From Arthrobacter caoxuetaonis (GTDB lineage: Bacteria > Actinomycetota > Actinomycetes > Actinomycetales > Micrococcaceae), in NCBI RefSeq assembly GCF_023921125.1, contig NZ_CP099467.1, positions 1 through 64,000 on the forward strand: a stretch of DNA of 64,000 bases, read 5' to 3'. How positions within the stretch are numbered: the stretch's first letter is position 1; every line of letters starts with the position of its first letter. The translations under genes and the position numbers were made by a program. Shown in pieces: positions 1 through 64,000 of this stretch. The notes beneath the pieces were generated by a model that saw only the letters and a program-made list of their open reading frames with translations, did not search any database and had not been told where the DNA came from.

Positions 1-625
1 GAATTGGCCCGCTCCGACTAACAGACTTCCAGAGTGACAGACTTTCGGACTCTCTTCCGGGCAGACTCACTGAGTCTGTTAGTAACAGAGTTGCCGACCT
101 CCAATACCGGACTCTGTTAGTCACAGACTTCCGGCAGTGATGTCCAGGGCCCCGGGTAACAGACTTACAGACTCCCGCACTTACAGAGTTGCAATGCCCT
201 GTCAGCCGCCGACTAACAGACTCCGGCAGTCACAGAGTTGAAATGATCCCGGAGGAAGCCTGAATACCAGACTTACAGACTCTGTTACTCGCAGAGTTCC
301 GCAGTGACAGAGTTCCAGACTTCCTGACTAACAGATTTGACCTGCCTGGGACTAACAGGCTCTGTCACTTACAGAGTTACGGACTAACAGACTTCCAGGC
401 TGCCGGAGTCACAGAGTCACAGAGTCTGTTACTACCAGAGTCACAGAGCTCCGTAGTCGGTTAAGGGTGAGGTCCGGAGTTCTGTGACCCGAGACAGGGG
501 ATCTGGAAGGGGCTGATTCCCTGCTTGGCCGCGGCCGGCAGTCTGTTTGCCCCCCCCAACGAGACAAACAGACTGCCGGACTAACAGAGTCACAGAGTTG
601 CAGAGTCCGTAAGTCTGTTAGTGAT
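1..625. repeat. Octad repeat array upstream of parA (candidate centromere)
   Basis: The stretch is packed with the pentamers AGACT or AGAGT and their complements AGTCT and ACTCT, about thirty in total. Most sit in 8-bp units of the form NNCAGA(C/G)T, in direct and inverted orientation, sometimes directly abutting (for example near positions 20-50). Short tandem units like these are typical centromere or operator sites of ribbon-helix-helix partition proteins, such as the heptads bound by omega of pSM19035. The location in front of parA supports a parS/parC role. Spacing is irregular, so the exact binding units are uncertain. Confidence 0.75.
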
Positions 626-1008
626 AGTGCTGCGCAGGAGCTGCAGCACGCTCTGCAGCTGTCCCACGCCTGCCTGGTATTGCCAGGGCGGGGGAGGACG
701 GACTGTGGCCGGGCGTCACGCCGGCACCGACCGGCCACAGGGTCATGGCAACGCCACCCGCTGCAACGGGGGAGCCGACGGTAAAGCAAGGTGCGGCCCA
801 ACGCCCAATGACCGCAAAGTCAGTGAAGCAGAGCTGTTTTTGCCGAAGAGCCAGGCCGCTAACCGGGGGATGGTGTAGCGACCTGGCAGTCCGCCGTCGG
901 CAGGCCTTGACCTGTCCACATCTCCATGATGGAGAGCGGGGGAGGGGAGTGCGAATCCTGATAAAAATGTGCCAAATGGGGCTCATGTTGCGCGGTGGGG
1001 GAGGGGTC
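626..1008. other. Non-coding stretch between octad arrays
   Basis: Short open frames occur on both strands but lack credible ribosome binding sites and recognisable protein. A purine-rich and slightly AT-rich patch lies near 950-990. I see nothing else assignable. Confidence 0.5.
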
Positions 1009-1095
1009 GGACTAACAGAGTCTGCTTGTTTGGAACTTACAGAGTCTGTGACTTACAGACTTCCAGACTTCCAGACACGCAGAGTCTGTAAGTAA
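1009..1095. repeat. Second octad cluster before parA
   Basis: Direct and inverted AGACT/AGAGT octads resume here and end about 160 bases before the parA start. An AT-rich segment (about 1088-1140) follows. The placement suggests a partition operon operator as well as a centromere. Confidence 0.65.
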
Positions 1096-1254
1096 ATCCA
1101 ATGAAAAACAGTTTCTAGCTGGTAACTTGGAGCTAAATCGCATGCCGGCGACGAGGGACGATGCAGGTCCCGCCTTTCCACGCCACGGTCTACACGGGCC
1201 GCGGCCGTTCCTTCAACGTCGGCACCCTACAGCTGTGTGAAGAAGGAACCGTCA

Positions 1255-1914
1255 ATGAGGGTCGTGGCCGTCGCCAATCAAAAAGGTGGTGCAGGTAAAT
1301 CCACCACCGTGATGAACCTAGCCGCCGTTACCGCGGAGCACTCGAAGGTGCTTGTCGTGGATGTGGACCCCCAGAAGTCGGTTACGACCTGGGCTGAGAC
1401 GGCTGACGCTCTTCCTGAAGGCAAGCAGCTTCCCTTCGATGTCGTCAGTGAAACTGACCCGACGATGCTCAAGCAGATGCGCGACCTCGACTACGACACC
1501 ATCTTCGTCGACACCCCCGGCAACCTGGACAACTCCGAGGTCCTCAAGGCGGTCGTCGACAACTCCGACTTCGTCCTGCTGCCGAGCGAACCCGCAGCGC
1601 TGGCAATGCTCCCGCTGATCAACACGTACAACACGATCGTCCAGCCCAGCGGCCTGAACTATCGGGTCCTTGTCACCCAGGTCGATTCCAGGTCGATCAG
1701 CGATGCGACTGAAGCGCAGGAAACCCTCCGTGAGTACGGCCTGGAGGTGCTCAAGTCCTATGTCCGCTCCTACAAGATCCATGAGCGGGCACCGATGACG
1801 GGCAACGTGGCCACCACGTACGAGGCGAGCCGGAATGCCGAGAAGGCCGCCGGCGACTACAAGGACGTAGCCCGGGAGCTCCTGAGCATCTGGGTCAAAG
1901 AGAACAAGGGATAG
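1255..1914 (+). CDS. parA: ParA-family partition ATPase
   Basis: This 219-residue P-loop ATPase is predicted to drive plasmid segregation by ATP-dependent binding to nucleoid DNA. The deviant Walker A motif KGGAGKS spans residues 10-16, the A' region VDVDP ends near residue 39, and Walker B FVDTPG covers 84-89. It has no N-terminal DNA-binding extension, so it belongs with the short (type Ib-like) ParAs. ATG 1255 is preferred over the upstream GTG at 1237 because AAGGA lies 7-8 bases before it. The gene lies directly after the octad arrays and 5 bases before its partner gene, an arrangement typical of a par operon. Confidence 0.93.
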   Translation: MRVVAVANQKGGAGKSTTVMNLAAVTAEHSKVLVVDVDPQKSVTTWAETADALPEGKQLPFDVVSETDPTMLKQMRDLDYDTIFVDTPGNLDNSEVLKAVVDNSDFVLLPSEPAALAMLPLINTYNTIVQPSGLNYRVLVTQVDSRSISDATEAQETLREYGLEVLKSYVRSYKIHERAPMTGNVATTYEASRNAEKAAGDYKDVARELLSIWVKENKG

Positions 1915-1919
1915 CGGCC

Positions 1920-2504
1920 ATGGCAGTCAAGAGAAGCTTCAAGGACATGCTTCCTCCGAACAAGGCCCAGGAGCCGGTCGCCGCGCCTGAGCCTGCCCCG
2001 GCACCGGTCCAGACTCCGGTACAACAGGAAGCACAGCAGCCCGTCCAGGCGCCTCAGCCCGCAGCACCGGCAGCTGCAGTGGAAACCCCGGCCGCACCTG
2101 CAGTCCATGCACCGGCCGAGAGTGGGGGAGTGGCTGCAGGGTCTGTCCAGGCAGCACCGCCCGCCGCCCCGGCACCTGCACCGACCTCAGCCAGCTCATC
2201 GGCCACGGATGTAAAGGCGGAAGCCCCTGCAGAGTCCAAGGATCCGTCCGGCCCGGCCCGCCCGCACTACACACAGCTGCTGCGCAAGGAACTGCGAGTC
2301 TTCCAGGACCAGGCGGCTGACCTGAAGATGCTGACCATGCACATCAACAGCCTCAAGGGCGGCTCGGGGGAGCGGGGTGAACGGATCACGGACAATACCC
2401 TGGTCCGCTGCGCGATCGACCTGCTGTTCCAGCGCAAGGAAGAACTGGTCGGATCCACCGAAGCCGAGCTGAGGGAAGCGCTGAACCTCCCGCCGCGGTA
2501 CTGA
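1920..2504 (+). CDS. Putative centromere-binding partner of ParA (ParB-like, proline-rich)
   Basis: The product has 194 residues. Residues about 15-115 are a low-complexity Pro/Ala/Val/Gln-rich linker, probably disordered. The C-terminal third is compact and ends in a helix pair around ITDNTLVRCAIDLL, which resembles the helical part of ribbon-helix-helix proteins. Its position 5 bases after parA and next to octad repeats suggests it is the centromere-binding adaptor. The N-terminal basic segment could contact ParA, as in other small partition adaptors. The role comes from context: I cannot show homology to a named ParB family. Confidence 0.65.
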   Translation: MAVKRSFKDMLPPNKAQEPVAAPEPAPAPVQTPVQQEAQQPVQAPQPAAPAAAVETPAAPAVHAPAESGGVAAGSVQAAPPAAPAPAPTSASSSATDVKAEAPAESKDPSGPARPHYTQLLRKELRVFQDQAADLKMLTMHINSLKGGSGERGERITDNTLVRCAIDLLFQRKEELVGSTEAELREALNLPPRY

Positions 2505-2519
2505 GCCAAGACCCATAAA

Positions 2520-2558
2520 AGAACGCCCCCGCCATGGTCGGCGGGGGCGTTCTTTCTT
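2520..2558 (+). terminator. Intrinsic terminator of the par operon
   Basis: Perfect 14-bp arms (2520-2533 and 2540-2553) enclose a 6-base loop and are followed by a T-rich run. It ends par transcription and separates it from the convergent gene. Confidence 0.92.
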
Positions 2559-2562
2559 AACT

Positions 2563-2602
2563 CACAGAGTCGCAGACTTACAGACTGCCAGACTTACAGA
2601 GT
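2563..2602. repeat. Five abutting octads
   Basis: Five consecutive 8-bp units (CACAGAGT, CGCAGACT, TACAGACT, GCCAGACT, TACAGAGT) lie head to tail just after the par terminator. This is the clearest evidence that the repeat period is 8 bp. Confidence 0.85.
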
Positions 2603-3153
2603 CATGATCCGGACGCGGCTGCCCGGAGGTCGACGTCGTGGGTGCCGCACCATTCGTCGCCGTCTGCCTCCGACGCATGCTTCCACCAGTCAGCGTCCTG
2701 AACCGGCAGCTCAGCGGCAAGATCATCCATGCTGGCGCCGGCGAACCCGCGCAGGCTCTTGAACTCGTGGAGCAGCTGGGCCTCCTCGTACCCCTCCTCC
2801 GACGCGATGGTGTGGCCGTCAGTGTCATGGACGCCAGTCACAACCATGCCGGGACCGTCCTCGCTTGGCTGGACGCGGATGGTGGCGGCGTCGGGGAACT
2901 TCCGAAGAGTCAGAATGGCGATCTGTGCCAGGGCCAGGTTTGCGACATCGTCGATGGCTTTCTGCCGCTTGATGAGCCCGTCGCGGTAAAGGTTCTGGGT
3001 GATCTGCAGTTCCCTGTCACCGAAGAGGCCGGGGGAGTGGCTGGCCTGGACCGGTGCTTTGAATTCCCCGGTCAGGACGATGGGAGCTTCCTCGTGGGCA
3101 CCGGGCGCGAACTGGCCGCCGGCGGGTACCCCTTCGGGGACCCGGGCGATCAT
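2602..3153 (-). CDS. GGQFA-tagged hypothetical protein
   Basis: The 183-residue product carries a variant of the tag at residues 4-16 (RVPEGVPAGGQFA). A body of unknown function follows, with an acidic C-terminus. The middle part (about residues 60-110) has the pattern LAxIxxLRKFPDAATI followed by GMVVTG. This echoes the repeated unit in the genes at 5861 and 7178, so it may be a single-unit relative. The start overlaps the stop of the upstream gene in an ATGA arrangement (3150-3153), which implies translational coupling. No start-associated GCCGCACACA element is needed or present. Confidence 0.72.
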   Translation of the reverse strand: MIARVPEGVPAGGQFAPGAHEEAPIVLTGEFKAPVQASHSPGLFGDRELQITQNLYRDGLIKRQKAIDDVANLALAQIAILTLRKFPDAATIRVQPSEDGPGMVVTGVHDTDGHTIASEEGYEEAQLLHEFKSLRGFAGASMDDLAAELPVQDADWWKHASEADGDEWCGTHDVDLRAAASGS

Positions 3154-4277
3154 GCTGCAGCCGATTCGGTGCCGGTGGGAACCCACGTGCTGCCCGTGTC
3201 CGTGCGGTAGGCCGAGTGGACTACGCCGGCCGTTTCGTCCCAGCCGTAACCGTACTTGTCGTCGGCGTCGAGCTTCACCGGGTTCTCTTCAGTGGCCGTT
3301 GCCTTGATCATGCCGGGGATCCTGGCGTCGTACCCGGAGCCGTTCACGCGGTCCAGCAGGACGACATACGGATCCTTGAACTGGATTTCCCGGGACGCGA
3401 CCTCGCCGGTATCCGCGTTGAAGACCGTCGAGTCGCGGATGTCGTCGAAGTAGACGACGTCCAGGTCCACGCCCTCATGCCAGTACTGCGGTCCTTCGGT
3501 TACCAGGGAAGAGATCGCTTCCTTCGCTTCGGGGGAGGAGGCATCCAGGCCCCGCTCATTGAGCATGGCGGCAATCCTGGCTTCACGTGCTTCCTGGGCG
3601 CCGTCGACGTTGCCGTCATAAAGGGTGTTCGTCCCGCCCGGCTGGCCGAGGGTGAGCCGCATGAGCTTCTCCGGCGTGTTCCGGACCAGGCCTGCCATGG
3701 GGTCGGAGTCATCCTTCTCCCGGATTTCTTCGGCGAGCTGGTCAAGCTTGTCGGTGTCCACCTCGTCCACGTCGATGCCGGCTTCCTTCAGGAGGTCGCG
3801 CGCCTGCTCGGTGGAAGCATCAATGACTGATTCGGTGAAGAGGTCGTTGACCTCGTCTTCAACCTCGCTGTAACTGCCGCTGAGGTACCTGCTGACCTGG
3901 TCATCCCGGAGACGGTCGTCGTACTGGACGAAAGCCAGGCTGTAGGTGTCGCTGCCGGCGGAAACCCGTTCGATGAGGGCATCGGCTTCACGGTCTGCGT
4001 CCAGGCGGACTGAATGCCAGGCTGCTACGACTTTGTTTCCGCCTTCAAGGGTGACGGTGACGTTACTCCCTCCATCGGCGGTGCTGATGACCCCGGGATG
4101 CTCTTCTCCGATTTCGTCTTCCCAGAGGACGTGCCGGCCGACCCGGTACACTTTCGGGTCCGGATGGGGGAGCGGGGCTGAGATGCTGACACCGACGGCT
4201 TCGGAATGGGTGGTTTCTGCGAACTGGCCGCCGGTGGGGATGCCCTGTGGCTGGCGGCTTATGTGGAAGTTGCTCAT
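3150..4277 (-). CDS. GGQFA-tagged hypothetical protein (375 aa)
   Basis: The tag spans residues 8-20 and is followed by TTHSEA. The rest is hydrophilic and acidic. Around residues 50-95, VLWEDEIGEEHPGVIS and VTVTLEGGNKVVAAW suggest a small beta-barrel-like segment. Further on are an Asp/Glu-rich helical stretch and a C-terminal part with the pattern VDLDVVYFDD. I do not recognise a family. ATG 4277 is fixed by GCCGCACACA at 4286-4295, 8 bases upstream, with an AAGGG Shine-Dalgarno in the spacer. It is translationally coupled to the following gene. Confidence 0.75.
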   Translation of the reverse strand: MSNFHISRQPQGIPTGGQFAETTHSEAVGVSISAPLPHPDPKVYRVGRHVLWEDEIGEEHPGVISTADGGSNVTVTLEGGNKVVAAWHSVRLDADREADALIERVSAGSDTYSLAFVQYDDRLRDDQVSRYLSGSYSEVEDEVNDLFTESVIDASTEQARDLLKEAGIDVDEVDTDKLDQLAEEIREKDDSDPMAGLVRNTPEKLMRLTLGQPGGTNTLYDGNVDGAQEAREARIAAMLNERGLDASSPEAKEAISSLVTEGPQYWHEGVDLDVVYFDDIRDSTVFNADTGEVASREIQFKDPYVVLLDRVNGSGYDARIPGMIKATATEENPVKLDADDKYGYGWDETAGVVHSAYRTDTGSTWVPTGTESAAA

Positions 4278-4285
4278 GCCCTTGT

Positions 4286-4295
4286 TGTGTGCGGC
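4286..4295 (-). promoter_or_regulatory. Start-associated element GCCGCACACA
   Basis: Full 10/10 match, 8 bases before ATG 4277; the spacer holds AAGGG. Confidence 0.75.
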
Positions 4296-4330
4296 TGCCG
4301 GCCCGCCAGCACAGCCGGCAGCCGCCAGGC

Positions 4331-4993
4331 CTACGCCGTCTCTGCACCCTTCACGGCATGGACGGGGTCCTCACGCATGCCCCAGTATTCGTCCGCTCCG
4401 GAGAGGATGACCCCGGCTGCCAGGTGCCCGCGGTGCCAGGATTCTGACGGTGTGTGCTTCAGCAGCCGGCGCCAGTGTTCACGGTCCTGAGCCGATGCCC
4501 GTTTGCGGCCGGCAGTCTGCAGGGCGAGATCCATGGCGTACACCGGGACGGTGCCCTTCTCGAAGCGGTCGGTGTCTTCCTCGAGCGGATGATGACGCTC
4601 GTACAGTGCAGTGATGCCGGTCTTGATGCCTTCAGCGAAGTCCTCGTAGTCAGGATCGCCCGTTTCCCGGCTGCATTCGAGTGCCCATTCATGCCAGAGC
4701 TGAGCTGCTTCACGGCGTGAGGCATTGGCCACGCCCCTGGAAAGCGGGCCGGACATCACTGTGTCCACGTTCTGGTCGACGTCGGGGCCGCCGAACCGTC
4801 CCGGCGCGATAGCCGGCTGGCCGGCGTGGCGGCCCTCGAACCCTCCATCAGGCATGGGAGGCAGGGGTACAGGAGCCGCGGATCTTGTTCCTGAGGTCTG
4901 GGGGTGGAGGGTTACGGGTGCTTCGCTGTGGCTCGCGGAGGCGAACTGGCCGCCTGCAGGGATGCCCTGCGGCTGTCGGTGAGGTGTGTGCAT
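4331..4993 (-). CDS. GGQFA-tagged hypothetical protein (220 aa)
   Basis: The tag lies at residues 6-18, followed by SHSEAP. A Pro/Gly-rich linker reaches about residue 65. The remaining part is helical and charged, with several Trp and His residues near the C-terminus (WHRGHLAAGVIL). No known domain is apparent. ATG 4993 is preferred over the GTG two codons upstream because it keeps the 7-base distance from the GCCGCACACA element seen at the other tagged genes. It lies 53 bases upstream of the next tagged gene, so the pair may be co-transcribed. Confidence 0.75.
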   Translation of the reverse strand: MHTPHRQPQGIPAGGQFASASHSEAPVTLHPQTSGTRSAAPVPLPPMPDGGFEGRHAGQPAIAPGRFGGPDVDQNVDTVMSGPLSRGVANASRREAAQLWHEWALECSRETGDPDYEDFAEGIKTGITALYERHHPLEEDTDRFEKGTVPVYAMDLALQTAGRKRASAQDREHWRRLLKHTPSESWHRGHLAAGVILSGADEYWGMREDPVHAVKGAETA

Positions 4994-5000
4994 GCCCACC

Positions 5001-5010
5001 TGTGTGCGGC
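5001..5010 (-). promoter_or_regulatory. Start-associated element GCCGCACACA
   Basis: 10/10 match, 7 bases before ATG 4993; spacer GGTGGGC. Confidence 0.75.
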
Positions 5011-5044
5011 TTCGGCCAGGATCGCGCCGCCGTAGAATTGGAGG

Positions 5045-5185
5045 GTGGTAAAAGTCAGCGGAGTGATCCGCCCAGTAGAAAAACGCGAGATCTCAGCAGA
5101 GGGCGAAAGCTATGACGAAGCCCGTCAGGCGCTGATTGACCAGATCCCGGAGGGCTGGGAGCTGCTCCAGATCCTCACCAAGTAG
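5045..5185 (+). CDS. Small hypothetical protein (46 aa)
   Basis: The short product contains the patterns SGVIRPVEKREI and YDEARQALIDQIPEGWELLQI. This is a beta strand followed by a helix and a Pro-Glu-Gly-Trp turn, reminiscent of small actinobacterial phage and plasmid proteins of unknown function. GGAGG abuts the GTG at 5045. That is too close for an ideal site, so the true start may be a few codons later. It is divergent from the tagged gene at 4993. Confidence 0.55.
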   Translation: MVKVSGVIRPVEKREISAEGESYDEARQALIDQIPEGWELLQILTK

Positions 5186-5306
5186 CTGGGCCCCGTTTTT
5201 TGGACTCCGCCTGCCGGCGCCCAAGGCTGAGACTGGCAACGGTTGTCGCTGGTGCCTCAATATTACGCGCGGTAGACATGTGGCCCTGCCTGCCAGGCAT
5301 GCCGCA

Positions 5307-5312
5307 TATATT
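5307..5312 (+). promoter_or_regulatory. -10 element of a leaderless promoter
   Basis: TATATT ends 6 bases before ATG 5319, so transcription should start at or next to the start codon. Confidence 0.55.
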
Positions 5313-5318
5313 CCAGCT

Positions 5319-5816
5319 ATGGAGAAAGTAAAGAGGAGCTGGGAGGTCAGGCCTGCCTCCGGTGCACGGTACATGCCCGGGGCGGAGGCGACGCAGCGCC
5401 TTGCACGGGTCAAGGACGATGAGGCTCCGCCTCTTCAGCTGGTTAGCTCACGCTACGGACTGTCCCTCGCGTTCGACGATGGAAAGCTGGTGAATCCCCG
5501 TCTCCGTGACCTGCACAGATTGGGGATCCGCTCCTGCCGGCTGAAGGACCCCCTGTCCCTGAAGGAGCCGCTCGTCCTGGGCGACCACTTCACTATCTGG
5601 AGAGGCGCCTCTACCGGTGTGATCGCCGTGAAGTTCAACGGGCAGTTTACTGCTGGATTCGACTGGGCCAGCATGCGCTGGCTGCATGACCGGATCAGCA
5701 ACCATTCCATCCTGCACTCAGGCACAGTCATCCAGACCCAGGGAGCTGTTCGGGTCCTCGTGGCTAGGCCCACGTTGATGGCAATGCTCAGTGACGAGCA
5801 GTCCATCCTGAGTTAG
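5319..5816 (+). CDS. Hypothetical protein (165 aa)
   Basis: The product is soluble and basic at its N-terminus. The middle alternates strands and short helices and contains the patterns GDHFTIWRGASTGVIAVKFNG and DWASMRWLHDRI. No family is recognised. The open frame extends further upstream, but the ATG at 5319 is chosen because a TATATT -10 box sits 6 bases before it and no Shine-Dalgarno is present, so the mRNA is probably leaderless. It is the only sizeable plus-strand gene inside the tagged-gene region. Confidence 0.6.
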   Translation: MEKVKRSWEVRPASGARYMPGAEATQRLARVKDDEAPPLQLVSSRYGLSLAFDDGKLVNPRLRDLHRLGIRSCRLKDPLSLKEPLVLGDHFTIWRGASTGVIAVKFNGQFTAGFDWASMRWLHDRISNHSILHSGTVIQTQGAVRVLVARPTLMAMLSDEQSILS

Positions 5817-5824
5817 GGGCAACG

Positions 5825-5855
5825 GGTGCGGCCCGCCGGGGGAGCGGACCGCACC
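5825..5855. terminator. Hairpin between convergent genes
   Basis: Arms GGTGCGG and CCGCACC flank a 17-base GC-rich loop between the stops of the genes at 5816 and 5861. There is no clear T-run. Confidence 0.45.
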
Positions 5856-5860
5856 GTGCA

Positions 5861-7072
5861 TTACGCTGCAGGCCTTCGCATGGCCCGGTTCACGCGTTCG
5901 TGCAGACCCAGCAGTGCGGTGGCCCGCTCGTTGCTCTCCACCTTCTCGGCTGCGTCTCCAATCTCGGGCAGCCCGAAGTAGGCAGCCTCCACAAGGTCAG
6001 CCTGTTCGGTGCGGGTCAGGGGCCTGGTGCGTGGGTTGGCCATCACCTCGGAGGCCGGCGAAGGGGCGGTCATGATGGCCCTGAGATCCAGTGAGGCGTA
6101 GGCGCCTTTGCTGCCAGCCATGATGTGTCCGACGCCGTCCCCCCATTCACCGTGTTCGTCCAGGTCTGAGGCGAGGTCCCCGATTTTGGCGCCGCCGCCG
6201 GGAACGTGCTGTTCGAAGAGGCTGCCGGCACCGGTTTCGATGCTGTCGCCGGAGTTGTCCCGGACGGCGAAGACCTTGAAGCGGCCTCCGGTGTCGGCGC
6301 TGGAGACCAGCTCAAGGGTGTGGGCGCCGGGGTGGCGTTCCAGGATGCTTGCGGCCAGCAGCTGCATGGAGGCGTGCTGAGAGGCTGCCTTCACGAGCTT
6401 CGCCTGCTCTTCGGCACGCGCCCTGATGTCGGCGAGATCCTCATAACGCTCCATGGCTGCCGTAGTCACGGCCCTGGCTGAGGGTCCGGCCGGAACCTCT
6501 GAAGGTACGGCAGGGACTGTGCCGGCGGTTTCCAGGGAGGCAGCGGCGCGAAGGTTGACGATTGCAGTCTTGCCGTCGCGGATGTCGGAGGTGACCGACG
6601 CGATGCCGTCAGCCCAGTTGTCATTGCCAAGGTCGATAGCCCATCCCAGTTCATCCAGCTGCGCACTGTTGGCCCCGCCGAACTCATCCCTGGTCCAGTT
6701 GTCGTTATCGGAGGAGTCCACGATGTCCAGGCCGTCGGCGTCGCGGATAGCCTTCATGTCGTACTGCCGCTCACCGTCCGCGTTCTCCCACATGACGAGC
6801 GTTTCAGCGCCGGGATAGTCCCTGAGGATAGCCGCTGCGGCCAGCTGAATGGATGCCCGCTGATACTGCGCGTCGACCGCGAGGAAGCTATCCCCCTGAG
6901 GCCCTTCGAGCCACTTGTCCTTGAGTTCCTCGCGCGCTGCTTCGATGGACGAAATGTCCGGGTACCCTTCAGTGGCTTTGAGAGTGACTCCGGTAGCTTC
7001 AGGCTTGATCGTGGGTGCGTACTGGCCGCCGGCGGGGATGCCCGCGGGCTGGCGTGCAGGGTTGTTTGTCAT
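5861..7072 (-). CDS. GGQFA-tagged protein with internal duplication, family A
   Basis: The 403-residue product has the tag at residues 7-19 in the form GGQYA. Two copies of a unit of roughly 110 residues follow, at about 60-170 and 215-345. Each begins with a helix of the type LAAxILxxxPGAxTL, then has strands with an aspartate-rich turn, and ends near a tryptophan-glycine segment. The C-terminal tail (RPLTRTEQADLVEAAYFGLP) is shared with the gene at 7178, so the two are paralogues. Function is unknown. The start is fixed by the element 8 bases upstream. Confidence 0.78.
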   Translation of the reverse strand: MTNNPARQPAGIPAGGQYAPTIKPEATGVTLKATEGYPDISSIEAAREELKDKWLEGPQGDSFLAVDAQYQRASIQLAAAAILRDYPGAETLVMWENADGERQYDMKAIRDADGLDIVDSSDNDNWTRDEFGGANSAQLDELGWAIDLGNDNWADGIASVTSDIRDGKTAIVNLRAAASLETAGTVPAVPSEVPAGPSARAVTTAAMERYEDLADIRARAEEQAKLVKAASQHASMQLLAASILERHPGAHTLELVSSADTGGRFKVFAVRDNSGDSIETGAGSLFEQHVPGGGAKIGDLASDLDEHGEWGDGVGHIMAGSKGAYASLDLRAIMTAPSPASEVMANPRTRPLTRTEQADLVEAAYFGLPEIGDAAEKVESNERATALLGLHERVNRAMRRPAA

Positions 7073-7080
7073 ACCCCATC

Positions 7081-7090
7081 TGTGTGCGGC
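7081..7090 (-). promoter_or_regulatory. Start-associated element GCCGCACACA
   Basis: 10/10 match, 8 bases before ATG 7072; spacer GATGGGGT. Confidence 0.75.
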
Positions 7091-7123
7091 AGCGGGGTTG
7101 AGGGAGCGGTCCAGGAAACCAAA

Positions 7124-7163
7124 AGGGGCCCTCACCGGCAGGTCTTCACCGGTTCGGGCCCCA
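7124..7163 (-). terminator. Terminator after the tagged gene at 7178
   Basis: On the minus strand a GGGGCC/GGCCCC stem with an inner CCGG pairing is followed by CTTTTGG. It lies between two tagged cassettes. Confidence 0.6.
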
Positions 7164-7177
7164 GGGCAAAGGAGTGG

Positions 7178-8359
7178 CTATGGTTTCAGGGCCTTCCCAG
7201 TCCGTTCTGCCAGATCCTTCAGCCAGTTCTCGTGGTGGCTGTTCTCTGCGCCGGCGATGGCCTCCTCGATCTTCGGGAGACCGAATTCGGCTGCCGTGAC
7301 CAGGTCGGACTGGTTCTGGGGGCTCAGCGGGCGGACCCGGGGGTCCTTCAGCCGTTCGTCGTCCGGGAACTCCTGGTTCATGGCCTTGTACAGATCGACG
7401 TCGACGTAGGTCTGGTGCCGGTTGCTGCGCACTTCCCCGATCATCGTTGCCCAGCTGAGGTTGTCCGGATCCATGCACTGCACGAGGGTCCGCACGGTGG
7501 GCCCGTTGCCGCCCAGCAGGTCGACGTCGTTCAGTTCTGTGTCGAAGTCGGGGTCGGCGACGACGTTGCCGTCAGCATCAAGGACGGCGAGGACTTCCAG
7601 CCGGCCGTTCGAGTTGATGTCCCGGCTGCACTTCAGACGCCGTGCATCCGGGTACTTGTCCAGGATGCCGGCAGCGACCAGGCGCATGGAGGCGTGGTCG
7701 TTGATTTCCTGGATCATGGCGGTCTGTTTGCGCAGGTGTTCCATCCGCTCCTGGGATGCAGCGTAATTCTCGGCTGCTTCCACGGCTGCGATGCTCCGCG
7801 GCGGCGCCACCTTGTCGACGGCGGAAACCAGGTCGATTTCTGCAGTCTTGCCGTTGTAGCGGTCACGGGTGATACGGCCGATGCCCTTCGCCCAGCCGTC
7901 GTCCTCAGTGTCCAGCGCCCAGCAGAGCTCATCGAGCTGAGGGCTGTTCGGACCGGCGATTTCGTTCCTGGTCCAGTCGTTGTCCTCGCGGCCGGCGAGC
8001 TCGTTTCCGGCATCGTCCCGGACCGAGAGGAGGTCGTACTGGTTTTCGCCGTCCTCGTTTTCGCGCAGGACAATGCTCGAGGCGCCCGGGAACTGCTTGA
8101 TGATGCTGTCCGCGGCCAGCTGGATGGAGAGGTGCTGCTGCAGCCGGTCAAGCTGCTTCATTTCACGGGAGTCGGGGTCCTCTGCGCTGTCGAGGATCTC
8201 CCTGATCTCGTCGCGGTCCTTGATGCGCTGCTGGGTGAGCTGCTGGCCGCTGGCGGCATCAAAGTCCAGGGTGACGCCCGTTGGCTCGGACTTGGTCGTG
8301 GGTGCGAACTGACCGCCGACGGGGATTCCCGCGGGCTGCCGTACAGGGTTATGTGTCAT
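7178..8359 (-). CDS. GGQFA-tagged protein with internal duplication, family A
   Basis: This 393-residue paralogue of the product at 5861 has the tag at residues 7-19. The repeated unit appears twice, recognisable by LAADSIIKQFPGASSI near residue 80 and LVAAGILDKYPDARRL near residue 220. Both units contain an Asp-Asp/Asn turn and a Trp-centred segment. The conserved C-terminal tail (RVRPLSPQNQSDLVTAAEFG) also matches its neighbour. The family looks like a soluble alpha/beta repeat with no catalytic motif I can name. It has its own element upstream and a terminator downstream. Confidence 0.78.
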   Translation of the reverse strand: MTHNPVRQPAGIPVGGQFAPTTKSEPTGVTLDFDAASGQQLTQQRIKDRDEIREILDSAEDPDSREMKQLDRLQQHLSIQLAADSIIKQFPGASSIVLRENEDGENQYDLLSVRDDAGNELAGREDNDWTRNEIAGPNSPQLDELCWALDTEDDGWAKGIGRITRDRYNGKTAEIDLVSAVDKVAPPRSIAAVEAAENYAASQERMEHLRKQTAMIQEINDHASMRLVAAGILDKYPDARRLKCSRDINSNGRLEVLAVLDADGNVVADPDFDTELNDVDLLGGNGPTVRTLVQCMDPDNLSWATMIGEVRSNRHQTYVDVDLYKAMNQEFPDDERLKDPRVRPLSPQNQSDLVTAAEFGLPKIEEAIAGAENSHHENWLKDLAERTGKALKP

Positions 8360-8366
8360 ACCCCTC

Positions 8367-8376
8367 TGTGTGCGGC
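8367..8376 (-). promoter_or_regulatory. Start-associated element GCCGCACACA
   Basis: 10/10 match, 7 bases before ATG 8359; spacer GAGGGGT. Confidence 0.75.
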
Positions 8377-8418
8377 TGGGCTGGTGTTTGGGCACTCACG
8401 CCCCTGGAAGTCATGAAG

Positions 8419-8448
8419 AAGGACCGGCGGAAGTGTCCGCCGGTCCTT
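8419..8448 (-). terminator. Hairpin after the tagged gene at 8465
   Basis: Perfect 13-bp arms with a 4-base loop are followed on the minus strand by CTTCAT. The T-run is weak. Confidence 0.6.
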
Positions 8449-8464
8449 CCAATGGTTCGTGAGG

Positions 8465-9223
8465 CTAGGCCAGCTCAGAGAACTTTTCGTAGCCGGGCAT
8501 CTGCTCTGCACGTTCCTTCACCTTGCCGAAGGCTTCGGCGGCGGCGCGCTGGGCGTCCTCTCCGTAAGCGTCCTTCCCTGTCAGGTCAGAGATGATCGGG
8601 TCGACGAAGTCCTGCGGGAAGGGCTTCTCATTCATCCAGGATTCGCTGTCCACGGTGGTCTGCCCGGTCGTGAAGTTGTGGTCGAGCGTGAACCAGTCAC
8701 CCGTGTGGGTGGAGACGGTCATGCCGGCGACGTAGTCTCCGGTGTGGCTGTTGCGCCCCAGATAGTTGTCGCGGACTTCAAAGTCCTCGCCGTCCCTGAA
8801 GCTTCCAGCGAAGACGTCGGTGAGCTTGTCCTTCCACTGCGCGGCCTCGATGGCGTTCATAATGTCTTCGGTCGAGGGTTTGTTGCTGTGGGTCATGGTG
8901 AACTCGCGGTTCGGGTCATCGGACAGGAACTTCACGGCGACTTCATCGGTGCCAAGACCTGAGATGCCCAGCCTGGCGCCGTCGGTCCACAGCTCCACTG
9001 ATCCTTCGGGGAGATCCTGGCTCTCGCGGGCCGGGAAGAGTCCGCCCTTGAGGCCCGCGGCGGCCAGTTCCTGGACGGCCTCGGAGTCGATGGAGGGGTC
9101 GTGGATCACCAGGTCGGGCCGGGGAGGTCCGCCGAGGCTGATCGAGGATTCAGAGTGAGTCGTGGCTGCGAACTGGCCGCCGGTAGGAATTCCCTGCGGC
9201 TGGCGGTTACGGAATGTATTCAT
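8465..9223 (-). CDS. GGQFA-tagged protein, family B
   Basis: The 252-residue product has the tag at residues 7-19 followed by TTHSES. The body is a second paralogous family shared with the genes at 9319 and 10123. Conserved features, in order, are a helix AAAGLKG, a strand pair LGISGLGTDEV, the segment FTMTH, DVFAGSF.DGEDFEVRD, GRNxxTGxYVAGMTV, and WFTLDHNFTTGQTT. It looks like a beta-rich domain with a short C-terminal helix. No enzyme motif is evident. The start is placed by the element 7 bases upstream. Confidence 0.78.
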   Translation of the reverse strand: MNTFRNRQPQGIPTGGQFAATTHSESSISLGGPPRPDLVIHDPSIDSEAVQELAAAGLKGGLFPARESQDLPEGSVELWTDGARLGISGLGTDEVAVKFLSDDPNREFTMTHSNKPSTEDIMNAIEAAQWKDKLTDVFAGSFRDGEDFEVRDNYLGRNSHTGDYVAGMTVSTHTGDWFTLDHNFTTGQTTVDSESWMNEKPFPQDFVDPIISDLTGKDAYGEDAQRAAAEAFGKVKERAEQMPGYEKFSELA

Positions 9224-9230
9224 ACCCCTC

Positions 9231-9240
9231 TGTGTGCGGC
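9231..9240 (-). promoter_or_regulatory. Start-associated element GCCGCACACA
   Basis: 10/10 match, 7 bases before ATG 9223; spacer GAGGGGT. Confidence 0.75.
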
Positions 9241-9273
9241 TGTACGCCCCGCGCGGCAGGGCACCATTGGCAC

Positions 9274-9309
9274 AGCGAAGGCCGGCGGAATCAACCACCG
9301 GCCTTCGCT
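9274..9309 (-). terminator. Hairpin after the tagged gene at 9319
   Basis: Long GC-rich arms (AGCGAAGGCCGG and complement) without an obvious T-run, between two family B cassettes. Confidence 0.5.
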
Positions 9310-9318
9310 GGATTGAAC

Positions 9319-10086
9319 CTACTCGACGGGGATCTGAGCGGCGGCGAGCTTGTTGTAGAACGGGTAGCCTTCGACCCGGTTCCGGATCTTGGCGAACGCT
9401 GCCGCTGCGACCGTCTGGGCGTTGCCGCTGGCATCGCTTCCCGTCAGGTCGGACATGACCGCATCCAGGTCGATCTTCGGCATCTCGGCACCCGGACCGG
9501 ATTCCGGCGTCGCAGAGGTTTCGCCGGTACCGTAGTCATGCTCGACCGTGAACCAGTTGCCTTCCTGGTCCGAGAGGGTCATGCCGGCGAAGAATTCACC
9601 GGTCTCAATATTCCGGTCGAAGTAGGTCTCGCGGACCTCGTTCTGGCCGTCAGTGAACCCCACAGAGAAGGCATCGGTGACGTCCTCCCGCCAGGCAGCG
9701 AACTCGATACCGGTCACGACCTCTTCAGCCCTCGGGTAGCCGCCGTGAGTCATCCGGAAGGAGCGGTGCTCATCGTCGGTGACGACCCTGACTTCCACTT
9801 CTTCGCCACCCAGGCCGGAAATGGCCAGCTCGTGGCCTTCGTGGGAGGTGTAGATGACGGCGCCGGCCGGGATGTCTTCATCGGTGCCGTTGTACGGGGT
9901 GATGCGTCCCTGGAGGCCTGCCCGGGCCAGCGCACGCACCTCCTCAGTGTTGCAGTCGTAGTCGATGTCGAGTCCGCCGGTGCCGGTCCCTGCCGCGAGG
10001 GCCACATCGGATTCGGACTTGGGGGTGGATGCGAACTGTCCGCCGGCGGGAGTACCTTCGGGCTGGCGGTTACGGAATGTAGTCAT
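9319..10086 (-). CDS. GGQFA-tagged protein, family B
   Basis: This 255-residue paralogue of the product at 8465 has the tag at residues 7-19. It keeps the same order of segments: ARAGLQG, LAISGLGGEEV, FRMTHGG, WREDVTDAFSVGFTDG, RNIETGEFFAGMTL and WFTVEHDYGTGET. The differences are spread evenly, as expected for diverged duplicates rather than recent copies. ATG 10086 is chosen over the GTG two codons upstream because of the 7-base spacing to the element. Only 36 bases separate it from the upstream gene, so read-through from 10123 is likely. Confidence 0.78.
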   Translation of the reverse strand: MTTFRNRQPEGTPAGGQFASTPKSESDVALAAGTGTGGLDIDYDCNTEEVRALARAGLQGRITPYNGTDEDIPAGAVIYTSHEGHELAISGLGGEEVEVRVVTDDEHRSFRMTHGGYPRAEEVVTGIEFAAWREDVTDAFSVGFTDGQNEVRETYFDRNIETGEFFAGMTLSDQEGNWFTVEHDYGTGETSATPESGPGAEMPKIDLDAVMSDLTGSDASGNAQTVAAAAFAKIRNRVEGYPFYNKLAAAQIPVE

Positions 10087-10093
10087 ACCCACC

Positions 10094-10103
10094 TGTGTGC
10101 GGC
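10094..10103 (-). promoter_or_regulatory. Start-associated element GCCGCACACA
   Basis: 10/10 match, 7 bases before ATG 10086, inside a 36-base intercistronic gap. Confidence 0.75.
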
Positions 10104-10122
10104 GAAGGACCGGAGGGAGCAG

Positions 10123-11280
10123 CTACGGCCCGACAAGGAACTCGTCCATTTCAGTCAGGGTGTTGTCGAGCTGCAGGAAGACCGGCTGGCGGCCGCCGAC
10201 TGCGAAACCGTCCAGGAGTGATCCTGTCTTCCGCAGTGTTTCCTGTGCCTTCCGAATGTGCTCCCGCATGGCAGCCGTATCGTGCTTGTCCGCTTCAAGG
10301 CGGCCGGGCAGCGGAGCCAGGGCTGCGGCACCGATGGCGTACATCGCAGCCGAGGTGGAGTCCCCGCCGGCGTTGACCGTACTGACCGCGTTGATGTACT
10401 CAAGGCCCAGCTGCGCACCAGTGGCCAAGACGGCAGTGTTGCGTGCCTGCTGGCCCGTCGTGGAGTCCCGGTTCTGGACGTGCTCCATGAGATCGCGCAT
10501 ACCGGCTTTCATGTCGCTCTCCTTCCTGGGAGCGAGCCGCTTTTCAGCACCCGGCAGTTTCAGGGCTGCGGAACGGATGCGCTCAAAGGCCCGGGCTGCG
10601 GCAACCTCGTTGTTCCCGTCCTCGGGTTCTTCAGCCATGTCGACGATCAGTGCGTCCAGGGCCGCTTCCCGTGCCAGACCGGACAGCTCCCCGCGTTCGG
10701 AGGAAAGGGTCGTCTTCCCGGTGTCGTAGTCGTGGCTGACGTACAGCTCGTTGTCGTCCTCGTCACGGACAGTCATGGAAGCGCAGCTGGTGCCGTCGCC
10801 GGTGCGGCCGAGTTCAACTTCACGGGTCTCGAAGACTTCGCCGTCATAGAACCCGGCTGTGAAGACGTCCCGGGTTTCGAGATCCCAGAGGACGTCCTCA
10901 ATAGCTTCAACAGCCTTGGCCGGGTCTTCGCAACCTGTCCGTTCGGTGGTGAATGTGTTCTCTTCGGTGGGGTCGAAGTGGTGGATCGTGAGGTTGTCGG
11001 TGCCGACCCCGGAAATGACCAGTTCGTGGCCGCGCGGGGAAACGTAGGCGAGGGCGCCTTCAGCGGCGTCAGGGTTGCCTCCGGTGTAGAGGGTTACGTC
11101 GCCCTGGAGACCGGCCTGGCCGAGGCTGAAGGCTGCTGCCCAGGCGCCAGGGGCTGATGCCGGGATGCTGCCGGACTGGTCATTCAGGTGTACGCCGGCT
11201 GGTTCTGCGTGGGCGGTGGTTGCGAACTGGCCGCCGACGGGAATCCCTGCGGGCTGGCGGTTCATGTGTGAAGTAGTCAT
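10123..11280 (-). CDS. GGQFA-tagged protein, family B with C-terminal extension
   Basis: The 385-residue product has the tag at residues 8-20. Residues about 35-250 form the family B domain (LGQAGLQG, LVISGVGTDNL, DVFTAGFYDGEVFETRE, LYVSHDYDTGKTT). A C-terminal extension of about 130 residues is unique to this member. It is alanine- and glycine-rich with the hydrophobic stretch SAAMYAIGAAALAPL, then a charged helix and TLTEMDEFLVGP. The extension might be a membrane-proximal or oligomerisation part; I cannot assign it. The element lies 7 bases before the start. Confidence 0.78.
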   Translation of the reverse strand: MTTSHMNRQPAGIPVGGQFATTAHAEPAGVHLNDQSGSIPASAPGAWAAAFSLGQAGLQGDVTLYTGGNPDAAEGALAYVSPRGHELVISGVGTDNLTIHHFDPTEENTFTTERTGCEDPAKAVEAIEDVLWDLETRDVFTAGFYDGEVFETREVELGRTGDGTSCASMTVRDEDDNELYVSHDYDTGKTTLSSERGELSGLAREAALDALIVDMAEEPEDGNNEVAAARAFERIRSAALKLPGAEKRLAPRKESDMKAGMRDLMEHVQNRDSTTGQQARNTAVLATGAQLGLEYINAVSTVNAGGDSTSAAMYAIGAAALAPLPGRLEADKHDTAAMREHIRKAQETLRKTGSLLDGFAVGGRQPVFLQLDNTLTEMDEFLVGP

Positions 11281-11287
11281 GCCACTC

Positions 11288-11297
11288 TGTGTGCGGC
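11288..11297 (-). promoter_or_regulatory. Start-associated element GCCGCACACA
   Basis: 10/10 match, 7 bases before ATG 11280; spacer GAGTGGC. Confidence 0.75.
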
Positions 11298-11321
11298 ACC
11301 GACACTAAACGGAGGACATGG

Positions 11322-11354
11322 GAAAGGCCGGCGGCTCGTGGCCGCCGGCCCTTC
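11322..11354 (-). terminator. Hairpin after the lipoprotein gene at 11397
   Basis: Arms AAGGCCGGCGGC and complement separate the lipoprotein gene from the downstream tagged cassette. Confidence 0.55.
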
Positions 11355-11396
11355 TGTAAGCTTGCCAGTCCGCGGTACCGGGTAAGCGGCGTCGGC

Positions 11397-12215
11397 TCAG
11401 CCCTCGGCGCTTTCTTTCTGCCTGAGTTCGCTGTCTGCGGGTTCAGGAATGTCGGCGTTCGTTAGGTCCCACTTGTAGTTCCAGATCACCCAGCCGCTTT
11501 CGTTCAGGTCGGAAGGGATGAGGCCCAGTGTGGCATCAGCGTAGAGAGTCTCATATCCGATCCCATCGGGAGTGCGGACCTTGGCAGTGGCTTCAAAGTC
11601 GGTATTGATCACCAACACGCCTTTTTCGGTGAAGTACAGGTCTTTAACATTTAGGGTCAGGTTGGAAAAGCGTGTCTCCGTCGAGCTGTACACGTAGTCA
11701 TACGCGAAGCTTTCAATGCCTGCCTGCCAGCGGTTTCGCAGGACGGGTCCGGTCTCATCGGTTATCCCGTCGCGGAAAGCTTCGTGTTGTCCAAGGTCGA
11801 AGAGACGTTTGTGTTCCTCCCACCAGGCGTCGACATCGGCGTCAGGGTTGTTATTCAGCGGAGAGTCGATCAGCTCCTCGACGATGTACCGCAGTGCGAA
11901 CTCCTGACCCTTCTGCAGCTGCTCCGGGGTCAAGTACTCTTCAAGGTTCCCGGGGGTCTTGGAGGGGTCGTATTTCAGGACCGGGTCATCCGCCGCAATC
12001 GTGGACTGCAGGTACTCGCCCTTTGCCGATTGGACAACCTCGCCACCCGGAAGGGAGGGGCCTGCGGGACCGGTCTCCGAGGGCGATGGTTCCGGTGTGG
12101 CCGATACCGTGTCGGCTGCTTCTTCCGGTGCTGCCTGCGCGCTGCAGCCGGTGAGCAGAACGCTGAGACCAACGGCTAGGGCAGCAGCGGTCCTGCCCAT
12201 GGTTTTGTACTGCAT
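11397..12215 (-). CDS. Lipoprotein
   Basis: The 272-residue product starts with a signal peptide and the lipobox LLTG-C, with the lipidated cysteine at residue 24. A Pro/Ser/Glu-rich linker follows to about residue 60. The extracytoplasmic domain has a helical part (residues 90-160) and a strand-rich C-terminal half (LTLNVKDLYFTEKGVLVI, VIWNYKWDL). It should be anchored to the outer face of the membrane. ATG 12215 is supported by GGGGGAAAC just upstream. The gene interrupts the tagged cassettes and lacks both tag and element. A second lipoprotein of similar design is at 43929. Confidence 0.75.
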   Translation of the reverse strand: MQYKTMGRTAAALAVGLSVLLTGCSAQAAPEEAADTVSATPEPSPSETGPAGPSLPGGEVVQSAKGEYLQSTIAADDPVLKYDPSKTPGNLEEYLTPEQLQKGQEFALRYIVEELIDSPLNNNPDADVDAWWEEHKRLFDLGQHEAFRDGITDETGPVLRNRWQAGIESFAYDYVYSSTETRFSNLTLNVKDLYFTEKGVLVINTDFEATAKVRTPDGIGYETLYADATLGLIPSDLNESGWVIWNYKWDLTNADIPEPADSELRQKESAEG

Positions 12216-12372
12216 GTTTCCCCCATAAACGTAAGCCGGATCCACCGGTTCGCTGCAGTGCTGGATTGCAGGCGCCGTCGATGAATCGCACCGGGGCTCG
12301 TGCTCCGGCGTGAGGTACAGCCTAGCCCACGAAGCCTCCAGCATCACGGAGGTAAACAGGTTCGCCCGCAGG

Positions 12373-12864
12373 TCAGGGCAGGGTAAAGGAACCCATGAGG
12401 GGATGCTCGTTCGGGACAATGTCCGGGTCCCAGGTCAGCGGCCATGGAGCGGACAGGACTTTCGGGTCCCAGCTGATCTCGTTGAGGTTGTGGTACTGCC
12501 GGGCTGTCCAGTCCACGGCAATGGTCCGGCCGCCGCGATGGAGGTGAACCCATACGTGCTCATCGGCCATCGGGTGATCCGCCTGGGCTGTTACGACGTC
12601 TGCATCCCAGCCCTGCTCCCGGGCGTAGGCCGCGAACTGTCCGCTGACCTCACCGCAGGCCCAGTCGTCAGTCGCTTCGTCTTCTTCCTCGGAGATGTCG
12701 GGGTAGCGGCTCCAGATGTCCAGACGCGGGTCCGTCCCGGTGAAAGCCTCCAGGAGAGGTGCGGGATCTTCCCCTGCGGCGGCAGCCGGGAGGCTCAGCT
12801 CAGGCTCCCGGTGGGACATCCTGGCGAAGCGGCCAAGAGGGTCCCTGATGATCCCGGTGCTCAC
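12373..12864 (-). CDS. Papain/transglutaminase-fold-like protein with short tag variant
   Basis: The 163-residue product begins with RDPLGRFARMSHRE, which looks like a contracted tag without the GG. The body has a plausible Cys-His-Asp triad in papain-fold order: C70 in DWACGEVS, H103 in DEHVWVHL, and D118 in AVDWTARQY. The phrase VDWTARQ(Y/F) is typical of transglutaminase- or papain-like domains found in phage and toxin proteins. It may act as a peptidase, deamidase or acyltransferase; the substrate is unknown. The GTG start overlaps the upstream stop (12861-12864), so it is coupled to the zinc-finger gene. Confidence 0.65.
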   Translation of the reverse strand: MSTGIIRDPLGRFARMSHREPELSLPAAAAGEDPAPLLEAFTGTDPRLDIWSRYPDISEEEDEATDDWACGEVSGQFAAYAREQGWDADVVTAQADHPMADEHVWVHLHRGGRTIAVDWTARQYHNLNEISWDPKVLSAPWPLTWDPDIVPNEHPLMGSFTLP

Positions 12865-13349
12865 TCCTCGTCGCTGACCTGGTGGCCGGCCTTGTTCAGC
12901 TCTTCGACCGCGGCTTCCTGGATGGAGAGATGATCTTCTTCATCGCCGTTGTGGTAGAACTCCAGGACACTGTCACCTTCATCGTCTTCGACTTCGTAAT
13001 GACCGTCGTCGATCCGGTTCACGGAGAACTCAACGGTTTCACCGTCAGCGTCGGTAAGGGACATATCGAAGATCTGCTGGCCTTCACCCTCCTTGGCATC
13101 GGCACAGTTGCCGCAGAGGCCGTCCCAGCCTTCGCCGTCGCTGAGGGATTCACCGCATTCACTGCACTGGCAGCTGAGGCAGGTGCCGCTGGTTTCCTTC
13201 TCCTCGCCGCACTCATCGCACTCTTCGGCCTGGATCGCTTCAGGCTCAGGTGTGGAAAGGACGATGCCTGCTGCTTCAGCGTGGGCGGACGGTGCGAACT
13301 GGCCTCCGGCGGGCGAACCTTCGGGCTGGCGGTTTGGTGTAGTCGTCAT
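12861..13349 (-). CDS. GGQFA-tagged zinc-ribbon protein
   Basis: The 162-residue product has the tag at residues 7-19. Eight cysteines follow as C44-x2-C47, C57-x2-C60, C62-x2-C65 and C79-x2-C82, enough for two zinc sites. The C-terminal half is very acidic, with strands such as FDMSLTDADGETVEF and a closing helix. A nucleic-acid or protein-binding role is possible. The start follows the element by 7 bases. It is coupled by GTGA overlap to the papain-like gene, suggesting the two work together. Confidence 0.75.
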   Translation of the reverse strand: MTTTPNRQPEGSPAGGQFAPSAHAEAAGIVLSTPEPEAIQAEECDECGEEKETSGTCLSCQCSECGESLSDGEGWDGLCGNCADAKEGEGQQIFDMSLTDADGETVEFSVNRIDDGHYEVEDDEGDSVLEFYHNGDEEDHLSIQEAAVEELNKAGHQVSDEE

Positions 13350-13356
13350 GCCCATC

Positions 13357-13366
13357 TGTGTGCGGC
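13357..13366 (-). promoter_or_regulatory. Start-associated element GCCGCACACA
   Basis: 10/10 match, 7 bases before ATG 13349, in a 42-base intercistronic gap. Confidence 0.75.
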
Positions 13367-13391
13367 TGACGGGGCAGGGGAGCGGAGCCGT

Positions 13392-13760
13392 TTACTGGCC
13401 GGGCCACCATGCTGAAGCCTCGGCAATGACCACCCGGGTGCCCGCGGGATGAATGAAGTCCTTCTTCGGAAGAGCAGCGATGATTCCCGCTGCTGCTTCA
13501 AGGTCCTGTACGGGTACGTTCTGGCCGGCATCCGAGAGTGCAGAGATTATCTCTGTGTGCTCTGTGCCGGCACCTGAGATCACGATCTCGCGGATACTGG
13601 GAGCGGTGTACTGGATCCTGAGTGCTGCCGACGCCAGCCGTGCGCTGCGAAGTTCGCGCGAGGTCTTCTTCTCGATGCATTCCAGGAAGCTAACGAGCCG
13701 GTCCAGCTCATCGACGACGGGGGAGTGCTCTGCTGCCTGGTCCATCAGAATCGTGCTCAT
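13392..13760 (-). CDS. Small protein without tag, possible single-unit relative of family A
   Basis: The 122-residue product lacks the tag but uses the same start element. The segment SAALRIQYTAPSIREIVISGAG resembles the helix-strand start of the family A unit, so it may be a stripped-down relative; this is inference from pattern only. The preceding ATG at 13766 is just 2 bases from the element, so ATG 13760, at the standard 8 bases, is preferred. Confidence 0.65.
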   Translation of the reverse strand: MSTILMDQAAEHSPVVDELDRLVSFLECIEKKTSRELRSARLASAALRIQYTAPSIREIVISGAGTEHTEIISALSDAGQNVPVQDLEAAAGIIAALPKKDFIHPAGTRVVIAEASAWWPGQ

Positions 13761-13768
13761 GCACATCC

Positions 13769-13778
13769 TGTGTGCGGC
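13769..13778 (-). promoter_or_regulatory. Start-associated element GCCGCACACA
   Basis: 10/10 match, 8 bases before ATG 13760; spacer GGATGTGC. Confidence 0.75.
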
Positions 13779-13801
13779 TGGAAGACAAAACCGGCAGGTA
13801 C

Positions 13802-13849
13802 AGACTCACGGAGTCACAGAGTCACAGAGTCACAGAGTCACAGAGTGGC
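13802..13849. repeat. Octad cluster next to the membrane protein gene
   Basis: CACAGAGT repeats nearly perfectly head to tail, four to six times, just after the stop of the gene at 13856. Same octad family as the par region. Confidence 0.8.
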
Positions 13850-13855
13850 GTGTGG

Positions 13856-14320
13856 CTAGCCCGGCCGTACGGCAATAAGTACACCGAACCCGGCTGCAAC
13901 GAAGATCATGACAGCTGCGCTCATGAAAGTTGAGGACAGGGCAGGGTTCCGTAGGGTGCGGCCCAGTTCGAGCGATCTGCGCTCATGCCGTTGTCTCATC
14001 ATTGCCGCACCGGCGGTGAGCAGGACAGTGGCTGCGCAGATGACTGGCCAGGGGCTCTGCATGGCGACTGAGGCGCCCGCGAAAGCGATGAACCCGGAGG
14101 CGACCAGGGAACCGACGGCCAGAGGGGTGCCTCTTGACGCCTTCTTCTTCGTCGTGAGTGCACGTAGACCGAAGATGACTTGACCTGCCGTGAGCGTGCC
14201 CCAGATGCCTATCAGTATGATCGGGTCGACCAGAACGTCCAGTGCCATGGCTCCCACGCAAGTTGCTGTCAGGAATACCAGGTAGACCAGAATGCCGATG
14301 AGGATGGTAATCACGTCCAT
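13856..14320 (-). CDS. Small integral membrane protein
   Basis: The 154-residue product starts with MDVITILIGILVYLVF and shows about four or five hydrophobic segments. A basic loop (TTKKKASRG) and another (RQRHERRS) probably face the cytoplasm. No family is recognised. The frame is open further upstream, but ATG 14320 has GGAAGGAG at a good distance. A 27-codon leader frame overlaps its start and probably controls its translation. Octads flank this gene on both sides. Confidence 0.7.
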   Translation of the reverse strand: MDVITILIGILVYLVFLTATCVGAMALDVLVDPIILIGIWGTLTAGQVIFGLRALTTKKKASRGTPLAVGSLVASGFIAFAGASVAMQSPWPVICAATVLLTAGAAMMRQRHERRSLELGRTLRNPALSSTFMSAAVMIFVAAGFGVLIAVRPG

Positions 14321-14394
14321 GGGCCAGCTCCTTCCCGGAGTGCGGTTCCTGGGCGTGGAATCGTGGGGAGAACTAACGCCGGTTGTGAGAGCAT
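14311..14394 (-). CDS. Leader peptide (27 aa) overlapping the membrane protein start
   Basis: ATG 14394 stands 8 bases after a perfect GCCGCACACA element. The frame runs 27 codons and stops at 14311, overlapping the start of the membrane protein gene by 10 bases in another frame. The product is Pro-rich with no hydrophobic core. Its stop within the downstream initiation site suggests translational coupling. Expression is inferred from the element, the frame and the geometry. Confidence 0.5.
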   Translation of the reverse strand: MLSQPALVLPTIPRPGTALREGAGPWT

Positions 14395-14402
14395 GACTGA
14401 TC

Positions 14403-14412
14403 TGTGTGCGGC
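14403..14412 (-). promoter_or_regulatory. Start-associated element GCCGCACACA
   Basis: 10/10 match, 8 bases before the leader ATG at 14394. Confidence 0.7.
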
Positions 14413-14441
14413 ACTGCCGTAAAGCGCGCGATCGTCGTTGC

Positions 14442-14465
14442 CACAGACTGACAGACTGACAGAGT
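14442..14465. repeat. Three abutting octads downstream of rep
   Basis: CACAGACT, GACAGACT and GACAGAGT lie head to tail, ending 15 bases from the rep stop codon. Confidence 0.85.
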
Positions 14466-14480
14466 CGATAGTGCACGGAG

Positions 14481-16295
14481 CTATCCTGTGGCCCGGAAGG
14501 CATAGTCTGCCAAAGTGACCTCATCAGGTGGCCCTTCGAAGTCTTCCCATGGGTAATCGTCATCGGGTGCCGGCATGAGCTGGACGACGTTGGCGTTCCT
14601 GGCCAGCCATTCTCGCCAGAGCGCACGCTGGATCCGGTAGGTCTGGATTTGGGCGGCCACGGCTTCGAGCACACCGAAGTACTCGGCCAGGTTTTTCAGG
14701 CTCGTCGCTGATTCGATGGACCAGCCGCCGTCCCTGCGGACCATTGCCCAGGCAGCGAGGGTTTCCAGTGCCTCGGATACGGCGCTGCGGGACATACCGG
14801 TTTCCCGGACGATCTCCATGGTGGACAGCGGAACGGGGGAATCCTCGATGGCTTCGTAGACGAAGGCGGCCGGCAGACCCAGTTCACGGAAGACAGGGCG
14901 CAGGGCATGGACCTTCCCCTTTCGCCAGGGCAGGGCTTCGACTGCTTTCATCACGGCCTGCGGGATGGTCAGCATGTAGAGGTCCCCCTTGGTGCCGCGG
15001 CCCGCTTCGATAAGGGTTACCAGGGGATCGTTCTCGGAGCGCAGTGCCCGCAGGTGATAGCCGACCGTGGTGTGGTCGAGACCGGTGGCGACGGCCAGGG
15101 ACCGGTCACCGAATTCGACGTACCGGCTGGCGCTCATGTGTGCTGCCTCCCCCAGGGCACGAAGGACCATCCTCCTGGCCATACCTTCCCGGGATTTGTA
15201 TCTCTGTTCCAGGAGGCGAAGGCTGCTGCGCCATGCACGGATGAAGCGGTGTTCGTTGTCGTCGCTGAGGCGAGGTGAATTACTGCCATGTAAGCCCCCC
15301 GCCTGTGTATTGAGCTCGCTTGTGGGGGATATACGGACACTATTCTTTTCGGGCCCTTTGGAGGCGTTTCGCTGCAGGTAGAGCTCAGCCTTCCGCCAGT
15401 CCCGCTGCAGTGCATTGGCCCTGTGGCGGGCCGGATAGCGCCCGTAGAAGGATGCAAGCCCCGGCCAGAGGCCCTGGTTCATCCGGCGCTGGACGTCCGT
15501 CATGGCCAGCCCGGAGGCGACAGCACCGGCAAGGACGCCCTGGCGTGCCTCGGAGTCGGACTTGTACCGGTTCACCTCATAGAGGCCTGTGACGGCGATC
15601 CGCTGCATGGAGCGGGACATGCCGAGGGCCTTGTCGACTCCTGCCGGCTCCGGGGCCTCCACCGCTGCGGGTGCTGCCTGTTCCAGCCGGTAGGTACGCG
15701 CTGCTTCGATCTCCGGGGCCAGGCTCTTGGTCATGGCCGTCCAGATGTCGGGGCTGTTCCGCCGGCGGGCGACGTCGTACGCCATGGAAAGGCTCATGGC
15801 CAGCATCTGGTGGCCGCCGCGCTTGTGCGGGCTTCCGGGGGTACGCATACAGCCGTGCAGGAGGTTCTGGTGCGGGGTCTTGTCCAGGCTCCGGAAACGG
15901 GATCCCAGGGCTTCGACAAGGTCACGCGCTTCAGAGAAGACGACACGCTCGGCGAGAGGAATATAGAGGTGGCGGCCGCCGTTGGGAGAGAAGTCCTCAA
16001 TCCAGCGGGCGCCGACACTGTGCAGCCAAGTCTGGGCAGCACGGACGTCAGCTTCAACCCAGTCGGTTCCGGCTACGGAGGAATCGAAGTCGAGGAAGAT
16101 GGCGCTGCAGGTGCCGTCCTTGCCGAAGATCCGCACAGCGGCCGGATAAGAGGGCAGCCCGGATGTCAGGTCGCGTTCGAAACGCTGAGGGTAGGACTTG
16201 CCGCCGTCCTTGGACAGGCGGACACGTGGCTGGCCGGCCAGGAGCGGGGCCAGGGCAGACCAGACAGTAGAGGGGTCATCATGGACCTGCGACAC
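14481..16295 (-). CDS. Putative replication initiator: AEP primase-like plus HTH
   Basis: The 604-residue product has N-terminal features of archaeo-eukaryotic primase-polymerases: an acidic pair in FLDFDSS (D69, D71) and SPNGGRHLY (S103-Y111) with the basic-histidine signature. The middle part is helical. The C-terminal third contains winged-helix-like segments, including one around STMEIVRETGMSRSAVSEAL. This domain set is common in plasmid replication proteins, and the neighbouring RHH gene and octads on both sides fit that role. GTG 16295 has no good Shine-Dalgarno, so initiation may depend on the overlapping leader frame. A stand-alone plasmid primase is the main alternative. Confidence 0.78.
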   Translation of the reverse strand: MSQVHDDPSTVWSALAPLLAGQPRVRLSKDGGKSYPQRFERDLTSGLPSYPAAVRIFGKDGTCSAIFLDFDSSVAGTDWVEADVRAAQTWLHSVGARWIEDFSPNGGRHLYIPLAERVVFSEARDLVEALGSRFRSLDKTPHQNLLHGCMRTPGSPHKRGGHQMLAMSLSMAYDVARRRNSPDIWTAMTKSLAPEIEAARTYRLEQAAPAAVEAPEPAGVDKALGMSRSMQRIAVTGLYEVNRYKSDSEARQGVLAGAVASGLAMTDVQRRMNQGLWPGLASFYGRYPARHRANALQRDWRKAELYLQRNASKGPEKNSVRISPTSELNTQAGGLHGSNSPRLSDDNEHRFIRAWRSSLRLLEQRYKSREGMARRMVLRALGEAAHMSASRYVEFGDRSLAVATGLDHTTVGYHLRALRSENDPLVTLIEAGRGTKGDLYMLTIPQAVMKAVEALPWRKGKVHALRPVFRELGLPAAFVYEAIEDSPVPLSTMEIVRETGMSRSAVSEALETLAAWAMVRRDGGWSIESATSLKNLAEYFGVLEAVAAQIQTYRIQRALWREWLARNANVVQLMPAPDDDYPWEDFEGPPDEVTLADYAFRATG

Positions 16296-16360
16296 GCGGG
16301 GCGCGCCGGAACTCTGTAAGTCTGGTAGTTCGGGGTCATGCTGATGTACGATGGTTTCAT
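16166..16360 (-). CDS. Candidate leader frame overlapping the rep start
   Basis: An ATG at 16360 is directly preceded by GGGAGGA and opens a 64-codon frame overlapping the first 130 bases of rep in another phase. The product has no recognisable fold. Because rep itself lacks a Shine-Dalgarno, ribosomes loaded here may feed rep. The distance between the Shine-Dalgarno and ATG is short, and the second ATG (16339) could be used instead. Confidence 0.35.
   Translation of the reverse strand: MKPSYISMTPNYQTYRVPARPACRRSMMTPLLSGLPWPRSWPASHVSACPRTAASPTLSVSNAT
16310..16325. repeat. Two inverted octads at the rep start
   Basis: ACTCTGTA and AGTCTGGT (TACAGAGT and ACCAGACT on the other strand) abut 15 bases before the rep GTG. 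Confidence 0.7.
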
Positions 16361-16559
16361 TCCTCCCAACAGGAATAGTGCGAAGGCTCTAAACGGCCTA
16401 AGCGAAGAGAGAGTCCCCTAAAGGGCTTTCTGGGCCGGATCTCCCTGCAAGGAGAAACGGCTTGGTAACTAAATCGACTTTCACCTGATCCGCCGGCAAG
16501 CAATCCAGGCGAAAGTCTCATACTTCGAAGGCCCGCTTCTATGCGGGCCTTCTGTATTT
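16347..16559 (+). ncRNA. Candidate counter-transcribed RNA controlling rep
   Basis: On the plus strand a TACGAT -10-like box (16347-16352) predicts a start near 16359, opposite the leader ATG and Shine-Dalgarno of rep. A stem-loop follows at 16476-16517, and a strong terminator hairpin at 16527-16552 ends in TGTATTT. The RNA would be antisense to the whole RHH-rep gap. The pLS1 family has the same order: copG, antisense RNA, rep. The -35 box is weak. Confidence 0.4.
16527..16559 (+). terminator. Intrinsic terminator between rep leader and RHH gene
   Basis: Ten-base arms (GAAGGCCCGC and complement), 6-base loop, then TGTATTT. The T-run favours plus-strand transcription. Confidence 0.75.
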
Positions 16560-16788
16560 AAGCGATACGACCGATAGGCAGTTCCTCCTGGCGGTTGATC
16601 GCGCTTAGATCGGTGTTCTCAATGCGGTCTTCGATTACGCTGGCCACCCAGTCGCTGACGTACTTGTAGCCCTCCGCGGCTGCGATGTCGTTGACGATGT
16701 CCGCGCGCTCGGTGGCGATGCGGAACCCGAAGAACTTACGGTCGCCCTTGGACTTGCGTCCGGGACGCTTCCGTACTTCAGCAGTCAT
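16558..16788 (-). CDS. Ribbon-helix-helix (CopG/Arc-like) regulator
   Basis: The 76-residue product has a basic N-terminus, a beta strand KFFGFRIA (about residues 18-25), a helix ADIVNDIAAAEG and a second helix VSDWVASVIEDRI. That is the RHH order. AAGGA stands 8 bases before ATG 16788. It precedes rep on the same strand with a 262-base gap, as copG does in pLS1-type replicons. It could repress rep, bind octads, or both. It is also a candidate for the protein that recognises octads across the plasmid. Confidence 0.7.
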   Translation of the reverse strand: MTAEVRKRPGRKSKGDRKFFGFRIATERADIVNDIAAAEGYKYVSDWVASVIEDRIENTDLSAINRQEELPIGRIA

Positions 16789-17024
16789 GATCTTGTCCTT
16801 AGAATTTCCGGCCCCTGGGGAGGGGCTATCGGTCCTTGATCAGTCTCAAAAGGCATCGGAAGGCCGGGTGGCCACAGAAAAGGTGTAGCGAATCTGTTTC
16901 CGATAACTCGAAGCTACCACCGGGTTTCAAACATGCCCGGTATTAAGAAAACAGAAACTACTTCGTGTCGCGTCACATGTCGTCGTGACCGCGGGCTCTT
17001 CGGCGGGACGTTCCGGCAACTGCT

Positions 17025-17036
17025 CTACGCATGTCC
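17025..17036 (+). promoter_or_regulatory. CTACGCATGTCC element before the desaturase gene
   Basis: 12/12 match, about 45 bases before TTG 17081. Confidence 0.6.
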
Positions 17037-17080
17037 CTGCCCAGTTAAGAGCAGCACCGCACAACGAGCATCGAGGAACG

Positions 17081-18148
17081 TTGAGAACATCTGAACCCGG
17101 CCGCAGTCCCAGGACGACAGCCACTGCCGGGTATTCAACCCTGCTGAAAACCATCAAGGCGGAGGGGCTCCTGGATCGGGCAGCCGGCTTCTACATCAAG
17201 GTCTTCTCGGTGCTTGCCGTACTGACTGCCGGAACGGGCGCAGCCATGGCGGTGATCGGCGACTCATGGTTCCAGCTCATCCCTGCTGCCGTCCTGGGCA
17301 TCCTCTTCACGCAGTTCGCGTTCCTTGCTCATGAGGCCAGCCACCGCCAGGTCTTTTCCTCCGGGCCGGCCAACGACAAGGCAGGGCGCCTCATCGCAAA
17401 CCTGATCGTAGGCATCAGTTACCAGTGGTGGATGAACAAGCACAACCGCCACCACGCCAACCCGAACACGATCGGCAAGGATCCGGACATCGAGCAGGAC
17501 ACCGTCTCCTTCCTGCCGGAGCAGGCGCAGGCCCGCAGTGGATTCATGGCCTGGCTGACCCGCCGGCAGGGATGGGCTTTCTTCCCGCTGCTGACCGGTG
17601 AAGGCGTGAACCTCCATGTCCAGTCCATCAAGTACCTGTTCACGGCCAGGAAGGTTCAGGGCCGTGCGACAGAACTGGCCATGGTCTTCAGCAGGCTCGG
17701 GCTGTACACCGCTGCGGTCTTCGTGTTCCTCCCGGCCGGCAAGGCTGCAGCATTCCTTGCCGTTCAGCTCGCTGTCTTCGGTGTGTACATGGGGGCGTCC
17801 TTCGCGCCGAACCACAAGGGCATGCCGCTCATCCCGGAGGGCTCGCGCATCGACTTCCTGTCCCGTCAGGTCCTCACGAGCAGGAACATCACAGGGCGGT
17901 TCACCGGGGTATTCATGGGCGGACTGAACTACCAGGCAGAGCACCATCTGTTTCCGTCCATGCCCCGGCCGCATCTGGCCAGGGCGGCGGAGCTGACGCG
18001 CGCGTACTGCCAGGAACAGAAAATCCCCTACACGGAGACCACTCTCCTGCGCTCGTACGCGAACGTCATCACCTACCTGAACAAGGTCGGCCTCTCCGGC
18101 CGTGACCCGTTCGAATGTCCTATGGTCAGCGCCTACCGGCCTTCCTGA
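17081..18148 (+). CDS. Membrane fatty acid desaturase
   Basis: The 355-residue membrane di-iron enzyme should insert a double bond into acyl-lipid or acyl-CoA chains. The three histidine boxes are present: HEASH (84-88), HNRHH (121-125) and QAEHH (285-289), with hydrophobic segments between them. This order fits the fatty acid desaturase type 1 superfamily, nearer to front-end or linoleoyl-CoA-like members than to soluble acyl-ACP enzymes. TTG 17081 with GAGGA just upstream is the best start after the CTACGCATGTCC element. Electron donor and regiospecificity cannot be told. On a plasmid it may adjust host membrane fluidity. Confidence 0.88.
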   Translation: MRTSEPGRSPRTTATAGYSTLLKTIKAEGLLDRAAGFYIKVFSVLAVLTAGTGAAMAVIGDSWFQLIPAAVLGILFTQFAFLAHEASHRQVFSSGPANDKAGRLIANLIVGISYQWWMNKHNRHHANPNTIGKDPDIEQDTVSFLPEQAQARSGFMAWLTRRQGWAFFPLLTGEGVNLHVQSIKYLFTARKVQGRATELAMVFSRLGLYTAAVFVFLPAGKAAAFLAVQLAVFGVYMGASFAPNHKGMPLIPEGSRIDFLSRQVLTSRNITGRFTGVFMGGLNYQAEHHLFPSMPRPHLARAAELTRAYCQEQKIPYTETTLLRSYANVITYLNKVGLSGRDPFECPMVSAYRPS

Positions 18149-18151
18149 GGT

Positions 18152-19090
18152 CTACCGGCGCCAACCCGGAAGCATTTCGTTGAGCATCCGCTCCCGCTCT
18201 TCAGTGAGCTTGGTGGCGGAGCGGCGCTGTGCCCTCACCCAGGCAGCGTGACTGGCCTCCACCAGATTCGCACTGTGCTGGGACGGGAAGCGGCGGTTGC
18301 GGCGCAGGAAGTCGGAAGTCCAGCGGAGGCGCTCCTTCCACACCTGCTCGCGCCCGCGGTTCCAGCCTGGGAGCCTCTCATCGAGTTCCCGGATCTGCTC
18401 GTTGGTCATGCGTGAGCGGTGTGTGCGCTGGGAGCTGAGCCATTCGGCAACCCGGTGCTCTTCGGGGTCGCTGGAGCCGGAGGTCGGGAACTTCCCGCCA
18501 AGGCGTTCGACGACGGCGGCCGCACGGTCCACATTCTTGGCCCAGGAGAGCGGGTTGGGGTCCCGCCAGTCCCGGTCCAGGGCGTCGAGGGCCCGGATGC
18601 GGTGCTCGGGCAGCCTGTCCTCGTTCTTGCGCTGGTAGACCAGCCAGCGTCCGTAGCTTGAGACCTCGTTGGACTCTTTTCCGGCTGCCGGCAGGCGTCC
18701 GTGCCTTTCCCGGTAGGCGCGCACCTCATCCAGCCTGGCCTGCCATGCGGCGTCCCTGGGGTCGCGCCATCCCGGCAGGTGCTCGTCGAGAAGGCGCGCC
18801 CTGAACTCAGGAAGGTCATCCTTGAAGCGGCGCTGCTCGTTCAGCCATCCTGCAAGACGCTTTGACTGTGGCCTGGACGGGTTGTGTGTTGGCATGGCGC
18901 CGTTGTCTGCGATGTATTCCAGGACTTCATTGAACCTGTCATCCCATGCCTCGCGGCGTGCGCGTCCCCAGTCTTCGGGTCCGGTCCGGGCAGGGCTGGT
19001 CAGCGCGACGGCGGGCTCGCCGTGGCGCGTCGCTGCGAACTGTCCGCCTGAAGGTACGCCCTTCGAAACGCGGTTTACGGGCTGTGTCAT
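18152..19090 (-). CDS. GGQFA-tagged protein with helicase-associated (HA) repeats
   Basis: The 312-residue product has the tag at residues 7-19 (RVSKGVPSGGQFA). Four helical repeats of about 65 residues follow, each with a leading W, a ..RLPA/RFPS turn, a LAxWLxxQR helix and a closing LPGWR or DWR. This is the helicase-associated (Myb-like) repeat, thought to bind DNA and usually attached to actinobacterial helicases. Here there is no helicase domain. The GCCGCACACA element is present but 23 bases from the ATG, three times the normal distance. The gene is convergent with the desaturase. Confidence 0.82.
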   Translation of the reverse strand: MTQPVNRVSKGVPSGGQFAATRHGEPAVALTSPARTGPEDWGRARREAWDDRFNEVLEYIADNGAMPTHNPSRPQSKRLAGWLNEQRRFKDDLPEFRARLLDEHLPGWRDPRDAAWQARLDEVRAYRERHGRLPAAGKESNEVSSYGRWLVYQRKNEDRLPEHRIRALDALDRDWRDPNPLSWAKNVDRAAAVVERLGGKFPTSGSSDPEEHRVAEWLSSQRTHRSRMTNEQIRELDERLPGWNRGREQVWKERLRWTSDFLRRNRRFPSQHSANLVEASHAAWVRAQRRSATKLTEERERMLNEMLPGWRR

Positions 19091-19113
19091 AGGCCCCCCC
19101 TATCCACTTCGCC

Positions 19114-19123
19114 TGTGTGCGGC
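19114..19123 (-). promoter_or_regulatory. Start-associated element with long spacer
   Basis: 10/10 match, but 23 bases before ATG 19090; a G-run follows next to the start. Confidence 0.6.
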
Positions 19124-19183
19124 GTCACGAAGAATCGGCAGGTCCCTGACATTTACCGTCACGAAGGGCAGAATTCCTTGCCA

Positions 19184-19215
19184 ATACTCCCAGTTACCCC
19201 ACTAATTGGGAGTAT
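19184..19215. promoter_or_regulatory. Inverted repeat over the fic-like start
   Basis: ATACTCCCA (19184-19192) is repeated in inverse as TGGGAGTAT (19207-19215) around a 14-base spacer. The right arm includes the Shine-Dalgarno and start codon of the gene at 19214. Confidence 0.65.
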
Positions 19216-20197
19216 GGGGGAAAACACTGCTCTGGACACTGCTGACGCTGCCCGGAACCGCCTTGTCCTGGACCTGCCGACACCGCTGCTCGCCGCGGCA
19301 GAAATGGCCGTCATCGAATTGGTCCGCTTCGACGCCGGGCACGGGCACCTGAAGGAACTGCTGACCCTCGCGGAAGCCGCCTCCAGCTGCGCCATAGACG
19401 GGATCCAGGCCAACGCGCGCGACGTGGCGGCAACTACCCTGGGGCCGGCGCCCGGCATCCCGGAAGCCGAACAGATCCGGTCCACAGCTCTGGCTGTCAC
19501 CCGAACCGAGCGCGGACAGCCGATGCTCAGCGTGCAGGGATTCGTCGAGCTCAACCGGACGATCACCCAGGCAACGCCTGAGGCCGACAGCCCCCATCTG
19601 GAGCCGCTGGCCAAGTTCCTCGGGCGCGCCGACGTACCGGTCCTTGTCCAGGCAGCCGAAGCCTACGCGCGGTTCGCAGTAGCTAACCCTTTCACCCGCG
19701 CCAACGGCCGGACCGGAAGGGCACTCATGCTGGCCATGCTCAGGTCCGCCGGCGTCACGGGGGAGTCAGTCGTGCCCATCTCGGCAGGCCTGATCAACAA
19801 CCCGCGCAGTGAGGCTGCCCGGACCGCCCACCGGCACGGAAACTCAATGCCCATCATCGAGCTATGTATCGAAGCAATCTTCAAGGCTCTGGACAGCAGT
19901 CTCCTGCTTGCCAAAGACATCACGGCCGCAGGTGAAATCCATCGCCAGCTGCTCGGCAGCACCAGGTCGCCTGCGGCCGCCGGCATCTCAGCGTCGCTCC
20001 ACAGGTCACCAGCCGTGAACGCTGCCACCACAATGGCCGCACTGGGCGTATCCGAATCGGCTGCCTACCGGGCCCTGGACCAGCTGACAGCCGCAGGAAT
20101 CCTGGAACCCGCACCCAAGGTCGCAGGGAAGCTCATCTGGGTAGCTCCGCACATAGTTGCTGCCCTGGACGCATTCCTCGCCAGGGCCACCCGTTAG
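19214..20197 (+). CDS. Fic-like protein with degenerate catalytic motif
   Basis: The 327-residue product has the Fic fold order. Helix AAEMAVIELVRFD leads to an inhibitor-like segment SSCAIDG (57-63), where E is replaced by D. The core motif reads NPFTRANGRTGR (158-169). The catalytic histidine of HPFxxGNGR is asparagine, and the acidic residue is also lost. The arginines and NGR remain. A C-terminal winged helix (around GVSESAAYRALDQLTAAGILE) could bind DNA. It is probably not an AMP-transferase and may be a regulator or a scavenger of a Fic partner. The intact Fic at 45845 is the nearest relative in the window. Confidence 0.8.
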   Translation: MGENTALDTADAARNRLVLDLPTPLLAAAEMAVIELVRFDAGHGHLKELLTLAEAASSCAIDGIQANARDVAATTLGPAPGIPEAEQIRSTALAVTRTERGQPMLSVQGFVELNRTITQATPEADSPHLEPLAKFLGRADVPVLVQAAEAYARFAVANPFTRANGRTGRALMLAMLRSAGVTGESVVPISAGLINNPRSEAARTAHRHGNSMPIIELCIEAIFKALDSSLLLAKDITAAGEIHRQLLGSTRSPAAAGISASLHRSPAVNAATTMAALGVSESAAYRALDQLTAAGILEPAPKVAGKLIWVAPHIVAALDAFLARATR

Positions 20198-20268
20198 GCG
20201 AGCTGAAGAGTCAGGGGCGGTCGGTAACGTTGTAGATGCACCATCCAGAACCATCGAAGGCACGCACC

Positions 20269-20634
20269 ATGAAATTGACGCTTGAGGAACTCATCCGGAC
20301 CTGCAAGGGGCAGCGATCGTATGAACAGCTCTCGCAGGACTGCGGCGGCAATCCCACAGCCGGCCGGATCCAGCAGATGGCCACCAAAACCCAGCATGCC
20401 TTCCCGGACCCGGAAACCATCAAGGCACTGGCCCGGGGGCTCAGGGTCGGAACCTTCGCTGTCATCGAAGCGTGCGCGGTGAGCTTGGGCATCAGCACCG
20501 AGAACAGGACACCTGCGCTGGCGCGGCTGCTGCCCGCCGGCGCCGATACGCTCACCGACGGGCAGATCAACGCTGTGCTGGCCACGGTGCACTGCTTCAT
20601 TGAATCCAACCGCCAGTACGCAGAAGCGAGCTAG
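20269..20634 (+). CDS. XRE-type HTH regulator
   Basis: The 121-residue product has an N-terminal helix-turn-helix of the form YEQLSQDCGGNPTAGRIQQM followed by PDPETIKALARGLRV, typical of Xre repressors and phage-type regulators. The C-terminal half is helical and may dimerise. ATG 20269 has GAAGG 9 bases upstream. An in-frame ATG at 20236, 5 bases after TAACGT, would give a leaderless 132-residue form. It lies 70 bases after the degenerate fic gene, so it may regulate or antidote it. Its stop overlaps the convergent gene by 4 bases. Confidence 0.72.
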   Translation: MKLTLEELIRTCKGQRSYEQLSQDCGGNPTAGRIQQMATKTQHAFPDPETIKALARGLRVGTFAVIEACAVSLGISTENRTPALARLLPAGADTLTDGQINAVLATVHCFIESNRQYAEAS

Positions 20635-21269
20635 CCGGCCGAACGGCCCCGCCACCCCGGGACGAGGTCATCGAGCTGAGCAGCTTGCGCGGCGCCCAGA
20701 CGCCCTTCCCGAAGCTTCTTCCGCTGGAATGCCAGCCAGGTATAGGTCCTCAACGCGGCTGGGTCCTTCACCCGGCTCGTGGGGAGCGCTCCCGCCGCAT
20801 CAACGTAGAGGCGCAGCTCGCGGACCCGTTCAGCCCACTTGAGCCGGTCAAGGTTCCTCCACCCGGGCAGGGCATCATCGAGTGCCTGGATCTGGTCGGC
20901 AGTCAGTTTCCCGGCCGACATCCGCGAACGCTGCCGCAGGAGCCATGGGCCGGCGCCTTCGCCGTTAGCCGGGATGTGGCCCCGTGACTGGTAGTCGAGA
21001 ATGGCTGCCGCCAGGTTGTTCTCCCAGGAGAGCTGCGTCTGGTTCGCCCGCCAATCGCCGTCCACACTGTTCAGGGCCTCCGCCCGGGACGGTCTGAGCA
21101 GGCCTTGTGCTTCAAGGCGCTGCTGGCGTTTGAGCCACTGCTGCAGTGCCCGTTCACGCGGGTGCCGGCCGCTATCCCCTGGAAGGGACCCGAACCGGGC
21201 CTTGAAGTCTATGAGCTCTTCAAGGGTCGACAGCCATTGCTGGTCGTTATGCGAAACGGGGGCGGGCAC
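20631..21269 (-). CDS. HA-repeat protein without tag
   Basis: The 212-residue product is made of three helicase-associated repeats, each with QWL/WENNLAA or WAERVRELR leading helices, a GxLP turn and LPGWR or VPGWR at the end. It resembles the tagged product at 18152 but has neither tag nor start element. GTG 21269 is the first start after an in-frame stop and lacks a Shine-Dalgarno. DNA binding is the expected activity of this repeat. No helicase gene is nearby. Confidence 0.75.
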   Translation of the reverse strand: MPAPVSHNDQQWLSTLEELIDFKARFGSLPGDSGRHPRERALQQWLKRQQRLEAQGLLRPSRAEALNSVDGDWRANQTQLSWENNLAAAILDYQSRGHIPANGEGAGPWLLRQRSRMSAGKLTADQIQALDDALPGWRNLDRLKWAERVRELRLYVDAAGALPTSRVKDPAALRTYTWLAFQRKKLREGRLGAAQAAQLDDLVPGWRGRSAG

Positions 21270-21290
21270 GTACCAACGTTAGCGGCTCGC

Positions 21291-22136
21291 CTACGAGATC
21301 TGACGGAAAGTGCAGCCAGAGATCGTGAACCCGGCCGCCCACTCAGGGACCGTGATGGAGAACTGGGGTGCAACGCTGATGAAGTTGTTCTCGATGATGT
21401 TGCCCTGGGCGTCGGAGATCTCCCAGTAGCAGTCGGTGACCTTCTCGCCTACGGACTGCCAGACACCGGGCTGCAGGTCCACGCCGATGAGGTACTTGCC
21501 TGGCCCGAACTGTCGCACTTCGGCTACGGCATTCTCGTTGGCTTCCTCCTCGGCAATCATCTGCTGGCCCGAGGCGATGGTCGCTTCGATGGCAGCTGCT
21601 TTCGGGTGGTCGGGGCAGAGCTTGTAGGCGCCCATGAGGTACTTCGCCTGGCCGCCGCTGCGGACATAGTCCACATAGATTCCTTCGGTGTTTGCGCAGA
21701 CACCGTAGAGATACCTCAGGTTCTCGGGGTCGTATCCCGGGCCGAAAGTAATCTCCATAGCCTCCTTCTCGACGTCGGACAGGACGCCGGAGGTCCGCAC
21801 CCGGCCTTCGCAGAAAGAAGATGCGGCAAGGCCCCAGACGGCCTGGACCGTAGCGAATTCCTTCTTCGTCCCGTCAACGGTGCAGTCCAGGACAACAGCC
21901 ATCCTGGGCTTGGCCGGGGGCTTGCTGGCAGTCGGAGTCGGCTTGGCCGTACGTGTGGGCGTCGGCTTGGGGGAGGGGGTCTTGCTCGGTGAGGCTGATG
22001 CCGAAGGTGTCGTGCGTGTGTCCGCCTCCGCGGTCGTGCCACTAACCCCGCGGTATCCCACGATGACGATCAGGACGACAAGCACAGCGATCACCAGAGC
22101 GCCGCCAAGCGGAACCAGCACAGCCTTGTTCTTCAT
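21291..22136 (-). CDS. Membrane-anchored extracytoplasmic protein
   Basis: The 281-residue product has a single N-terminal membrane segment (residues about 5-28), a Thr/Ser/Pro/Lys linker to about residue 77, and an extracellular domain with six cysteines. Its C-terminal part (YLIGVDLQPGVWQSVGEK, then CYWEI) is a beta-rich module like those seen in actinobacterial surface proteins. The last 30 codons are duplicated as a broken copy just upstream. Function is unknown; it is likely bound to the outer face of the membrane. Confidence 0.72.
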   Translation of the reverse strand: MKNKAVLVPLGGALVIAVLVVLIVIVGYRGVSGTTAEADTRTTPSASASPSKTPSPKPTPTRTAKPTPTASKPPAKPRMAVVLDCTVDGTKKEFATVQAVWGLAASSFCEGRVRTSGVLSDVEKEAMEITFGPGYDPENLRYLYGVCANTEGIYVDYVRSGGQAKYLMGAYKLCPDHPKAAAIEATIASGQQMIAEEEANENAVAEVRQFGPGKYLIGVDLQPGVWQSVGEKVTDCYWEISDAQGNIIENNFISVAPQFSITVPEWAAGFTISGCTFRQIS

Positions 22137-22344
22137 TTTTCTCCCCCTGGTTAGTACTCACCCGAGAATCTACAGCGGGAGACAGCGCCTGATGCGAATA
22201 AGAACGGATATTTCAGGCGCCCTGGTTGCCGGCTCAAAGGAGGAGTCGGCCAGGCGCCCTCCATCTGCTCATCCCCACGAAAGAATTCTTCAAGCAGGGT
22301 TCCCGGCGACTGTGGAGAACGGACGGAGGGCCGGCCGTTACGGG

Positions 22345-22445
22345 CTATCCGATCTGGCGGAAGGCGCAAGGCCTGGATGGTGAAGTCGGCCGCCCACTCC
22401 GGCACCGTGATCGTGAACTGGGGTGCAACGCCTCCACAGGGGTCA
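22345..22445 (-). pseudogene. Duplicated 3' fragment of the gene at 21291
   Basis: About 90 bases closely match the end of the neighbouring gene: VPEWAADFTI here against VPEWAAGFTI there, with the same GGTGCAAC stretch. The frame breaks after a few codons. It is a remnant of a tandem duplication or recombination. Confidence 0.7.
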
Positions 22446-22453
22446 ACGCGTTG

Positions 22454-23125
22454 CTATCGCATGGAAGGGTTCCAACCTGAAAAAGGTGAGGGTTTCGTGA
22501 GTACTTCTTCTACGCACCGGGCAGCGTTAAGTGTCCGCTTGCCATTATGCAGGCTGATGATCTGATGGGGCTCGGGATAGGTATCCCCGGTACCAGGCCA
22601 CCGGCCTGTCACCTCCACCACGCGCCCCTCCGCTGCAAAAACAACCATGCCCCTAGACACTTGCACCGACGGCAGCGCCTCAAAGTTACCCTGGGAGGTG
22701 ACCTGATAGTCCAGCTCCACGATGGGGCACGTCGCTTCGATCCGGTCGGTGACGTTGGCTGAACTGGCTTCGGACTCAAGGGGTCCGTAACGTGACAGCA
22801 CCTCAATCCTGCTGTAACCGTCGACCTCCTGCGTCCTGTTTGGGGGCCACTTGCACTCTTCGAAGACCTCTAAGAGCACTTCGCCCGTGGCTGATATGTG
22901 CTCTTCGCTGAACAGTTCCTCGGTGTGTTGCGAGGTCTGGTTCATCCCGTGCCGTTCCGTACAGCTGAGTATCTTCCCCGCGTAATAGTCGTCCCTGTTG
23001 AATCTCTCCTGGAACAACGGGGTGTTGCCCAGCAGGATCCCAGCTGTGACAGCAGCAGCAAAGGCTGTCAGAACGGCCGAGATCTGCTTCCACTTGATCC
23101 CGGTTGATTCCCTTACTGACCCCAT
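22454..23125 (-). CDS. Membrane-anchored hypothetical protein
   Basis: The 223-residue product has a short basic N-terminus and one membrane segment (about 13-33). The extracellular part carries four cysteines and a central beta-rich region (VVFAAEGRVVEVTGRW). Codon use is less GC-biased than in the neighbours. The start at 23125 has no strong Shine-Dalgarno. It is adjacent to the gene at 21291, which has the same topology, but shares no clear sequence with it. Confidence 0.65.
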   Translation of the reverse strand: MGSVRESTGIKWKQISAVLTAFAAAVTAGILLGNTPLFQERFNRDDYYAGKILSCTERHGMNQTSQHTEELFSEEHISATGEVLLEVFEECKWPPNRTQEVDGYSRIEVLSRYGPLESEASSANVTDRIEATCPIVELDYQVTSQGNFEALPSVQVSRGMVVFAAEGRVVEVTGRWPGTGDTYPEPHQIISLHNGKRTLNAARCVEEVLTKPSPFSGWNPSMR

Positions 23126-23402
23126 GGCGGCCCCTCTCGGTGAGGAGGGCAGTATGAACTGCCAGTGCCTTCCGCGGAAGTGTAGAAAAATCTCCCAGCC
23201 GGCGCGCTTCAGGCCTCTTCATCAGAGGAGTCGGCCAGCTGTACCCGATCTACTCAGCCGAACCACAAACATTCTGGAGTCTTTCGGGTATGCAAAAGCC
23301 CCCGCCGAATCGACGGAGGCCAGCAAGAGTGGATTAGCGGCCGGGGAAACGCTTCAACAGACCGGCGGCACGGGATTTCACAGCCTCGAAGTCTGCAACC
23401 AT
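23126..23402. other. Intergenic stretch with one terminator
   Basis: No supported gene. The only structure I see is the hairpin at 23294-23320. Confidence 0.5.
23294..23320 (-). terminator. Terminator of the small tagged gene
   Basis: An imperfect 10-bp stem (two mismatches) is followed on the minus strand by TTTTGC. Confidence 0.55.
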
Positions 23403-23609
23403 CTACATCTCCGGGTTCTCGCTCGAAGATACGCGTGTCGGAGCTTCAGCAGGCTTCGGAGCCTCCTGGACGGGAGCGGGTACGGGCTCAGCCGGAGCCG
23501 AGTGGATGGCCGAGACGGTGACGTCGGCTTCGTTTCGCTGGAGGGTGGTGAACTGGCCACCACCGGGGACGCCGGCAGGCACACGCGGCCGGAAAGGAGA
23601 ATCACTCAC
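23403..23609 (-). CDS. Small GGQF-tagged protein (68 aa)
   Basis: The tag RVPAGVPGGGQF occupies residues 9-20 and makes up almost a third of the product. A Pro/Ala/Val-rich, probably unstructured tail follows. The GTG start lies 5 bases after GCCGCTCACA, one mismatch from the usual element. With so little body, this is the nearest thing to an isolated tag in the window. It lies downstream of the restriction-modification operon on the same strand. Confidence 0.65.
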   Translation of the reverse strand: MSDSPFRPRVPAGVPGGGQFTTLQRNEADVTVSAIHSAPAEPVPAPVQEAPKPAEAPTRVSSSENPEM

Positions 23610-23614
23610 CCCAT

Positions 23615-23624
23615 TGTGAGCGGC
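23615..23624 (-). promoter_or_regulatory. Start-associated element, one mismatch
   Basis: GCCGCTCACA, 5 bases before GTG 23609. Confidence 0.5.
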
Positions 23625-23677
23625 GAGCATGCGAAACGCGCAGCTGACACGACTTCATGAAGCGCCAGGACACGGAG

Positions 23678-23705
23678 AAGGGCCCCGGCCGAAGCCAGGA
23701 CCCTT
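23678..23705 (-). terminator. Hairpin after res
   Basis: AAGGGTCC.GGC with a TTCG loop and complement, 10 bases after the res stop. No T-run. Confidence 0.5.
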
Positions 23706-23715
23706 CCATTGCTGC

Positions 23716-26304
23716 TTAGTAGTTCCCTCCGAACTCTTCGAACACCTGGGCGATGTCTTCTCCACCGGAGCAGGCCGCCAGACGGTCCTCAACGACGGTC
23801 GATGCACGCCCGGCCAGGTCCAGGCCCTTCAGGATGCCGTTGCTGTTCCGGATGACCGCAGTGACCCGGCGGAATACACCGGGGTTCTCCCGCGCGAACC
23901 TGGCCAGTGCGCTCCACTTGCCGGGGGCGTCGGCGAGGTTGTGGTTGTGCGGGTCCACGAGGTCGACCGCCAGCTCGCCGTCGACCTCGTGGAAGAAGAG
24001 GAAGTCCGGGTACAGGGATTTATCTACTTTTCCTTCGGTGTAGGAGACGGAGAGGCCCTGGGATGCTGATGCCGGGTTGCGGTACCAACCGATGAGCCCG
24101 ACCTGAGCGAGCTCCTTTTCGATGACCTCCCGCTCCCACCCGGTGGCCACCATAGGGAATTTTCCGTCAGCTGCCGCGAAGACGTGGCCGGTGAAGGTCT
24201 CTATGTCCTCGACGCAGGCCTGCACCTTGCCGGGAACGAGCTTCTGGGTTTTGGTCTTCACGGTCTTGGGGAGGGTGAACGTGCCCCTGAGCGGCTGGCC
24301 GTGCGGATGCCAGATCTCATCAAGGGCAGTTTTATCCGCAGTGCCCAACCGTGAGACGGCAGGGTTGAAGGCCTGGCGCCACGAGTCGATCAGGGCTGCC
24401 GCCGAGGCCTCGAGCGTGCTGATGATGTCGTCGTTGGAGGCCATGGCCGAGAGGCGGGTTATGGCTTCCTGGTCATCATCGAGATCCTCGTACAGGGCCG
24501 CATAAAGCCAGGAACCCGAGGCGTCCGGCATCCCCTTGAGAGCTTTGGCCTTCAGCTCTCGCAGATTCTCCGCGGAGGCACGGACCTTCAGCGCTGTCAC
24601 ACCCCTGTCCCTACCGTCGTACTGGTCGTAGCCGACCCGGTCGTAGGTGACCTCCAGGAGACCGTCGGCCTCTTCGTCGATGCCGGTCTTCAGGCGGGCG
24701 TACTCTGCCATCAGGATGGCCGTGACGCGCTGTTCGACTTCTTCTGTGAGAGTGACGCTGGGGTTGAAAGGGTTCTGGATCCCGAGGTTGTCCAGCCGTG
24801 AGCCCAGTGTTGCCAGCCGTGCTGTCTGCGAGGTGAAGAGCTTCCTGGGCTTCGTCTCGGTCGGCAGCTCCAGCTCCCAGAGGGCCTCCGGCAAGCCCGC
24901 GGCGCGTTCGAAGACCACCGGGTTCACCGAGACCGGGATCTCGATGTCGGCGTCGCCCACGAAGGACATGACGACGCGGGCCACTTCATCGCGGCTGTAG
25001 TGCGGCAGGTAGAGGGAGACCGAGTTCAGTTCCTCCAGGCCCGGCTCCTCGATGCGGCCGGCCACCGGGGTGCGGACCATGCGGCCGATGAGCTGGGCGA
25101 TGGCCGTGTGTTCCTTGGCTGCACGGAGGGAGACCATGACTTCAGCGCGCGGGCAGTCCCAGCCGGTGGTCAGGGCCGCTTTGAAGATCACAACGCGGAC
25201 GTGGGTGTTCTCCTCGATCAGTTCCGGGGCCATGTGCGGGATGACGCGGCCGCCGGGAAGGTCGATCGGGGACTTCTCGCCGAAGCTGTGGACGATCGGT
25301 ACCGGAGTGCCCGGCTGGTGCTGCAGCTCCGTCCACTCATCCGTCAGGGAGGCCACGAGCGTTCCAACGGCAGCCGCGGAGATCTTGTCCGGCACCTGGA
25401 TGACCAGCAGCGGATTCACCGAGCGGGCCCTGCCGGAAATGCTCGCCTCTTCGGCCCACAGCTTGTCGTACTCTTTCAGGTCACGGACCGCTGCCCTGAC
25501 CAGGGTGTCATCCGTTGGCTGATTATCGGTGGGATGGTTGACCTGGATGAGGTCCTTGATCATCCCGGATTCACGGACCTTCATGATGTCGGCGCTGACC
25601 TTCATGAGCATCCGGTCGGAATCATTGGACCGCATCGCAGCCTCGAACTTCGCCGGTGTCGCGGAGATGCCGAGCATGACAGCCACCGGCGGATTCACGA
25701 TCGTACGGACAGCCCCGGAGGCATCTGGAACCTCGACCGGGCCTCCGTCCAGGATAGTGCGCATGATGGTCTTCTTGTCGCCGGCCTTGACGGAGGAACC
25801 GCGGTGAGCTTCATCAACGATGAACAGAAAGTCCCGGTTGCGGCGGGCGACAGTGTTGCCAATGGTTTCCCAGAGCGACCAGCGCCGGTTATCGCCCGTG
25901 ACCGTGTGCCCGGTCGCACCTTTGGTGAGCCGGCCGATGTTTAGGAAATGGATCTTCCCCGGCTCCAGGGAATCCCGGTCGTAAGTCGAGTCGATCATCT
26001 CGATCTGCGAAGGCTGAATCACCGAGGAGGCCTTCAGGATCTTGTCCTTGGACTGCTCATTCAGCGACGGGTCATCGGTCAGCCACAGCACAGTGAGATT
26101 CCGATTCGGGGACTGGATACCACCGCCGAACAGCAGCTTCTCCAGGACCGCGGTGGCGACAACAGTCTTGCCGGCGCCGGTCGGAGCCGTCAGGCCCACC
26201 GCGGTGCGGCCGCCGTCGTTGTCGAACATGGCCACAGCTGAGTTCAGACGCTGCACGACGGTATTCGTGACGTCGTGCTGGTAGTCCGTGAGGGTGAATT
26301 TCAC
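23716..26304 (-). CDS. res: Type III-like restriction enzyme, Res subunit
   Basis: The 862-residue SF2 translocase/nuclease works with Mod to cut unmodified DNA. The helicase motifs are in order: APTGAGKT (40-47), DEAH (164-167), SAT (214-216), and QLIGRMVR near residue 430. The C-terminal part has YPDFLFF and then AVDLVDPHNHNLADA. This keeps the first acidic residue of a PD-(D/E)xK-like nuclease but not a standard ExK. I recall similar wording in other actinobacterial Res proteins, so it is probably a family variant. The GTG start overlaps the stop of the middle gene, so all three genes form one operon. Confidence 0.88.
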   Translation of the reverse strand: MKFTLTDYQHDVTNTVVQRLNSAVAMFDNDGGRTAVGLTAPTGAGKTVVATAVLEKLLFGGGIQSPNRNLTVLWLTDDPSLNEQSKDKILKASSVIQPSQIEMIDSTYDRDSLEPGKIHFLNIGRLTKGATGHTVTGDNRRWSLWETIGNTVARRNRDFLFIVDEAHRGSSVKAGDKKTIMRTILDGGPVEVPDASGAVRTIVNPPVAVMLGISATPAKFEAAMRSNDSDRMLMKVSADIMKVRESGMIKDLIQVNHPTDNQPTDDTLVRAAVRDLKEYDKLWAEEASISGRARSVNPLLVIQVPDKISAAAVGTLVASLTDEWTELQHQPGTPVPIVHSFGEKSPIDLPGGRVIPHMAPELIEENTHVRVVIFKAALTTGWDCPRAEVMVSLRAAKEHTAIAQLIGRMVRTPVAGRIEEPGLEELNSVSLYLPHYSRDEVARVVMSFVGDADIEIPVSVNPVVFERAAGLPEALWELELPTETKPRKLFTSQTARLATLGSRLDNLGIQNPFNPSVTLTEEVEQRVTAILMAEYARLKTGIDEEADGLLEVTYDRVGYDQYDGRDRGVTALKVRASAENLRELKAKALKGMPDASGSWLYAALYEDLDDDQEAITRLSAMASNDDIISTLEASAAALIDSWRQAFNPAVSRLGTADKTALDEIWHPHGQPLRGTFTLPKTVKTKTQKLVPGKVQACVEDIETFTGHVFAAADGKFPMVATGWEREVIEKELAQVGLIGWYRNPASASQGLSVSYTEGKVDKSLYPDFLFFHEVDGELAVDLVDPHNHNLADAPGKWSALARFARENPGVFRRVTAVIRNSNGILKGLDLAGRASTVVEDRLAACSGGEDIAQVFEEFGGNY

Positions 26305-26747
26305 TCGGCAGATCCTTTGCTTTCCTGTGACTTAGTACCAAGGGATTCAAGCCAAGTTGGTCGTATGTAGCCGGCGTCGGGCAGAAAGTCCTCGTATCTG
26401 ACCGACAAATTTCTCACTGAAATGGCCGTGGGTAGGTCGAGTTGCGCTGTCCATTGAGACTCGACTAAGAACGTCACATGAGCTTCGATTTCAGGCCGCG
26501 ATGCGCCTGCTAGGTCGATGTCGATTGCTACGTCCTGCCCCTGGCGGGGAAGAAGGTGTCCGGGCAGTCCTTGTGATCTGAGCGCCTTGAGATCCAGGCT
26601 AAGCCGCATTCCTGGGTGACTGTCCGTGCCGAAGACCTGAACCAACACTTGGTTCAGCTTCAGTACTGACCCAGATTCGGTAGCACCGCCCTCCGCTTCT
26701 CCCGCATGCAGCACTATGCCTCTAGCGAGGTTGGTTCCTTTGCGCAA
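26301..26747 (-). CDS. Middle gene of the restriction-modification operon, unknown function
   Basis: The 148-residue product sits between mod and res, 2 bases after mod and overlapping res by 4. TTG 26747 has GGAAGG 7 bases upstream. The sequence is strand-rich (VQVFGTD, AIDIDLAGA, EIEAHVTFLVE, AISVRNLSVRY), with no helices that suggest a DNA-binding fold. Base composition is lower in GC than mod and res, hinting at a separate origin. It may be a specificity or control component; nothing known can be assigned. Confidence 0.7.
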   Translation of the reverse strand: MRKGTNLARGIVLHAGEAEGGATESGSVLKLNQVLVQVFGTDSHPGMRLSLDLKALRSQGLPGHLLPRQGQDVAIDIDLAGASRPEIEAHVTFLVESQWTAQLDLPTAISVRNLSVRYEDFLPDAGYIRPTWLESLGTKSQESKGSAE

Positions 26748-26749
26748 TT

Positions 26750-28792
26750 TCAGTCCTTCCTGTTGACCTGGAATGCCTCCAGGTAGCTGCCGTAGATCCG
26801 TTCGACGTTGATGCCGAGCGGGAAGTGTGATGCTGCTTCGTCGCCGGCGGCATCAGAGTCCGTGACGATGAAGAGGTGGCCAATCACCTGGCCGGTGGAT
26901 TTCAGCTGCTCAGCCAGCGCGCGAGCTCGGCCCGGGGTGAACAGGATGGCTGCAGCACCGGACTCGGAGATGGCGTACCCGTCACGCCTTGCGGCGGCGT
27001 TAATTTCCACGGTCCCGCCGGAGCCCCCGGACTTCAACCAGAACAGGCCAGCCAGGTCCTCAAGTGCACGGCCGGTGACGATCTCCGGCTCCTCCAGATA
27101 GGTCAGCTCGAAGAACGCTGCGTTTGCGGCAAGCCCCTCCGAATAGGTGGACCCGTCCGGGCGGGTGCCGGTGATGACGGTCTCCAGGCGCGGCTTCGTG
27201 ACGTGGTGGAACACGCCGAGTGCTTCGTATTCAGCGTCCCCCGGAGCGTGGCCGGCCATTCGCAGGGCGGCGTCGTCCTTCTTGGACAACTCGTTGTTGG
27301 TCACTAGGATGGCCTGGCGGGTGCCGCCGTCTTCACCGTTGAGCCGGATGACCGCTTCCGCTGTCGTGCCGGAACCGCCGAAGAAGTCCAGGATGACGGC
27401 GTTTTCCGGGACGACCATCCGGAACCAGCGCATCAGGACTTCGTGATCCTTGGGGAAGGGGAAGCGTTTGTCACCCATAACGGTTTTGAGGTGCTTGGTG
27501 GCCCGGATTCGGGGGGAATTGAAAACCGGGCTGGGCAGCACGTCCATTGCCTCGTGCAGAAACACCTTCTTGATTGGCCCGGACTTCGTAAACAGCACGC
27601 GGCCTTCATCCATCCAGTTCTTCAAAGTGGAGGGCTGGACGGTCCACCCCTTAGCTGGCGGATCGAAGGTAGTCCCTGTGGCCGGATCGGTGATCTGGTA
27701 CTTCAGGTTGGGACGGTAGAGGCTGTTGTCCATATTGGTAGTGCAGTAGACGCGCCCCTGGTCATCCACGTGCCGGTAGGCTGACACGCCCTTCGGCAGG
27801 TCTTCCTTGTTGGCCTTAAGGTACTCGCGGAGAGCGCCCTGGACGTCCTCGCGGTTGCGGCCTTCAAGGACTCCGGCACCCAGTGTCACCAGCTCGGGCG
27901 CATGCTTCTTGATGTCCCGGAACCCGTCAAGCAAATCGGCGTCCCTCCCATACACGAGCATGTAGTCGACGCCGCCGGAGGTGAATTTTGAGAGGTTTGA
28001 TCCTTTGTCGTCCCACACCAAGTCCGCGATGAAGTTGCCCTCACCGAACACAGTGTCGGCGAGCATTCGAAGGCGGTGGTGTTCGTTGTCGTCGATGGCC
28101 ATGATGATGACGCCAGTCGGCTTCAGGAGCTGCTTGGCAATGAGCAGGCGCTTCTCCATGAAGGACAGCCACTTGGAGTGCCGGTAGCCGTCTTTGGAGT
28201 CGATGTACCGGTCGTTGTACTTCCAGTCGGCGTTACCGGTGTTGTAGGGCGGGTCGATGTAGATGAGATCGACTTTGCCCGAATGCGTGTACTGGAGAGC
28301 TTCGAGGGCGTGGTAGTTCTCACCGTTGATGATGGTGTGCACGGGAGCGTCCGGGGCACCGCGGCGGACTTCGGAGAGTTTGCGCAGGCCGGGGTACATG
28401 ACGTCGCCGAACTCTTTTGCCACCGTCAGCTGGTCCACCGGGTAGATGGCCTCGTTGCCTTCGTCGTCCACGAGCACCGCGGTGCCGTCGTCCTTGGCGA
28501 GGCGGGCGACCCGGTAGTAGCCGGAGTTCTTGACCGTATTGATGATGACCTTGGATCCGCGCTTTACCTGGTGTTTGGGCAGCCGGATGCCTTCAGGATG
28601 GTGGCGCTCGAAGACCAAACCGAACGTGCGGCCCATCCCGGCGATCTCCCGGGCGAGGTTCTCCCGCAGCGTGGGGTCCGGGATCTGAGCCAGATACCGC
28701 TCCAGGCTGGATGTCTGCGTGGTGGGGAGTGCCGTGAGTTTGTCCGCGGGTGCAGCGCCGGCTGCCAGGGGAGTGGTCATGCCCGGGGACAT
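26750..28792 (-). CDS. mod: Type III-like DNA adenine methyltransferase, Mod subunit
   Basis: The 680-residue product has DPPY (180-183) in LIYIDPPYNTG and, about 290 residues later, the S-adenosylmethionine motif DFFGGSGTT. That order defines beta-class N6-adenine methyltransferases, including type III Mod. The target recognition region lies between the motifs. ATG 28792 is inside a CTACGCATGTCC element. An in-frame ATG at 28780 is equally possible, and neither has a Shine-Dalgarno. It would both modify host sites and recognise DNA for Res. Confidence 0.9.
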   Translation of the reverse strand: MSPGMTTPLAAGAAPADKLTALPTTQTSSLERYLAQIPDPTLRENLAREIAGMGRTFGLVFERHHPEGIRLPKHQVKRGSKVIINTVKNSGYYRVARLAKDDGTAVLVDDEGNEAIYPVDQLTVAKEFGDVMYPGLRKLSEVRRGAPDAPVHTIINGENYHALEALQYTHSGKVDLIYIDPPYNTGNADWKYNDRYIDSKDGYRHSKWLSFMEKRLLIAKQLLKPTGVIIMAIDDNEHHRLRMLADTVFGEGNFIADLVWDDKGSNLSKFTSGGVDYMLVYGRDADLLDGFRDIKKHAPELVTLGAGVLEGRNREDVQGALREYLKANKEDLPKGVSAYRHVDDQGRVYCTTNMDNSLYRPNLKYQITDPATGTTFDPPAKGWTVQPSTLKNWMDEGRVLFTKSGPIKKVFLHEAMDVLPSPVFNSPRIRATKHLKTVMGDKRFPFPKDHEVLMRWFRMVVPENAVILDFFGGSGTTAEAVIRLNGEDGGTRQAILVTNNELSKKDDAALRMAGHAPGDAEYEALGVFHHVTKPRLETVITGTRPDGSTYSEGLAANAAFFELTYLEEPEIVTGRALEDLAGLFWLKSGGSGGTVEINAAARRDGYAISESGAAAILFTPGRARALAEQLKSTGQVIGHLFIVTDSDAAGDEAASHFPLGINVERIYGSYLEAFQVNRKD

Positions 28793-28798
28793 GCGTAG
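28787..28798 (-). promoter_or_regulatory. CTACGCATGTCC element at the mod start
   Basis: 12/12 match. Unlike the other copies, its ATG is itself in frame with the gene. Confidence 0.55.
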
Positions 28799-28871
28799 AG
28801 ATCGGCGTGACGGCCGCGTCCAGCCCGCAGCAAGGGGTCACAGCTGATTAGCCCGGTCTGTTCCGCCCGTG

Positions 28872-28895
28872 AATATGTCGGGCAGCTGACATATT
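28872..28895. promoter_or_regulatory. Palindromic operator candidate between mod and the gene at 28961
   Basis: AATATGTC and GACATATT form perfect 8-base inverted arms around an 8-base spacer, in an AT-richer patch between two divergent genes. Confidence 0.6.
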
Positions 28896-28960
28896 GGGAC
28901 GGATGTCGGTGGCCGCCATTAAAGTCCGAAGTAAATACTCACTGACGTGCGGGGGCACTA

Positions 28961-29227
28961 ATGGACATTCAGACGGCCAAACTCATCATGATGAATGACC
29001 CGGAGATGATGACTCTTCACCGCCGGTTCAACAGCCTGGGGATCACCCGGTTTTTCGTATGGGTGGCCGCAGCCATAATTGTGGTGATTCTGGCTGTCCA
29101 GGGAGAAACCGTTGCCTGGTTTTTGGTGGGTCTTGCGGCATCCCTTGTCACACTGATCTTGAACATTCAGCGCACCAAGATTTCTTCTCTGCAGCGTATG
29201 CGGGCACGCGAGCTCGGGATCCGCTAG
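28961..29227 (+). CDS. Small membrane protein (88 aa)
   Basis: The product has a charged N-terminal helix and two hydrophobic segments (about 30-48 and 52-68), then a basic tail ending in RARELGIR. ATG 28961 follows GCGGGGG. It is transcribed divergently from mod across a palindromic operator candidate. Function is unknown. Confidence 0.65.
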   Translation: MDIQTAKLIMMNDPEMMTLHRRFNSLGITRFFVWVAAAIIVVILAVQGETVAWFLVGLAASLVTLILNIQRTKISSLQRMRARELGIR

Positions 29228-29266
29228 CTGGATCAGGTGCAGCCGGCGGTGAGCGAAGGACCCTTT

Positions 29267-29276
29267 GCCGCACACA
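29267..29276 (+). promoter_or_regulatory. Start-associated element GCCGCACACA
   Basis: 10/10 match on the plus strand, 8 bases before ATG 29285; spacer TAAAGGGT. Confidence 0.75.
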
Positions 29277-29284
29277 TAAAGGGT

Positions 29285-30085
29285 ATGGATACCTTCACCA
29301 TCACCACGACCGTCACGTTCCATCCGCTCCGGGTTCCGCCGCGCTGCCGCAAACCTCGTCGGGTGGAGGAGACCTTCACGGTGACGACTGACATCCCTTC
29401 GGTCACTGCTGCGGATGCACCCGTTGCCTGCATCTTCGATCCCGGCTATCAGCGCCTTACCCACGACGAGACAGATGAGATTGCCCTTCGCACCTTCGAC
29501 GGGTCCTTCTACATCCAGCGCCGCGATGTGAATGCAGGGGACGAGGACTTCCCGTCAGAGCGCACGTGGGAATCGCGGGAGACGGATCAGGTCGCCGCCG
29601 AGCGTGAGGCCCATGGACGGCTGTGGAAGTACCTGGTCATCGACGGGAAGGTCTGGGAGACCATCGGCGAGCCCTACTACTCGGTGAACACCTACGGCAC
29701 CGGTAACAACCACGGCGGAACCGGGCTGAGCCTGAATTTACTGAGCGCAGGCCAGGACGTCTCATCCCTCGATTACGCTGCGACCGAGCTGGAGGCGGCC
29801 ATCGACGGCGCGCTGGAGGTGGCTGAAGCACGCCGGGATACCGAATACTTCGAGCACATCCGCAGCTTCAAGGGCGTGAACGTTATCCTGCCCGAGGCGT
29901 TCCGCATCATCCCGCGGGACATGCGGAAGACCAGCAAGGAAGCTGAGGTGCGGGTGGTTGCAGATGCCATGTCCGCCGCGCTCTCCGGCCCCCTTGACCG
30001 TGAGAAGATCCGGACGGTCCGCGAAGCCCTCAAGGAACTGGAAGACATCATGTTCAACCACGGGATCGACGAGGTCTCCCGGTAG
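29285..30085 (+). CDS. Hypothetical protein under a start-associated element
   Basis: The 266-residue product has a strand-rich N-terminal third rich in Thr and Val (DTFTITTTVTF, ETFTVTTDIP), an acidic middle and a helical C-terminal third. No tag and no recognised domain. The open frame continues upstream, but ATG 29285 is selected because it lies exactly 8 bases from the element. This is the clearest use of the element on the plus strand, so the element follows the gene's direction rather than the replicon's. Confidence 0.65.
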   Translation: MDTFTITTTVTFHPLRVPPRCRKPRRVEETFTVTTDIPSVTAADAPVACIFDPGYQRLTHDETDEIALRTFDGSFYIQRRDVNAGDEDFPSERTWESRETDQVAAEREAHGRLWKYLVIDGKVWETIGEPYYSVNTYGTGNNHGGTGLSLNLLSAGQDVSSLDYAATELEAAIDGALEVAEARRDTEYFEHIRSFKGVNVILPEAFRIIPRDMRKTSKEAEVRVVADAMSAALSGPLDREKIRTVREALKELEDIMFNHGIDEVSR

Positions 30086-30095
30086 CGGCCTGCCT

Positions 30096-31286
30096 TTAGC
30101 TGGCCAGTTCAGCCCGCCGGTGCCGAAGTTCCCGTTCGGCACCGCGCAGGGGCGAACCCACTACGGGGATGTCCTGGAGGTTGACCGTGGCGGCCGCGGC
30201 CAGGGCGATCTTATTGGCTGACTGTGCCGCACGCTCGGGCAGGAGGATGGATTCGGCGAACTCTGCCCAGTGCCTGGCTTTGAGGCCTTTGGTTCGGCCG
30301 GCGATGCTCAGGGCCATGGTGTCGTCCCCGTAAAGCAGTGTGCACGGCACATCGTAGACCGGGGCGACTGCGAAGTCCCCTCCGCTGCCCAGGATGGAAA
30401 TGTTCTTGGCATGCAGGTCGCCGTTTCCGGTAAGCCAGGCGAACATCAGCTGCAGGTACAGGTTTCGGGCTGCGACCGGGCGGGCCCGGCAGACGGCGGC
30501 CAATGCGTTGACAGCGTCCTCCGCGGCCACGTTGTACTTCGATGCCGGCGGCAGCCCCATGACCTGGGTTGCGTCTTCCATGGGCATGCGTGTCCAGGTC
30601 TTCGCGTCAGCGCTGCGCCGGTCGAACCGTTCAACGAGCAGCCCGGATGAACCGTGGCGGTCCTTCACCACACTAGCTTTGGACACGGGGATCTTCAGCG
30701 CCTTGGCGGCCGTGAGGTGCAGTGCTTCGTTGACGACCAGATGCGGGTAGACGGGCGGATCCAGCTTCAGGATGTAGCGGTTCCGGCGCATCGCCAGGGG
30801 AGCGGTCAGCATCGACGGGCTGATCTTGTCCTGGACTCCCGGCAGGCCATGCAGGTCAAGTGCCGCGGCAAGCTCCTTGAAGTCCAGATCTTCGGTGTCT
30901 CCGGCGTCGGCCAGCACGTCCGGCTCCCGGGGCTCTTCGCCGGCCGGCACGATCTGGACATCGCCCGGAACGTCCGCCCCGACGGCGAGCAAGAGCGTGA
31001 GTTCATCATCTGCGCTGGTCTTGACTGCGCTGCGCAGGGTCGTGAGGCGGTGCCCCTCGGGCAGGAGCCCGGCAAAGAAGGGTGGCAGGGCGCCGTGCGC
31101 CGTCGTGACGGGTTCCGGTACGGCCGGCAGGGTGGTGGCGACCGCGGGCCCGCTGGAGTCCAGGTAGCCGGGAAGGTATTCGAAGACGGTTCCGCCGTCC
31201 GAGGCCCGGGAGATGGTTCCCGCGTGCCGTCCGGCTTTGTAGACGTCGGCTGCCGGGAGGAAGCGCAGCTGTTCGATTGAGGCCAT
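30096..31286 (-). CDS. hipA: HipA-like Ser/Thr kinase toxin
   Basis: The 396-residue product carries the HipA kinase core GNGDLHAKN (287-295, catalytic D290, H292, N295) and the Mg-binding YDV of APVYDVP about 20 residues later. The N-terminal lobe has LPPFFAGLLPEGHRL, typical of HipA. HipA proteins phosphorylate translation factors, classically glutamyl-tRNA synthetase, causing growth arrest. The glycine-rich ATP loop in the middle is poorly defined compared with the second HipA at 41174. The ATG overlaps the hipB stop by one base. Confidence 0.88.
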   Translation of the reverse strand: MASIEQLRFLPAADVYKAGRHAGTISRASDGGTVFEYLPGYLDSSGPAVATTLPAVPEPVTTAHGALPPFFAGLLPEGHRLTTLRSAVKTSADDELTLLLAVGADVPGDVQIVPAGEEPREPDVLADAGDTEDLDFKELAAALDLHGLPGVQDKISPSMLTAPLAMRRNRYILKLDPPVYPHLVVNEALHLTAAKALKIPVSKASVVKDRHGSSGLLVERFDRRSADAKTWTRMPMEDATQVMGLPPASKYNVAAEDAVNALAAVCRARPVAARNLYLQLMFAWLTGNGDLHAKNISILGSGGDFAVAPVYDVPCTLLYGDDTMALSIAGRTKGLKARHWAEFAESILLPERAAQSANKIALAAAATVNLQDIPVVGSPLRGAERELRHRRAELAS

Positions 31287-31483
31287 CAGAGGGCCTTCAC
31301 ATGGAGGCCGACGGTGTTGGCCACGGCGATGACTGAACCCAGTGAGGGGTTGCCGACGCCGGACTCGATGGCGCGGACGGTGCGCTCAGCTACCCCTGAG
31401 AGGTCCGCAGCGTCCTTCTGGGTGATCCCGGCACGACGTCGTGCATCACGTATGGCCTGGCCTATGGCCTCGAAGTCCGGCAC
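31286..31483 (-). CDS. hipB: HipB-like XRE antitoxin
   Basis: The 65-residue product is almost entirely a helix-turn-helix (ITQKDAADLSGVAERTVRAI and PSLGSVIAVANTVGL), as in HipB. It should neutralise the kinase and bind the operators upstream. GTG 31483 has GGAGGA 5 bases before it. It overlaps hipA and is expected to be the first gene of a two-gene operon controlled by three palindromes at 31497-31633. Confidence 0.88.
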   Translation of the reverse strand: MPDFEAIGQAIRDARRRAGITQKDAADLSGVAERTVRAIESGVGNPSLGSVIAVANTVGLHVKAL

Positions 31484-31496
31484 AACTTCCTCCTAC

Positions 31497-31633
31497 CGGC
31501 AACAAGCTGCCGTTTTCATCGAATCCTGACGTGATCCTCCCATGCTAAGTCCAAATAGGCAATATCTTGCCGATTCCCGGCATACGAGTGCTTGAGGAAC
31601 CCTGCGTGACCAACAACCGGCAGCATCTTGCCG
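31497..31633. promoter_or_regulatory. Three HipB operator palindromes
   Basis: 16-bp sites at 31497-31512, 31557-31572 and 31618-31633 share (C/A)GGCA-N6-TGCCG, with steps of 60 and 61 bases. The outer two sites carry GGCA(G/A)..TCTTGCCG or close variants. The first abuts the hipB Shine-Dalgarno. Confidence 0.75.
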
Positions 31634-31702
31634 CCCAGCCAGCGGGGGAGCGGGCATGATGGATATGCCGGGCAGAGAGTCCGCGCAACGGAAAGGGCTG
31701 TT

Positions 31703-31933
31703 ATGGGAGCGATCAAGCACGGGAAAACCGGAACCAGCATGGTCCTGGCCGGCCGGCGCCCCCAGCAGCCCGAACCTGAGCGCAATAAGGACGAATGCCC
31801 GAAGTGCAAGTCCGGACGCCGAAGCCCGTGCGTGGACTACATCTGGGTGAAATCCAAACGGAAATTTCAGGTCAAGAAGCGCATGGTTACCCACCGGACC
31901 GCCGGCGACATGGACACACCGCAGCAGGACTGA
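31703..31933 (+). CDS. Small basic protein with Cys pairs (76 aa)
   Basis: The product is very basic, with CPKC and a later cysteine (RRSPC) that could bind one zinc. Lys/Arg clusters near the end (KSKRKFQVKKR) suggest nucleic-acid binding. GAAAGGG precedes ATG 31703 at a suitable distance. The longer upstream frame has no better start. It lies 47 bases before the nuclease gene and is divergent from hipBA. Confidence 0.6.
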   Translation: MGAIKHGKTGTSMVLAGRRPQQPEPERNKDECPKCKSGRRSPCVDYIWVKSKRKFQVKKRMVTHRTAGDMDTPQQD

Positions 31934-31968
31934 CCTGGGTCCGATGCTCAGCTGACCTGCGGTGATGC

Positions 31969-31974
31969 TATGTT
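31969..31974 (+). promoter_or_regulatory. -10 element of a leaderless promoter
   Basis: TATGTT, 6 bases before ATG 31981. Confidence 0.5.
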
Positions 31975-31980
31975 CCCTGC

Positions 31981-33195
31981 ATGAGTGAGCCATCTTCCGT
32001 CCCCGCCAAACCCAGGCGCGTCCCCAAGTTCGACGAGCTGGACGAAGAGAAGGGGATGAACCGGCTCCAGAAGTCCTTCTACAACCGGGTGTTCCTGCCC
32101 TCCTTCCTTGCCGGGAATCCCGTCGACGTGAACGGGCAGACGGGGTACGCCGAAGTACTGATGCGAAGCCTTGTCGAAGAACGCGATGCCGACCCCGCGG
32201 CTGCGCGCCGGACCCTGACAGCGCTCATTGACGCCTACCCGTATGCGAAGGACGGCGGGCCATTCCGCGCCAGCGACACCATGGCAACGTTCTGCTTTCT
32301 CGACGGCGATTTCGCGGCCGGGTACGACGCCCTCCGCATCGGGGTGACCGCGTCGCTGCATCTGACGCTGGCCGAGCACCTGGGCCATCCGCCTTTGAAG
32401 GCAATGCAGGTGCTGCAGTGGAGCGAATGGGGCATCACGCGGAAGGGTATCCATGACCTGGACAACGTCGTGGACGCCCTTCAGGCCCGGCTGGATGAGT
32501 TCCAGGCCGAGCGTGGCGTCAGCATCGTCACTGACTTCTGGCGGCGCCTCACAGCCGACAAGCCCGTTGATGAGGTCGCCGCCGACATCGAAGACGAGGT
32601 CCAGCAGGTCTACACGGCCGATGACATCCGATGGTTCCTGGAGCAGGACCGTGCAGCGCCGCCGCGGACCTACGAATATCCCAGCAGATGGGACCCCGAC
32701 GGAACAGTGCCGTGGCCGGGTCCCTGGATCGAATCCACCCGCCATTACGGCCTCTTCAGGGCTTGGCTGAGGTTCCTGACGCGGCAGGCCGAGAACGATG
32801 CCCGCGATCATGCCGGTGTGCCGCGGGTGGGTGAGCAGTGGCGTTCCGAAATGCACCTCCTGGGCCAGCTCAGGGAGGCGATGCCGCAGGAGAAGTTTGT
32901 CCACCAGTACCGCCCTTACTGGCTTGCTCCCCAGAGCCTGGACATCTTCCTGCCGGCCTACGACATCGCGGTGGAGTACCAGGGCCTGCAGCACACCCGG
33001 CCGGTGGAGTTCTTCGGCGGAAAGAAAACGTTCGAAGACCAGGAAGTGCGGGACATTGTGAAAGCCATGACCTGCGCCGAGAACGGTTGCACCCTCATTG
33101 AGGTCCACCCCGGCTATGTTCTGGAGGACGTCGTCCGGGACATCCTGGCCGCCATCGAGCAGCACAACAGCACGGTCTCCGGAGCGCATGGGTAG
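31981..33195 (+). CDS. Putative restriction-endonuclease-fold protein
   Basis: The 404-residue product has a helical N-terminal two thirds of unknown type. The C-terminal domain has the pattern LDIFLPAYDIAVEYQGLQH with D321, E332 and Q334, then a charged helix and TLIEVHPGY. This resembles PD-(D/E)xK superfamily nucleases of the Vsr/DUF559 style, where glutamine can replace lysine. It may cut DNA as a defence or repair enzyme; no partner methylase is adjacent. The ATG is probably leaderless. Confidence 0.65.
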   Translation: MSEPSSVPAKPRRVPKFDELDEEKGMNRLQKSFYNRVFLPSFLAGNPVDVNGQTGYAEVLMRSLVEERDADPAAARRTLTALIDAYPYAKDGGPFRASDTMATFCFLDGDFAAGYDALRIGVTASLHLTLAEHLGHPPLKAMQVLQWSEWGITRKGIHDLDNVVDALQARLDEFQAERGVSIVTDFWRRLTADKPVDEVAADIEDEVQQVYTADDIRWFLEQDRAAPPRTYEYPSRWDPDGTVPWPGPWIESTRHYGLFRAWLRFLTRQAENDARDHAGVPRVGEQWRSEMHLLGQLREAMPQEKFVHQYRPYWLAPQSLDIFLPAYDIAVEYQGLQHTRPVEFFGGKKTFEDQEVRDIVKAMTCAENGCTLIEVHPGYVLEDVVRDILAAIEQHNSTVSGAHG

Positions 33196-33282
33196 TTCTG
33201 CCCATGCACCACCCTTGACCTGGCTGGGTGCGTTTGGCTTGGATGGGACCTTGTCCGCGGCCAAGCTGCACCCAGGGGGATC

Positions 33283-33723
33283 ATGAAGTTCGACATGCAC
33301 CAGGCCCCCGGCCCGCCGCCGTCGGCCGGAGGCGAAGGAAACTTCGATGTCACCCCGCAGGTCATCGGCTCGGTACTCTCCGACGTGGCCCGCCAGTCCG
33401 AGACAAACGAGGCCATGGCGAGGGCCCTGGAAACCGCCGCCGCGAACATTGCCTCCGCGGCCCAGGCCTGGCCGGTCGCCGAACAGCTGTCCGGACTGAA
33501 CACCTATGTGCTCCAGCGAAGCATGCTCATCATCGAGACCCGGATGCGGAACAACATCACCGCGGTCACCGACGTCGTAAACATCCTTCTCTCCGCCGAC
33601 CAGGAGATGAGCGGCACAGCCCGAACCAGCAGTGCACAGGCAGCGCAGGCCTCCATCATGGATGACCCGCTGGCAGACCCCAACGCCCCGACACGGGCCG
33701 GCCCCGGGTTGTGGATCCAGTGA
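33283..33723 (+). CDS. Small helical secretion-partner-like protein (WXG-like)
   Basis: The 146-residue product starts with a Pro/Gly linker and continues as long helices rich in Ala, Asn and Ser, as in proteins that pair with type VII-type effectors. No classic WXG motif is present. GGGGG precedes ATG 33283. It overlaps the toxin gene start in a GTGA junction (33720-33723), so the two are coupled, as partner and effector usually are. Confidence 0.6.
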   Translation: MKFDMHQAPGPPPSAGGEGNFDVTPQVIGSVLSDVARQSETNEAMARALETAAANIASAAQAWPVAEQLSGLNTYVLQRSMLIIETRMRNNITAVTDVVNILLSADQEMSGTARTSSAQAAQASIMDDPLADPNAPTRAGPGLWIQ

Positions 33724-35495
33724 TCTCCCAGTGCGGCGACGGGTCCGCAGCCATTGACCTCGTCAGTTTTGAATCCCAGTTCCCGGACACGGACGGCGTC
33801 CGCGAACACACTGTCACCCTGCTCTACGCTGCCCGCACCGTCCAGGAAGCCACCGCCGAGAGCACCACGACCTGGTCGGCCCTGCAAAACCCCGGCGTGT
33901 ATTCAGCTCCCGGCCAGGAGAACGTGTACAGCGCCATGGTCCCGGTCACGAACGCCGCCAATGCGCTGCTCGAGGACGTCGAGACAGCCGCAGCCGCCCT
34001 GCGCCGGTACGCCGACGAGGCAGCCGAGATCAAGACCCGGTACCTGACCACGGTGAAGCCGGAGGCGCAGGCCTTCATGGCCGAAACCGCCGGCGACCCG
34101 GAATGGAACACCGACCGGGCCATGACGGACAAGCAGGACCGGATCCTCGCGTCCCTCACCGCACTGACCATGGAGCTGGAGGAAACCCAGCGCCGCTGCG
34201 CAAACGCCCTCGGAGGGATCTGGGGAGGGGCAACCTATGGTGCCGCCGATGAGACAGGACGTGCCGGGGCAGGGGAGAGGGCCTTCGGGCTGACCGGCCG
34301 TGCGTACGAGGCCATGGGCGAGGCGAACCTGCTCAGCTGGGGCAACAACGCCGAATGGAACTACACGGGTTTCAAACAGGGCTCCATCCCGCAGGGCATG
34401 ATGTTCGGCTTCATGGACGGCGCCAGGGACACAGTCGAATTCGCCGGGTCGCTGCTGTTCATCCGCGGAGCCGAGAAAGGCCAGGAAGCGTGGGCCGGGC
34501 TGGGGGACCTGGTGGTCACCATGGGATTCGCCACCCATTTCGGGCCCCTGGGCGATACAGCGCGCGCCAAACTCTGGGACATGGGCGGCGACGCGATCGG
34601 CCTGGACATGTGGGAGACCGATCCTGCCCGCGCCGGCGGCCGCAACATCTTCGACATCGCCACGATCCTCATTCCCGGCGGACTCGCCGCCAAAGCCCTC
34701 AAAGTCGGAGACCTGGGTTCGGTCCGGCCACACGCCCCAGGCCACGCACCGCACCGCCCAGCCCCTTCCGTCCAGGGCCAGGCCCGTCAGCCGGCAGGCA
34801 TCTTCGGGGGACTGCAGCCTTCCTTCGCAGGCATCCCCGATACGTGGCTGGCCGATTCTAAAACCTCCGTCTGGCGCAGCGAAGCAGTGGGCCCCGACAG
34901 CCGCGGCAGCTCCGGAACTCCGGCAGGAGATGGTCCGCCCCGTTACGGAGTCCGGATGCCGAACCTCAACGATCCGCGGCCCGGATATGTCGGCCGGGCA
35001 CCTGAGATGCAGCCCCAACTGGGGGAGACCGGCGTCGGTGGTGGTTCCTGGAACTACACCACCGCACAAAGCCACGGGGGTCCCTACCAGCAGTTCATCA
35101 CCGGCGTTGATCCTGTGGAGGGCAAGTGGCTCGAATACTCCATGCCAGTCGAGAAGGTGACGCCGGGGTCGAAGGGTGAAGTCGACTTTGACGGATACAT
35201 CCCCGACCCGGGGCCGCCGCCGCTGCACCGCTTCCAGGAGTCGAAAGGCTATTACGCCTGGATGATGAATATCCCTCAGCGTTTTGAGCAGGCACTGAAC
35301 GATTGGGTCGAACAGTCCGCAAGGCAGATCAGGGCCATCGAGGATGTGCCCAACGCAAGGCTGGAGTGGAACTTCGATGACAAGTCCGTCGCCGACGCTT
35401 TCCGTGCACGTCTCGCGGATGATCCGGATGCCAGTGCTTTGCTCGCCTCGGGCCGGTTGACCGTCAACTGGGTCCCCATGAAGAAAGACGGGTAG
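33720..35495 (+). CDS. Polymorphic toxin with REase-fold C-terminal domain
   Basis: The 591-residue product has a helical N-terminal region (about 1-170) like LXG/WXG-type effectors, a hydrophobic and Gly-rich middle (to about 330), a Pro-rich linker, and a C-terminal nuclease-like domain. In the last, VDFDGY (488-493) and ESKGY (507-511) supply D..ExK, matching the Tox-REase-5 type. It would degrade target-cell DNA after delivery. GTG 33720 is chosen for the overlap with the partner gene; TTG 33711 is the alternative. The immunity candidate follows 10 bases later. Confidence 0.78.
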   Translation: MISQCGDGSAAIDLVSFESQFPDTDGVREHTVTLLYAARTVQEATAESTTTWSALQNPGVYSAPGQENVYSAMVPVTNAANALLEDVETAAAALRRYADEAAEIKTRYLTTVKPEAQAFMAETAGDPEWNTDRAMTDKQDRILASLTALTMELEETQRRCANALGGIWGGATYGAADETGRAGAGERAFGLTGRAYEAMGEANLLSWGNNAEWNYTGFKQGSIPQGMMFGFMDGARDTVEFAGSLLFIRGAEKGQEAWAGLGDLVVTMGFATHFGPLGDTARAKLWDMGGDAIGLDMWETDPARAGGRNIFDIATILIPGGLAAKALKVGDLGSVRPHAPGHAPHRPAPSVQGQARQPAGIFGGLQPSFAGIPDTWLADSKTSVWRSEAVGPDSRGSSGTPAGDGPPRYGVRMPNLNDPRPGYVGRAPEMQPQLGETGVGGGSWNYTTAQSHGGPYQQFITGVDPVEGKWLEYSMPVEKVTPGSKGEVDFDGYIPDPGPPPLHRFQESKGYYAWMMNIPQRFEQALNDWVEQSARQIRAIEDVPNARLEWNFDDKSVADAFRARLADDPDASALLASGRLTVNWVPMKKDG

Positions 35496-35505
35496 GTTGA
35501 ACTTC

Positions 35506-36294
35506 GTGAAGACTATTAGGGAAATCTTCGGAGCCGGGAGCCGGGCCACGATGAGCCTCGGCTGGAGCGGCCGCGAGGAGGGCTACGAATCATCGGCTGC
35601 CCGCCTGTCCACCGCCCTGGTACTCCTGTCGGAGAAGACAGGGATGAGGTGGTACCGCGACACCGAAGACCTGATGAGCAGGAAAGCGACCTTCGTGGTC
35701 GTCCCGACCACCCCGGATGCCCTGGCCGGTCTTCTGGAGGAGAGCCGCAACCTGGATTGGGGTGAAACAGCAACGTCCTTCACCGCGTTTCTCAGCACCG
35801 GACCGGCAGATAACGACTTGCCGGCGGCAGCCCGGATCCACATCACATGTGGCTCGCCACTGGACCGTTGGAACAAAATCCATCTGGCCTTGGACGATGC
35901 CTTCCCTCTCGGCTCCGTTTCCGACGCAGCAGTCATGTTTGCTGAATTCGTTCGCATCTGGCAGCCCGACTACGCCCGGCTGAGCAACTCCGAAGTGAAC
36001 GCAACCCTGCCCTTGACCAGGGCCTCCTACATTTCCTGGACCTCTGCCAAGGCCTACACCGAGCCGGAGAGCGAGAAGGAAGCCGCTTTCGCCTTCGGAG
36101 ACGGCACTCTGAGAGTCGCTCGGGAATGGACGGTGGATGGCATCGTCGGACTCAACCAGGCACTGACAGAGGCCGGTGCGCCTCAACTGTCCGTGCGCCC
36201 CAAGAAGCAGGACACCCCCCAGTTCCCGGACGAGCTTCCGGAAGGTCTGGAGTCCCTGGACCATGAGGTGGAACTGGCACCTCAGGGGGCTTGA
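35506..36294 (+). CDS. Candidate immunity protein for the REase toxin
   Basis: The 262-residue soluble alpha/beta protein directly follows the toxin gene, the normal place for the cognate immunity gene. Patterns such as SLGWSGREEG near the N-terminus and IHITCGS in the middle are compatible with the Imm52 family, which accompanies Tox-REase-5; I recall this only loosely. GTG 35506 is preferred over TTG 35497 because AGG is 9 bases upstream of it. The C-terminal 35 residues are Pro/Glu-rich. Confidence 0.62.
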   Translation: MKTIREIFGAGSRATMSLGWSGREEGYESSAARLSTALVLLSEKTGMRWYRDTEDLMSRKATFVVVPTTPDALAGLLEESRNLDWGETATSFTAFLSTGPADNDLPAAARIHITCGSPLDRWNKIHLALDDAFPLGSVSDAAVMFAEFVRIWQPDYARLSNSEVNATLPLTRASYISWTSAKAYTEPESEKEAAFAFGDGTLRVAREWTVDGIVGLNQALTEAGAPQLSVRPKKQDTPQFPDELPEGLESLDHEVELAPQGA

Positions 36295-36373
36295 ACTGCT
36301 GCCAACCAGACAGCGGGCGGGGGCTTATCCACAGCCGCTTCTCCGGCCACGGCAGGGGAGTAGGGGTTGGCGC

Positions 36374-36379
36374 TAGGCT
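36374..36379 (+). promoter_or_regulatory. -10 element of a leaderless promoter
   Basis: TAGGCT, 6 bases before ATG 36386. Confidence 0.5.
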
Positions 36380-36385
36380 CGGGGC

Positions 36386-36613
36386 ATGGCCGGCAGGGAT
36401 GAAATCCGTGAGATGTCCCGGTGGTACGCCGACAAGATGGCGCACGCCGGCTCGCTTGCCATGAAGGTTGCGGACCGGCTCGCCGTGGGAGATACCAGGG
36501 GAGCCGAAGAGGCACTCCCGGCCTACCTGGAGGCACGCATGCTGGCCGAGGGTGTAGCGAGCGAGATCCTGCGGCTGTCCGGCTACCGTTCAGGACCTGC
36601 CGGAACCCGCTGA
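36386..36613 (+). CDS. Small helical protein, paralogue of the one at 38417
   Basis: The 75-residue product is two or three helices: AGSLAMKVADRLAVGDTRGA, then EEALPAYLEARMLAEGVASEILRL. Its relative at 38417 shares the VADRLA.GD...A..ALP.YLEAR core. No function is known; size and shape suggest a partner or adaptor. It has no Shine-Dalgarno and is probably leaderless. Confidence 0.65.
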   Translation: MAGRDEIREMSRWYADKMAHAGSLAMKVADRLAVGDTRGAEEALPAYLEARMLAEGVASEILRLSGYRSGPAGTR

Positions 36614-36642
36614 AGCAGCAGCCGGGGCGGCGGGAGCCTGGG

Positions 36643-37347
36643 CTATCTCGTGCTGGCGGCCTGGGACGCGGCTGCGCGCAGCTGGTAGTGGGTGACAGCC
36701 TGGGATGCAGCATCCCTGACGGCCTTTTCCGTGGCGGCTTTCTTCTCCGCCGCTGCAGCCTCGGCTGCCTTCTTCTTGGCTGCCTCGTCTTCAGCGGCCG
36801 GGCTGTCCTCAGCCGGAGCAGCTTCGCCTGCGGCGGGAGCAGCAGATCCGCCGTCAACAGGAGCGGTGTAGCCGGTGTTGCCCGGAACGTAACCCTGGCC
36901 GGACGGCGCAGCGTAACCCTGGGACGGTGCAGTGTAGGACGGGGCCTGGTAGCCGCCGTTGTTCGCCGGAGCCTGGTAGCCGCCGCCGTTATTGGCCGGC
37001 GGCGTGTAAGACTGGGTCGGCGGGTTGTAGACCGGGCCAGGGGCCGGCGCCGGGGCAGGTGCAGGAGCCGGGGGCATCGGTGCGGGTGCGGGCTGAGCCG
37101 GAGATGTGCCGCCCAGGTCGATCGGAGTGTTGCCCGTGCCCGGGCCAGTGTTGTCTTCGACCCAGTTGCAGACCGGGGGAAGTCCGGGGACGCCGTCCGA
37201 GCACACCATGCGTGCGCTGGCGGGGGCTGCTGAGAGCAGCATTGAGGCGCCGAGAACGGCGGTGGTGGCGAGTGTTGCCAATGCCTTTCGCCGCCGCTTC
37301 ATCGCCGAGCCGGTAGCGTCTTCCTGCAGAATCCCCCATTTACTCAT
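36643..37347 (-). CDS. Secreted Pro/Ala-rich protein
   Basis: The 234-residue product has an extended N-terminus and a signal peptide (basic RRRK, a hydrophobic core, APASA cleavage near residue 45). A short Cys pair (VCSDG...PVCNW) follows, then a long Pro/Tyr/Gln-rich unstructured part with PxxYxxP-like repeats, and finally an Ala/Lys/Glu coil ending in basic residues. It has the same design as the product at 50467. A cell-wall or surface role is likely. TAGTGT lies 7 bases before ATG 37347 (leaderless). Confidence 0.72.
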   Translation of the reverse strand: MSKWGILQEDATGSAMKRRRKALATLATTAVLGASMLLSAAPASARMVCSDGVPGLPPVCNWVEDNTGPGTGNTPIDLGGTSPAQPAPAPMPPAPAPAPAPAPGPVYNPPTQSYTPPANNGGGYQAPANNGGYQAPSYTAPSQGYAAPSGQGYVPGNTGYTAPVDGGSAAPAAGEAAPAEDSPAAEDEAAKKKAAEAAAAEKKAATEKAVRDAASQAVTHYQLRAAASQAASTR

Positions 37348-37354
37348 AGTTCTG

Positions 37355-37360
37355 ACACTA
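37355..37360 (-). promoter_or_regulatory. -10 element of a leaderless promoter
   Basis: TAGTGT on the minus strand, 7 bases before ATG 37347. Confidence 0.5.
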
Positions 37361-37459
37361 CGGGAACCGTGGTGCCGACAGGGGAGTATTTCAGATTGTT
37401 TCCGCTAGTCAGAGGCGCTTTGGGGGGCCAAATGCAGACCCTGTTTCCGGCGCAAATTT

Positions 37460-37723
37460 TCAGGGTTTCGGGGCTGTCTTTCCGGTGAGTGCCTGCCGGT
37501 GAATCCGCTGCAGCAGTGTGGGGATGGCCGGGTTCTCAGCTGCCGCTGCGACCTCGGAGAGTTGCTGGGCAACCTTCCCATGCGGGTCAGTCCGGAGCGC
37601 CCGCGCGATCCGGCGCCAGTCGTTGATGTCACCACGCTCAACGGCTGCGAGCAGTCCTTCAACGCCCCACTGCTCCACGGGATCCTGCGGGCTCACGGTG
37701 AGGTTCCGGAACTTCAGCGCCAT
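37460..37723 (-). CDS. Partner of the AbiEii-like gene (87 aa)
   Basis: The product starts with a strand (LKFRNLTVS) and continues with helices: EQWGVEGLLAAVERGDI, then DWRRIARALRTDPHG. Such small proteins often pair with AbiEii-type nucleotidyltransferases in actinobacteria; this is recollection, not a search result. GGAGG precedes ATG 37723. The gene overlaps the upstream gene by 10 bases, so it is translated with it. Confidence 0.6.
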   Translation of the reverse strand: MALKFRNLTVSPQDPVEQWGVEGLLAAVERGDINDWRRIARALRTDPHGKVAQQLSEVAAAAENPAIPTLLQRIHRQALTGKTAPKP

Positions 37724-38292
37724 GACGCCTCCACCTCGGTAAGCATCTGTGCTGCGACGCCGCGGCACGCGTCAACGGTAGCGCTCCAGTCCAGCCATTG
37801 GCCGGACAATGCTCCCATGTATTCCTGCTTCGCTGTTTCCGGTGCATCCTTCGGCTGGGGGTCTGCGAGCTGGCGAACGATCTGGGAGCTGACAGCTGAT
37901 CCGTCGCGGTTCTGGCCGGCGTAGTAGGCATCCATGCCCGAGAGGACCGCTGCTGCTTTGTTAGGCCCCATGGGGCAGACCAGGACGGCCAGATCCAGAT
38001 AATCACTGGACTGGTTCCGGCACAGGATGAGGCATGCTTTGATCCGCAGGGCTTCCTCCCGTGTCGGGACAGGGGGAGTGGCCACATACAGGTCACCCAC
38101 CGTGATCGACTCCAGGGGCCGGAGCCTGATGATTCCGCGGAGACCTGTTTCGATGCCGCCCAGGTCACCGGCAGGGATCTCGCTGCAGGTTTCCCGGGTC
38201 AGCGCATGGCCGCCATCGGCCGTCAGGGCTTCCTGGTACACGCCAAGGTTCTCCCTCCACTCGGGAGGCCACGAAGCGGTGTCGGTCGGCAT
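37714..38292 (-). CDS. AbiEii-like protein lacking the usual N-terminal motif
   Basis: The 192-residue product contains the phrase REEALRIKACLILCRNQSSD followed by YLDLAVLV, then a helix and AYYAGQNRDGSAVSSQIVRQ. This matches the C-terminal half of AbiEii-type nucleotidyltransferase toxins. The GGT..LAL...R and DxD motifs that bind nucleotide in AbiEii are absent from its short N-terminus. It may be a truncated, regulatory or defunct relative, or a distinct family. The gene downstream is probably its partner. Confidence 0.5.
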   Translation of the reverse strand: MPTDTASWPPEWRENLGVYQEALTADGGHALTRETCSEIPAGDLGGIETGLRGIIRLRPLESITVGDLYVATPPVPTREEALRIKACLILCRNQSSDYLDLAVLVCPMGPNKAAAVLSGMDAYYAGQNRDGSAVSSQIVRQLADPQPKDAPETAKQEYMGALSGQWLDWSATVDACRGVAAQMLTEVEASWR

Positions 38293-38404
38293 GGACCTGT
38301 TCTACCACTGGAGCCCCGCAGTATCGAACATTAGGCGATCTCCAGGCCAATATCCCGGTTGCAGGTGACCTGTTTCTTTCCGCCCGGATGTCCGGTACAT
38401 CGAC

Positions 38405-38410
38405 TACGTT
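38405..38410 (+). promoter_or_regulatory. -10 element of a leaderless promoter
   Basis: TACGTT, 6 bases before ATG 38417. Confidence 0.5.
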
Positions 38411-38416
38411 GGCCTC

Positions 38417-38641
38417 ATGAGTATCGACAAAGAGCAGGCACGCGCCCTGTCGGATCGCTTCAACAACGCCCAGATTCACGCAGGAATCATGGCATCGGTC
38501 GTGGCAGACCGTCTTGCAGCAGGCGACCTGGAAGCTGCAAGGGAGGCACTGCCGGGCTATCTGGAAGCCCGCGGGCAGGAGGAACAGCTCAGCGCCGAGA
38601 TGATCCGGCTGGCCGGCCTCGAAGATGTGGACGCAGGCTGA
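38417..38641 (+). CDS. Small helical protein, paralogue of the one at 36386
   Basis: The 74-residue product has the same core as the gene at 36386 (VADRLAAGDLEAAREALPGY, then LEAR) and a similar C-terminal helix. It heads a two-gene operon with the zinc-motif gene 29 bases downstream. Probably leaderless. Function is unknown. Confidence 0.65.
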   Translation: MSIDKEQARALSDRFNNAQIHAGIMASVVADRLAAGDLEAAREALPGYLEARGQEEQLSAEMIRLAGLEDVDAG

Positions 38642-38670
38642 CACCAGGCCATAAGGAAAAGGAACTCGAC

Positions 38671-39471
38671 GTGCTCCTTCCAGACGGCGAATACGGCGAT
38701 GACCAGGACCTTCCGTGGAACGCTCCGGTCAGGCGGCCGGCACTCCATGACGAGGACGAAGACGGTACAGGATGGCTCGGTGCCGAACGGCGGATGCTTA
38801 TTGCCTGCCAAAGGCTTATGGGCTCGCTCATAGCGTTCGAGTACGAGGCCGCCCGCTACCGGGATGAGCCGCTGGCATGCCTGGACTTTGACGACGCCAT
38901 GAAAAGCCTCAGCAGGATGTCTGCCCGGCTGGAGCGCGAAATGTCCCAGTGGCGGACGGCCATGAGCCTCATCGAGAACGACACCCAGATTGCACCCAGA
39001 AGCGAGCATGGAAGGCCGTGGCGCCCATACCTGAGCCCCCACTGGCTGCTGTACTTCGCGGAGATCGCCAAACCCGGCGACCAGGCTTATCTGCCGCAGC
39101 TGCTCAACCGGCTGGCCGAGGAGGATAGGCGGAACCGCGCCCACCACGACGAGATGGCCTCTGTCTGCGGTCGGCCAACCAAGACGGGGGAGCCCTGCCA
39201 GCAGATCCCGGTGTTCTGGCCCGGCCGAGGTCGGGTGGCCGCATGCAACAGGCACCTCAGCGCCGGGGAAAAGGTTGAGCTGGGGAAAGCATGGTCAATG
39301 GTCGAGGAAGCCCACAGCTGTCCTGCCTGCAGGGTGCCCGCCGGGGTTCCCTGCGACGAAACGGTCAAACTCCAGGTCCTGCCCGACGGTGAGTTCCCCA
39401 GGGTGCGAACCTTCGCCGGCCGCATGATGCACAACGTGAGGCTGAAACGCGGCGCACCTGCGGAGTCCTGA
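38671..39471 (+). CDS. Hypothetical protein with two Cys-rich motifs
   Basis: The 266-residue product is helical in its first 160 residues (EAARYRDEPL, LEREMSQWRTAMSLI). The C-terminal part holds CGRPTKTGEPCQ and CPACRVPAGVPCD, the latter a short zinc-binding motif common in actinobacterial proteins of unknown role. GTG 38671 has AAGGAA 7-8 bases upstream. It follows the small helical gene in the same operon. Confidence 0.65.
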   Translation: MLLPDGEYGDDQDLPWNAPVRRPALHDEDEDGTGWLGAERRMLIACQRLMGSLIAFEYEAARYRDEPLACLDFDDAMKSLSRMSARLEREMSQWRTAMSLIENDTQIAPRSEHGRPWRPYLSPHWLLYFAEIAKPGDQAYLPQLLNRLAEEDRRNRAHHDEMASVCGRPTKTGEPCQQIPVFWPGRGRVAACNRHLSAGEKVELGKAWSMVEEAHSCPACRVPAGVPCDETVKLQVLPDGEFPRVRTFAGRMMHNVRLKRGAPAES

Positions 39472-39562
39472 CCGGATTGAGAAGGGCTGGAAGAACTGGT
39501 GCTGGGTCATCATTGGGCCAGGGCTGAGGGTAGTGATGAATTCGATGAGAATGCCTCTCAAA

Positions 39563-39568
39563 TAGAAT
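39563..39568 (+). promoter_or_regulatory. -10 element of a leaderless promoter
   Basis: TAGAAT, 5 bases before ATG 39574. Confidence 0.5.
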
Positions 39569-39573
39569 TGGGC

Positions 39574-40116
39574 ATGCCCACAATAACCGTTCCTTTTTCT
39601 GAAGACCTCCACCTGGATGCCGCCGTTACAGCACTTCTGCACGTGAGGCAGGGCGATCCAACCTACCCGCCGCCGCGCGATGCAGACGCGACAGCTGCGT
39701 CCTTTTCTCGCTGGCTGCTGGAGGAGGAAGTGCTGGGCAGATGGGTGGCGCTCGTTGACGGCAAGGTGGCCGGGCACCTGGCAATGACGCGGGCACACCC
39801 ATACCTGAACCGCGCCTTGTCTGCACTGGGATACACATCCATTGCGGAGAACGGCTTGAGTGAAGTCTCTAAGTTCTATGTGGACCCGGTCTTCCAGGGC
39901 TGCGGTGTCGGCACAGCACTGTTTCAGACCGGTTTTGAGTTCGCCCGGGCAAGGGGATGCCAGCCGGCCCTGGCTGTTATCTCAACCTCCGTGCTGGCCA
40001 GGAAATTCTATTCAGGCAAAGGCATGCTCGAAGTCGGAAGCTTCATGGGAATCCATGGCGAGAACTTCGTGTTCGTTGAGGACGCGCCCGTGTTCACGAT
40101 GCAGGAGGCGGCATAG
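39574..40116 (+). CDS. GNAT-family N-acetyltransferase
   Basis: The 180-residue product has the GNAT acetyl-CoA loop QGCGVGTAL (108-116) after the strand VSKFYVDP, and the later ARKFYSGKGM helix-turn typical of the family. The substrate is unknown; it could be an amine drug, a protein N-terminus or a toxin target. The frame is open further upstream, but ATG 39574, 5 bases after a TAGAAT box, fits the fold start. Confidence 0.82.
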   Translation: MPTITVPFSEDLHLDAAVTALLHVRQGDPTYPPPRDADATAASFSRWLLEEEVLGRWVALVDGKVAGHLAMTRAHPYLNRALSALGYTSIAENGLSEVSKFYVDPVFQGCGVGTALFQTGFEFARARGCQPALAVISTSVLARKFYSGKGMLEVGSFMGIHGENFVFVEDAPVFTMQEAA

Positions 40117-40149
40117 CAGGGAGTATTGGGCGGATCCCTAACGCCTCGA

Positions 40150-40155
40150 TAGGCT
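40150..40155 (+). promoter_or_regulatory. -10 element of a leaderless promoter
   Basis: TAGGCT, 7 bases before ATG 40163. Confidence 0.5.
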
Positions 40156-40162
40156 GAGCCGC

Positions 40163-40513
40163 ATGGAACTCATGGGGCAAGTGGAGCATCACGATCAACT
40201 GCGCGCATGGGCGCGCGGCGACATTACTGCGGAAGCGGCCGTGGAGCTTCTCATTCGTGCGTTTGGCGGCCGGTTCGCCGACCGCGGGAACGCGTGGGTT
40301 GTGCCGGACGAGCCAAGTGCCTGGGTTGACTGGGAGAAGATTCCCGAGTGGACTGGCGGACTGTCCGGCGGTGAGCGCCGCTTCCTGCTGCTCGCCGCGT
40401 CACTGGGCGGCGGGGAGCCTGCAGACCTCTCCGACGTGTCGATGCTCGACTACGCCCTGCAGGACCTGCTCCTGGATGCGCTGCGTCACGCCGGAGGGCG
40501 CAGGGTCTTCTAG
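40163..40513 (+). CDS. Hypothetical protein (116 aa)
   Basis: The product is short and acidic: a helical start (LRAWARGDITAEAAVELLIRA), a strand segment NAWVVPDEP, then a Trp-rich turn and helices. No family is recognised. It is probably leaderless and stands alone. Confidence 0.6.
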   Translation: MELMGQVEHHDQLRAWARGDITAEAAVELLIRAFGGRFADRGNAWVVPDEPSAWVDWEKIPEWTGGLSGGERRFLLLAASLGGGEPADLSDVSMLDYALQDLLLDALRHAGGRRVF

Positions 40514-40648
40514 GGCTTAGGTTGACGTAACGTTCGTTATCGGCGCTCAGAATGAGCCTTCGGAAGCGGTTCCAGCTGAACTTAATTTTCTGCGCAAGCG
40601 ACATTTGATTAGGTACCCTGAATGCCACATCACATTTGGGGGGCTGAC

Positions 40649-41056
40649 TTGAATAACAAACTTGCCATTGTTCCGCTGGCCGTCACTCTTTTGGCGACCC
40701 TTAGTGCCTGTGGAGCTGACAATGAAGGCCCCTGCACGAGTTTCGAATCGGCTTACAATAAGGCCGACCTGGACGACAAAATGCTGTTCAAGGACGATTA
40801 CTTTTTCACCCAGTCACTGCAGGAACTCGGCGATGTGGCAGAGGCTGCCTCAACGGAGGCTTCCGGGGATGTGGAGTTCCACACCCTGAATTTCGCGCAG
40901 CACGTGGACCAGTACGTTGAAACTCGACTGGGCACTGCCGAGGAAGCAAGAACTATTGATCGCCGCGTCAGGCTTTGGGAGGTAAGGGACGACATCGTCG
41001 ATTCCTGCGAGCAGAGCGGCCATCCCATTGTGCTTGAAGAAGACGACGTGCCGTAG
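40649..41056 (+). CDS. Small lipoprotein
   Basis: The 135-residue product has a signal peptide and lipobox TLSA-C (C21). A small helical domain follows, with two further cysteines that may form a disulphide. TTG 40649 has GGGGGG just upstream. GC content is lower than in its neighbours. It should be anchored on the outer membrane face. Possible partners are the other lipoproteins at 11397 and 43929. Confidence 0.68.
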   Translation: MNNKLAIVPLAVTLLATLSACGADNEGPCTSFESAYNKADLDDKMLFKDDYFFTQSLQELGDVAEAASTEASGDVEFHTLNFAQHVDQYVETRLGTAEEARTIDRRVRLWEVRDDIVDSCEQSGHPIVLEEDDVP

Positions 41057-41173
41057 CGCCGGATTCCAGCTGGTTTCGCACCCTTGCTTTCCCCAAAAGA
41101 GGGCTTGGCTTAGGGCGCTGGAAGATCCGCCGGGGTTGTTCCCGGCTCCGAGAGGTTCGCTGATGCCCGGCGG

Positions 41174-42421
41174 TTAGAGTGTTCTGCCCGCGGTGCCGCC
41201 TGCGAGCAGCTGGGAGGCACGCTTGGGGATGAGGTCCTGCAGGAACTCCAGATCCACCGGGGCGGGCACATCCGCGGCGGCCTCGGCAGCGTCGTGCAGG
41301 ACGGCTTCTGTGGTGTTTCGGGCTGCATCCTCGCCCAGGCCCCAGGAGACGGCTTCGGCGACCAGATGTTCAAGGGTGATGTAGGGCAGTCGGATCTGCC
41401 TGTTGACTGCGTGCCCGGCATTGACGCTCTGCGCGTACAGGAGCAGGGTGGGCGCGACGTCGTAAAGGGGCGCAAGCCGGACTTCGCCGTTATCCCCCAG
41501 GCTCAGTGAGTAGTTCTTGGAGTGGGCGTCACCGTTGCCGATCAGCAGGTTGAAGGTGATGGCACGCAGCAGATCACAGTGGAAGGCGTCGGCTGACCGG
41601 GTGAAAGGCGCGGCAAGACCGGCTATCTGTCCAAGACGAGAACGGGCAGCCAGCCCGCCTTCGTACTTCGAGCTGCTGGGCAGGGACAGGGCTTGCGTAA
41701 AGTCCTCCTGATGCAGGCGGCTGCCGTCATCGCTCCGGTCGAACCGTTCCACGACAATGGCCTGCCGGGATCCGAAGGTTTCCATGCTCGTGCTGGCTGC
41801 CGGAAGCCCGGCGGCAGCAGCAAGGCTCAGTGCCCAGTGTTCGGATGGAAGCAGTAAAGGGATGGCCGCGTCAGTGGGTGCCGGCTTGATGATGTGCGTC
41901 GACGCCGCCCCCCGGCCCGGCCACGCCCACCCGTCGGCCAGGCGGGTCAGCAGCACTTTCGACTGCACCCCGCCGAGCGATGCGGTCACCAGGAAGCCTT
42001 CCGGAAGCTCCCATGTCGGCAGGGACTCGACCGCGGCTGTCACCTGGTCTTCGGTCATGGGTGCCGCGGCCAGGGGTGCTTCAGGTTCAACCTCTGGTGG
42101 CAGCACCTGGACGGCTCCGGCGCAGTCGGCACCCAGGACGGTCAGCAGTCCGTAGGCGTCGGGGGTGCTGACATTGTTCTGCGAGGCTAGGTGCGCCCGG
42201 ACCTGGCCCTCGGGCAGGAGTCCGTCGAAGTAGTTGTACACCTCCGGGCCTTCATAGCGTTTGCGGCGGACCGGCATGGACAGGGACAGCAGGATGCTGC
42301 CGGCGCCGTATTCGGCGACGGTGGCACTGTCGTACTGGAAAGAGAGCCTCAGGTCCTTTCCGCGCAGCTCGCCGATGTGCCGGCCGCGGAGAAAAACGTT
42401 CAGGAACCTTGGGGCGCTCAC
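41174..42421 (-). CDS. hipA: Second HipA-like kinase toxin
   Basis: The 415-residue product is a fuller HipA than the one at 30096. FDGLLPEG lies in the N-terminal lobe. SLGGVQSK (148-155) forms the ATP loop with its lysine. GNGDAHSKN (295-303, D298, H300, N303) is the catalytic loop, and APLYDV binds Mg. It would phosphorylate a host target and halt growth. The GTG start overlaps the hipB stop (GTGA at 42418-42421). The two HipA proteins differ enough that cross-neutralisation is doubtful. Confidence 0.9.
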   Translation of the reverse strand: MSAPRFLNVFLRGRHIGELRGKDLRLSFQYDSATVAEYGAGSILLSLSMPVRRKRYEGPEVYNYFDGLLPEGQVRAHLASQNNVSTPDAYGLLTVLGADCAGAVQVLPPEVEPEAPLAAAPMTEDQVTAAVESLPTWELPEGFLVTASLGGVQSKVLLTRLADGWAWPGRGAASTHIIKPAPTDAAIPLLLPSEHWALSLAAAAGLPAASTSMETFGSRQAIVVERFDRSDDGSRLHQEDFTQALSLPSSSKYEGGLAARSRLGQIAGLAAPFTRSADAFHCDLLRAITFNLLIGNGDAHSKNYSLSLGDNGEVRLAPLYDVAPTLLLYAQSVNAGHAVNRQIRLPYITLEHLVAEAVSWGLGEDAARNTTEAVLHDAAEAAADVPAPVDLEFLQDLIPKRASQLLAGGTAGRTL

Positions 42422-42672
42422 TGGCGGACCTGGACCTTGGCGAAGCGCGGGATGAGGGCGACGTCCCGGCCGATCAGCCGGATCGCTTCCATGGCCACCA
42501 CCAGGGAAACGGGGCGTCCGCTCTCGAGGCGCACGATGGTCCCCCTGGTGACCTTCAGGTGCTCGGCAACCTCTTGCTGGGTCATGCCGGCTTCACGGCG
42601 TGCCTCGGCAATGGACCTGCCAAGGCTTGCGGCGTCGACAGCCCGGAAGAACGGGGTGGTCTCATGTTCCAT
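42418..42672 (-). CDS. hipB: Second HipB-like XRE antitoxin
   Basis: The 84-residue product has a clear helix-turn-helix (MTQQEVAEHLKVTRGTIVRL) and the short C-terminal strand of HipB. ATG 42672 lies 6 bases after TATGTT, so the mRNA is probably leaderless. The palindrome at 42666-42681 covers both the start codon and part of the -10 box, so bound repressor would block initiation directly. Confidence 0.88.
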   Translation of the reverse strand: MEHETTPFFRAVDAASLGRSIAEARREAGMTQQEVAEHLKVTRGTIVRLESGRPVSLVVAMEAIRLIGRDVALIPRFAKVQVRQ

Positions 42673-42755
42673 ATAAAGAACATACGCCCAGTTCAGCGAT
42701 AAGTGCAATATATCGAACAAATTGGTTAGTTCTGCCATTGTTCGTTATAACGAAC
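42666..42755. promoter_or_regulatory. Two operators of the second hipBA module
   Basis: GTTCTTTATATGGAAC (minus, 42666-42681) and the perfect 16-bp palindrome GTTCGTTATAACGAAC (42740-42755) share GTTC-N8-GAAC. A half-site GTTC also occurs at about 42691. Confidence 0.72.
42679..42684 (-). promoter_or_regulatory. -10 element of the hipB leaderless promoter
   Basis: TATGTT, 6 bases before ATG 42672, partly inside the operator. Confidence 0.55.
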
Positions 42756-42787
42756 AGTGGCAGTCTTGGACGGCCCCGACCGAGTGT

Positions 42788-43255
42788 TCAGCCCTGCTCG
42801 TAGCGTTCTACGATCCGGGATGCGAGGTCAGCACGCACGGCGCAGTCGGCAATGGCAGCGAAGTCGGACACCCAAGATGCGAGGTCTTCGGGGTCGATAA
42901 CCTGGTCATCGCCAATCGTCTCGTGGAATGTAAATGTAATCCGGCCGTCGAGGATTCTGACTTCTTCTCCGTGGTCGGGGTCCAGCTGCGGAACGAAGCC
43001 AATGTAATCTTCCAGGACGCTCAGCGCCTCAGCACGGGCATCAACCTCCTTGCTGCCGTCATCCCAGCCGAAAAGTTCGCGCACGTCAGTGTCATCGGGA
43101 TGGGTGACCGTAATGCGCACCAAGCCGTCGTCGACAAGAAGCGTCATAACGCCGATGCCTTTGATGCCGTGGCTTTCGGGACCCAGCTGGCGGATCGCGC
43201 CGCCAAGGTCTGTGAGGTCGAGCGGATTGGGCTGAGTGTTCCGGATTCCTGTCAT
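42788..43255 (-). CDS. Hypothetical protein with a tag-like first residues
   Basis: The 155-residue product begins MTGIRNTQPNP, similar to the FRNRQP part of the tag but without GGQFA. The body alternates strands (VMTLLVDDGLVRITVTH, VRILDGRITFTFHE) and helices and is acidic. No family is recognised. ATG 43255 is 8 bases after TCCGCACACA. Upstream DNA shares a longer block with the next gene's element, including TGACTGACC. Confidence 0.62.
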   Translation of the reverse strand: MTGIRNTQPNPLDLTDLGGAIRQLGPESHGIKGIGVMTLLVDDGLVRITVTHPDDTDVRELFGWDDGSKEVDARAEALSVLEDYIGFVPQLDPDHGEEVRILDGRITFTFHETIGDDQVIDPEDLASWVSDFAAIADCAVRADLASRIVERYEQG

Positions 43256-43263
43256 AACCCCTA

Positions 43264-43273
43264 TGTGTGCGGA
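43264..43273 (-). promoter_or_regulatory. Start-associated element, T variant
   Basis: TCCGCACACA, 8 bases before ATG 43255; spacer TAGGGGTT. Confidence 0.7.
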
Positions 43274-43298
43274 CAGGACCCGGTCAGTCACCGTCAGG

Positions 43299-43805
43299 TT
43301 AATCGCCCTCTGTCTCGCAGGCACTGAGGTACTGCCGGAGGAACCGCGTCCGTGCCTTCATCCATCGAAGGTCCGTCATCAGACCGCTGTGAACCTGGAC
43401 GGCATCGGCGCGATCCTTGTGGACCTGGGACTCTGCGCGTGTCCCCAGGCTGCGGTGGAAGATCTCAGTCAGCGCCGCTTCGGTGAGTTCCTTCCCCACA
43501 ATCCCTGTCTGCTGCGTCCAGGCCAGGACACTGTCCAGCGCCGGGTGGAAGAACACGGGCACCGCATGCAGTCCCCGGGCACGCGCCTGTTCTGCCAGCG
43601 TGTTGCTCTCGGCTGCTTCCCGGGCGACGGCCGCGGCGAGGGCATAGATTCCCTGAAGAAGGTCCTCTACATCCCTGCGGACAGCTGTGGTGAAATCTTC
43701 GGCGTAATCCCCCACGCCCTGGGTGGCCCTGACAGCGATTGCGTACACAGGCGCGGTCGACTCACCTACGCGGCTGGTGCCGGCTGACTCAGAAATATGC
43801 TCCAT
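43299..43805 (-). CDS. Hypothetical protein (168 aa)
   Basis: The product is mostly helical (DVEDLLQGIYALAAAVAREA) with a strand HAVPVFFHPALD and a basic C-terminus. No known domain. ATG 43805 is 8 bases after TCCGCACACA. It is 43 bases upstream of the gene at 42788, which has a nearly identical start region, so they may be co-expressed. Confidence 0.62.
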   Translation of the reverse strand: MEHISESAGTSRVGESTAPVYAIAVRATQGVGDYAEDFTTAVRRDVEDLLQGIYALAAAVAREAAESNTLAEQARARGLHAVPVFFHPALDSVLAWTQQTGIVGKELTEAALTEIFHRSLGTRAESQVHKDRADAVQVHSGLMTDLRWMKARTRFLRQYLSACETEGD

Positions 43806-43813
43806 AAGCCCTA

Positions 43814-43823
43814 TGTGTGCGGA
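43814..43823 (-). promoter_or_regulatory. Start-associated element, T variant
   Basis: TCCGCACACA, 8 bases before ATG 43805; spacer TAGGGCTT. Confidence 0.7.
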
Positions 43824-43873
43824 CGCATCCTGGTCAGTCACCAGGCCCAACCTTTTCCCGCTGTCTCATAGCC

Positions 43874-43918
43874 GGCCCGAACGCACCCTATAGCAAATGC
43901 ACTGGGTGCGCTCGGGCC
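43874..43918 (-). terminator. Hairpin after the lipoprotein gene at 43929
   Basis: Arms GGCCCGA.CGCACCC and complement with one mismatch and a 15-base loop. No T-run. Confidence 0.5.
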
Positions 43919-43928
43919 AGGGTGATGC

Positions 43929-44801
43929 CTAAAGCTCGCCGTACTTGGTCTCGTGGAACTGGGCCCCTTCAATTCTCAGGCCGTCGGCAGTCCTTCCAAC
44001 CACCGCAGTCCACTCTCCGGCCACCCGGTAGACGCTTTCTCCGTCCGGCAGCTCTGAGGTCACCTTGGGGTTCGCGGCGGCAAAGTCCTTGAACGCCTCC
44101 GGGGAGACGCGGTAGAGGACTTCGAATTCGAACGGGTACTGGATGTACTCTCCGGCGTCCCCGTAGGGGGCTGTCCCCGTGCTCGGATCCATCTGAACGC
44201 GCGCGGACGCAGCGCGCGGTTTCCCGTCGTGGATGAGCTGGGGAATGATCGGAGGCAGCCCGTCTCCTTGAGATGCTGTAATGAGAACCGGGCTGGGGAC
44301 AGCAAACGCGGCGTCGACGAGCATCGACGGACCGAAGTGCTTCTCGGGAGCCCCGGAGCTGCGCCACAGGCCTACCCCTTCACTGCCGGTTTCCAGGGCA
44401 ACAGAGTCAAGCAGCTCGGAGACGACGTACTCGGATGAGAGCCGCATTCCCTCCATGAACTCTTCACGGCTCCAACCGTACTGGTTGTACATGTTCTCCA
44501 TCCGGTCCCATTCCGCGGCTGCGCCGGCGACCTCGCCAGGTGCCAGGGCAATCTTCTGGTAGGTCGACCCGTCCGGCGCCGTGACTTTATCTCCGTTGAT
44601 GATGTCGAAGCCGTTCTTCTTCCATTCCGCTTCTTTGTGGTCATCGGCCGTCAAAGACGGCTGAGCTGTCTGGGTACGGGTCGGGATGCCGCTTCCTTCA
44701 GCCTCAGCTGGAGTGGACGTGCACCCGCTCAAAGCTGCCGTAGAACCAATAAGAACTGTGATTGCTGCAAATTGACGCGCAGCTATTGAGAATCGAGACA
44801 T
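43929..44801 (-). CDS. Lipoprotein (290 aa)
   Basis: A signal peptide ends in the lipobox ALSG-C (C27). A Thr/Gln-rich linker is followed by a helical region with WDRMENMYNQYGWSREEF and a beta-rich C-terminal domain (YPFEFEVLYRVSPEAF and VAGEWTAVVGRTADGL). Length and layout recall the lipoprotein at 11397. TAAATT lies 7 bases before ATG 44801, so it is probably leaderless. Likely surface-exposed; function unknown. Confidence 0.72.
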   Translation of the reverse strand: MSRFSIAARQFAAITVLIGSTAALSGCTSTPAEAEGSGIPTRTQTAQPSLTADDHKEAEWKKNGFDIINGDKVTAPDGSTYQKIALAPGEVAGAAAEWDRMENMYNQYGWSREEFMEGMRLSSEYVVSELLDSVALETGSEGVGLWRSSGAPEKHFGPSMLVDAAFAVPSPVLITASQGDGLPPIIPQLIHDGKPRAASARVQMDPSTGTAPYGDAGEYIQYPFEFEVLYRVSPEAFKDFAAANPKVTSELPDGESVYRVAGEWTAVVGRTADGLRIEGAQFHETKYGEL

Positions 44802-44808
44802 GGCGTGG

Positions 44809-44814
44809 AATTTA
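44809..44814 (-). promoter_or_regulatory. -10 element of a leaderless promoter
   Basis: TAAATT, 7 bases before ATG 44801. Confidence 0.5.
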
Positions 44815-44898
44815 CCAGAATTGACCCGCCGCTCTTCGTTGTTTTTTGGATAACCGAAAATGTGACTTCGTATTTCCGAAGTTCAGCTTGTCTCTGCG

Positions 44899-45222
44899 CT
44901 AGGCGCCAAGTCTTTCGATGAGCGGGACCGTGAACTGGATCCGCTGGGACCTCGGTGTTGTGTCCATGAACCGGCGGAACAGGCTTGGGCCCTTGGCTGA
45001 ATCCAGCAGGAGGGCGCGCCTGTCTTCGGGGTTGTCCGCGGGGAGACTGAGGATGAGCTCCTTGAGTTCCTCCAGGCGTTCAATGCACCGCGGGGGCGGA
45101 GTCGTACCGTGCGACCAGGAATGGAGTGCCCGGCCCGGCACATCGAGGCATCTGCCGATCTGGTTCGCCGTCAGCCCTGACTCGGCCAGCAGCCAGGCAG
45201 CGGTTGATGCATAAGCCTTCAT
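44899..45222 (-). CDS. HTH-like regulator, last gene of the Fic operon
   Basis: The 107-residue product has a helix-turn-helix-like start (LLAESGLTANQIGRCLDVPG, then RALHSW) and helical remainder. It resembles small Xre-type DNA-binding proteins. The start overlaps the stop of the gene upstream (ATGA at 45219-45222) and has GGAGGAGG in front. It closes the fic, Xre/MbcA-like, HTH operon and may be its repressor. Confidence 0.65.
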   Translation of the reverse strand: MKAYASTAAWLLAESGLTANQIGRCLDVPGRALHSWSHGTTPPPRCIERLEELKELILSLPADNPEDRRALLLDSAKGPSLFRRFMDTTPRSQRIQFTVPLIERLGA

Positions 45223-45824
45223 GCCCATCCTCCTCCGCCGGCCATCTCGCGTGCAGCGGCCGCAACATCCCTGAAGCGGCCCTCCATGATCGCTTCTACC
45301 GGAGCGGTGCCGTCGAGCCGGGGATTCATTCCGATGAACCACAGGCGGGCGACGTCGGCGCCTTCTGAAGCCTCGATGAGCTGCCACTGCTCGTAGGCGC
45401 ACTGCAGCCTTTCAAGGGCCTCCGGGCCGGGTGCAGGGCGTTCTTCCCGGCACCAGCCGTCGACCACTGACCGGTCCTTCTCTCCTGCCAGCGCCGCAAC
45501 CAGGGTCCGTCCCAGTGAAGCCACCAGAGCGCGGACGAGGCTGCCAGGCGTTACTGCCTCAGGTTTTGTCTGGGCGGCCTCGGTGCTGGTGGCGGTCCGG
45601 GCGAGTGCTTCCTCGATGGCCAGCACCTTGGCAGCAGCCGATGTCTGCGCCTCGGCATCCCCGGTAACGAGAGCGTCCAGCAGATCAGCGAACGGCGAGA
45701 TGTAGCAGCCGTTCAGGTCCACGGTGGTGTGCCCGGGATTTGAGCTCAGTGCGCTGGAGAGCAGCCGCATGAAGCTTTCGATAAGGTCTGTCGCCGTTGC
45801 CGGCACGGAGGAAGTAGTGTCCAT
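45219..45824 (-). CDS. Xre/MbcA/ParS-like antitoxin
   Basis: The 201-residue product has a central HTH-like segment (GEKDRSVVDGWCREERPAPG). Its C-terminal segment is EQWQLIEASEGADVARLWFI, then GMNPRLDGTAP and a helix. That end matches the toxin-binding domain of MbcA/ParS/Xre antitoxins (formerly DUF2384). These normally pair with RES toxins, but here the upstream partner is a Fic enzyme. ATG 45824 is 8 bases after TCCGCACACA, within a 20-base gap after fic. Confidence 0.7.
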   Translation of the reverse strand: MDTTSSVPATATDLIESFMRLLSSALSSNPGHTTVDLNGCYISPFADLLDALVTGDAEAQTSAAAKVLAIEEALARTATSTEAAQTKPEAVTPGSLVRALVASLGRTLVAALAGEKDRSVVDGWCREERPAPGPEALERLQCAYEQWQLIEASEGADVARLWFIGMNPRLDGTAPVEAIMEGRFRDVAAAAREMAGGGGWA

Positions 45825-45832
45825 GCCTCCTA

Positions 45833-45842
45833 TGTGTGCGGA
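45833..45842 (-). promoter_or_regulatory. Start-associated element, T variant, in a 20-base gap
   Basis: TCCGCACACA, 8 bases before ATG 45824; spacer TAGGAGGC contains AGGAGG. The fic stop is 3 bases away. Confidence 0.72.
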
Positions 45843-45844
45843 CA

Positions 45845-46990
45845 TCACGTGAATCGGCGCACCTGGGTGAGAAGAGAATCCACCGAAGCGGTGATTTCAG
45901 GGACTTCCCAAGCCTTGACTCCTCCGCATTTGCCCGCTGGCACAGTAACTCCGGTCCGTTCCAGGCTCTCGGTGAACCGGTAGGCAGTGGCAGTGGATAC
46001 GCCCAGCAGCGCAGCCACCTTCTCTGCTGTCAGGACCGGGTGGGCCGGCAGGTGGTCGAGGATCCGCCGCAGGCTCGAGGGGAAGGTGCCGCGCCCCTGT
46101 TCAGCGTGATGGCTGCGCGTCCTGCTGATCTCTGCGGCCAGGTTATGCCCCCTGTCCACGGCGATGCCTGCAGCTTCGGCGAGCCGGAGGACGATGGGGC
46201 CGATGTCTCCGTCCCGGTACGCCTGAAGGGACGCGAAGTAAGAACGCGTGTCAGCCAGCAGGCCCAGAGAAAACGGGAGGACGACCTGCCTGGTAATCTC
46301 CCGAGCTCTCAGCAGGCCGGAGACCATCGCCCGGCCAGTCCTGCCATTGCCGTCAATGAACGGGTGAATGGTCTCGAACTGTGCGTGCGCAATGGCTGCC
46401 TGGACGAGCACCGGAATGTCTTCGCGCCGAAGGAACGCTTCCAGGTCCTCCATCGCGGCCCTGATTCTGCCGGCGGCGGGAGGTACGAACGCTGCCGTGT
46501 GCGGCGCACCTCCGCCAATCCACGCCTGGACGTTCCGGAACTGGCCGGGCCCTGACTCCGGGCTGCTCTCAAGCAGGACCTGGTGGATGTGGCTGACAGT
46601 GGCGGTGGCCGGGGTGCCGGCGGAGACCGCGGTCAGGGTTGCGGCGGCGTTCGCGGCCACGAGTGAGGCAACGGGGTCTGAGGTTTCCCCGGCCATGGCC
46701 AGTTCAACCTGCAGGGCGCCGGAGGCCAGTCCTTCGATCCGGGAGCTGGCGGAGGCCTCGGTCATGAGGAGCAGGTGCCTGATGTCCAGCTCGCTGAGTC
46801 CCGTGACGGCGTCGAATCGGACCATGTCAACGGTGACCGCTTCGACGAGGGCCTGGGTGCGCAGGTTCAGTGCCGGCTGCAGGTCGGCAATGGAGGGCGG
46901 AACGGCGGCGTCATAGGACGGCCCGCTGTGCTCTTCATAGGCGACTGCGGGCCAGGGTGCCGCGTCGGTGCAGCCGGTGTGCTGGTGCAT
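45845..46990 (-). CDS. fic: Fic-domain AMP-transferase-like toxin
   Basis: The 381-residue product has the canonical core HPFIDGNGRTGR (209-220), with catalytic H209, metal-binding D212 (in FID) and the GNGR arginines. The N-terminal inhibitor helix motif (S/T)xxxE(G/N) is present as SSRIEG (82-87), so it is a self-inhibited class II Fic. A C-terminal winged helix (VLTAEKVAALLGVSTATAYR) follows. Such enzymes modify target proteins with AMP. AGGGGG precedes ATG 46990. The Xre/MbcA-like gene comes 20 bases later. Confidence 0.9.
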   Translation of the reverse strand: MHQHTGCTDAAPWPAVAYEEHSGPSYDAAVPPSIADLQPALNLRTQALVEAVTVDMVRFDAVTGLSELDIRHLLLMTEASASSRIEGLASGALQVELAMAGETSDPVASLVAANAAATLTAVSAGTPATATVSHIHQVLLESSPESGPGQFRNVQAWIGGGAPHTAAFVPPAAGRIRAAMEDLEAFLRREDIPVLVQAAIAHAQFETIHPFIDGNGRTGRAMVSGLLRAREITRQVVLPFSLGLLADTRSYFASLQAYRDGDIGPIVLRLAEAAGIAVDRGHNLAAEISRTRSHHAEQGRGTFPSSLRRILDHLPAHPVLTAEKVAALLGVSTATAYRFTESLERTGVTVPAGKCGGVKAWEVPEITASVDSLLTQVRRFT

Positions 46991-47067
46991 GGTCCCCCTG
47001 AGAAAGTCGTGTCCGGATCTTCTCATGGCAGCGCTCGAATGAGAATGCCCGCTAGGGATCCTTGCAT

Positions 47068-47322
47068 TTAGGACCTGAGGGCCTGCAGGCCCCTGAGCAC
47101 GCTCTTGTAGTTGGCGATCCCGCGGGCCAGGCAACTGCACGTGGTTCCCGAGGCATGGTGCTTGCCCGCGCATGCGACGTCCGGGCAGCCGCACGATGAT
47201 CCCGCCCAGGAATGGTCCGGAGCCGTGAGGCTGAACCTCATCCAGTTGAAGGAACTCCACTCCTCGGCGGTCAGGCCGGAGGCTCCCAGTTCCTGCAGGG
47301 CTTCATTACTCAATTCGGGCAT
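47068..47322 (-). CDS. Small Cys-rich protein (84 aa)
   Basis: The product has a helical start, a Trp-rich patch and two Cys groups (SCGCPDVACAG and TTCSCLARG) that could hold zinc or disulphides. TAGGCT is 6 bases before ATG 47322, so it is probably leaderless. It is divergent from the translocase gene. Confidence 0.65.
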   Translation of the reverse strand: MPELSNEALQELGASGLTAEEWSSFNWMRFSLTAPDHSWAGSSCGCPDVACAGKHHASGTTCSCLARGIANYKSVLRGLQALRS

Positions 47323-47328
47323 TGATCG

Positions 47329-47334
47329 AGCCTA
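47329..47334 (-). promoter_or_regulatory. -10 element of a leaderless promoter
   Basis: TAGGCT, 6 bases before ATG 47322. Confidence 0.5.
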
Positions 47335-47369
47335 TCCCAGCAGGCGCTGCGGCCGGCCGAGCCTCATAT

Positions 47370-47381
47370 CTACGCATGTCC
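47370..47381 (+). promoter_or_regulatory. CTACGCATGTCC element before the translocase gene
   Basis: 12/12 match, 42 bases (ATG to TTG) before the chosen start. Confidence 0.6.
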
Positions 47382-47417
47382 CAGGGCAGAGAACTATGCC
47401 TATCGAAGGACACACCC

Positions 47418-49175
47418 TTGGCCTCCAATACCGAACGGATCCGGATCAACCTGCCCGCCGGCTTCCAGCCTGAAAAGCACACCAAGCAGGTCGAAAAGAA
47501 GATCGTCGAGAAGCACGGTGAGGGTTTCGAGATCGACTCAATCGAAACCGTCACCCGGCCGGATGGCTCCAGCGGCCTGGTCGCCGTAGCAACCCGGCAG
47601 GTCACCATCACCTCCGTCAGCCAGTCGGAGAACTCGAAGTCCAAGACGGTCCGCCTCACCCGCGGCACCAAGCCAAGCGACGGCGAGAAGATGGCCATAA
47701 AGCTGGCGGACCAGCACGGCGACGGGTGGGAAATGACCCGCTTCGAACCGTTCCTGGGCACAGCTGTCCTCACCAAGCTCTCTCCCGACGTCGCGCGCTG
47801 CCGCGGCGCCGTCTCCGTAGCCCTGGGCGTCAAGCCGTGGGAAGTGCAGGTCAAGCCCCGGCGCGACGGCGGATTCGACCTCGAGCTGCCCCGCCAGTAC
47901 GTGCCCTCCAAGCACGAGTCCAAGCTGGAGGAAGTGGCCACGACCGTCGTCGGCAACGAGGGCTGGTACGTGAAGGTCGACGCCCGGAAACTCACAGCCT
48001 CCATCATCCCCTCCTCTCCCCCGACGTTCCCGGGCGCCATCCCGACGCCCATGGACGCCGTCGTGAAGTTCGACCACACGAGCAAAGAGACGTTCAAGAT
48101 CCCGTTGGGAATGAAGCTGCCGGCCGCCGGCGAAACGGTCGGGGAAACGTTCTTCCTGGACATGAATGCCGGCGCACATGCCCAGCTTGGCGGCATCTCC
48201 GGCGGTGGCAAGACCGTACTGCTGAACTGCTACCTGGCCACGTGGCTGGCCAAGGGTGCCGAACTGGCAATCATTGACCTTCCGACCAAGAGCGCCGACT
48301 TCGAATGGTGCAAGGAGTATGTCCGGCCAGGCGGCTGGGGCTGCGCCTCCCCCGCACAGTCAGCAGTCGCCATCCGGCTCATCATGGAGGAAGGCGAACG
48401 CCGATCCGCCTACATCAAGTCCCACGGCGTGAATGACTGGAAGCTGCTGCCCAAGAACAAGGGCCTGAAGCCGCTGATCGTGATCGTCGATGAGCTCACC
48501 GGCCTCTTCGCGCTCGAAGCTGTGCCGAAGGCCGGCAAGGACGCCCCGCAGCTGCTCAAGGACATGGCCGAGGAGGCCCAGCGAACCAACCTGTACAAGG
48601 AGATCCTGAAGAACGGCATCAAGCGCGTCGCCGCCGAGCTTCGCTTCACCGGCGTCTTCCTGATGCTCGCCACCCAGGTCGCCTCGGCCAACACCGGCAT
48701 TGAACCGGCCCTCCGCACCAACCTGCACCACAAGCTGCTCATGGGAGCCAAACCCACCGAAGGTAACCGCCGCCTGGTCTTCTCGGATCCGGACCGGGTT
48801 CCGCTCGTGCCGGAGAACGTCCGCACCGACGGCGCCGCTTCCCGCGGTGTGGGTTCCTCAGAGCCTGAAGGCGATGAGCCCTCGGTCTTCAAGTCCTACT
48901 ACGCTGAGGTGACCCAGTACCGTGCCTGGCTGGAGAAGCTCGGGGTGCCCAAGACCGATCAGCCGGAGCCGACCAGGAAGCAGATGGCGCAGCTGGAGGA
49001 CGCCTTCGAAACCGATGAGCCGGACACCACCGCCCAGCGGCGCGCAGCGATGAAGGACCCGATGGCCGAGATGATGGGCGTCTCGGGTCTCGATGAGAAC
49101 GGCAGGCCGCTCAAGGGTGCCGCTCTGGCCGCCGCCCAGTCCAGGAAGCTCTCCAACATGGCTGCCAGGGCCTGA
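47418..49175 (+). CDS. FtsK/SpoIIIE-type DNA translocase (TraB-like)
   Basis: The 585-residue product has Walker A GGISGGGKT (258-266) and Walker B LIVIVDEL (353-360) in the FtsK core, preceded by about 240 residues without membrane segments. It lacks the gamma domain of chromosomal FtsK. Related proteins pump double-stranded plasmid DNA during actinobacterial conjugation (TraB) or serve as coupling ATPases. TTG 47418 has GAAGGA 7 bases upstream. An in-frame ATG inside the upstream element (47376) would add 14 residues. It is transcribed toward the coiled-coil gene and ends at a strong terminator. Confidence 0.85.
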   Translation: MASNTERIRINLPAGFQPEKHTKQVEKKIVEKHGEGFEIDSIETVTRPDGSSGLVAVATRQVTITSVSQSENSKSKTVRLTRGTKPSDGEKMAIKLADQHGDGWEMTRFEPFLGTAVLTKLSPDVARCRGAVSVALGVKPWEVQVKPRRDGGFDLELPRQYVPSKHESKLEEVATTVVGNEGWYVKVDARKLTASIIPSSPPTFPGAIPTPMDAVVKFDHTSKETFKIPLGMKLPAAGETVGETFFLDMNAGAHAQLGGISGGGKTVLLNCYLATWLAKGAELAIIDLPTKSADFEWCKEYVRPGGWGCASPAQSAVAIRLIMEEGERRSAYIKSHGVNDWKLLPKNKGLKPLIVIVDELTGLFALEAVPKAGKDAPQLLKDMAEEAQRTNLYKEILKNGIKRVAAELRFTGVFLMLATQVASANTGIEPALRTNLHHKLLMGAKPTEGNRRLVFSDPDRVPLVPENVRTDGAASRGVGSSEPEGDEPSVFKSYYAEVTQYRAWLEKLGVPKTDQPEPTRKQMAQLEDAFETDEPDTTAQRRAAMKDPMAEMMGVSGLDENGRPLKGAALAAAQSRKLSNMAARA

Positions 49176-49187
49176 GTCCGGACAAGG

Positions 49188-49223
49188 GAAAGCCCCCGCG
49201 GGATTTCTCCTGCGGGGGCTTTC
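49188..49223. terminator. Bidirectional terminator
   Basis: GAAAGCCCCCGC and complement, 12-bp arms; T-runs on both strands between convergent genes. Confidence 0.85.
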
Positions 49224-49230
49224 TCATGGG

Positions 49231-50337
49231 CTAGGCCGCCTGGCCAGTGCCCTTGCGGAACAGTCCGAACCCGGGTTTCGGGACTTCCTGCACCGGTTCG
49301 GGCTCTGCCGGCAGCGGTGCGTCGATGTCGAACATCACCTGCGGGCCCAGCTCGTCATCCTCGTCGTCGGGGCTGTCCGGTGCGGGGTCTGCATCCGGGG
49401 CTCCGAAGAGGGGCTGCTCCTGGATGACAGGAGGCTCAAGGTTGCCGAAGAACTCTTCGTCGGTCATTTCACCGGCTACCGGGGTTTCTTCGTGCGGTGG
49501 TGCTGCGTCCGCCTCAGGCACTTCATCCTCCGGGTCGAAGTCGGGGATCTCCAGGACCGGGGCGGCCGGGGCAACCGGCTCCTCAGCGCCCTCGCCTGCG
49601 GCGGGCTCCGGTGCTGCGGTGTCGCCGGCGGGGATGGCCATGGCGATGGCAATAATGTCCAGGGCTTCATCCAGCGGAGTGTCCGGGCTGTCTGCTGCGA
49701 CGGCCTTGATGACGGCCAGCGCCTCGTTCCTGGCTGCAATCCGGGCAGCTTCGTCGCGGGCTTCCTTGGCATCCTCTTCATCGCGGATGCGCTGCTCGAG
49801 GCCTGTGATCTGGGTGTTCAAGCCCGTGAGCGTCTGGTGATAGGCGCTGCGGCGGTTCCGGGCATCCGCTTCGGCCTGTTCACGCCGGCGCACTTCCTCG
49901 CGCAGGGCCTCTTCCTTCTCGGTGAGGGTCTGCTCGCTGGCCGCCAGGTCGCGGCGCAGCTGGTCTGCTTCCCCGGCGTCGGGTGCCGCGGGGGCGGGCT
50001 CGGGCTGCTCAGGACGGGATTCCAGTTCCCGGCGGAGTTCACTGATGGTTTCACGGGCCTGCTCCAGCTCCGCCGGATCGGCGGCCGGCAGTACCGGGAT
50101 GCCGGTTTCAGCTGCCCGGAGGGCTTCTGCCTTCTCCCCCAGTTCTGCGAGCAGGTCTGCGTTCACGCCGCGGAGCCGTGCTGCTTCACTTTCCGCTGCT
50201 GCAGTGCGGCGGGCGTGGTCCCTTTCGAATTCCAGGACTGCCGACTCGAGGCCGCTCACTCCGGTCACAACACTGTTGAGGAAAATATCCCTGCTGTTCC
50301 GGAAAACGGTGAGCGGGGAGAGGGGTTCGGTGGTCAT
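49231..50337 (-). CDS. Coiled-coil acidic protein
   Basis: The 368-residue product begins with a short hydrophobic helix (FLNSVVTGVSGLESAVLEF). Long heptad-containing coiled coils follow (about 40-215, rich in Ala, Arg, Glu), then an acidic Pro/Glu/Asp-rich tail ending PGFGLFRKG. It may be a scaffold or length-controlling protein. ATG 50337 has GGAG 4 bases upstream; ATG 50364 is the alternative. It is convergent with the translocase gene. Confidence 0.7.
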   Translation of the reverse strand: MTTEPLSPLTVFRNSRDIFLNSVVTGVSGLESAVLEFERDHARRTAAAESEAARLRGVNADLLAELGEKAEALRAAETGIPVLPAADPAELEQARETISELRRELESRPEQPEPAPAAPDAGEADQLRRDLAASEQTLTEKEEALREEVRRREQAEADARNRRSAYHQTLTGLNTQITGLEQRIRDEEDAKEARDEAARIAARNEALAVIKAVAADSPDTPLDEALDIIAIAMAIPAGDTAAPEPAAGEGAEEPVAPAAPVLEIPDFDPEDEVPEADAAPPHEETPVAGEMTDEEFFGNLEPPVIQEQPLFGAPDADPAPDSPDDEDDELGPQVMFDIDAPLPAEPEPVQEVPKPGFGLFRKGTGQAA

Positions 50338-50466
50338 CTGACTCCGTAGTCTGGGGGACGGCATACCATATCATTTTAGCGATTTTCACGGCAATGCACA
50401 GTGCCCACTATGACGCCAAAAAGCCCCGCCGAACGGGGTGTTCAGCGGGGCTTCAGATGGTATTGG

Positions 50467-51165
50467 CTAGCGGCCGGAAACTGCTTTCTCGGCAGTCGCC
50501 AGGACGCGCTGGTAGGTGGCGGCCTTCTCGGCGGTGGACTTCACCGAAGCCGTCTTGGCTGCCTTTTCGTCCGCAGCCTTTTTCTCAGCGGCGGCCTTCT
50601 CTTCAGCTGCAGTGTCCTTGGCCTCGGCTTCAGCTGCCTCGGCTGCAACACCGGGGTCAACCGCTGCTCCCGTGCTGGAATCCACCCAGGTGCCCGCGGC
50701 GTTCTGCGAGACGGCCCCGCCGGTGCCCGGGTTCACGTAGCCGGCATATCCGCCGCCGGTCTGGGCCGGGGGTGCGTAGTAGTTCTGCGCCGGAGGCGTG
50801 TACGTCTGTGCAGGCGGGTTATACGTCTGTGCCGGCGGATTGTAGACGGGGGCCGGCGGAGTGTAGGTCTGCGTCGGCGGCTGGTAGCCCGGAGTCGGAC
50901 CGTAGTTGCCGCCGTTCTGGGCCGGAGGACCGGTCACGGTGCCGGGGCCGCTGCCACCGCCTCCACCATAATCTCCGCCACCGTTGCCGTTACCGCCGTC
51001 TGTGGCGGCCGGAATGCAGGTCTGTCCGCCGCCGCCAAGGTCGACCATGATCTGGCCAGGAGGACAGCTGAGTGCCTGGGCGGGTGCGGCACCGAGGATG
51101 AGCCCACTGCCGAGCAGGGCCATGGAGCCGGCCGTGGCCAGCGCGCGCTTCATAATCGTCTTCAT
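50467..51165 (-). CDS. Secreted Pro/Gly/Ala-rich protein
   Basis: The 232-residue product has a signal peptide (KRALATAGSMALLGSGLI, cut near AQA), a Cys pair (SCPPGQ..QTCIP), a Gly-rich then Pro/Thr/Tyr-rich region with repeated PPAQTY(N/T)PP units, and an Ala/Lys/Glu coil. The layout equals that of the product at 36643. TACGGT lies 7 bases before ATG 51165 (leaderless). Lying next to the pilus operon, it may belong to the surface apparatus. Confidence 0.72.
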   Translation of the reverse strand: MKTIMKRALATAGSMALLGSGLILGAAPAQALSCPPGQIMVDLGGGGQTCIPAATDGGNGNGGGDYGGGGGSGPGTVTGPPAQNGGNYGPTPGYQPPTQTYTPPAPVYNPPAQTYNPPAQTYTPPAQNYYAPPAQTGGGYAGYVNPGTGGAVSQNAAGTWVDSSTGAAVDPGVAAEAAEAEAKDTAAEEKAAAEKKAADEKAAKTASVKSTAEKAATYQRVLATAEKAVSGR

Positions 51166-51172
51166 AGCCAAG

Positions 51173-51178
51173 ACCGTA
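51173..51178 (-). promoter_or_regulatory. -10 element of a leaderless promoter
   Basis: TACGGT, 7 bases before ATG 51165. Confidence 0.5.
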
Positions 51179-51223
51179 CATGAGAGAAAGGTTTCTGTCA
51201 TTCAGGTCAAGCCGACGCGCCGG

Positions 51224-52333
51224 TTACTTGCCGTACGAATAGGTGACAACCATTTCTTCAGCGTTGGCGGCCAGGGTGCGTTCGGACAGATTCTCATTGG
51301 CCATGTGCACCCCGCTGATCGCTGCATTCCAGGCGGTCACATCGCTGGTGACGGTGATGAACGGGTCGTCCAGCCCTGCTGAACCCTGTTCGTCGAGGAA
51401 GGCACCCATGTGTTTGGTTCCCGCGATGAACGACGCCGTCTCAAGGATGGCTCCCAGGCCTGGCTTGACGACTTCTGCCGTGCCCGTGGGACCTTCGACC
51501 GACGCGAGCACTTCCTCCGTCGAGGCGAGGACGGTGACCGCCTTCTTGAAGTCGATGGCATCCGGGTTGACGCCGCCGGCTGTGAAAGCGCCAGACCAGC
51601 TTTCCCCGTCAGTGCTGGTGCCCAGCCACTTGGTGCCCTCCTCGAAGCCGAACCCTGAAGACAGAACCTCCGTGAAGGCCAGGGCCTTGTCGTTGTTTCC
51701 GTCGCCTGTCAGGGATACTGCTTCCCGGCCGGTGTTCATCCACATGGTGGCTTCGCCTTCACGGCGCTCCGGGTCGTAGGCTTCCAGCTCAAGGACGGAC
51801 TCCTCGGGTGCCTTGTAGGTCGTCGTTGAGCTGCCGATAACCACGACGTCGCCTTCGACGGCCACTGATCTGTTGTCGGCGGCCGGCTGGTCCTTGAGCC
51901 ATTCAGCCACCTCTTCGGCACCTTCACCGGTGGGCGATTCGATGTAGAAGAGGCGCAGCGGCAGCGCGAACGGTACCCCGTGGTCTTCGGGGTCCACGCT
52001 CCTGGAGTAGCCGATGTTCTCGATGTCCAGGCCCGCTGAGGCAGGATCCAGTTCCGGAAGCATCTTGTTCGGCTCATCCATAGGCGCAACCTTCTCCCAC
52101 CACGATCCGGAGAACGGTGCGATCACCAGGGTGTCGGCGTCTGCGGGGACGAGGGCCGGGATGGAGGAAGCTGATGCTTCAACTGTCTTTCCTCCGGTAA
52201 CCCACAGGCCCAGGGCCCCCGCAGCAACGGCTGCTGCTGCGAGGGCTGCTCCGGCGGCCAGCCGGCGGTTCCGCCTCTGCGAGGGGGTCAGGGCCATGTT
52301 TTCCTTCGGTCGTCCTGTCGGTGCCTTGCTCAT
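51224..52333 (-). CDS. Pilus-operon membrane-anchored protein
   Basis: The 369-residue product has a basic N-terminus and a membrane segment (about 24-46), then an extracytoplasmic domain beginning IPALVPADADTLVIAPFSGS. This resembles DUF3352-type proteins, though only weakly. The start is coupled to the upstream minor pilin (TGATG). Being the last gene of the minor-pilin series, it may assist assembly or be surface-exposed. Function is unknown. Confidence 0.65.
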   Translation of the reverse strand: MSKAPTGRPKENMALTPSQRRNRRLAAGAALAAAAVAAGALGLWVTGGKTVEASASSIPALVPADADTLVIAPFSGSWWEKVAPMDEPNKMLPELDPASAGLDIENIGYSRSVDPEDHGVPFALPLRLFYIESPTGEGAEEVAEWLKDQPAADNRSVAVEGDVVVIGSSTTTYKAPEESVLELEAYDPERREGEATMWMNTGREAVSLTGDGNNDKALAFTEVLSSGFGFEEGTKWLGTSTDGESWSGAFTAGGVNPDAIDFKKAVTVLASTEEVLASVEGPTGTAEVVKPGLGAILETASFIAGTKHMGAFLDEQGSAGLDDPFITVTSDVTAWNAAISGVHMANENLSERTLAANAEEMVVTYSYGK

Positions 52334-55300
52334 CAGTTGGTGACCCAGCGCGGGCGATTGTGCTCGTTCACGGCCACACAGGTGGTACCTTCCACGTACC
52401 CGTAGCAGGGGTAGGTCGGCTCCTTCATGGCATTGCCACCCTGGCCCGCGGGTCCGCAGCCGATACCCTGCTGTGCCATCGCTACCAGCGAGAGCCGCAG
52501 CCGTGCCGAGTTCGGACCGCCGTTGCCGTTGGTCCAAAGGTCATGCCCGAAGGCGAAGCCCTTGTAGTAGGCGGTTCCGTTGCTGGTCAGGATTTCCCTG
52601 GCCACGCTGCCGGGGTTGACGGTGGTGCTGGAGGATTCGACCCAGCCCTTGTTGTCAGGGCTGATGTGCTCGAGTCCGCGGACGCTTACGCCCTTCCAGG
52701 CGCCGTAGCGGGGGGTGTGCTGGAAGTCGATGAGCTTGGCGGACACCAGCTGCGGAGCATTCCAGGCCGCGGTGGAGCAGACAACGATCTGCTTGCCTTC
52801 ACGAGGCAGGTCGGCCGGGGTGGTGAAGCTGGCCCGGTTGTTCACTGTCCGCACGAGCCCGTTGGGGGCTTTTGCGCTCAGCTCATACCGGTAGGTGGCG
52901 CCCGGGGCTGCGATCTCGCTCCAGGTTCCGCCTGCCCCGCTGTTGATCGTCTTGGTCAGGTTCGCACCCGATGGCAGGCCCTTGGATGAGCCGGTGTTGT
53001 CATTGGCGAGGGATGCCCGCTTCAGGGTGAAGGTGCTCGCCCCTGCAGAGCGGGCCCAGGTCACCGTTGAGTAGCCGTTCTGGACTGCCCCGTAGGATGA
53101 ACCGCCGATTTCGATGTTGCGCAGGTCGAGGTTGAACCGGTCGGCCTTGTTGCCGTTGGCGTCCCCCGCCCAGTCCAGGACAGCAAACTGACCCGGGTAG
53201 GTGTTGATGGTGACCTTCGCTTCGTCGCTCCAACCCTCCTTGGTGAAGGCTTCATTCCTGGACTTCGCCGAGTAGCCGATGGTGGCACCTTCGGCGTTGG
53301 CGATATTCGTCCAGTCCACCGTCGATTTGCCGGGCTTTTCGGTCATGGCGACGTCGTGAGCCTTGCCATCCTTGTACAGCTGGTAGCTGCAGGTCAGCTC
53401 GGTGCAGAACCTTGCCCCTGAACCGTTGCCGGCGTCAGCGTTGGGAACAACCGAGAACGATGCTGCGGGGCTCGACAGATCCGGCTGGCGGGTCACCTTC
53501 AGCACCGGGGCAGCAGGGCGCTGCGTGACCGGCTCCTTGGCTGAGAAATCGACGCTGAGACCGGTTCCGTTGTAAGCCTTGACGAAATACCAGAACTTGG
53601 TGCCCGGAGCAGCTTTCTCATTGAAGGATTCAGCCTGGACGCCCTTGGGCGCTTCGGCCGAGCAGCTCGTAACAAGGCAGGTGGCAACAACGTTTGTTCC
53701 CTGCGCTGCAACCTTCCAGACTGCGTAGCCGTCGGCGGAGTCAGCCTCGTTCCACAGGATTTTGTTGCTGCCTTCAAGGTCGCGCGTTCCGTTGGGTCCG
53801 GCGGGGACCATCTTAGGGATGGGCGGGAACTGCAGCTGGGCCTTCACGGCAGCCTTGGATGAGGCGCCCGATTCAGGGTTGGCGCTGGAGCGCACGTCGG
53901 TGACCACGGCCTGGGCAGCGTCGACTCCGCGGGGGCCGTTGTTCTTGGCCACCACGTAGTAGGCGTACTTGGTGCCGTACGCCGCCTTGTCCGTGTAGGT
54001 CAGGGCGGTCGTGGTGCCGACCTTGGTAGCCGTACCGGATGTCGCTTTGTTGGCGTAGCGCCAGATCTCGTAGCTGTTGGCTGTCGGCGACGCCTTCCAA
54101 GTCAGGATGTTCCTGCCCGTCGTGTTCTTGTCCGCACCGGTGCCGTATTCAGCCTTCGAGTTCAGGCCAGCGGGGGCCGCGGGGTGGGTGAGCGTCTGGA
54201 TGGTGGTGGATTTGTTCGACTGGCCGGACAGTGCCGATGCCTCGACGTACCATTCGTAGCGTTTGCCCCAGCCTCCGCCGTCCCACGTGTAGGTGGTGGT
54301 GTTGGTTCCCGCGGTGAAACCGGGCGCCTGCAGGAACTGGGTCTTGCCGGCGATCGCTGCACCGGTGGAGGCGTTGACTTCGCGGTACTTCAGCTCGTAT
54401 CCGGAAGCGCCGGGAACGGCACCCCAGCTGATGACGATGCGGGGCTGCTTCAGGGACGCGTGGGCTCCCGTGGACCAGCCGGTGCTTTCAGGGCTGGAGG
54501 GCAGCACGGAGGTGGCCTTCCAGGCCGGAGCAGCAATCTGTGCACGCCAGATGGCGGGGCGGCACCCGGATGAGAGGGTTCCGTCCGCAGCCTTCGTGTA
54601 GACGGTGTAGGTGACGGCGTCGCCGGCAGCAGCAGGGTTGGTGGTGTCCGTCCAGGTTCCGACGGTCTTGCCTGAAGCCACGTTCACGGTCGCAGCCGCG
54701 GCAGCATTGCGGTAAATGACGTAGTCCCGGTAACCGGGAACAACGGTCCAGCGGAGCACCGGCTTCGTCTTGTCGCGCTCATCGAAGGAAAGCACGGGGC
54801 AGAGCGGTGCGGCCGCGGCGCCGTCGGAGACACCACCGGTGCCGTTGCGCAGGGACGCCGAGGTGGCGTTCTCGGCAGTGCCGGCTGTTCCGACGCTGGC
54901 CTTGAGCTTGATGGCAATCCGCTTGATGGCGGTCGTGCCGCCGTCCTTTGCGCTCAGCGCAGGGCTCACGGACAGGGCGGTGCCGTCGACGCCGTAGTAG
55001 GTGAAGACAGCCGGGGCGTCGGCCTTCAGATCCGTTACGGAGACGCGGGTGACCTGCTTGCCGTCACCGTTGGGGGCTGCTGCTCCTTTGTTGGAGACGG
55101 CGATCCAGGCACCGGACGTGAACGGGTAGGCGTTCGCCGCCCCGGTCCAGGTCTGCTGGTAGAAGGTGGTGCCGCTCTTTACCCACCGGTTGATGACCTG
55201 CTCATCGGAGCCCGGCTCGCTCGAGGAGATGATGAGCTCGTTGGGCGCAGCGGTGAGGATGGTGCCGGCGACCTGCACGTGCTGGGAGGCCCGGTCCAGC

Positions 55301-55491
55301 GCCTGGGAGATGGAGGTGTTCTTCTCCTGGAGGGCAGCGTTGTTGGCGTTGTTCTTGTTCACGTTGACGAAGAACAGTGCCCCGCCGCCGAGCACGATGA
55401 TGCCTACGGCCATGCCGATGAGGATCTCGGTCAGTACCGCGCCGCGGTCTTTGCCGCGCATTACCCTGTTCCTGAACTTATTCACTGCCAT
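52333..55491 (-). CDS. Giant minor pilin with FN3-like repeats (PilW-like)
   Basis: The 1052-residue product starts with a prepilin signal KDRG-AVLTEILIGMAVGIIV: cleavage after G17, with Glu at +5 of the mature protein. The usual pilin helix gives way to a long series of beta-sandwich domains with the FN3 pattern (W.....A..Y.V.....). The C-terminal 150 residues carry four cysteines. Such a large pilin would sit at the tip and reach outward. ATG 55491 is 8 bases after a GCCGCACACA element; ATG 55497 is only 2. Confidence 0.8.
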   Translation of the reverse strand: MAVNKFRNRVMRGKDRGAVLTEILIGMAVGIIVLGGGALFFVNVNKNNANNAALQEKNTSISQALDRASQHVQVAGTILTAAPNELIISSSEPGSDEQVINRWVKSGTTFYQQTWTGAANAYPFTSGAWIAVSNKGAAAPNGDGKQVTRVSVTDLKADAPAVFTYYGVDGTALSVSPALSAKDGGTTAIKRIAIKLKASVGTAGTAENATSASLRNGTGGVSDGAAAAPLCPVLSFDERDKTKPVLRWTVVPGYRDYVIYRNAAAAATVNVASGKTVGTWTDTTNPAAAGDAVTYTVYTKAADGTLSSGCRPAIWRAQIAAPAWKATSVLPSSPESTGWSTGAHASLKQPRIVISWGAVPGASGYELKYREVNASTGAAIAGKTQFLQAPGFTAGTNTTTYTWDGGGWGKRYEWYVEASALSGQSNKSTTIQTLTHPAAPAGLNSKAEYGTGADKNTTGRNILTWKASPTANSYEIWRYANKATSGTATKVGTTTALTYTDKAAYGTKYAYYVVAKNNGPRGVDAAQAVVTDVRSSANPESGASSKAAVKAQLQFPPIPKMVPAGPNGTRDLEGSNKILWNEADSADGYAVWKVAAQGTNVVATCLVTSCSAEAPKGVQAESFNEKAAPGTKFWYFVKAYNGTGLSVDFSAKEPVTQRPAAPVLKVTRQPDLSSPAASFSVVPNADAGNGSGARFCTELTCSYQLYKDGKAHDVAMTEKPGKSTVDWTNIANAEGATIGYSAKSRNEAFTKEGWSDEAKVTINTYPGQFAVLDWAGDANGNKADRFNLDLRNIEIGGSSYGAVQNGYSTVTWARSAGASTFTLKRASLANDNTGSSKGLPSGANLTKTINSGAGGTWSEIAAPGATYRYELSAKAPNGLVRTVNNRASFTTPADLPREGKQIVVCSTAAWNAPQLVSAKLIDFQHTPRYGAWKGVSVRGLEHISPDNKGWVESSSTTVNPGSVAREILTSNGTAYYKGFAFGHDLWTNGNGGPNSARLRLSLVAMAQQGIGCGPAGQGGNAMKEPTYPCYGYVEGTTCVAVNEHNRPRWVTN

Positions 55492-55499
55492 GTTCATCC

Positions 55500-55509
55500 T
55501 GTGTGCGGC
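55500..55509 (-). promoter_or_regulatory. Start-associated element in the pilus operon
   Basis: GCCGCACACA, 10/10, 8 bases before ATG 55491; spacer GGATGAAC. Confidence 0.72.
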
Positions 55510-55547
55510 TGAAGGGGCTTCCGCGTGATGTGTGGTTCCGCGGTCCC

Positions 55548-56828
55548 TCATCGGCGGGCGCCGGAGGGCTGCTTGTAGTCGATGAGGTACCAGACCTCGC
55601 TGTTGTAGGTGTCCCCGGGCTTGATGGCGGCGCTCCGGCCACCGAGGGGGCTGATGGGTTCACGGGCTGTGAAGCGGCCGGCGGCTTTCACGGTGTCGCA
55701 GGCCAGGGAGCCGGTGAAGGTGAGGCTCTTGGAAGTGGAGCGGAACTGTGCTGCGTCGCTGTTGACGACGGTGCGGCAGGTTCCGTTCGGCGCATAGATG
55801 AACGTGTTGCTGACGGTCAGTGAGGTGCCGGCAGAGTCTTCAGTCCTGAAGTCGACCCCTCCCTTCGTGTAGATGTTCAGGCCGGCGGTGGCTGCACCGG
55901 TGATGTTGGCTTTGATGGTGGTGGCCCCGTTGACGAACGCGTTGAAGGCCCCGGACCCGAGGATCGTCGTGGGGACGTCGAACGTCATGGTCGAGTAGCA
56001 GCCGGTGTTGCCGTTGGCGACGAGGACGCCGCCGTGCTCGGAGGCAATCCAGGGCACGAGGGTCGCTCCCCCGCACCGGTTGATGTTGTCGTCGATGAAC
56101 TTGGAGTCCAGCTTCAGGCCGGCCGGGATCCGGGAGGACGGGGACAGGACCGAGCGGGACGCTTCCGTGCCGTACAGCAGGTAGGTTGCCCCGTTCTTCG
56201 CGCTGGTACCGGAAGCCAGGGTCATGACCGGCTTGTCCTTCAGCACTCCGACGCGGCCGTCGACGAACTTGGTGTCGGCGCTAATTCCGATGCCGTTCTG
56301 CATGGTGATGAACCGGCCCAGGGCAACATGCCTGAACGCGGTTTCCGGTGAGACCTCGTAGGTGAGCTGGTCAGCTGCCCGGGAGGTGAAGCCGCCGACA
56401 AGCAGTGCACCGGCCTTCACTTCAACCTTCCGGGTGGTGCCGCGGTAGGTGCCTTCGGCGTGGATGACCGTGCTCCTGGGCCCGGTGGCAGCGATCGGCT
56501 CCAGGTACCAGTTCCAGTCCTTGACGCCGTCACCGTCCTCGTCCTTGGTGCTGTACGCACGCGATGACGCGGTCGGCTTGGTCGCGGTTGGCTTCTCGTT
56601 GAGCTGGTAAATCGCTTCCTGAACGGCCCGGTCAGCAAGCTGGCCTGCCTGGCCGAAGTCCTTGTTCAGGGTTGAGCTCATGATGGAACGGCCGGTGGTG
56701 GAGACCATGGCGTAAGTCGTTCCGGAGATCAGGACGAGGAGGATGAGCGTGGACATCATGATGACGCCGCGGTCCTTGGCGCCCTTCTGCCGCATGGTGC
56801 GGAGGCGCTCGATCATGCGTGCCTTCAT
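55548..56828 (-). CDS. PilX-like minor pilin
   Basis: The 426-residue product has a basic leader ending KDRG (residues 18-21) and a membrane helix (VIMMSTLILLVLISG), but lacks Glu at +5, as PilX/GspK-type minor pilins do. The rest is beta-rich, with cysteines near residues 260 and 290. It should prime pilus assembly at the tip. The start overlaps the stop of the pilV-like gene (ATGA). A gap of 56 bases precedes the giant pilin. Confidence 0.78.
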   Translation of the reverse strand: MKARMIERLRTMRQKGAKDRGVIMMSTLILLVLISGTTYAMVSTTGRSIMSSTLNKDFGQAGQLADRAVQEAIYQLNEKPTATKPTASSRAYSTKDEDGDGVKDWNWYLEPIAATGPRSTVIHAEGTYRGTTRKVEVKAGALLVGGFTSRAADQLTYEVSPETAFRHVALGRFITMQNGIGISADTKFVDGRVGVLKDKPVMTLASGTSAKNGATYLLYGTEASRSVLSPSSRIPAGLKLDSKFIDDNINRCGGATLVPWIASEHGGVLVANGNTGCYSTMTFDVPTTILGSGAFNAFVNGATTIKANITGAATAGLNIYTKGGVDFRTEDSAGTSLTVSNTFIYAPNGTCRTVVNSDAAQFRSTSKSLTFTGSLACDTVKAAGRFTAREPISPLGGRSAAIKPGDTYNSEVWYLIDYKQPSGARR

Positions 56829-59074
56829 CGGTGCTTCACCACCCCTCCCTTTTCTGTCCACGTGTAGTAGCCGCCCTGGTAGTTCTGGCGCACGACCCCG
56901 TTCCAGATGTATTCATCGGAAAGCGGGAAGCCCATGGGGCCCCGTTCGTAGTCCTGTGCAGCCCAGGCGGAGCGGATGGCGCCGACACTGGCGTACCCGG
57001 TTGCCGTTGCCGGATTCCAGAGGATGGCTCCGCCCTGGAAGTTCTGGTAGGCCCAGCCCTGCTTCAGCCCATAGACCTCATCGGAGGTCGGGTAGCCAAG
57101 CTGTCCGTCCTCGCGCCCCATCGAGATCCACTTGGCACCGATGCCGGCAAGGCTGTGGAAGGCACCTGTGGAGGGGCTCCAGTAGATGTATCCGAGTTCA
57201 AACCGCTGGCTCTTGCCGCCGCCCTTCAGCCCGGTGACTTCATCTCCGAGAGGGTAGCCGAGGCCCGAGGCGTGGCCGCCCAACGCCAGGTGCTTGACGC
57301 GGATCGGTCCGTCAATGTTGGCGAAGGCGCCGTAGGAGGGGTGCCAGAGGATAGCCCCTTTTTCGTACAGCCGGTATTTGCCGCCCTTGACACTGGACAC
57401 TTCTGCACCTGTCGCCTCGCCAAGGACCTTGGCACCGTTCATGAGTTCGTACTTCCAGCCGATCGGCGTGGTTGGGGCGGTGACTGCAGCGCTGTTGCTC
57501 CAGCCGGAGGACGCAACCCCGTTGTCGGCACGGACGCGTACTGTCACCAGAGCGTTGCCCTTGGCCGCGATGGTCGCCGAGTTCGTCTTCGATGCGGCCT
57601 GCAGGACCTGCCAGGCGCCTGTGCCGTACTTGTACTCGACCCGGTAGGAGGCGGCGAAGTTCACTGCCGGCCAGGTGAATGAAGCAGATTCGGTGGCCGG
57701 CGCCAGCTTTCCGGTGACGACCGGGGCGGCCGGCAGATTCGGGAGGGTCACGGACCCGGTAGCAGACCAGGCCGAGGAACCAGCAGGGCCAATGGAGCGG
57801 ACGCGAAGCTTCAGGGTGTTGCCGCCGACTCCGGTAATGGTGGCCGAACGGGTCGTGGTGCTTGCGCTGACGACCGTCCAGGCACCGGAGTTGATCTGCT
57901 TCTCGACCCGGTAGGCGGTTGCCCTTACAGCGGCCGGCCAGGTGAACGTAGCGCTCGTGTGGCTCTCTGCCTTGCCCGTGAGGACGGGGACCCCGGGCAG
58001 CTCTTCAATCTTGACGGCCACGATGGCTGAGTAGGGGCCGCTGATGGAGTACAGGTTCGCCTTCACCCGCGCTTCGACCTTGTTGCCGGCTGCAGCACCC
58101 ACGGAGAGCGTGCGGCCGGTCTGGGCGCTGTTTACGACGGTCCAGGTCCCGCCGTTGATGCGCTGTTCCACCCAGTACGAGGTTGCCGTCGGGACAGCGG
58201 GCCAGGTGAATTCGGCGTTCAGGACATTCTTGACCGTTCCGGTGACTACCGGCATGGCAGGGGGCACCGGAAGGTTCACGGTGACGACGGGGCTGTAGTA
58301 AGACTCCCCTGTCGGGCCCGCAGACTTGATCTTCATTTCGACCTTGTCGCCGTACGCGCCGTCGATCAGGGCGGTGCGCAGGGAGCCGCCGTAGTTCTTC
58401 GTGACCCAGCCGCCGCCGTTGATCCGGTACTGGATGGTGTAGGCGTCAGCCCCCGCAACAGCGTTCCAGCTTGCCTTGGCTTTGGGACCTTCGTAGACGA
58501 TTGCCCCAGTCAGCGCCGGGATGGCCGGAGGGTCCTGTACAGGAGCCTCGCTGGCGGAACGGACCTTGGAGGGGGCAGCCTCACCGATGCCGGGGGTGAT
58601 GATCGTGCTTTCGCGGCGGCTGTGGGCTGAGCCGGCGTCCCCTTCGTTGTCGCGCCATGAGACGTCGACGACGACGAGTTTCGTGCCGAACTGGGATGTT
58701 CCGCCGGGCTTGTCCTGCCATCCGACGGCGGTCTTCACGGTGACGTTCAGGCCGCGGAGGGTCTTCGTGCTGGTGGCATCGAGTGCGTCAGTGCTCTCGT
58801 AGACGGCAGTGGCGCCGGAAGCGAGCAGGCCGGTTGCAGGTGCGGTCTTCGTGCCGAGCTTGGACCACGTGGTGGCGCGGGCGGTTTCGAAGATGTCCTG
58901 GGTGACCTGGGTGGCGATGGAGTCGTTGACGGCGGTGCGCTGGGTGATGGTGGCGCTGGTGGCCGCGGCCGTGTACCCGAGGGTCAGCACGGAGATGATC
59001 CCCAGGGACACGATGGCTTCGAGCAGCACCGAACCCCTGTCCTTCTTCCGGGGGAATCCCCTGAACCTCTTCAC
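56825..59074 (-). CDS. PilV-like minor pilin with FN3 and LGFP repeats
   Basis: The 749-residue product has prepilin signal KDRG-SVLLEAIVSLG (cleavage after G14, Glu at +5). Four FN3-type domains fill about 185-520. The C-terminal 220 residues are LGFP-type repeats (LGYPLGDE, LGYPTSDE, MGFPLSDE with intervening GxxYW), a module known to bind cell-wall sugars in actinobacteria. It is best read as a tip adhesin. GTG 59074 has GAGG upstream. It overlaps the next pilin gene. Confidence 0.83.
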   Translation of the reverse strand: MKRFRGFPRKKDRGSVLLEAIVSLGIISVLTLGYTAAATSATITQRTAVNDSIATQVTQDIFETARATTWSKLGTKTAPATGLLASGATAVYESTDALDATSTKTLRGLNVTVKTAVGWQDKPGGTSQFGTKLVVVDVSWRDNEGDAGSAHSRRESTIITPGIGEAAPSKVRSASEAPVQDPPAIPALTGAIVYEGPKAKASWNAVAGADAYTIQYRINGGGWVTKNYGGSLRTALIDGAYGDKVEMKIKSAGPTGESYYSPVVTVNLPVPPAMPVVTGTVKNVLNAEFTWPAVPTATSYWVEQRINGGTWTVVNSAQTGRTLSVGAAAGNKVEARVKANLYSISGPYSAIVAVKIEELPGVPVLTGKAESHTSATFTWPAAVRATAYRVEKQINSGAWTVVSASTTTRSATITGVGGNTLKLRVRSIGPAGSSAWSATGSVTLPNLPAAPVVTGKLAPATESASFTWPAVNFAASYRVEYKYGTGAWQVLQAASKTNSATIAAKGNALVTVRVRADNGVASSGWSNSAAVTAPTTPIGWKYELMNGAKVLGEATGAEVSSVKGGKYRLYEKGAILWHPSYGAFANIDGPIRVKHLALGGHASGLGYPLGDEVTGLKGGGKSQRFELGYIYWSPSTGAFHSLAGIGAKWISMGREDGQLGYPTSDEVYGLKQGWAYQNFQGGAILWNPATATGYASVGAIRSAWAAQDYERGPMGFPLSDEYIWNGVVRQNYQGGYYTWTEKGGVVKHR

Positions 59075-59083
59075 GGCGGGCCT

Positions 59084-59272
59084 CTAGTCGTTCAGCTGGG
59101 TGACGGGGGTGAACAGGGTGGCCTCGCTGGAGGCGAACCGGATGAAGTCGCCCCACCCAGCCGGGCTGCGGTCCTGGATGCTGGAGCGGGAGGGCAGCGA
59201 CTTGAGCAGTGCGATACCTGTTCCGGCAACTACAGCGTCAATATCTGCTGGGGTGGATGTTCCTGCTGTCAT
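59084..59272 (-). CDS. Small protein inside the pilus operon (62 aa)
   Basis: The short, soluble product (start MTAGTSTPADIDAVVAGTGI) has no signal or membrane helix. It lies between pilA and the pilV-like gene with 9 and 71 base gaps. The Shine-Dalgarno is weak (GAGAG). It may be a real accessory gene or chance. Confidence 0.5.
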   Translation of the reverse strand: MTAGTSTPADIDAVVAGTGIALLKSLPSRSSIQDRSPAGWGDFIRFASSEATLFTPVTQLND

Positions 59273-59343
59273 CAGGCGGGCACTCTCTATTCGTCTTGCG
59301 GGAACCTCTGAGGGGAGGCGGCCGAAGCCGCCTCCCCAGGTGA

Positions 59344-59832
59344 TTACTTCGGTGCGATCACAAGGCCGGGGGTCGTGCCCGTGGACTTGTAGATGACCGT
59401 GTAGTTGGTCACGCCGGGGTTCGTTCCGACGATCTTGAAGCCGTAGCCGTTGGCGCCTGCTGCGGCGTCAGCACCGGCCTCGGTGAGCAGGGATCCGACC
59501 AGGGTCGTGTCCGTGCTGCGCTTGGAGTCGGCGACGGAAGCGGTGACGCCGGGCAGCTTGTAGGTTGCCTTGCCGGTCAGGGAGTAGTCGGATTCAACGA
59601 GCAGCGCTGCGTTGGAGACTTCACCGGCCAGGTTCTGTACCGCGGCACGTTCGAAGAACTTGCCGAACTGGGGCAGGATGGCCAGCGCCAGGATGGCGAT
59701 GATTGCCATGGCGGCCATGATTTCGATGAGCGAGAAGCCGCCGTCGGTGCGGGCTTCCGCTTCCGGGTTCTTGCGGCCGAGCGCGCGGGCCCGGAGCTTG
59801 GCCGGGTCTAGGGTCAGGGTGGAGCTGGTCAA
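59344..59832 (-). CDS. pilA: Type IV major pilin, copy 1
   Basis: The 162-residue product has a 32-residue leader ending TDGG and the mature start FSLIEIMAAMAIIAILALAI, with Glu at +5 of the mature chain. The globular part is small, about 100 residues. TTG 59832 has AGAGGG 7 bases upstream. It is a near-identical tandem copy of the gene at 59959 in the leader and helix; the C-terminal part has diverged. The leader is far longer than in type IVa pilins. No prepilin peptidase is in the window. Confidence 0.9.
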   Translation of the reverse strand: MTSSTLTLDPAKLRARALGRKNPEAEARTDGGFSLIEIMAAMAIIAILALAILPQFGKFFERAAVQNLAGEVSNAALLVESDYSLTGKATYKLPGVTASVADSKRSTDTTLVGSLLTEAGADAAAGANGYGFKIVGTNPGVTNYTVIYKSTGTTPGLVIAPK

Positions 59833-59905
59833 CGGATAGCCCTCTTTCAAGGTTGGTTGCGGGTCTGCATCACTGCGGGCCCTCACGAACTGCCCGCAAC
59901 CTGTT

Positions 59906-59915
59906 CCATGCGTAG
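59906..59915 (-). promoter_or_regulatory. Short CTACGCATG element before pilA copy 1
   Basis: CTACGCATGG, 9/9 of the core, about 75 bases before TTG 59832. Confidence 0.5.
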
Positions 59916-59958
59916 ATTCCGGGGAAACGGTGAGCACCGCTCCCCCGGAATCAGTCAG

Positions 59959-60447
59959 TTACTTCGGGGTGATGACCAGACCCGGGGTCGCTCCGATGGA
60001 GGTGTAGGTCACCGTGTAGTTGGTGACGCCCGGGTTGGTGCCGGTGATCCGGTAGCCGTAACCGGGGTTGGTGCCGCTCGCTGCGGTGCCGTCCGCCTTC
60101 AGGGTTGTCGCTGACAGGGTGGTGTCGGTGCTCTTCTTGGAGTTGGCCACCGAGGCGCTGACACCTGCGGCGGAGTACGTGGACTTGCCGGTCAGGGAGT
60201 AGTCGGATTCAACGAGCAGCGCTGCGTTGGAGACTTCACCCGCCAGGTTCTGTACGGCGGCCCGCTCGAAGAACTTGCCGAACTGGGGCAGGATGGCCAG
60301 CGCCAGGATGGCGATGATTGCCATGGCGGCCATGATTTCGATGAGCGAGAAGCCGCCGTCAGTGCGGGCTTCCCCGTCTTTGTCCTTGCGTCCGAGCGCG
60401 CGGGCCCGGAGCTTGTGCGGATCTAGGGTCAGGGTGGAGGTGGTCAA
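59959..60447 (-). CDS. pilA: Type IV major pilin, copy 2
   Basis: The 162-residue product has the same 32-residue leader and helix as copy 1 (cleavage after G32). The mature C-terminal domain differs at many positions, chiefly in residues 90-150, which are surface-exposed in pilins. TTG 60447 has GAGG upstream. The copies are of equal length and separated by 126 bases. Whether both are assembled or one is a variant store cannot be told. Confidence 0.9.
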   Translation of the reverse strand: MTTSTLTLDPHKLRARALGRKDKDGEARTDGGFSLIEIMAAMAIIAILALAILPQFGKFFERAAVQNLAGEVSNAALLVESDYSLTGKSTYSAAGVSASVANSKKSTDTTLSATTLKADGTAASGTNPGYGYRITGTNPGVTNYTVTYTSIGATPGLVITPK

Positions 60448-60525
60448 CGGAAGCAACCTCTTTCAAGATGGGCCGTGGCTGGAAGCAGAGCTGCGGACCG
60501 CCTGGCTGTACCCGCCCGCGCCTGA

Positions 60526-60537
60526 GTACATGCGCAG
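60526..60537 (-). promoter_or_regulatory. Variant CTGCGCATGTAC before pilA copy 2
   Basis: 10/12 match (A3 to G, C11 to A), about 80 bases before TTG 60447. Confidence 0.35.
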
Positions 60538-60558
60538 CTTTTCCCCGGCCTCTCCCCG

Positions 60559-61821
60559 CTAGTAGGGGGAGACGATGTCGCCCATCGAGAAGTACGGCAG
60601 GTAGACGGCCAGGGCGATGATCAGGACCATGACCGCGATGCCGATGAGGAAGATCGGCTGGATGAGGGCTTCCATGTTGTTGGTCGTGGCGTCAGCGTCA
60701 CGCTCGTAGAGCCGGCCGACGGCGCGCAGGGACTTGGCCATGCCGCCGGTTTCTTCAGCGATCGCCATGAACTGGATGAGCAGCTTCGGGAAGAGCGGCT
60801 CCTTGGACAGTGGCTCGACGATGGATTCGCCGCGGAGCTTGCCGTCACGGGCCGCCAGGATGGCCTTCTCCATGGCGACGTTGCCGACAGATCCTGCGGT
60901 GATCGTCAGTGCCTGGATCTCGTGGACCCTGTTTTCGGTCAGGGACGCCAGGACGGAGCAGAACTTGGCGAGGGCGATCTTGCGGAAGAGCCCGCCGAAA
61001 ATGGGCAGCTTGAACTTCAGCGGGTCGATGAACTCGCGGACTTTCTGCTCCTGGGAGTTCCTGCGGTACCAGATGCCGGCGATGATGCCGGTGATGACGA
61101 CCGTGGGCACGGCCCAGATCATCTGGTCGGAAGCCGCCATGACCATCTGGGTGATTTTCGGCAGTTCCGCGGTTCCGCCGGAGAGCTCGTCGTAGAGTCC
61201 GCCGAACTTGGGGACGACGTACATCATCATGAAGACGAAGATCGCGGCGCTGAGCACCAGGATCACCATCGGGTACGTCATGGCTTTCTTCAGCTTCGCG
61301 CGCTGGTCATCCGCTGCCTCGAGATCATCGGCGGCCTGCGCGGCGGCCTTGGCCACGAAGCCGCCCTCTTCGCCGGCGTGAAGGGTCTCGGTCATCAGCT
61401 GCGGGAAAATGTACGGGTACTGGGCCATGGCCTCGGACATCTTCATGCCTTCGGCACCCATGTCCTTGGACACCTGCGCGAGGCCGTAGGCCAGGACCGG
61501 GTCCTCGATTTCCCCGCCGCCGGCAACTGCGTCGATGGAGGCGCGGTCGTCCATGCCGACTTCCAGGCACAGGGAGAGCTGCCGTGAGGCGGCCACCAGG
61601 GACCGCTGTTTCGGGCGTGCTTTCTTGCCGACGGTCGGCAGGCCGGACTCACGCACTTCAATGATGGACTCGTAGCCGTCCATCCTGGTGAGCTTGGCGA
61701 TGAGCGCTGCCCGGGACGGGTAGGAGGCCTTGCCTGATTCGGTTTTACCGCCGGCTAGCTTCACCCGGTAGAAGTACTCGATGTTCTTGGGCTTTCCCGG
61801 CGCCTCGGCTGTGGTGGTCAA
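60559..61821 (-). CDS. pilC: PilC, type IV pilus inner membrane platform
   Basis: The 420-residue product is a GspF/PilC platform protein. It has two similar halves, three to four membrane segments (around MTYPMVILVLSAAIFVFMMM and IFLIGIAVMVLIIALAVYL) and the TLHAGEEGG signature typical of the family. It links the assembly and retraction ATPases to the growing pilus. TTG 61821 has GGGAG 5 bases upstream. pilA copies follow on the same strand. Confidence 0.92.
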   Translation of the reverse strand: MTTTAEAPGKPKNIEYFYRVKLAGGKTESGKASYPSRAALIAKLTRMDGYESIIEVRESGLPTVGKKARPKQRSLVAASRQLSLCLEVGMDDRASIDAVAGGGEIEDPVLAYGLAQVSKDMGAEGMKMSEAMAQYPYIFPQLMTETLHAGEEGGFVAKAAAQAADDLEAADDQRAKLKKAMTYPMVILVLSAAIFVFMMMYVVPKFGGLYDELSGGTAELPKITQMVMAASDQMIWAVPTVVITGIIAGIWYRRNSQEQKVREFIDPLKFKLPIFGGLFRKIALAKFCSVLASLTENRVHEIQALTITAGSVGNVAMEKAILAARDGKLRGESIVEPLSKEPLFPKLLIQFMAIAEETGGMAKSLRAVGRLYERDADATTNNMEALIQPIFLIGIAVMVLIIALAVYLPYFSMGDIVSPY

Positions 61822-61882
61822 TGAAGCTCCCTGATGCTTGGCATCCGGCAGGAGTGCTTCCCGCCGGGCAGATGTCAGGGAT

Positions 61883-61894
61883 GGACATGCGTAG
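61883..61894 (-). promoter_or_regulatory. CTACGCATGTCC element before pilC
   Basis: 12/12 match, about 70 bases before TTG 61821, back to back with the plus copy at 61933. Confidence 0.6.
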
Positions 61895-61932
61895 ACGGAC
61901 GCGTCCCGCGCACCGCCCCCGCGACGGGCTGC

Positions 61933-61944
61933 CTACGCATGTTC
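61933..61944 (+). promoter_or_regulatory. CTACGCATGTTC element
   Basis: 11/12 match, 45 bases before ATG 61987. Confidence 0.55.
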
Positions 61945-61986
61945 CAGGGCAGGGTCCGCACCGGATCCGGCTACGAAGGAGAAACC

Positions 61987-62241
61987 ATGGACGGACATTT
62001 GAGCATCGCCGAAGACACCAGCATCCCGTGGGAGCTGGTGGTCATTGCGCGCGGACCGGCGGGAAGCACCGTGCACCTGGCGTTCCAGGACGGCGCCGCC
62101 GAGGCACGGAAGGTGGAGTTCTATTCAGCCCGGGAGGCATCGGCGGCGTGCGTCATCCTGGCCTCTGCCAAGGATCAGAACGAGGCAGCCACCCTGCAGG
62201 GGCTTCCAGGGCTGAAAGAGGTCCGGCGGGCAGGGATCTAA
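61987..62241 (+). CDS. Small hypothetical protein (84 aa)
   Basis: The product has strands (WELVVIARGPAGSTVHLAFQ) followed by helices (AREASAACVILASA). Soluble, with no known family. GAAGGAG precedes ATG 61987. It is divergent from pilC across a pair of CTACGCATG elements and overlaps the convergent gene by 4 bases. Confidence 0.65.
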   Translation: MDGHLSIAEDTSIPWELVVIARGPAGSTVHLAFQDGAAEARKVEFYSAREASAACVILASAKDQNEAATLQGLPGLKEVRRAGI

Positions 62242-62390
62242 AGGACGCCCAGCAGCCCGGTCACGACCAGGGCAGCAACCAGCACGCCAGCAAGGATCCG
62301 GACGGCGGCGGGCTGTTTCGGGGCAGTGAATTCGGCTGCAGCGTCGCGGCGCTGGTTCTGGACCTGGATTGCCCGGTTCTTGGTCTTCAA
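62238..62390 (-). CDS. Small membrane protein (50 aa)
   Basis: The product has a basic, Gln-rich start (KTKNRAIQVQNQRRDA) and one membrane helix at its C-terminus (LAGVLVAALVVTGLLGV). GAAAGGA stands before TTG 62390, and a CTACGCATGTCC copy lies about 45 bases further upstream. It could be a small pilus or translocation accessory. Confidence 0.6.
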   Translation of the reverse strand: MKTKNRAIQVQNQRRDAAAEFTAPKQPAAVRILAGVLVAALVVTGLLGVL

Positions 62391-62435
62391 GCTGTTCCTT
62401 TCATCCGGTACCCGCCGTTCGGCCGGACCATACCG

Positions 62436-62447
62436 GGACATGCGTAG
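62436..62447 (-). promoter_or_regulatory. CTACGCATGTCC element
   Basis: 12/12 match, about 50 bases before TTG 62390. Confidence 0.6.
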
Positions 62448-62503
62448 ACCGGGGCCGGGAAGCGTTCGGGCCATCCGCCCGGGCCGTGAACCGGGCAGAG
62501 AAA

Positions 62504-62545
62504 AGGCCCTGTCCGCACACATAGAAGTAGTGCGGAACAGGGCCT
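62504..62545 (-). terminator. Terminator of the lipoprotein gene at 62644, containing a TCCGCACACA copy
   Basis: Arms of 14-15 bases with one bulged base, an 11-base loop, then TTTTCTC on the minus strand. The loop-proximal part reads TCCGCACACA on the plus strand (62512-62521). Confidence 0.75.
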
Positions 62546-62592
62546 CAAACAACTCGACTGAGGTACTGGAAACGGTGAGACTTTACCCTTCT

Positions 62593-62602
62593 GCCGCACA
62601 CA
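62593..62602 (+). promoter_or_regulatory. GCCGCACACA copy without a credible gene
   Basis: 10/10 match on the plus strand. The only following start is a GTG 6 bases on (62609), opening a frame antisense to the lipoprotein gene. Confidence 0.4.
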
Positions 62603-62643
62603 TAGAGAGTGTCAGGTACACCGGCGAAAGGGATGGTTATGAA

Positions 62644-63234
62644 CTACTTCTTGGAGTCAGCAGAAGCTTCGGCAGATGCGGACGGGGAAGCAGTTTCAGA
62701 GGCATCAGCTTCCGGAGCCTGCGGGAACGCGATGAGCCAGGAGCCGTCGCGGAAGACCAGGTCATTGACCTCATCAGCCAGTTCAGCAGAGTTGGCCACA
62801 GCCTTGTCGCCGGACTTCACGGAGATAGCCTCAACAGGCACAGAAGCCTTGCGGTCCTTGACGACAATCTTGGACTCATCCACGGCAATCGAAAGCTCAG
62901 CCTTGGGGTCCAGGACCTTTACAAGCGCAAAGTCCGCCATTGCAGCGGCAACGTCAGAAACCTTCGCCTCCGGATCGGTGAGCTGAACAGCCTCGGAGAA
63001 GGTCTTCTCATCGGCGTCATCCGGGAAGGCAGCAGCAATCTCGTCTGAAGTGGTCGCCTCGAAGAACTTCTCGATGGTCTCCGCAGCCTTGGCCGGCGTG
63101 AGCTGAGCCTTCTCCTCTGCAGCTGCAGCGGTCGACTCCTTGGAGGGTTCCTCAGCTCCGCCGCAGGCGGTGGCACCGAAGAGCAGGCCGGCGGACAGCA
63201 CGATCGTGCCGAGGTACTTCGATGCGTTCTTCAT
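62644..63234 (-). CDS. Lipoprotein in the pilus cluster
   Basis: The 196-residue product has a signal peptide and lipobox GATA-C (C24), then a Ser/Ala/Glu linker. The small alpha/beta domain (TIEKFFEATTSDEIAAAF, LSIAVDESKIVVKD, DLVFRDGSWLIAF) is like DUF4878-type domains, though this is only a pattern match. AAGGAAA stands before ATG 63234. It lies between pilO and pilC and may be a periplasmic or wall-space assembly factor. Confidence 0.72.
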   Translation of the reverse strand: MKNASKYLGTIVLSAGLLFGATACGGAEEPSKESTAAAAEEKAQLTPAKAAETIEKFFEATTSDEIAAAFPDDADEKTFSEAVQLTDPEAKVSDVAAAMADFALVKVLDPKAELSIAVDESKIVVKDRKASVPVEAISVKSGDKAVANSAELADEVNDLVFRDGSWLIAFPQAPEADASETASPSASAEASADSKK

Positions 63235-63344
63235 GTCGTTTCCTTAGTTTGTCAAGTCGTTGGTGTTGTTTGACAAGCTACGTGAGAGAAATGACGTAAA
63301 GCAAGCTGACGTGTACCTTTTTGCGTCATGTTGGTGTAAGGGGG

Positions 63345-64000
63345 TTAGCCCTCAGCGCCCTCACCGGCGGCCGCGGCATCTGCGGCCCCACCCTCGACAG
63401 CACCCTCAGCGGCATCCTCTTCAGCGGCCTTTGCCTGCTCCGGTGTGGCCAGCGGCGCGACGAAGAACGAGTCAGCCGTGATGCTCAGGTTCGCGTTCGA
63501 ACCCTCACCGTCGAAGCCGAAAGTCTTGATGAGGATCGGGCGGTCCAGCTGCTCAAGCTTCTCCATGAAACGCTGCAGCGCTGCCGGATCCCCCTGGGCG
63601 TTGATGGTCAGTCCCACCATGGCAACAGTCGAACCTTCAAGATCCTCCGGAGCGATTTCCACCGGAGCCTCAGACTGGACGGATTCAAGGGCCGCATCGA
63701 CATCGGCTTCACCGGTCTCGACACCCGCATTACCCTCCGCAGCTGCTTCAGGCGGGGCGATCATCGCTACCGACGGAACCGCGGGGTTCAGGGTCGTCAG
63801 CTTCACCCCAGCCTCGTCGGCTGCCTTGGTAATAGCCGCCACCAGCTCCTTCTGGGATGAGCCGGGCGGGAAAGCAGCATTGAAATCAGCCACCCGGCCT
63901 TCCAGGTCGCCGATGTTCGCAGCGTTCTCCTGCAGGATGGCCTTCTTCACAGCCAGTGCCTCGTTGGAAGCGGCAACCGTGGCGGTCTGGTCTTCCAGCG
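63345..64000 (-). CDS. pilO: PilO-like pilus assembly protein, 5' end outside the window
   Basis: The visible 217 residues continue upstream past the window end. The start is coiled coil (LEGRVADFNAAFPPGSSQKE), typical of the PilO membrane-proximal helix. A ferredoxin-like domain follows (VAMVGLTINAQGDPAALQRF with MEKLEQLDRPILIKTFGF), then an acidic Ala/Glu tail. PilO pairs with PilN to connect the inner membrane platform with the rest of the machine. Partner genes pilM and pilN should lie just beyond 64000. Confidence 0.82.
   Translation of the reverse strand, partial: LEDQTATVAASNEALAVKKAILQENAANIGDLEGRVADFNAAFPPGSSQKELVAAITKAADEAGVKLTTLNPAVPSVAMIAPPEAAAEGNAGVETGEADVDAALESVQSEAPVEIAPEDLEGSTVAMVGLTINAQGDPAALQRFMEKLEQLDRPILIKTFGFDGEGSNANLSITADSFFVAPLATPEQAKAAEEDAAEGAVEGGAADAAAAGEGAEG

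Follow-up and report, generated by a model that had tools for sequence, protein, structure and literature searches.

Eleven genes at the beginning of an Arthrobacter caoxuetaonis replicon open with the same kind of short peptide, and the question that this locus raises is what such a shared start is for. The window, i.e., the whole stretch of 64,000 nucleotides that was analysed, is part of C2, a replicon of 374,851 bp, and an initial annotation had described there an N-terminal tag on eleven otherwise different proteins. The tag was confirmed at all eleven starts and proved to be more widespread than first described. It covers about 25-30 residues, with the consensus R-Q-P-x-G-I/V-P-x-G-G-Q-F-A-x3-H/K/R-x-E-x(1-3)-V-x-L, and the 11-row alignment shows invariant positions at M1, R8, G12, P14, G16, G17, Q18 and E26. 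The strict motif R.P.G.P.GGQ[FYW] gave 10 matches across all six reading frames of the window, each at one of these genes, and zero matches in 50 codon shuffles; the eleventh gene, starting at 19090, lies outside the strict-motif set and reads RVSKGVPSGGQFA. The tag is element-wide, with 30 profile matches on C2 (E<=0.0114), and the 3.56-Mb chromosome yielded no convincing tag, the best match among the 150 of 208 candidates scored having an E-value of 0.038 over 13 of 34 positions.

All tagged genes of the window, and the short DNA leaders found next to them, are on the minus strand. Gene 2602..3153 (183 aa, tag MIARVPEGVPAGGQFAPGAHEEAPIVL at 3064-3153), upstream of which no leader copy was found, belongs to the largest paralog body family, which counts 53 entries over all sets, together with two proteins harbouring a duplicated unit, 5861..7072 (403 aa, tag 6971-7072, class B leader GCCGCACACAGATGGG at 7075..7090) and 7178..8359 (393 aa, tag 8258-8359, class B leader GCCGCACACAGAGGGG at 8361..8376). 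Gene 3150..4277 (375 aa, tag 4173-4277) is preceded by the leader variant GCCGCACACAACAAGG (4280..4295), and 4331..4993 (220 aa, tag 4898-4993) by the class B leader GCCGCACACAGGTGGG (4995..5010). Another paralog set comprises 8465..9223 (252 aa, tag 9125-9223), 9319..10086 (255 aa, tag 9988-10086) and 10123..11280 (385 aa, tag 11176-11280), the latter with a C-terminal addition; their class B leaders are second copies of GCCGCACACAGAGGGG (9225..9240) and GCCGCACACAGGTGGG (10088..10103), and GCCGCACACAGAGTGG (11282..11297). Gene 12861..13349 (162 aa, tag 13248-13349, second copy of the class B leader GCCGCACACAGATGGG at 13351..13366) encodes a protein whose cysteine-rich centre has the look of a zinc ribbon, with only a sub-threshold Pfam match. 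The end of this gene is overlapped by 12373..12864, whose product possibly carries a divergent 'GRF' tag (VSTGIIRDPLGRFARMSHREPELSL / RDPLGRFARMSHREPELSL). Against the tag profile alone, this start scores at chance level (E=20), so that the call depends on its pattern, its N-terminal placement and the similar start of the ortholog; a profile including it as a row matches the gene by construction. With regard to 18152..19090 (312 aa, tag 18992-19090, leader GCCGCACACAGGCGAA upstream at 19108..19123), the HA repeats noticed earlier correspond to four helicase-associated (HA, PF03457) stretches. Finally, 23403..23609 (68 aa, GTG start, tag 23505-23597) is a tag-only ORF with almost no body, at which lies a leader variant with 3 mismatches, GCCGCTCACAATGGGG (23609-23624). 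Several of the eleven bodies are indeed unrelated, but they are not all different, given the paralog sets 2605/5864/7181 and 8468/9322/10126; bodies 4334 and 12864 also fall into one family in the wider set.

On C2, CCGCACACA is present at 178 sites; the leader itself comes in two classes (A and B) over 172 sites, and 76 of the 78 leader-pattern matches in the genome are on this replicon. It is common to most tagged genes on two plasmids. On C2, class B tracks the tag, which accompanies 22 of the 33 usable B sites versus 1 of the 72 A sites. Sites count as usable if a start codon follows them at 13-26 nt, a condition that removes 79 sites on C2 (15 B, 64 A) and 72 on zg-Y1110 (13 B, 59 A).

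The initial annotation also considered the tag to be swapped among unrelated bodies, and this holds on a much larger sample: the 211 tagged entries represent 81 body families, an approximate count obtained by single-linkage phmmer (E<1e-3) from mechanical ORF calls, and the tag is thus not confined to one orthologous family. These entries are the profile matches, out of 254, with a fixed GG[QR]F-to-E/D spacing; the 43 others, including all 12 G049 rows, are left out by this spacing, and an overlap between fetched pieces makes one C2 gene (215.6 kb) appear twice. A Met is located 2-25 residues upstream in 196 of the 211 entries, and none within 40 residues in the other 15; bodyless tag ORFs occur. 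Orthologous bodies carry the tag in some cases and lack it in others. LigA is tagged on G0, G16, W02 and W04 and, judging by its N-terminus, untagged on the Pseudactinotalea, Cellulosimicrobium and Curtobacterium elements, while a Fic protein has the tag on zg-Y1110 and not on C2.

In the cases tested, namely LigA and the 8465-9223 protein, the tag does not belong to a single globular domain. It forms an extension ahead of a complete LigA fold, and it is predicted to be disordered in the one modelled case: in the AlphaFold model of the 8465-9223 protein, built from a 6-row alignment, residues 1-35 have a pLDDT below 50 (block mean 29-32 for residues 1-30), the alpha/beta body is folded from about residue 37, and 184 of 252 residues reach at least 70. 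The model of a second tagged protein, with a mean pLDDT of 53.5, was too poor for use. The tag is hydrophilic and lacks a Sec/Tat-type hydrophobic core; TM-like segments are present in 0 of 31 tagged versus 82 of 321 untagged C2 entries, and tagged bodies are acidic (median body pI 4.67 versus 5.78 for untagged ones). In four of four element comparisons, the next 30 residues are less conserved than the tag. No positive evidence emerged for a maturation (cleavage) signal, one of the roles initially envisaged. Every row has E or D at the last tag position, but this is imposed by the pattern used for selection, and the would-be cleavage residue is R in the G049 dialect.

In the samples searched, only one lineage of elements carries the tag. 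At E<=1, 4 of 72,556 plasmids match the consensus, and large plasmids and contigs related to C2 in Micrococcales contain up to 58 tag matches per genome; for two genomes a count of 26 reached the scoring cap and stands for at least 26. The presence of similar starts in phages, mentioned initially, was not borne out, with no credible tag match among 50,697 phage records. Within the lineage, tag identity is 62.8% for the same element and another body family, 55.5% for another element and the same family, and 53.8% when both differ; the element effect was reached by 0 of 200 label permutations, and the nearest non-homologous tag lies in the same element in 110 of 153 cases (39 expected). Tags are therefore closer to unrelated tags of their own element than to tags on homologous bodies elsewhere, and can be described as dialects. 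Orthologs across families keep the position of the tag while its letters vary by element, as in the KTSC and CCA-type rows.

With regard to neighbouring functions, C2 appears, from its Pfam matches, to encode a coupling ATPase of T4SS type together with partner ATPases: an AAA_10 (VirB4-like) protein (272966-275479), FtsK (362989-367353), T2SSE (188427-190457) and a CHAP protein (248644-250995), to which a VirD4-like protein (357923-360394) can be added on the basis of a TraG-D_C match below the cut-off (E=0.0032) and the PGAP name on a sister plasmid. The window itself carries a FtsK/SpoIIIE-type ATPase of 617 aa (47322..49175, plus strand), a marker gene of this plasmid family with 77-91% identity on four sister plasmids and about 43% in Pseudactinotalea and Agromyces. 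VirD4, p530 and FtsK1454 have relatives on C2 as well as on each of the five further tag-rich elements examined (G16, W02, W04, G300 and Cellulosimicrobium), and four plasmids have 12-16 tags within 25 kb downstream of FtsK1454, where 2.1-2.9 are expected (P=0.009-0.054). On a Curtobacterium plasmid, 0 of 10 profile-found tags lie within 25 kb of FtsK, and no VirB4 relative was found in a 200-kb Pseudactinotalea stretch. The tag system is not a constant companion of the transfer module: Bifidobacterium pMP7017 and a Glaciihabitans plasmid possess VirD4 and FtsK relatives and no tag system, the latter having one variant tag, on a KTSC protein. A ParA-family partition gene (1237..1914, plus strand, annotated ParA on the sister plasmid) would stand between the tagged genes at 369.9-372.7 kb of C2 and the array of the window if C2 is circular.

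We can propose, with a probability of a little under 0.4, that the tag acts as an N-terminal address private to its element, where a partner encoded by the same element, likeliest the VirD4/TraG-FtsK transfer module, would read it so that proteins are delivered along with the plasmid DNA. The address property is well supported. It follows from the modular nature of the tag, its disorder in one case, its position, its restriction to the element and its dialects, as well as from the leader on most tagged genes of two plasmids, the lack of membrane segments and the clustering near transfer genes on four of five plasmids. The trans-acting reader, its place in the transfer machine and the destination of the tagged proteins are, in comparison, what we infer. 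A disordered peptide fixed ahead of an independently folding soluble body would be recognised by the plasmid-encoded partner, and the tagged proteins would enter the recipient with the DNA and aid plasmid establishment as a 'protein starter kit'. The cargo would comprise LigA, a CCA-adding or poly(A)-polymerase-type enzyme and large unknown families, with Fic, HA and KTSC proteins on some plasmids. A role in the donor cell would also be understandable for LigA and the tRNA-type enzyme, which counts against delivery. So does the rate of evolution: tagged bodies, unlike many effector arrays, show no measurable acceleration relative to untagged bodies (69.8 vs 70.4%, P=0.71; 43.9 vs 50.7%, P=0.051). 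A wider formulation, which we advance tentatively, is a private address code whose lineage dialects co-evolve with the reader, used by leader-bearing genes for delivery either to a new cell or to an element-built site.

The tag might instead work within the donor cell, docking proteins to an element-encoded hub such as a replication or partition body, a membrane patch or another compartment, with no export. This reading, somewhat less probable than delivery in our estimate, would suit the tagged nucleic-acid enzymes (LigA, CCA/poly(A)-type, HA repeats), which would act at the DNA or RNA of the element, and an element that has 37 tRNA genes on C2 and, according to the annotation of the sister plasmid, its own DnaE, Ssb, NrdEFI, SecYEG and sigma factors; dialects suit any co-evolving partner. 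However, DnaE, Ssb and NrdEFI are absent from the tagged-gene lists, and on four of five plasmids the tagged genes are located beside the transfer ATPases. A further, improbable view sees in the leader and the first 30 codons a mobile 5' cassette copied by recombination, without function at the protein level. The association of the class B leader with the tag (22/33 versus 1/72 usable C2 sites) and the existence of bodyless tag ORFs agree with it, and synonymous sites in tags show less variety than codon usage predicts in four of five elements (0.455 vs 0.601 for pACHL01), so that some cassette copying is possible. On C2, by contrast, the four-fold sites of conserved tag residues have reached saturation (0.619 observed against 0.621 expected), indicating selection on the peptide itself, and ortholog tags keep the same place across families with letters that differ by element.

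A turnover or modification signal, setting the stability of tagged proteins and read for instance by the element's own ClpX, appears more improbable still. N-terminal motifs recognised by ClpX are known, and ClpX and a Clp N-terminal-domain protein are annotated on the sister plasmid. The tag nevertheless differs from a short degron at the extreme N-terminus by its internal GGQF core and its strand-like end, and the 200-kb Pseudactinotalea stretch yielded no match to the presumed ClpX of C2 (168856-170166). Least probable is a cryptic giant phage or phage-plasmid in which the tag would be a capsid-targeting signal, like the N-terminal sequences of T4 internal proteins, which are cleaved after E. 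The gene content does recall jumbo phages (tRNA array, Nrd, ThyA, ligases, DnaE). Yet the gene table that PLSDB gives for the sister plasmid NZ_CP104273.1, consulted for all but the last 603 bases, names no capsid, portal, terminase or prohead protease; this table is incomplete and has many 'hypothetical' rows. Moreover, a search of IMG/VR viral contigs found no relative of the tag-linked VirD4, the 50,697 phage records gave no credible tag, and the E is replaced by R in G049.

In the samples searched, this shared N-terminal motif is limited to one lineage of elements, where it occurs in dialects ahead of plasmid proteins from 81 families, a pattern that suggests that a mobile element has its own protein-sorting system. 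If the proposed address directs delivery, such megaplasmids would import a defined protein set with their DNA, a plasmid counterpart of virion protein packaging and a starter proteome for an element with its own tRNAs, translocon and polymerase; the tag could then also serve in Gram-positive hosts as a portable delivery signal at the N-terminus. If the destination is instead a site within the cell, an element-built compartment would be revealed. Either way, the proteins that a giant plasmid counts as its own become testable with one peptide.

Among known systems, the PEXEL and RXLR effector export motifs are conserved short N-terminal motifs ahead of diverse bodies, as is the tag, which differs by its bacterial element, the absence of a signal peptide and bodies that evolve no faster than untagged ones. 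The T4 capsid-targeting sequences likewise place a short N-terminal tag on unrelated bodies within one mobile element, but no capsid genes are named on the sister plasmid, the tag gives no sign of cleavage, and the tagged internal proteins of T4 are fewer than the tagged proteins of each element. Bifidobacterium pMP7017, a conjugative actinobacterial megaplasmid (PMC10832533), resembles these megaplasmids by its VirD4, VirB4 and FtsK relatives (about 29% identity) and differs by its lack of a detected tag system. As to the leader, it resembles the Start-Associated Sequences of Cluster K mycobacteriophages, which are conserved short DNA directly upstream of many unrelated starts in one element, with a function given as unknown in PMC3203893. 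The megaplasmid leader differs from them in its sequence, in its two classes, one marking protein-tagged genes, and in that about half of its sites lack a start codon at the usual spacing. Closest to the proposed delivery is the F plasmid pED208, whose T4SS delivers its own soluble proteins (ParA, ParB, SSB, PsiA/B) to recipients (PMC11288057, PMC8406263). Both would be conjugative elements with a set of own soluble proteins, but the pED208 translocation signals are C-terminal or internal, with no shared motif in the portion of PMC11288057 consulted, whereas the megaplasmids, for which delivery is a proposal, place one N-terminal motif on dozens of proteins.

The genome consists of two contigs, namely, C2 (NZ_CP099467.1; 374,851 bp), the plasmid contig that holds the window at bases 1-64,000, and a 3.56-Mb chromosome. 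The initial annotation had described eleven genes in the window as sharing an N-terminal tag of about 25 residues in front of otherwise different bodies. The tag is present on all eleven, and its strict motif matched 10 times in the window and never in 50 codon shuffles. The bodies are not of eleven kinds, since six of them form two trios of paralogs, four more include two that belong to a single family in the wider set, and the last is a 68-residue ORF that is almost the tag alone. With 150 of 208 candidates scored, a 34-position tag profile retrieved 30 places on C2 (E ≤ 0.0114), and the best chromosomal match, with the same coverage of candidates, had E = 0.038 over 13 positions. Of note, one tagged gene (C2 201186-201514) carries an apparent frameshift in the tag region, an intact relative lying at 207436-208449 on NZ_CP104273.1. 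This 400,603-bp plasmid of Arthrobacter sp. zg-Y1110, hereafter the sister plasmid, is the closest annotated relative found.

The suggestion that the tag is swapped among unrelated bodies is borne out in the wider set, where nine sequence sets yielded 211 tagged entries that fall into 81 body families, and matches are thus not confined to one orthologous family. Pfam names a NAD-dependent DNA ligase (LigA), a PolyA_pol head with an HD domain, which may be read as a CCA-adding or poly(A)-polymerase-type enzyme, HA repeats and, below cut-off, KTSC; a Fic protein is tagged as well on the sister plasmid. Nor is the tag part of one globular domain in either structure-based comparison. The alignment of C2 LigA to PDB 2owo, which we take to be E. 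coli LigA, starts at LigA residue 61 and 2owo residue 22, so that the tag is a stretch added ahead of the enzyme. In the AlphaFold model of the protein at 8465-9223 of the window (6-row alignment), residues 1-35 have pLDDT below 50 (block means 29-32 at residues 1-30), and the rest is folded, with block means of 52-91 from residue 41. The same body can occur in both states: LigA has the tag on four Micrococcaceae plasmids but, to judge from its N-terminus, lacks it on the Pseudactinotalea, Cellulosimicrobium and Curtobacterium elements, and Fic is tagged on the sister plasmid and untagged on C2 (50% identity). A Met lies 2-25 residues ahead of the tag in 196 of the 211 entries; the other 15 have none within 40.

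With regard to distribution, 42 tags were counted on the sister plasmid, 46 on pPA-B-2242, 38 on pYJN5-1, 49 on pACHL01, and 11, 8 and 6 on three Curtobacterium plasmids (546-608 kb), at the threshold of E ≤ 0.01 applied to eleven named plasmids; at this threshold none were found on a Glaciihabitans plasmid, Bifidobacterium pMP7017, or the Arthrobacter-group plasmids pTC1 and one of strain U41, conjugative according to PLSDB. A consensus query matched 4 of 72,556 plasmids at E ≤ 1, in at least 129 places. The profile of the linked VirD4-like protein retrieved 20 loci, all titled Actinomycetota (one genome per species searched), and of 13 genomes then searched, 9 contained tag matches and 4 did not: A. 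terrae 36, Pseudactinotalea terrae 47, Cellulosimicrobium 58, Agromyces subbeticus 9 and five others 1-4. The tag is rare in samples of the order (8/297 genomes) and phylum (2/396), the own genome being counted. The tag-rich relative in P. terrae (NZ_WNXZ01000001.1, 1088218-1269184; L121-L130) lies within a 1.53-Mb contig and is either integrated or a piece of a larger replicon. A lone tagged Fic-like protein on a probably chromosomal 4.55-Mb contig (G109:C1:987164-988468; L140) indicates that the tag can persist or move without the rest of the element. Another contig (G710:C3:20981-24873; L220) bears relatives of the coupling genes VirD4 and p530 (63% and 50%), shows little else of the element, and is read as a separate carrier of these genes.

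Most tagged genes on C2 and the sister plasmid also share a DNA leader. The repeat CCGCACACA occurs in 178 copies on C2, 133 of class A ([CT]GG[GT]GAGAG-N12-[GT]CCGCACACATAGG, often followed by ATG) and 39 of class B (C(A)GCCGCACACAG.NGGGCATGA). Searched with a spaced pattern covering both, C2 gave 76 matches, including some alternative matches to one site, and the chromosome 2. Class B accompanies the tag: tagged genes stand at 22 of 33 usable class B sites versus 1 of 72 class A sites on C2 (P = 1.6e-13), and at 30 of 40 versus 2 of 84 on the sister plasmid (P = 6e-18), where the loose pattern caught a sigma-factor-like protein as one of the two class A entries. Conversely, leaders of the 31 tagged C2 entries are B-type in 24, A-type in 2 and neither in 5 (30, 2 and 11 of 43 on the sister plasmid). 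By eye, gene starts at some class B sites counted as untagged resemble divergent tags. Elsewhere, tagged genes follow related leaders proper to their element, such as the Pseudactinotalea leader CCCGCACATCTACCGGGCATGACC and, in a further genome, G049, TTGCCGCACGTAT.GAGGGTATGAGC. The leaders stand so close to the start codon as to suggest that they are promoters of leaderless transcripts. About half of the C2 sites (79/185) lack a start codon at 13-26 nt downstream, so that class A is not bound to lie right at a start; roughly half of its 133 copies have a start codon shortly after them, and examples in the window are those at 29268-29276(+), 43264-43272(-), 43814-43822(-), 45833-45841(-) and 62513-62521(+). 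Nearly absent from the chromosome, class A resembles a private promoter that one of the sigma factors encoded by the element may recognise.

The tag is spelled differently on each element. Ahead of the same KTSC body, it reads RQPMGIPIGGQYAPTAHPEAGIAL on C2, RQPKGIPVGGQYAAYAHAEPGTSL on pACHL01, RQPAGQPIGGQFAQEPRGESTISL in Agromyces and RVPAGVREGGQWTTTTRHESPVAL in Pseudactinotalea, and Curtobacterium and Glaciihabitans have remote forms. The CCA-type enzyme shows the same pattern save in Curtobacterium, in whose relative no tag was seen. Among 153 tags from C2, pPA-B-2242, pACHL01 and Pseudactinotalea, identity was 0.628 within an element across body families (2,797 pairs), 0.555 between elements within a family (547 pairs) and 0.538 when both differed (8,126 pairs), an element effect matched by 0 of 200 permutations. 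In the closest pair, C2 and the sister plasmid, orthologous tags are 0.77 alike and tags within each 0.54-0.55, as expected from recent common descent. Synonymous third-position variety in C2 tags (0.619, with 0.621 allowed by codon usage) is saturated, so amino acids, and not recent copying, account for tag likeness there; on the other four elements it is below expectation (0.43-0.51 versus 0.54-0.61), so that some copying may have taken place. Between orthologs, the tag is better conserved than the next 30 residues (0.77/0.61, 0.67/0.43, 0.65/0.54 and 0.51/0.26). The simplest account of these dialects would be a putative reader differing between elements, and we give a probability of about 0.65 to the general reading that the tag is an address recognised by a candidate element-encoded partner.

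The sister plasmid is annotated with its own DnaE, Ssb, NrdEFI, LigA, thymidylate synthase, DHFR, dUTPase and ClpX, two sigma-70 factors, Lsr2, RtcB and an RNA ligase, and with several pilus or secretion ATPases, a VirD4-type protein and a 1,520-residue FtsK protein, transfer genes also present on C2. No capsid, portal or terminase is named in its 400 kb, in a PLSDB gene table that is incomplete and mostly hypothetical. A private Sec translocon is annotated there too (SecE, SecY and SecG at NZ_CP104273.1:125242-125514, 159473-160780 and 160825-161070; L020, L021). C2 carries 37 tRNA genes for all 20 amino acids, at about 140.0-158.5 kb (L005:1047-19506) and 178.8-183.0 kb (L007:1823-5950), and a SNF2-type helicase split by an intein (260879-263638, L011:7879-10638; PF14890, E = 2.6e-18). 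In the window, neighbouring helicase-like and DNA-methylase-like genes (23716-26304 and 26750-28792) look by eye like a type III restriction pair, and their relatives also adjoin each other in the Pseudactinotalea element. PLSDB lists the six typed plasmids of this family as non-mobilizable; the remote relative pMP7017 is described as conjugative (PMC10832533).

Tagged proteins appear soluble, TM-like segments being predicted in 0 of 31 on C2 and 1 of 196 over five elements (82 of 321 for untagged C2 proteins), with a median pI on C2 of 4.67 versus 5.78 for untagged ones. The 25 kb downstream of the transfer-type gene FtsK1454 contain 12-16 tagged genes on four plasmids (2.1-2.9 expected, P = 0.009-0.054) and none of the 10 in Curtobacterium, and in Pseudactinotalea and Agromyces the gene immediately after an FtsK gene is tagged. 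Soluble tagged proteins, mostly with their own gene leader and beside transfer ATPases, would fit a delivered starter kit, and delivery of their own proteins is known for F-type plasmids (PMC8406263, PMC11288057). Within such a kit, LigA could seal the DNA on arrival, and the tRNAs of the element could be served by the CCA-type enzyme. That the transfer machine delivers these proteins nonetheless stays a tentative proposal, to which we accord somewhat under even odds: VirD4/FtsK relatives occur without tags, tagged bodies evolve no faster than others, and the dialects would fit an address used within the cell just as well.
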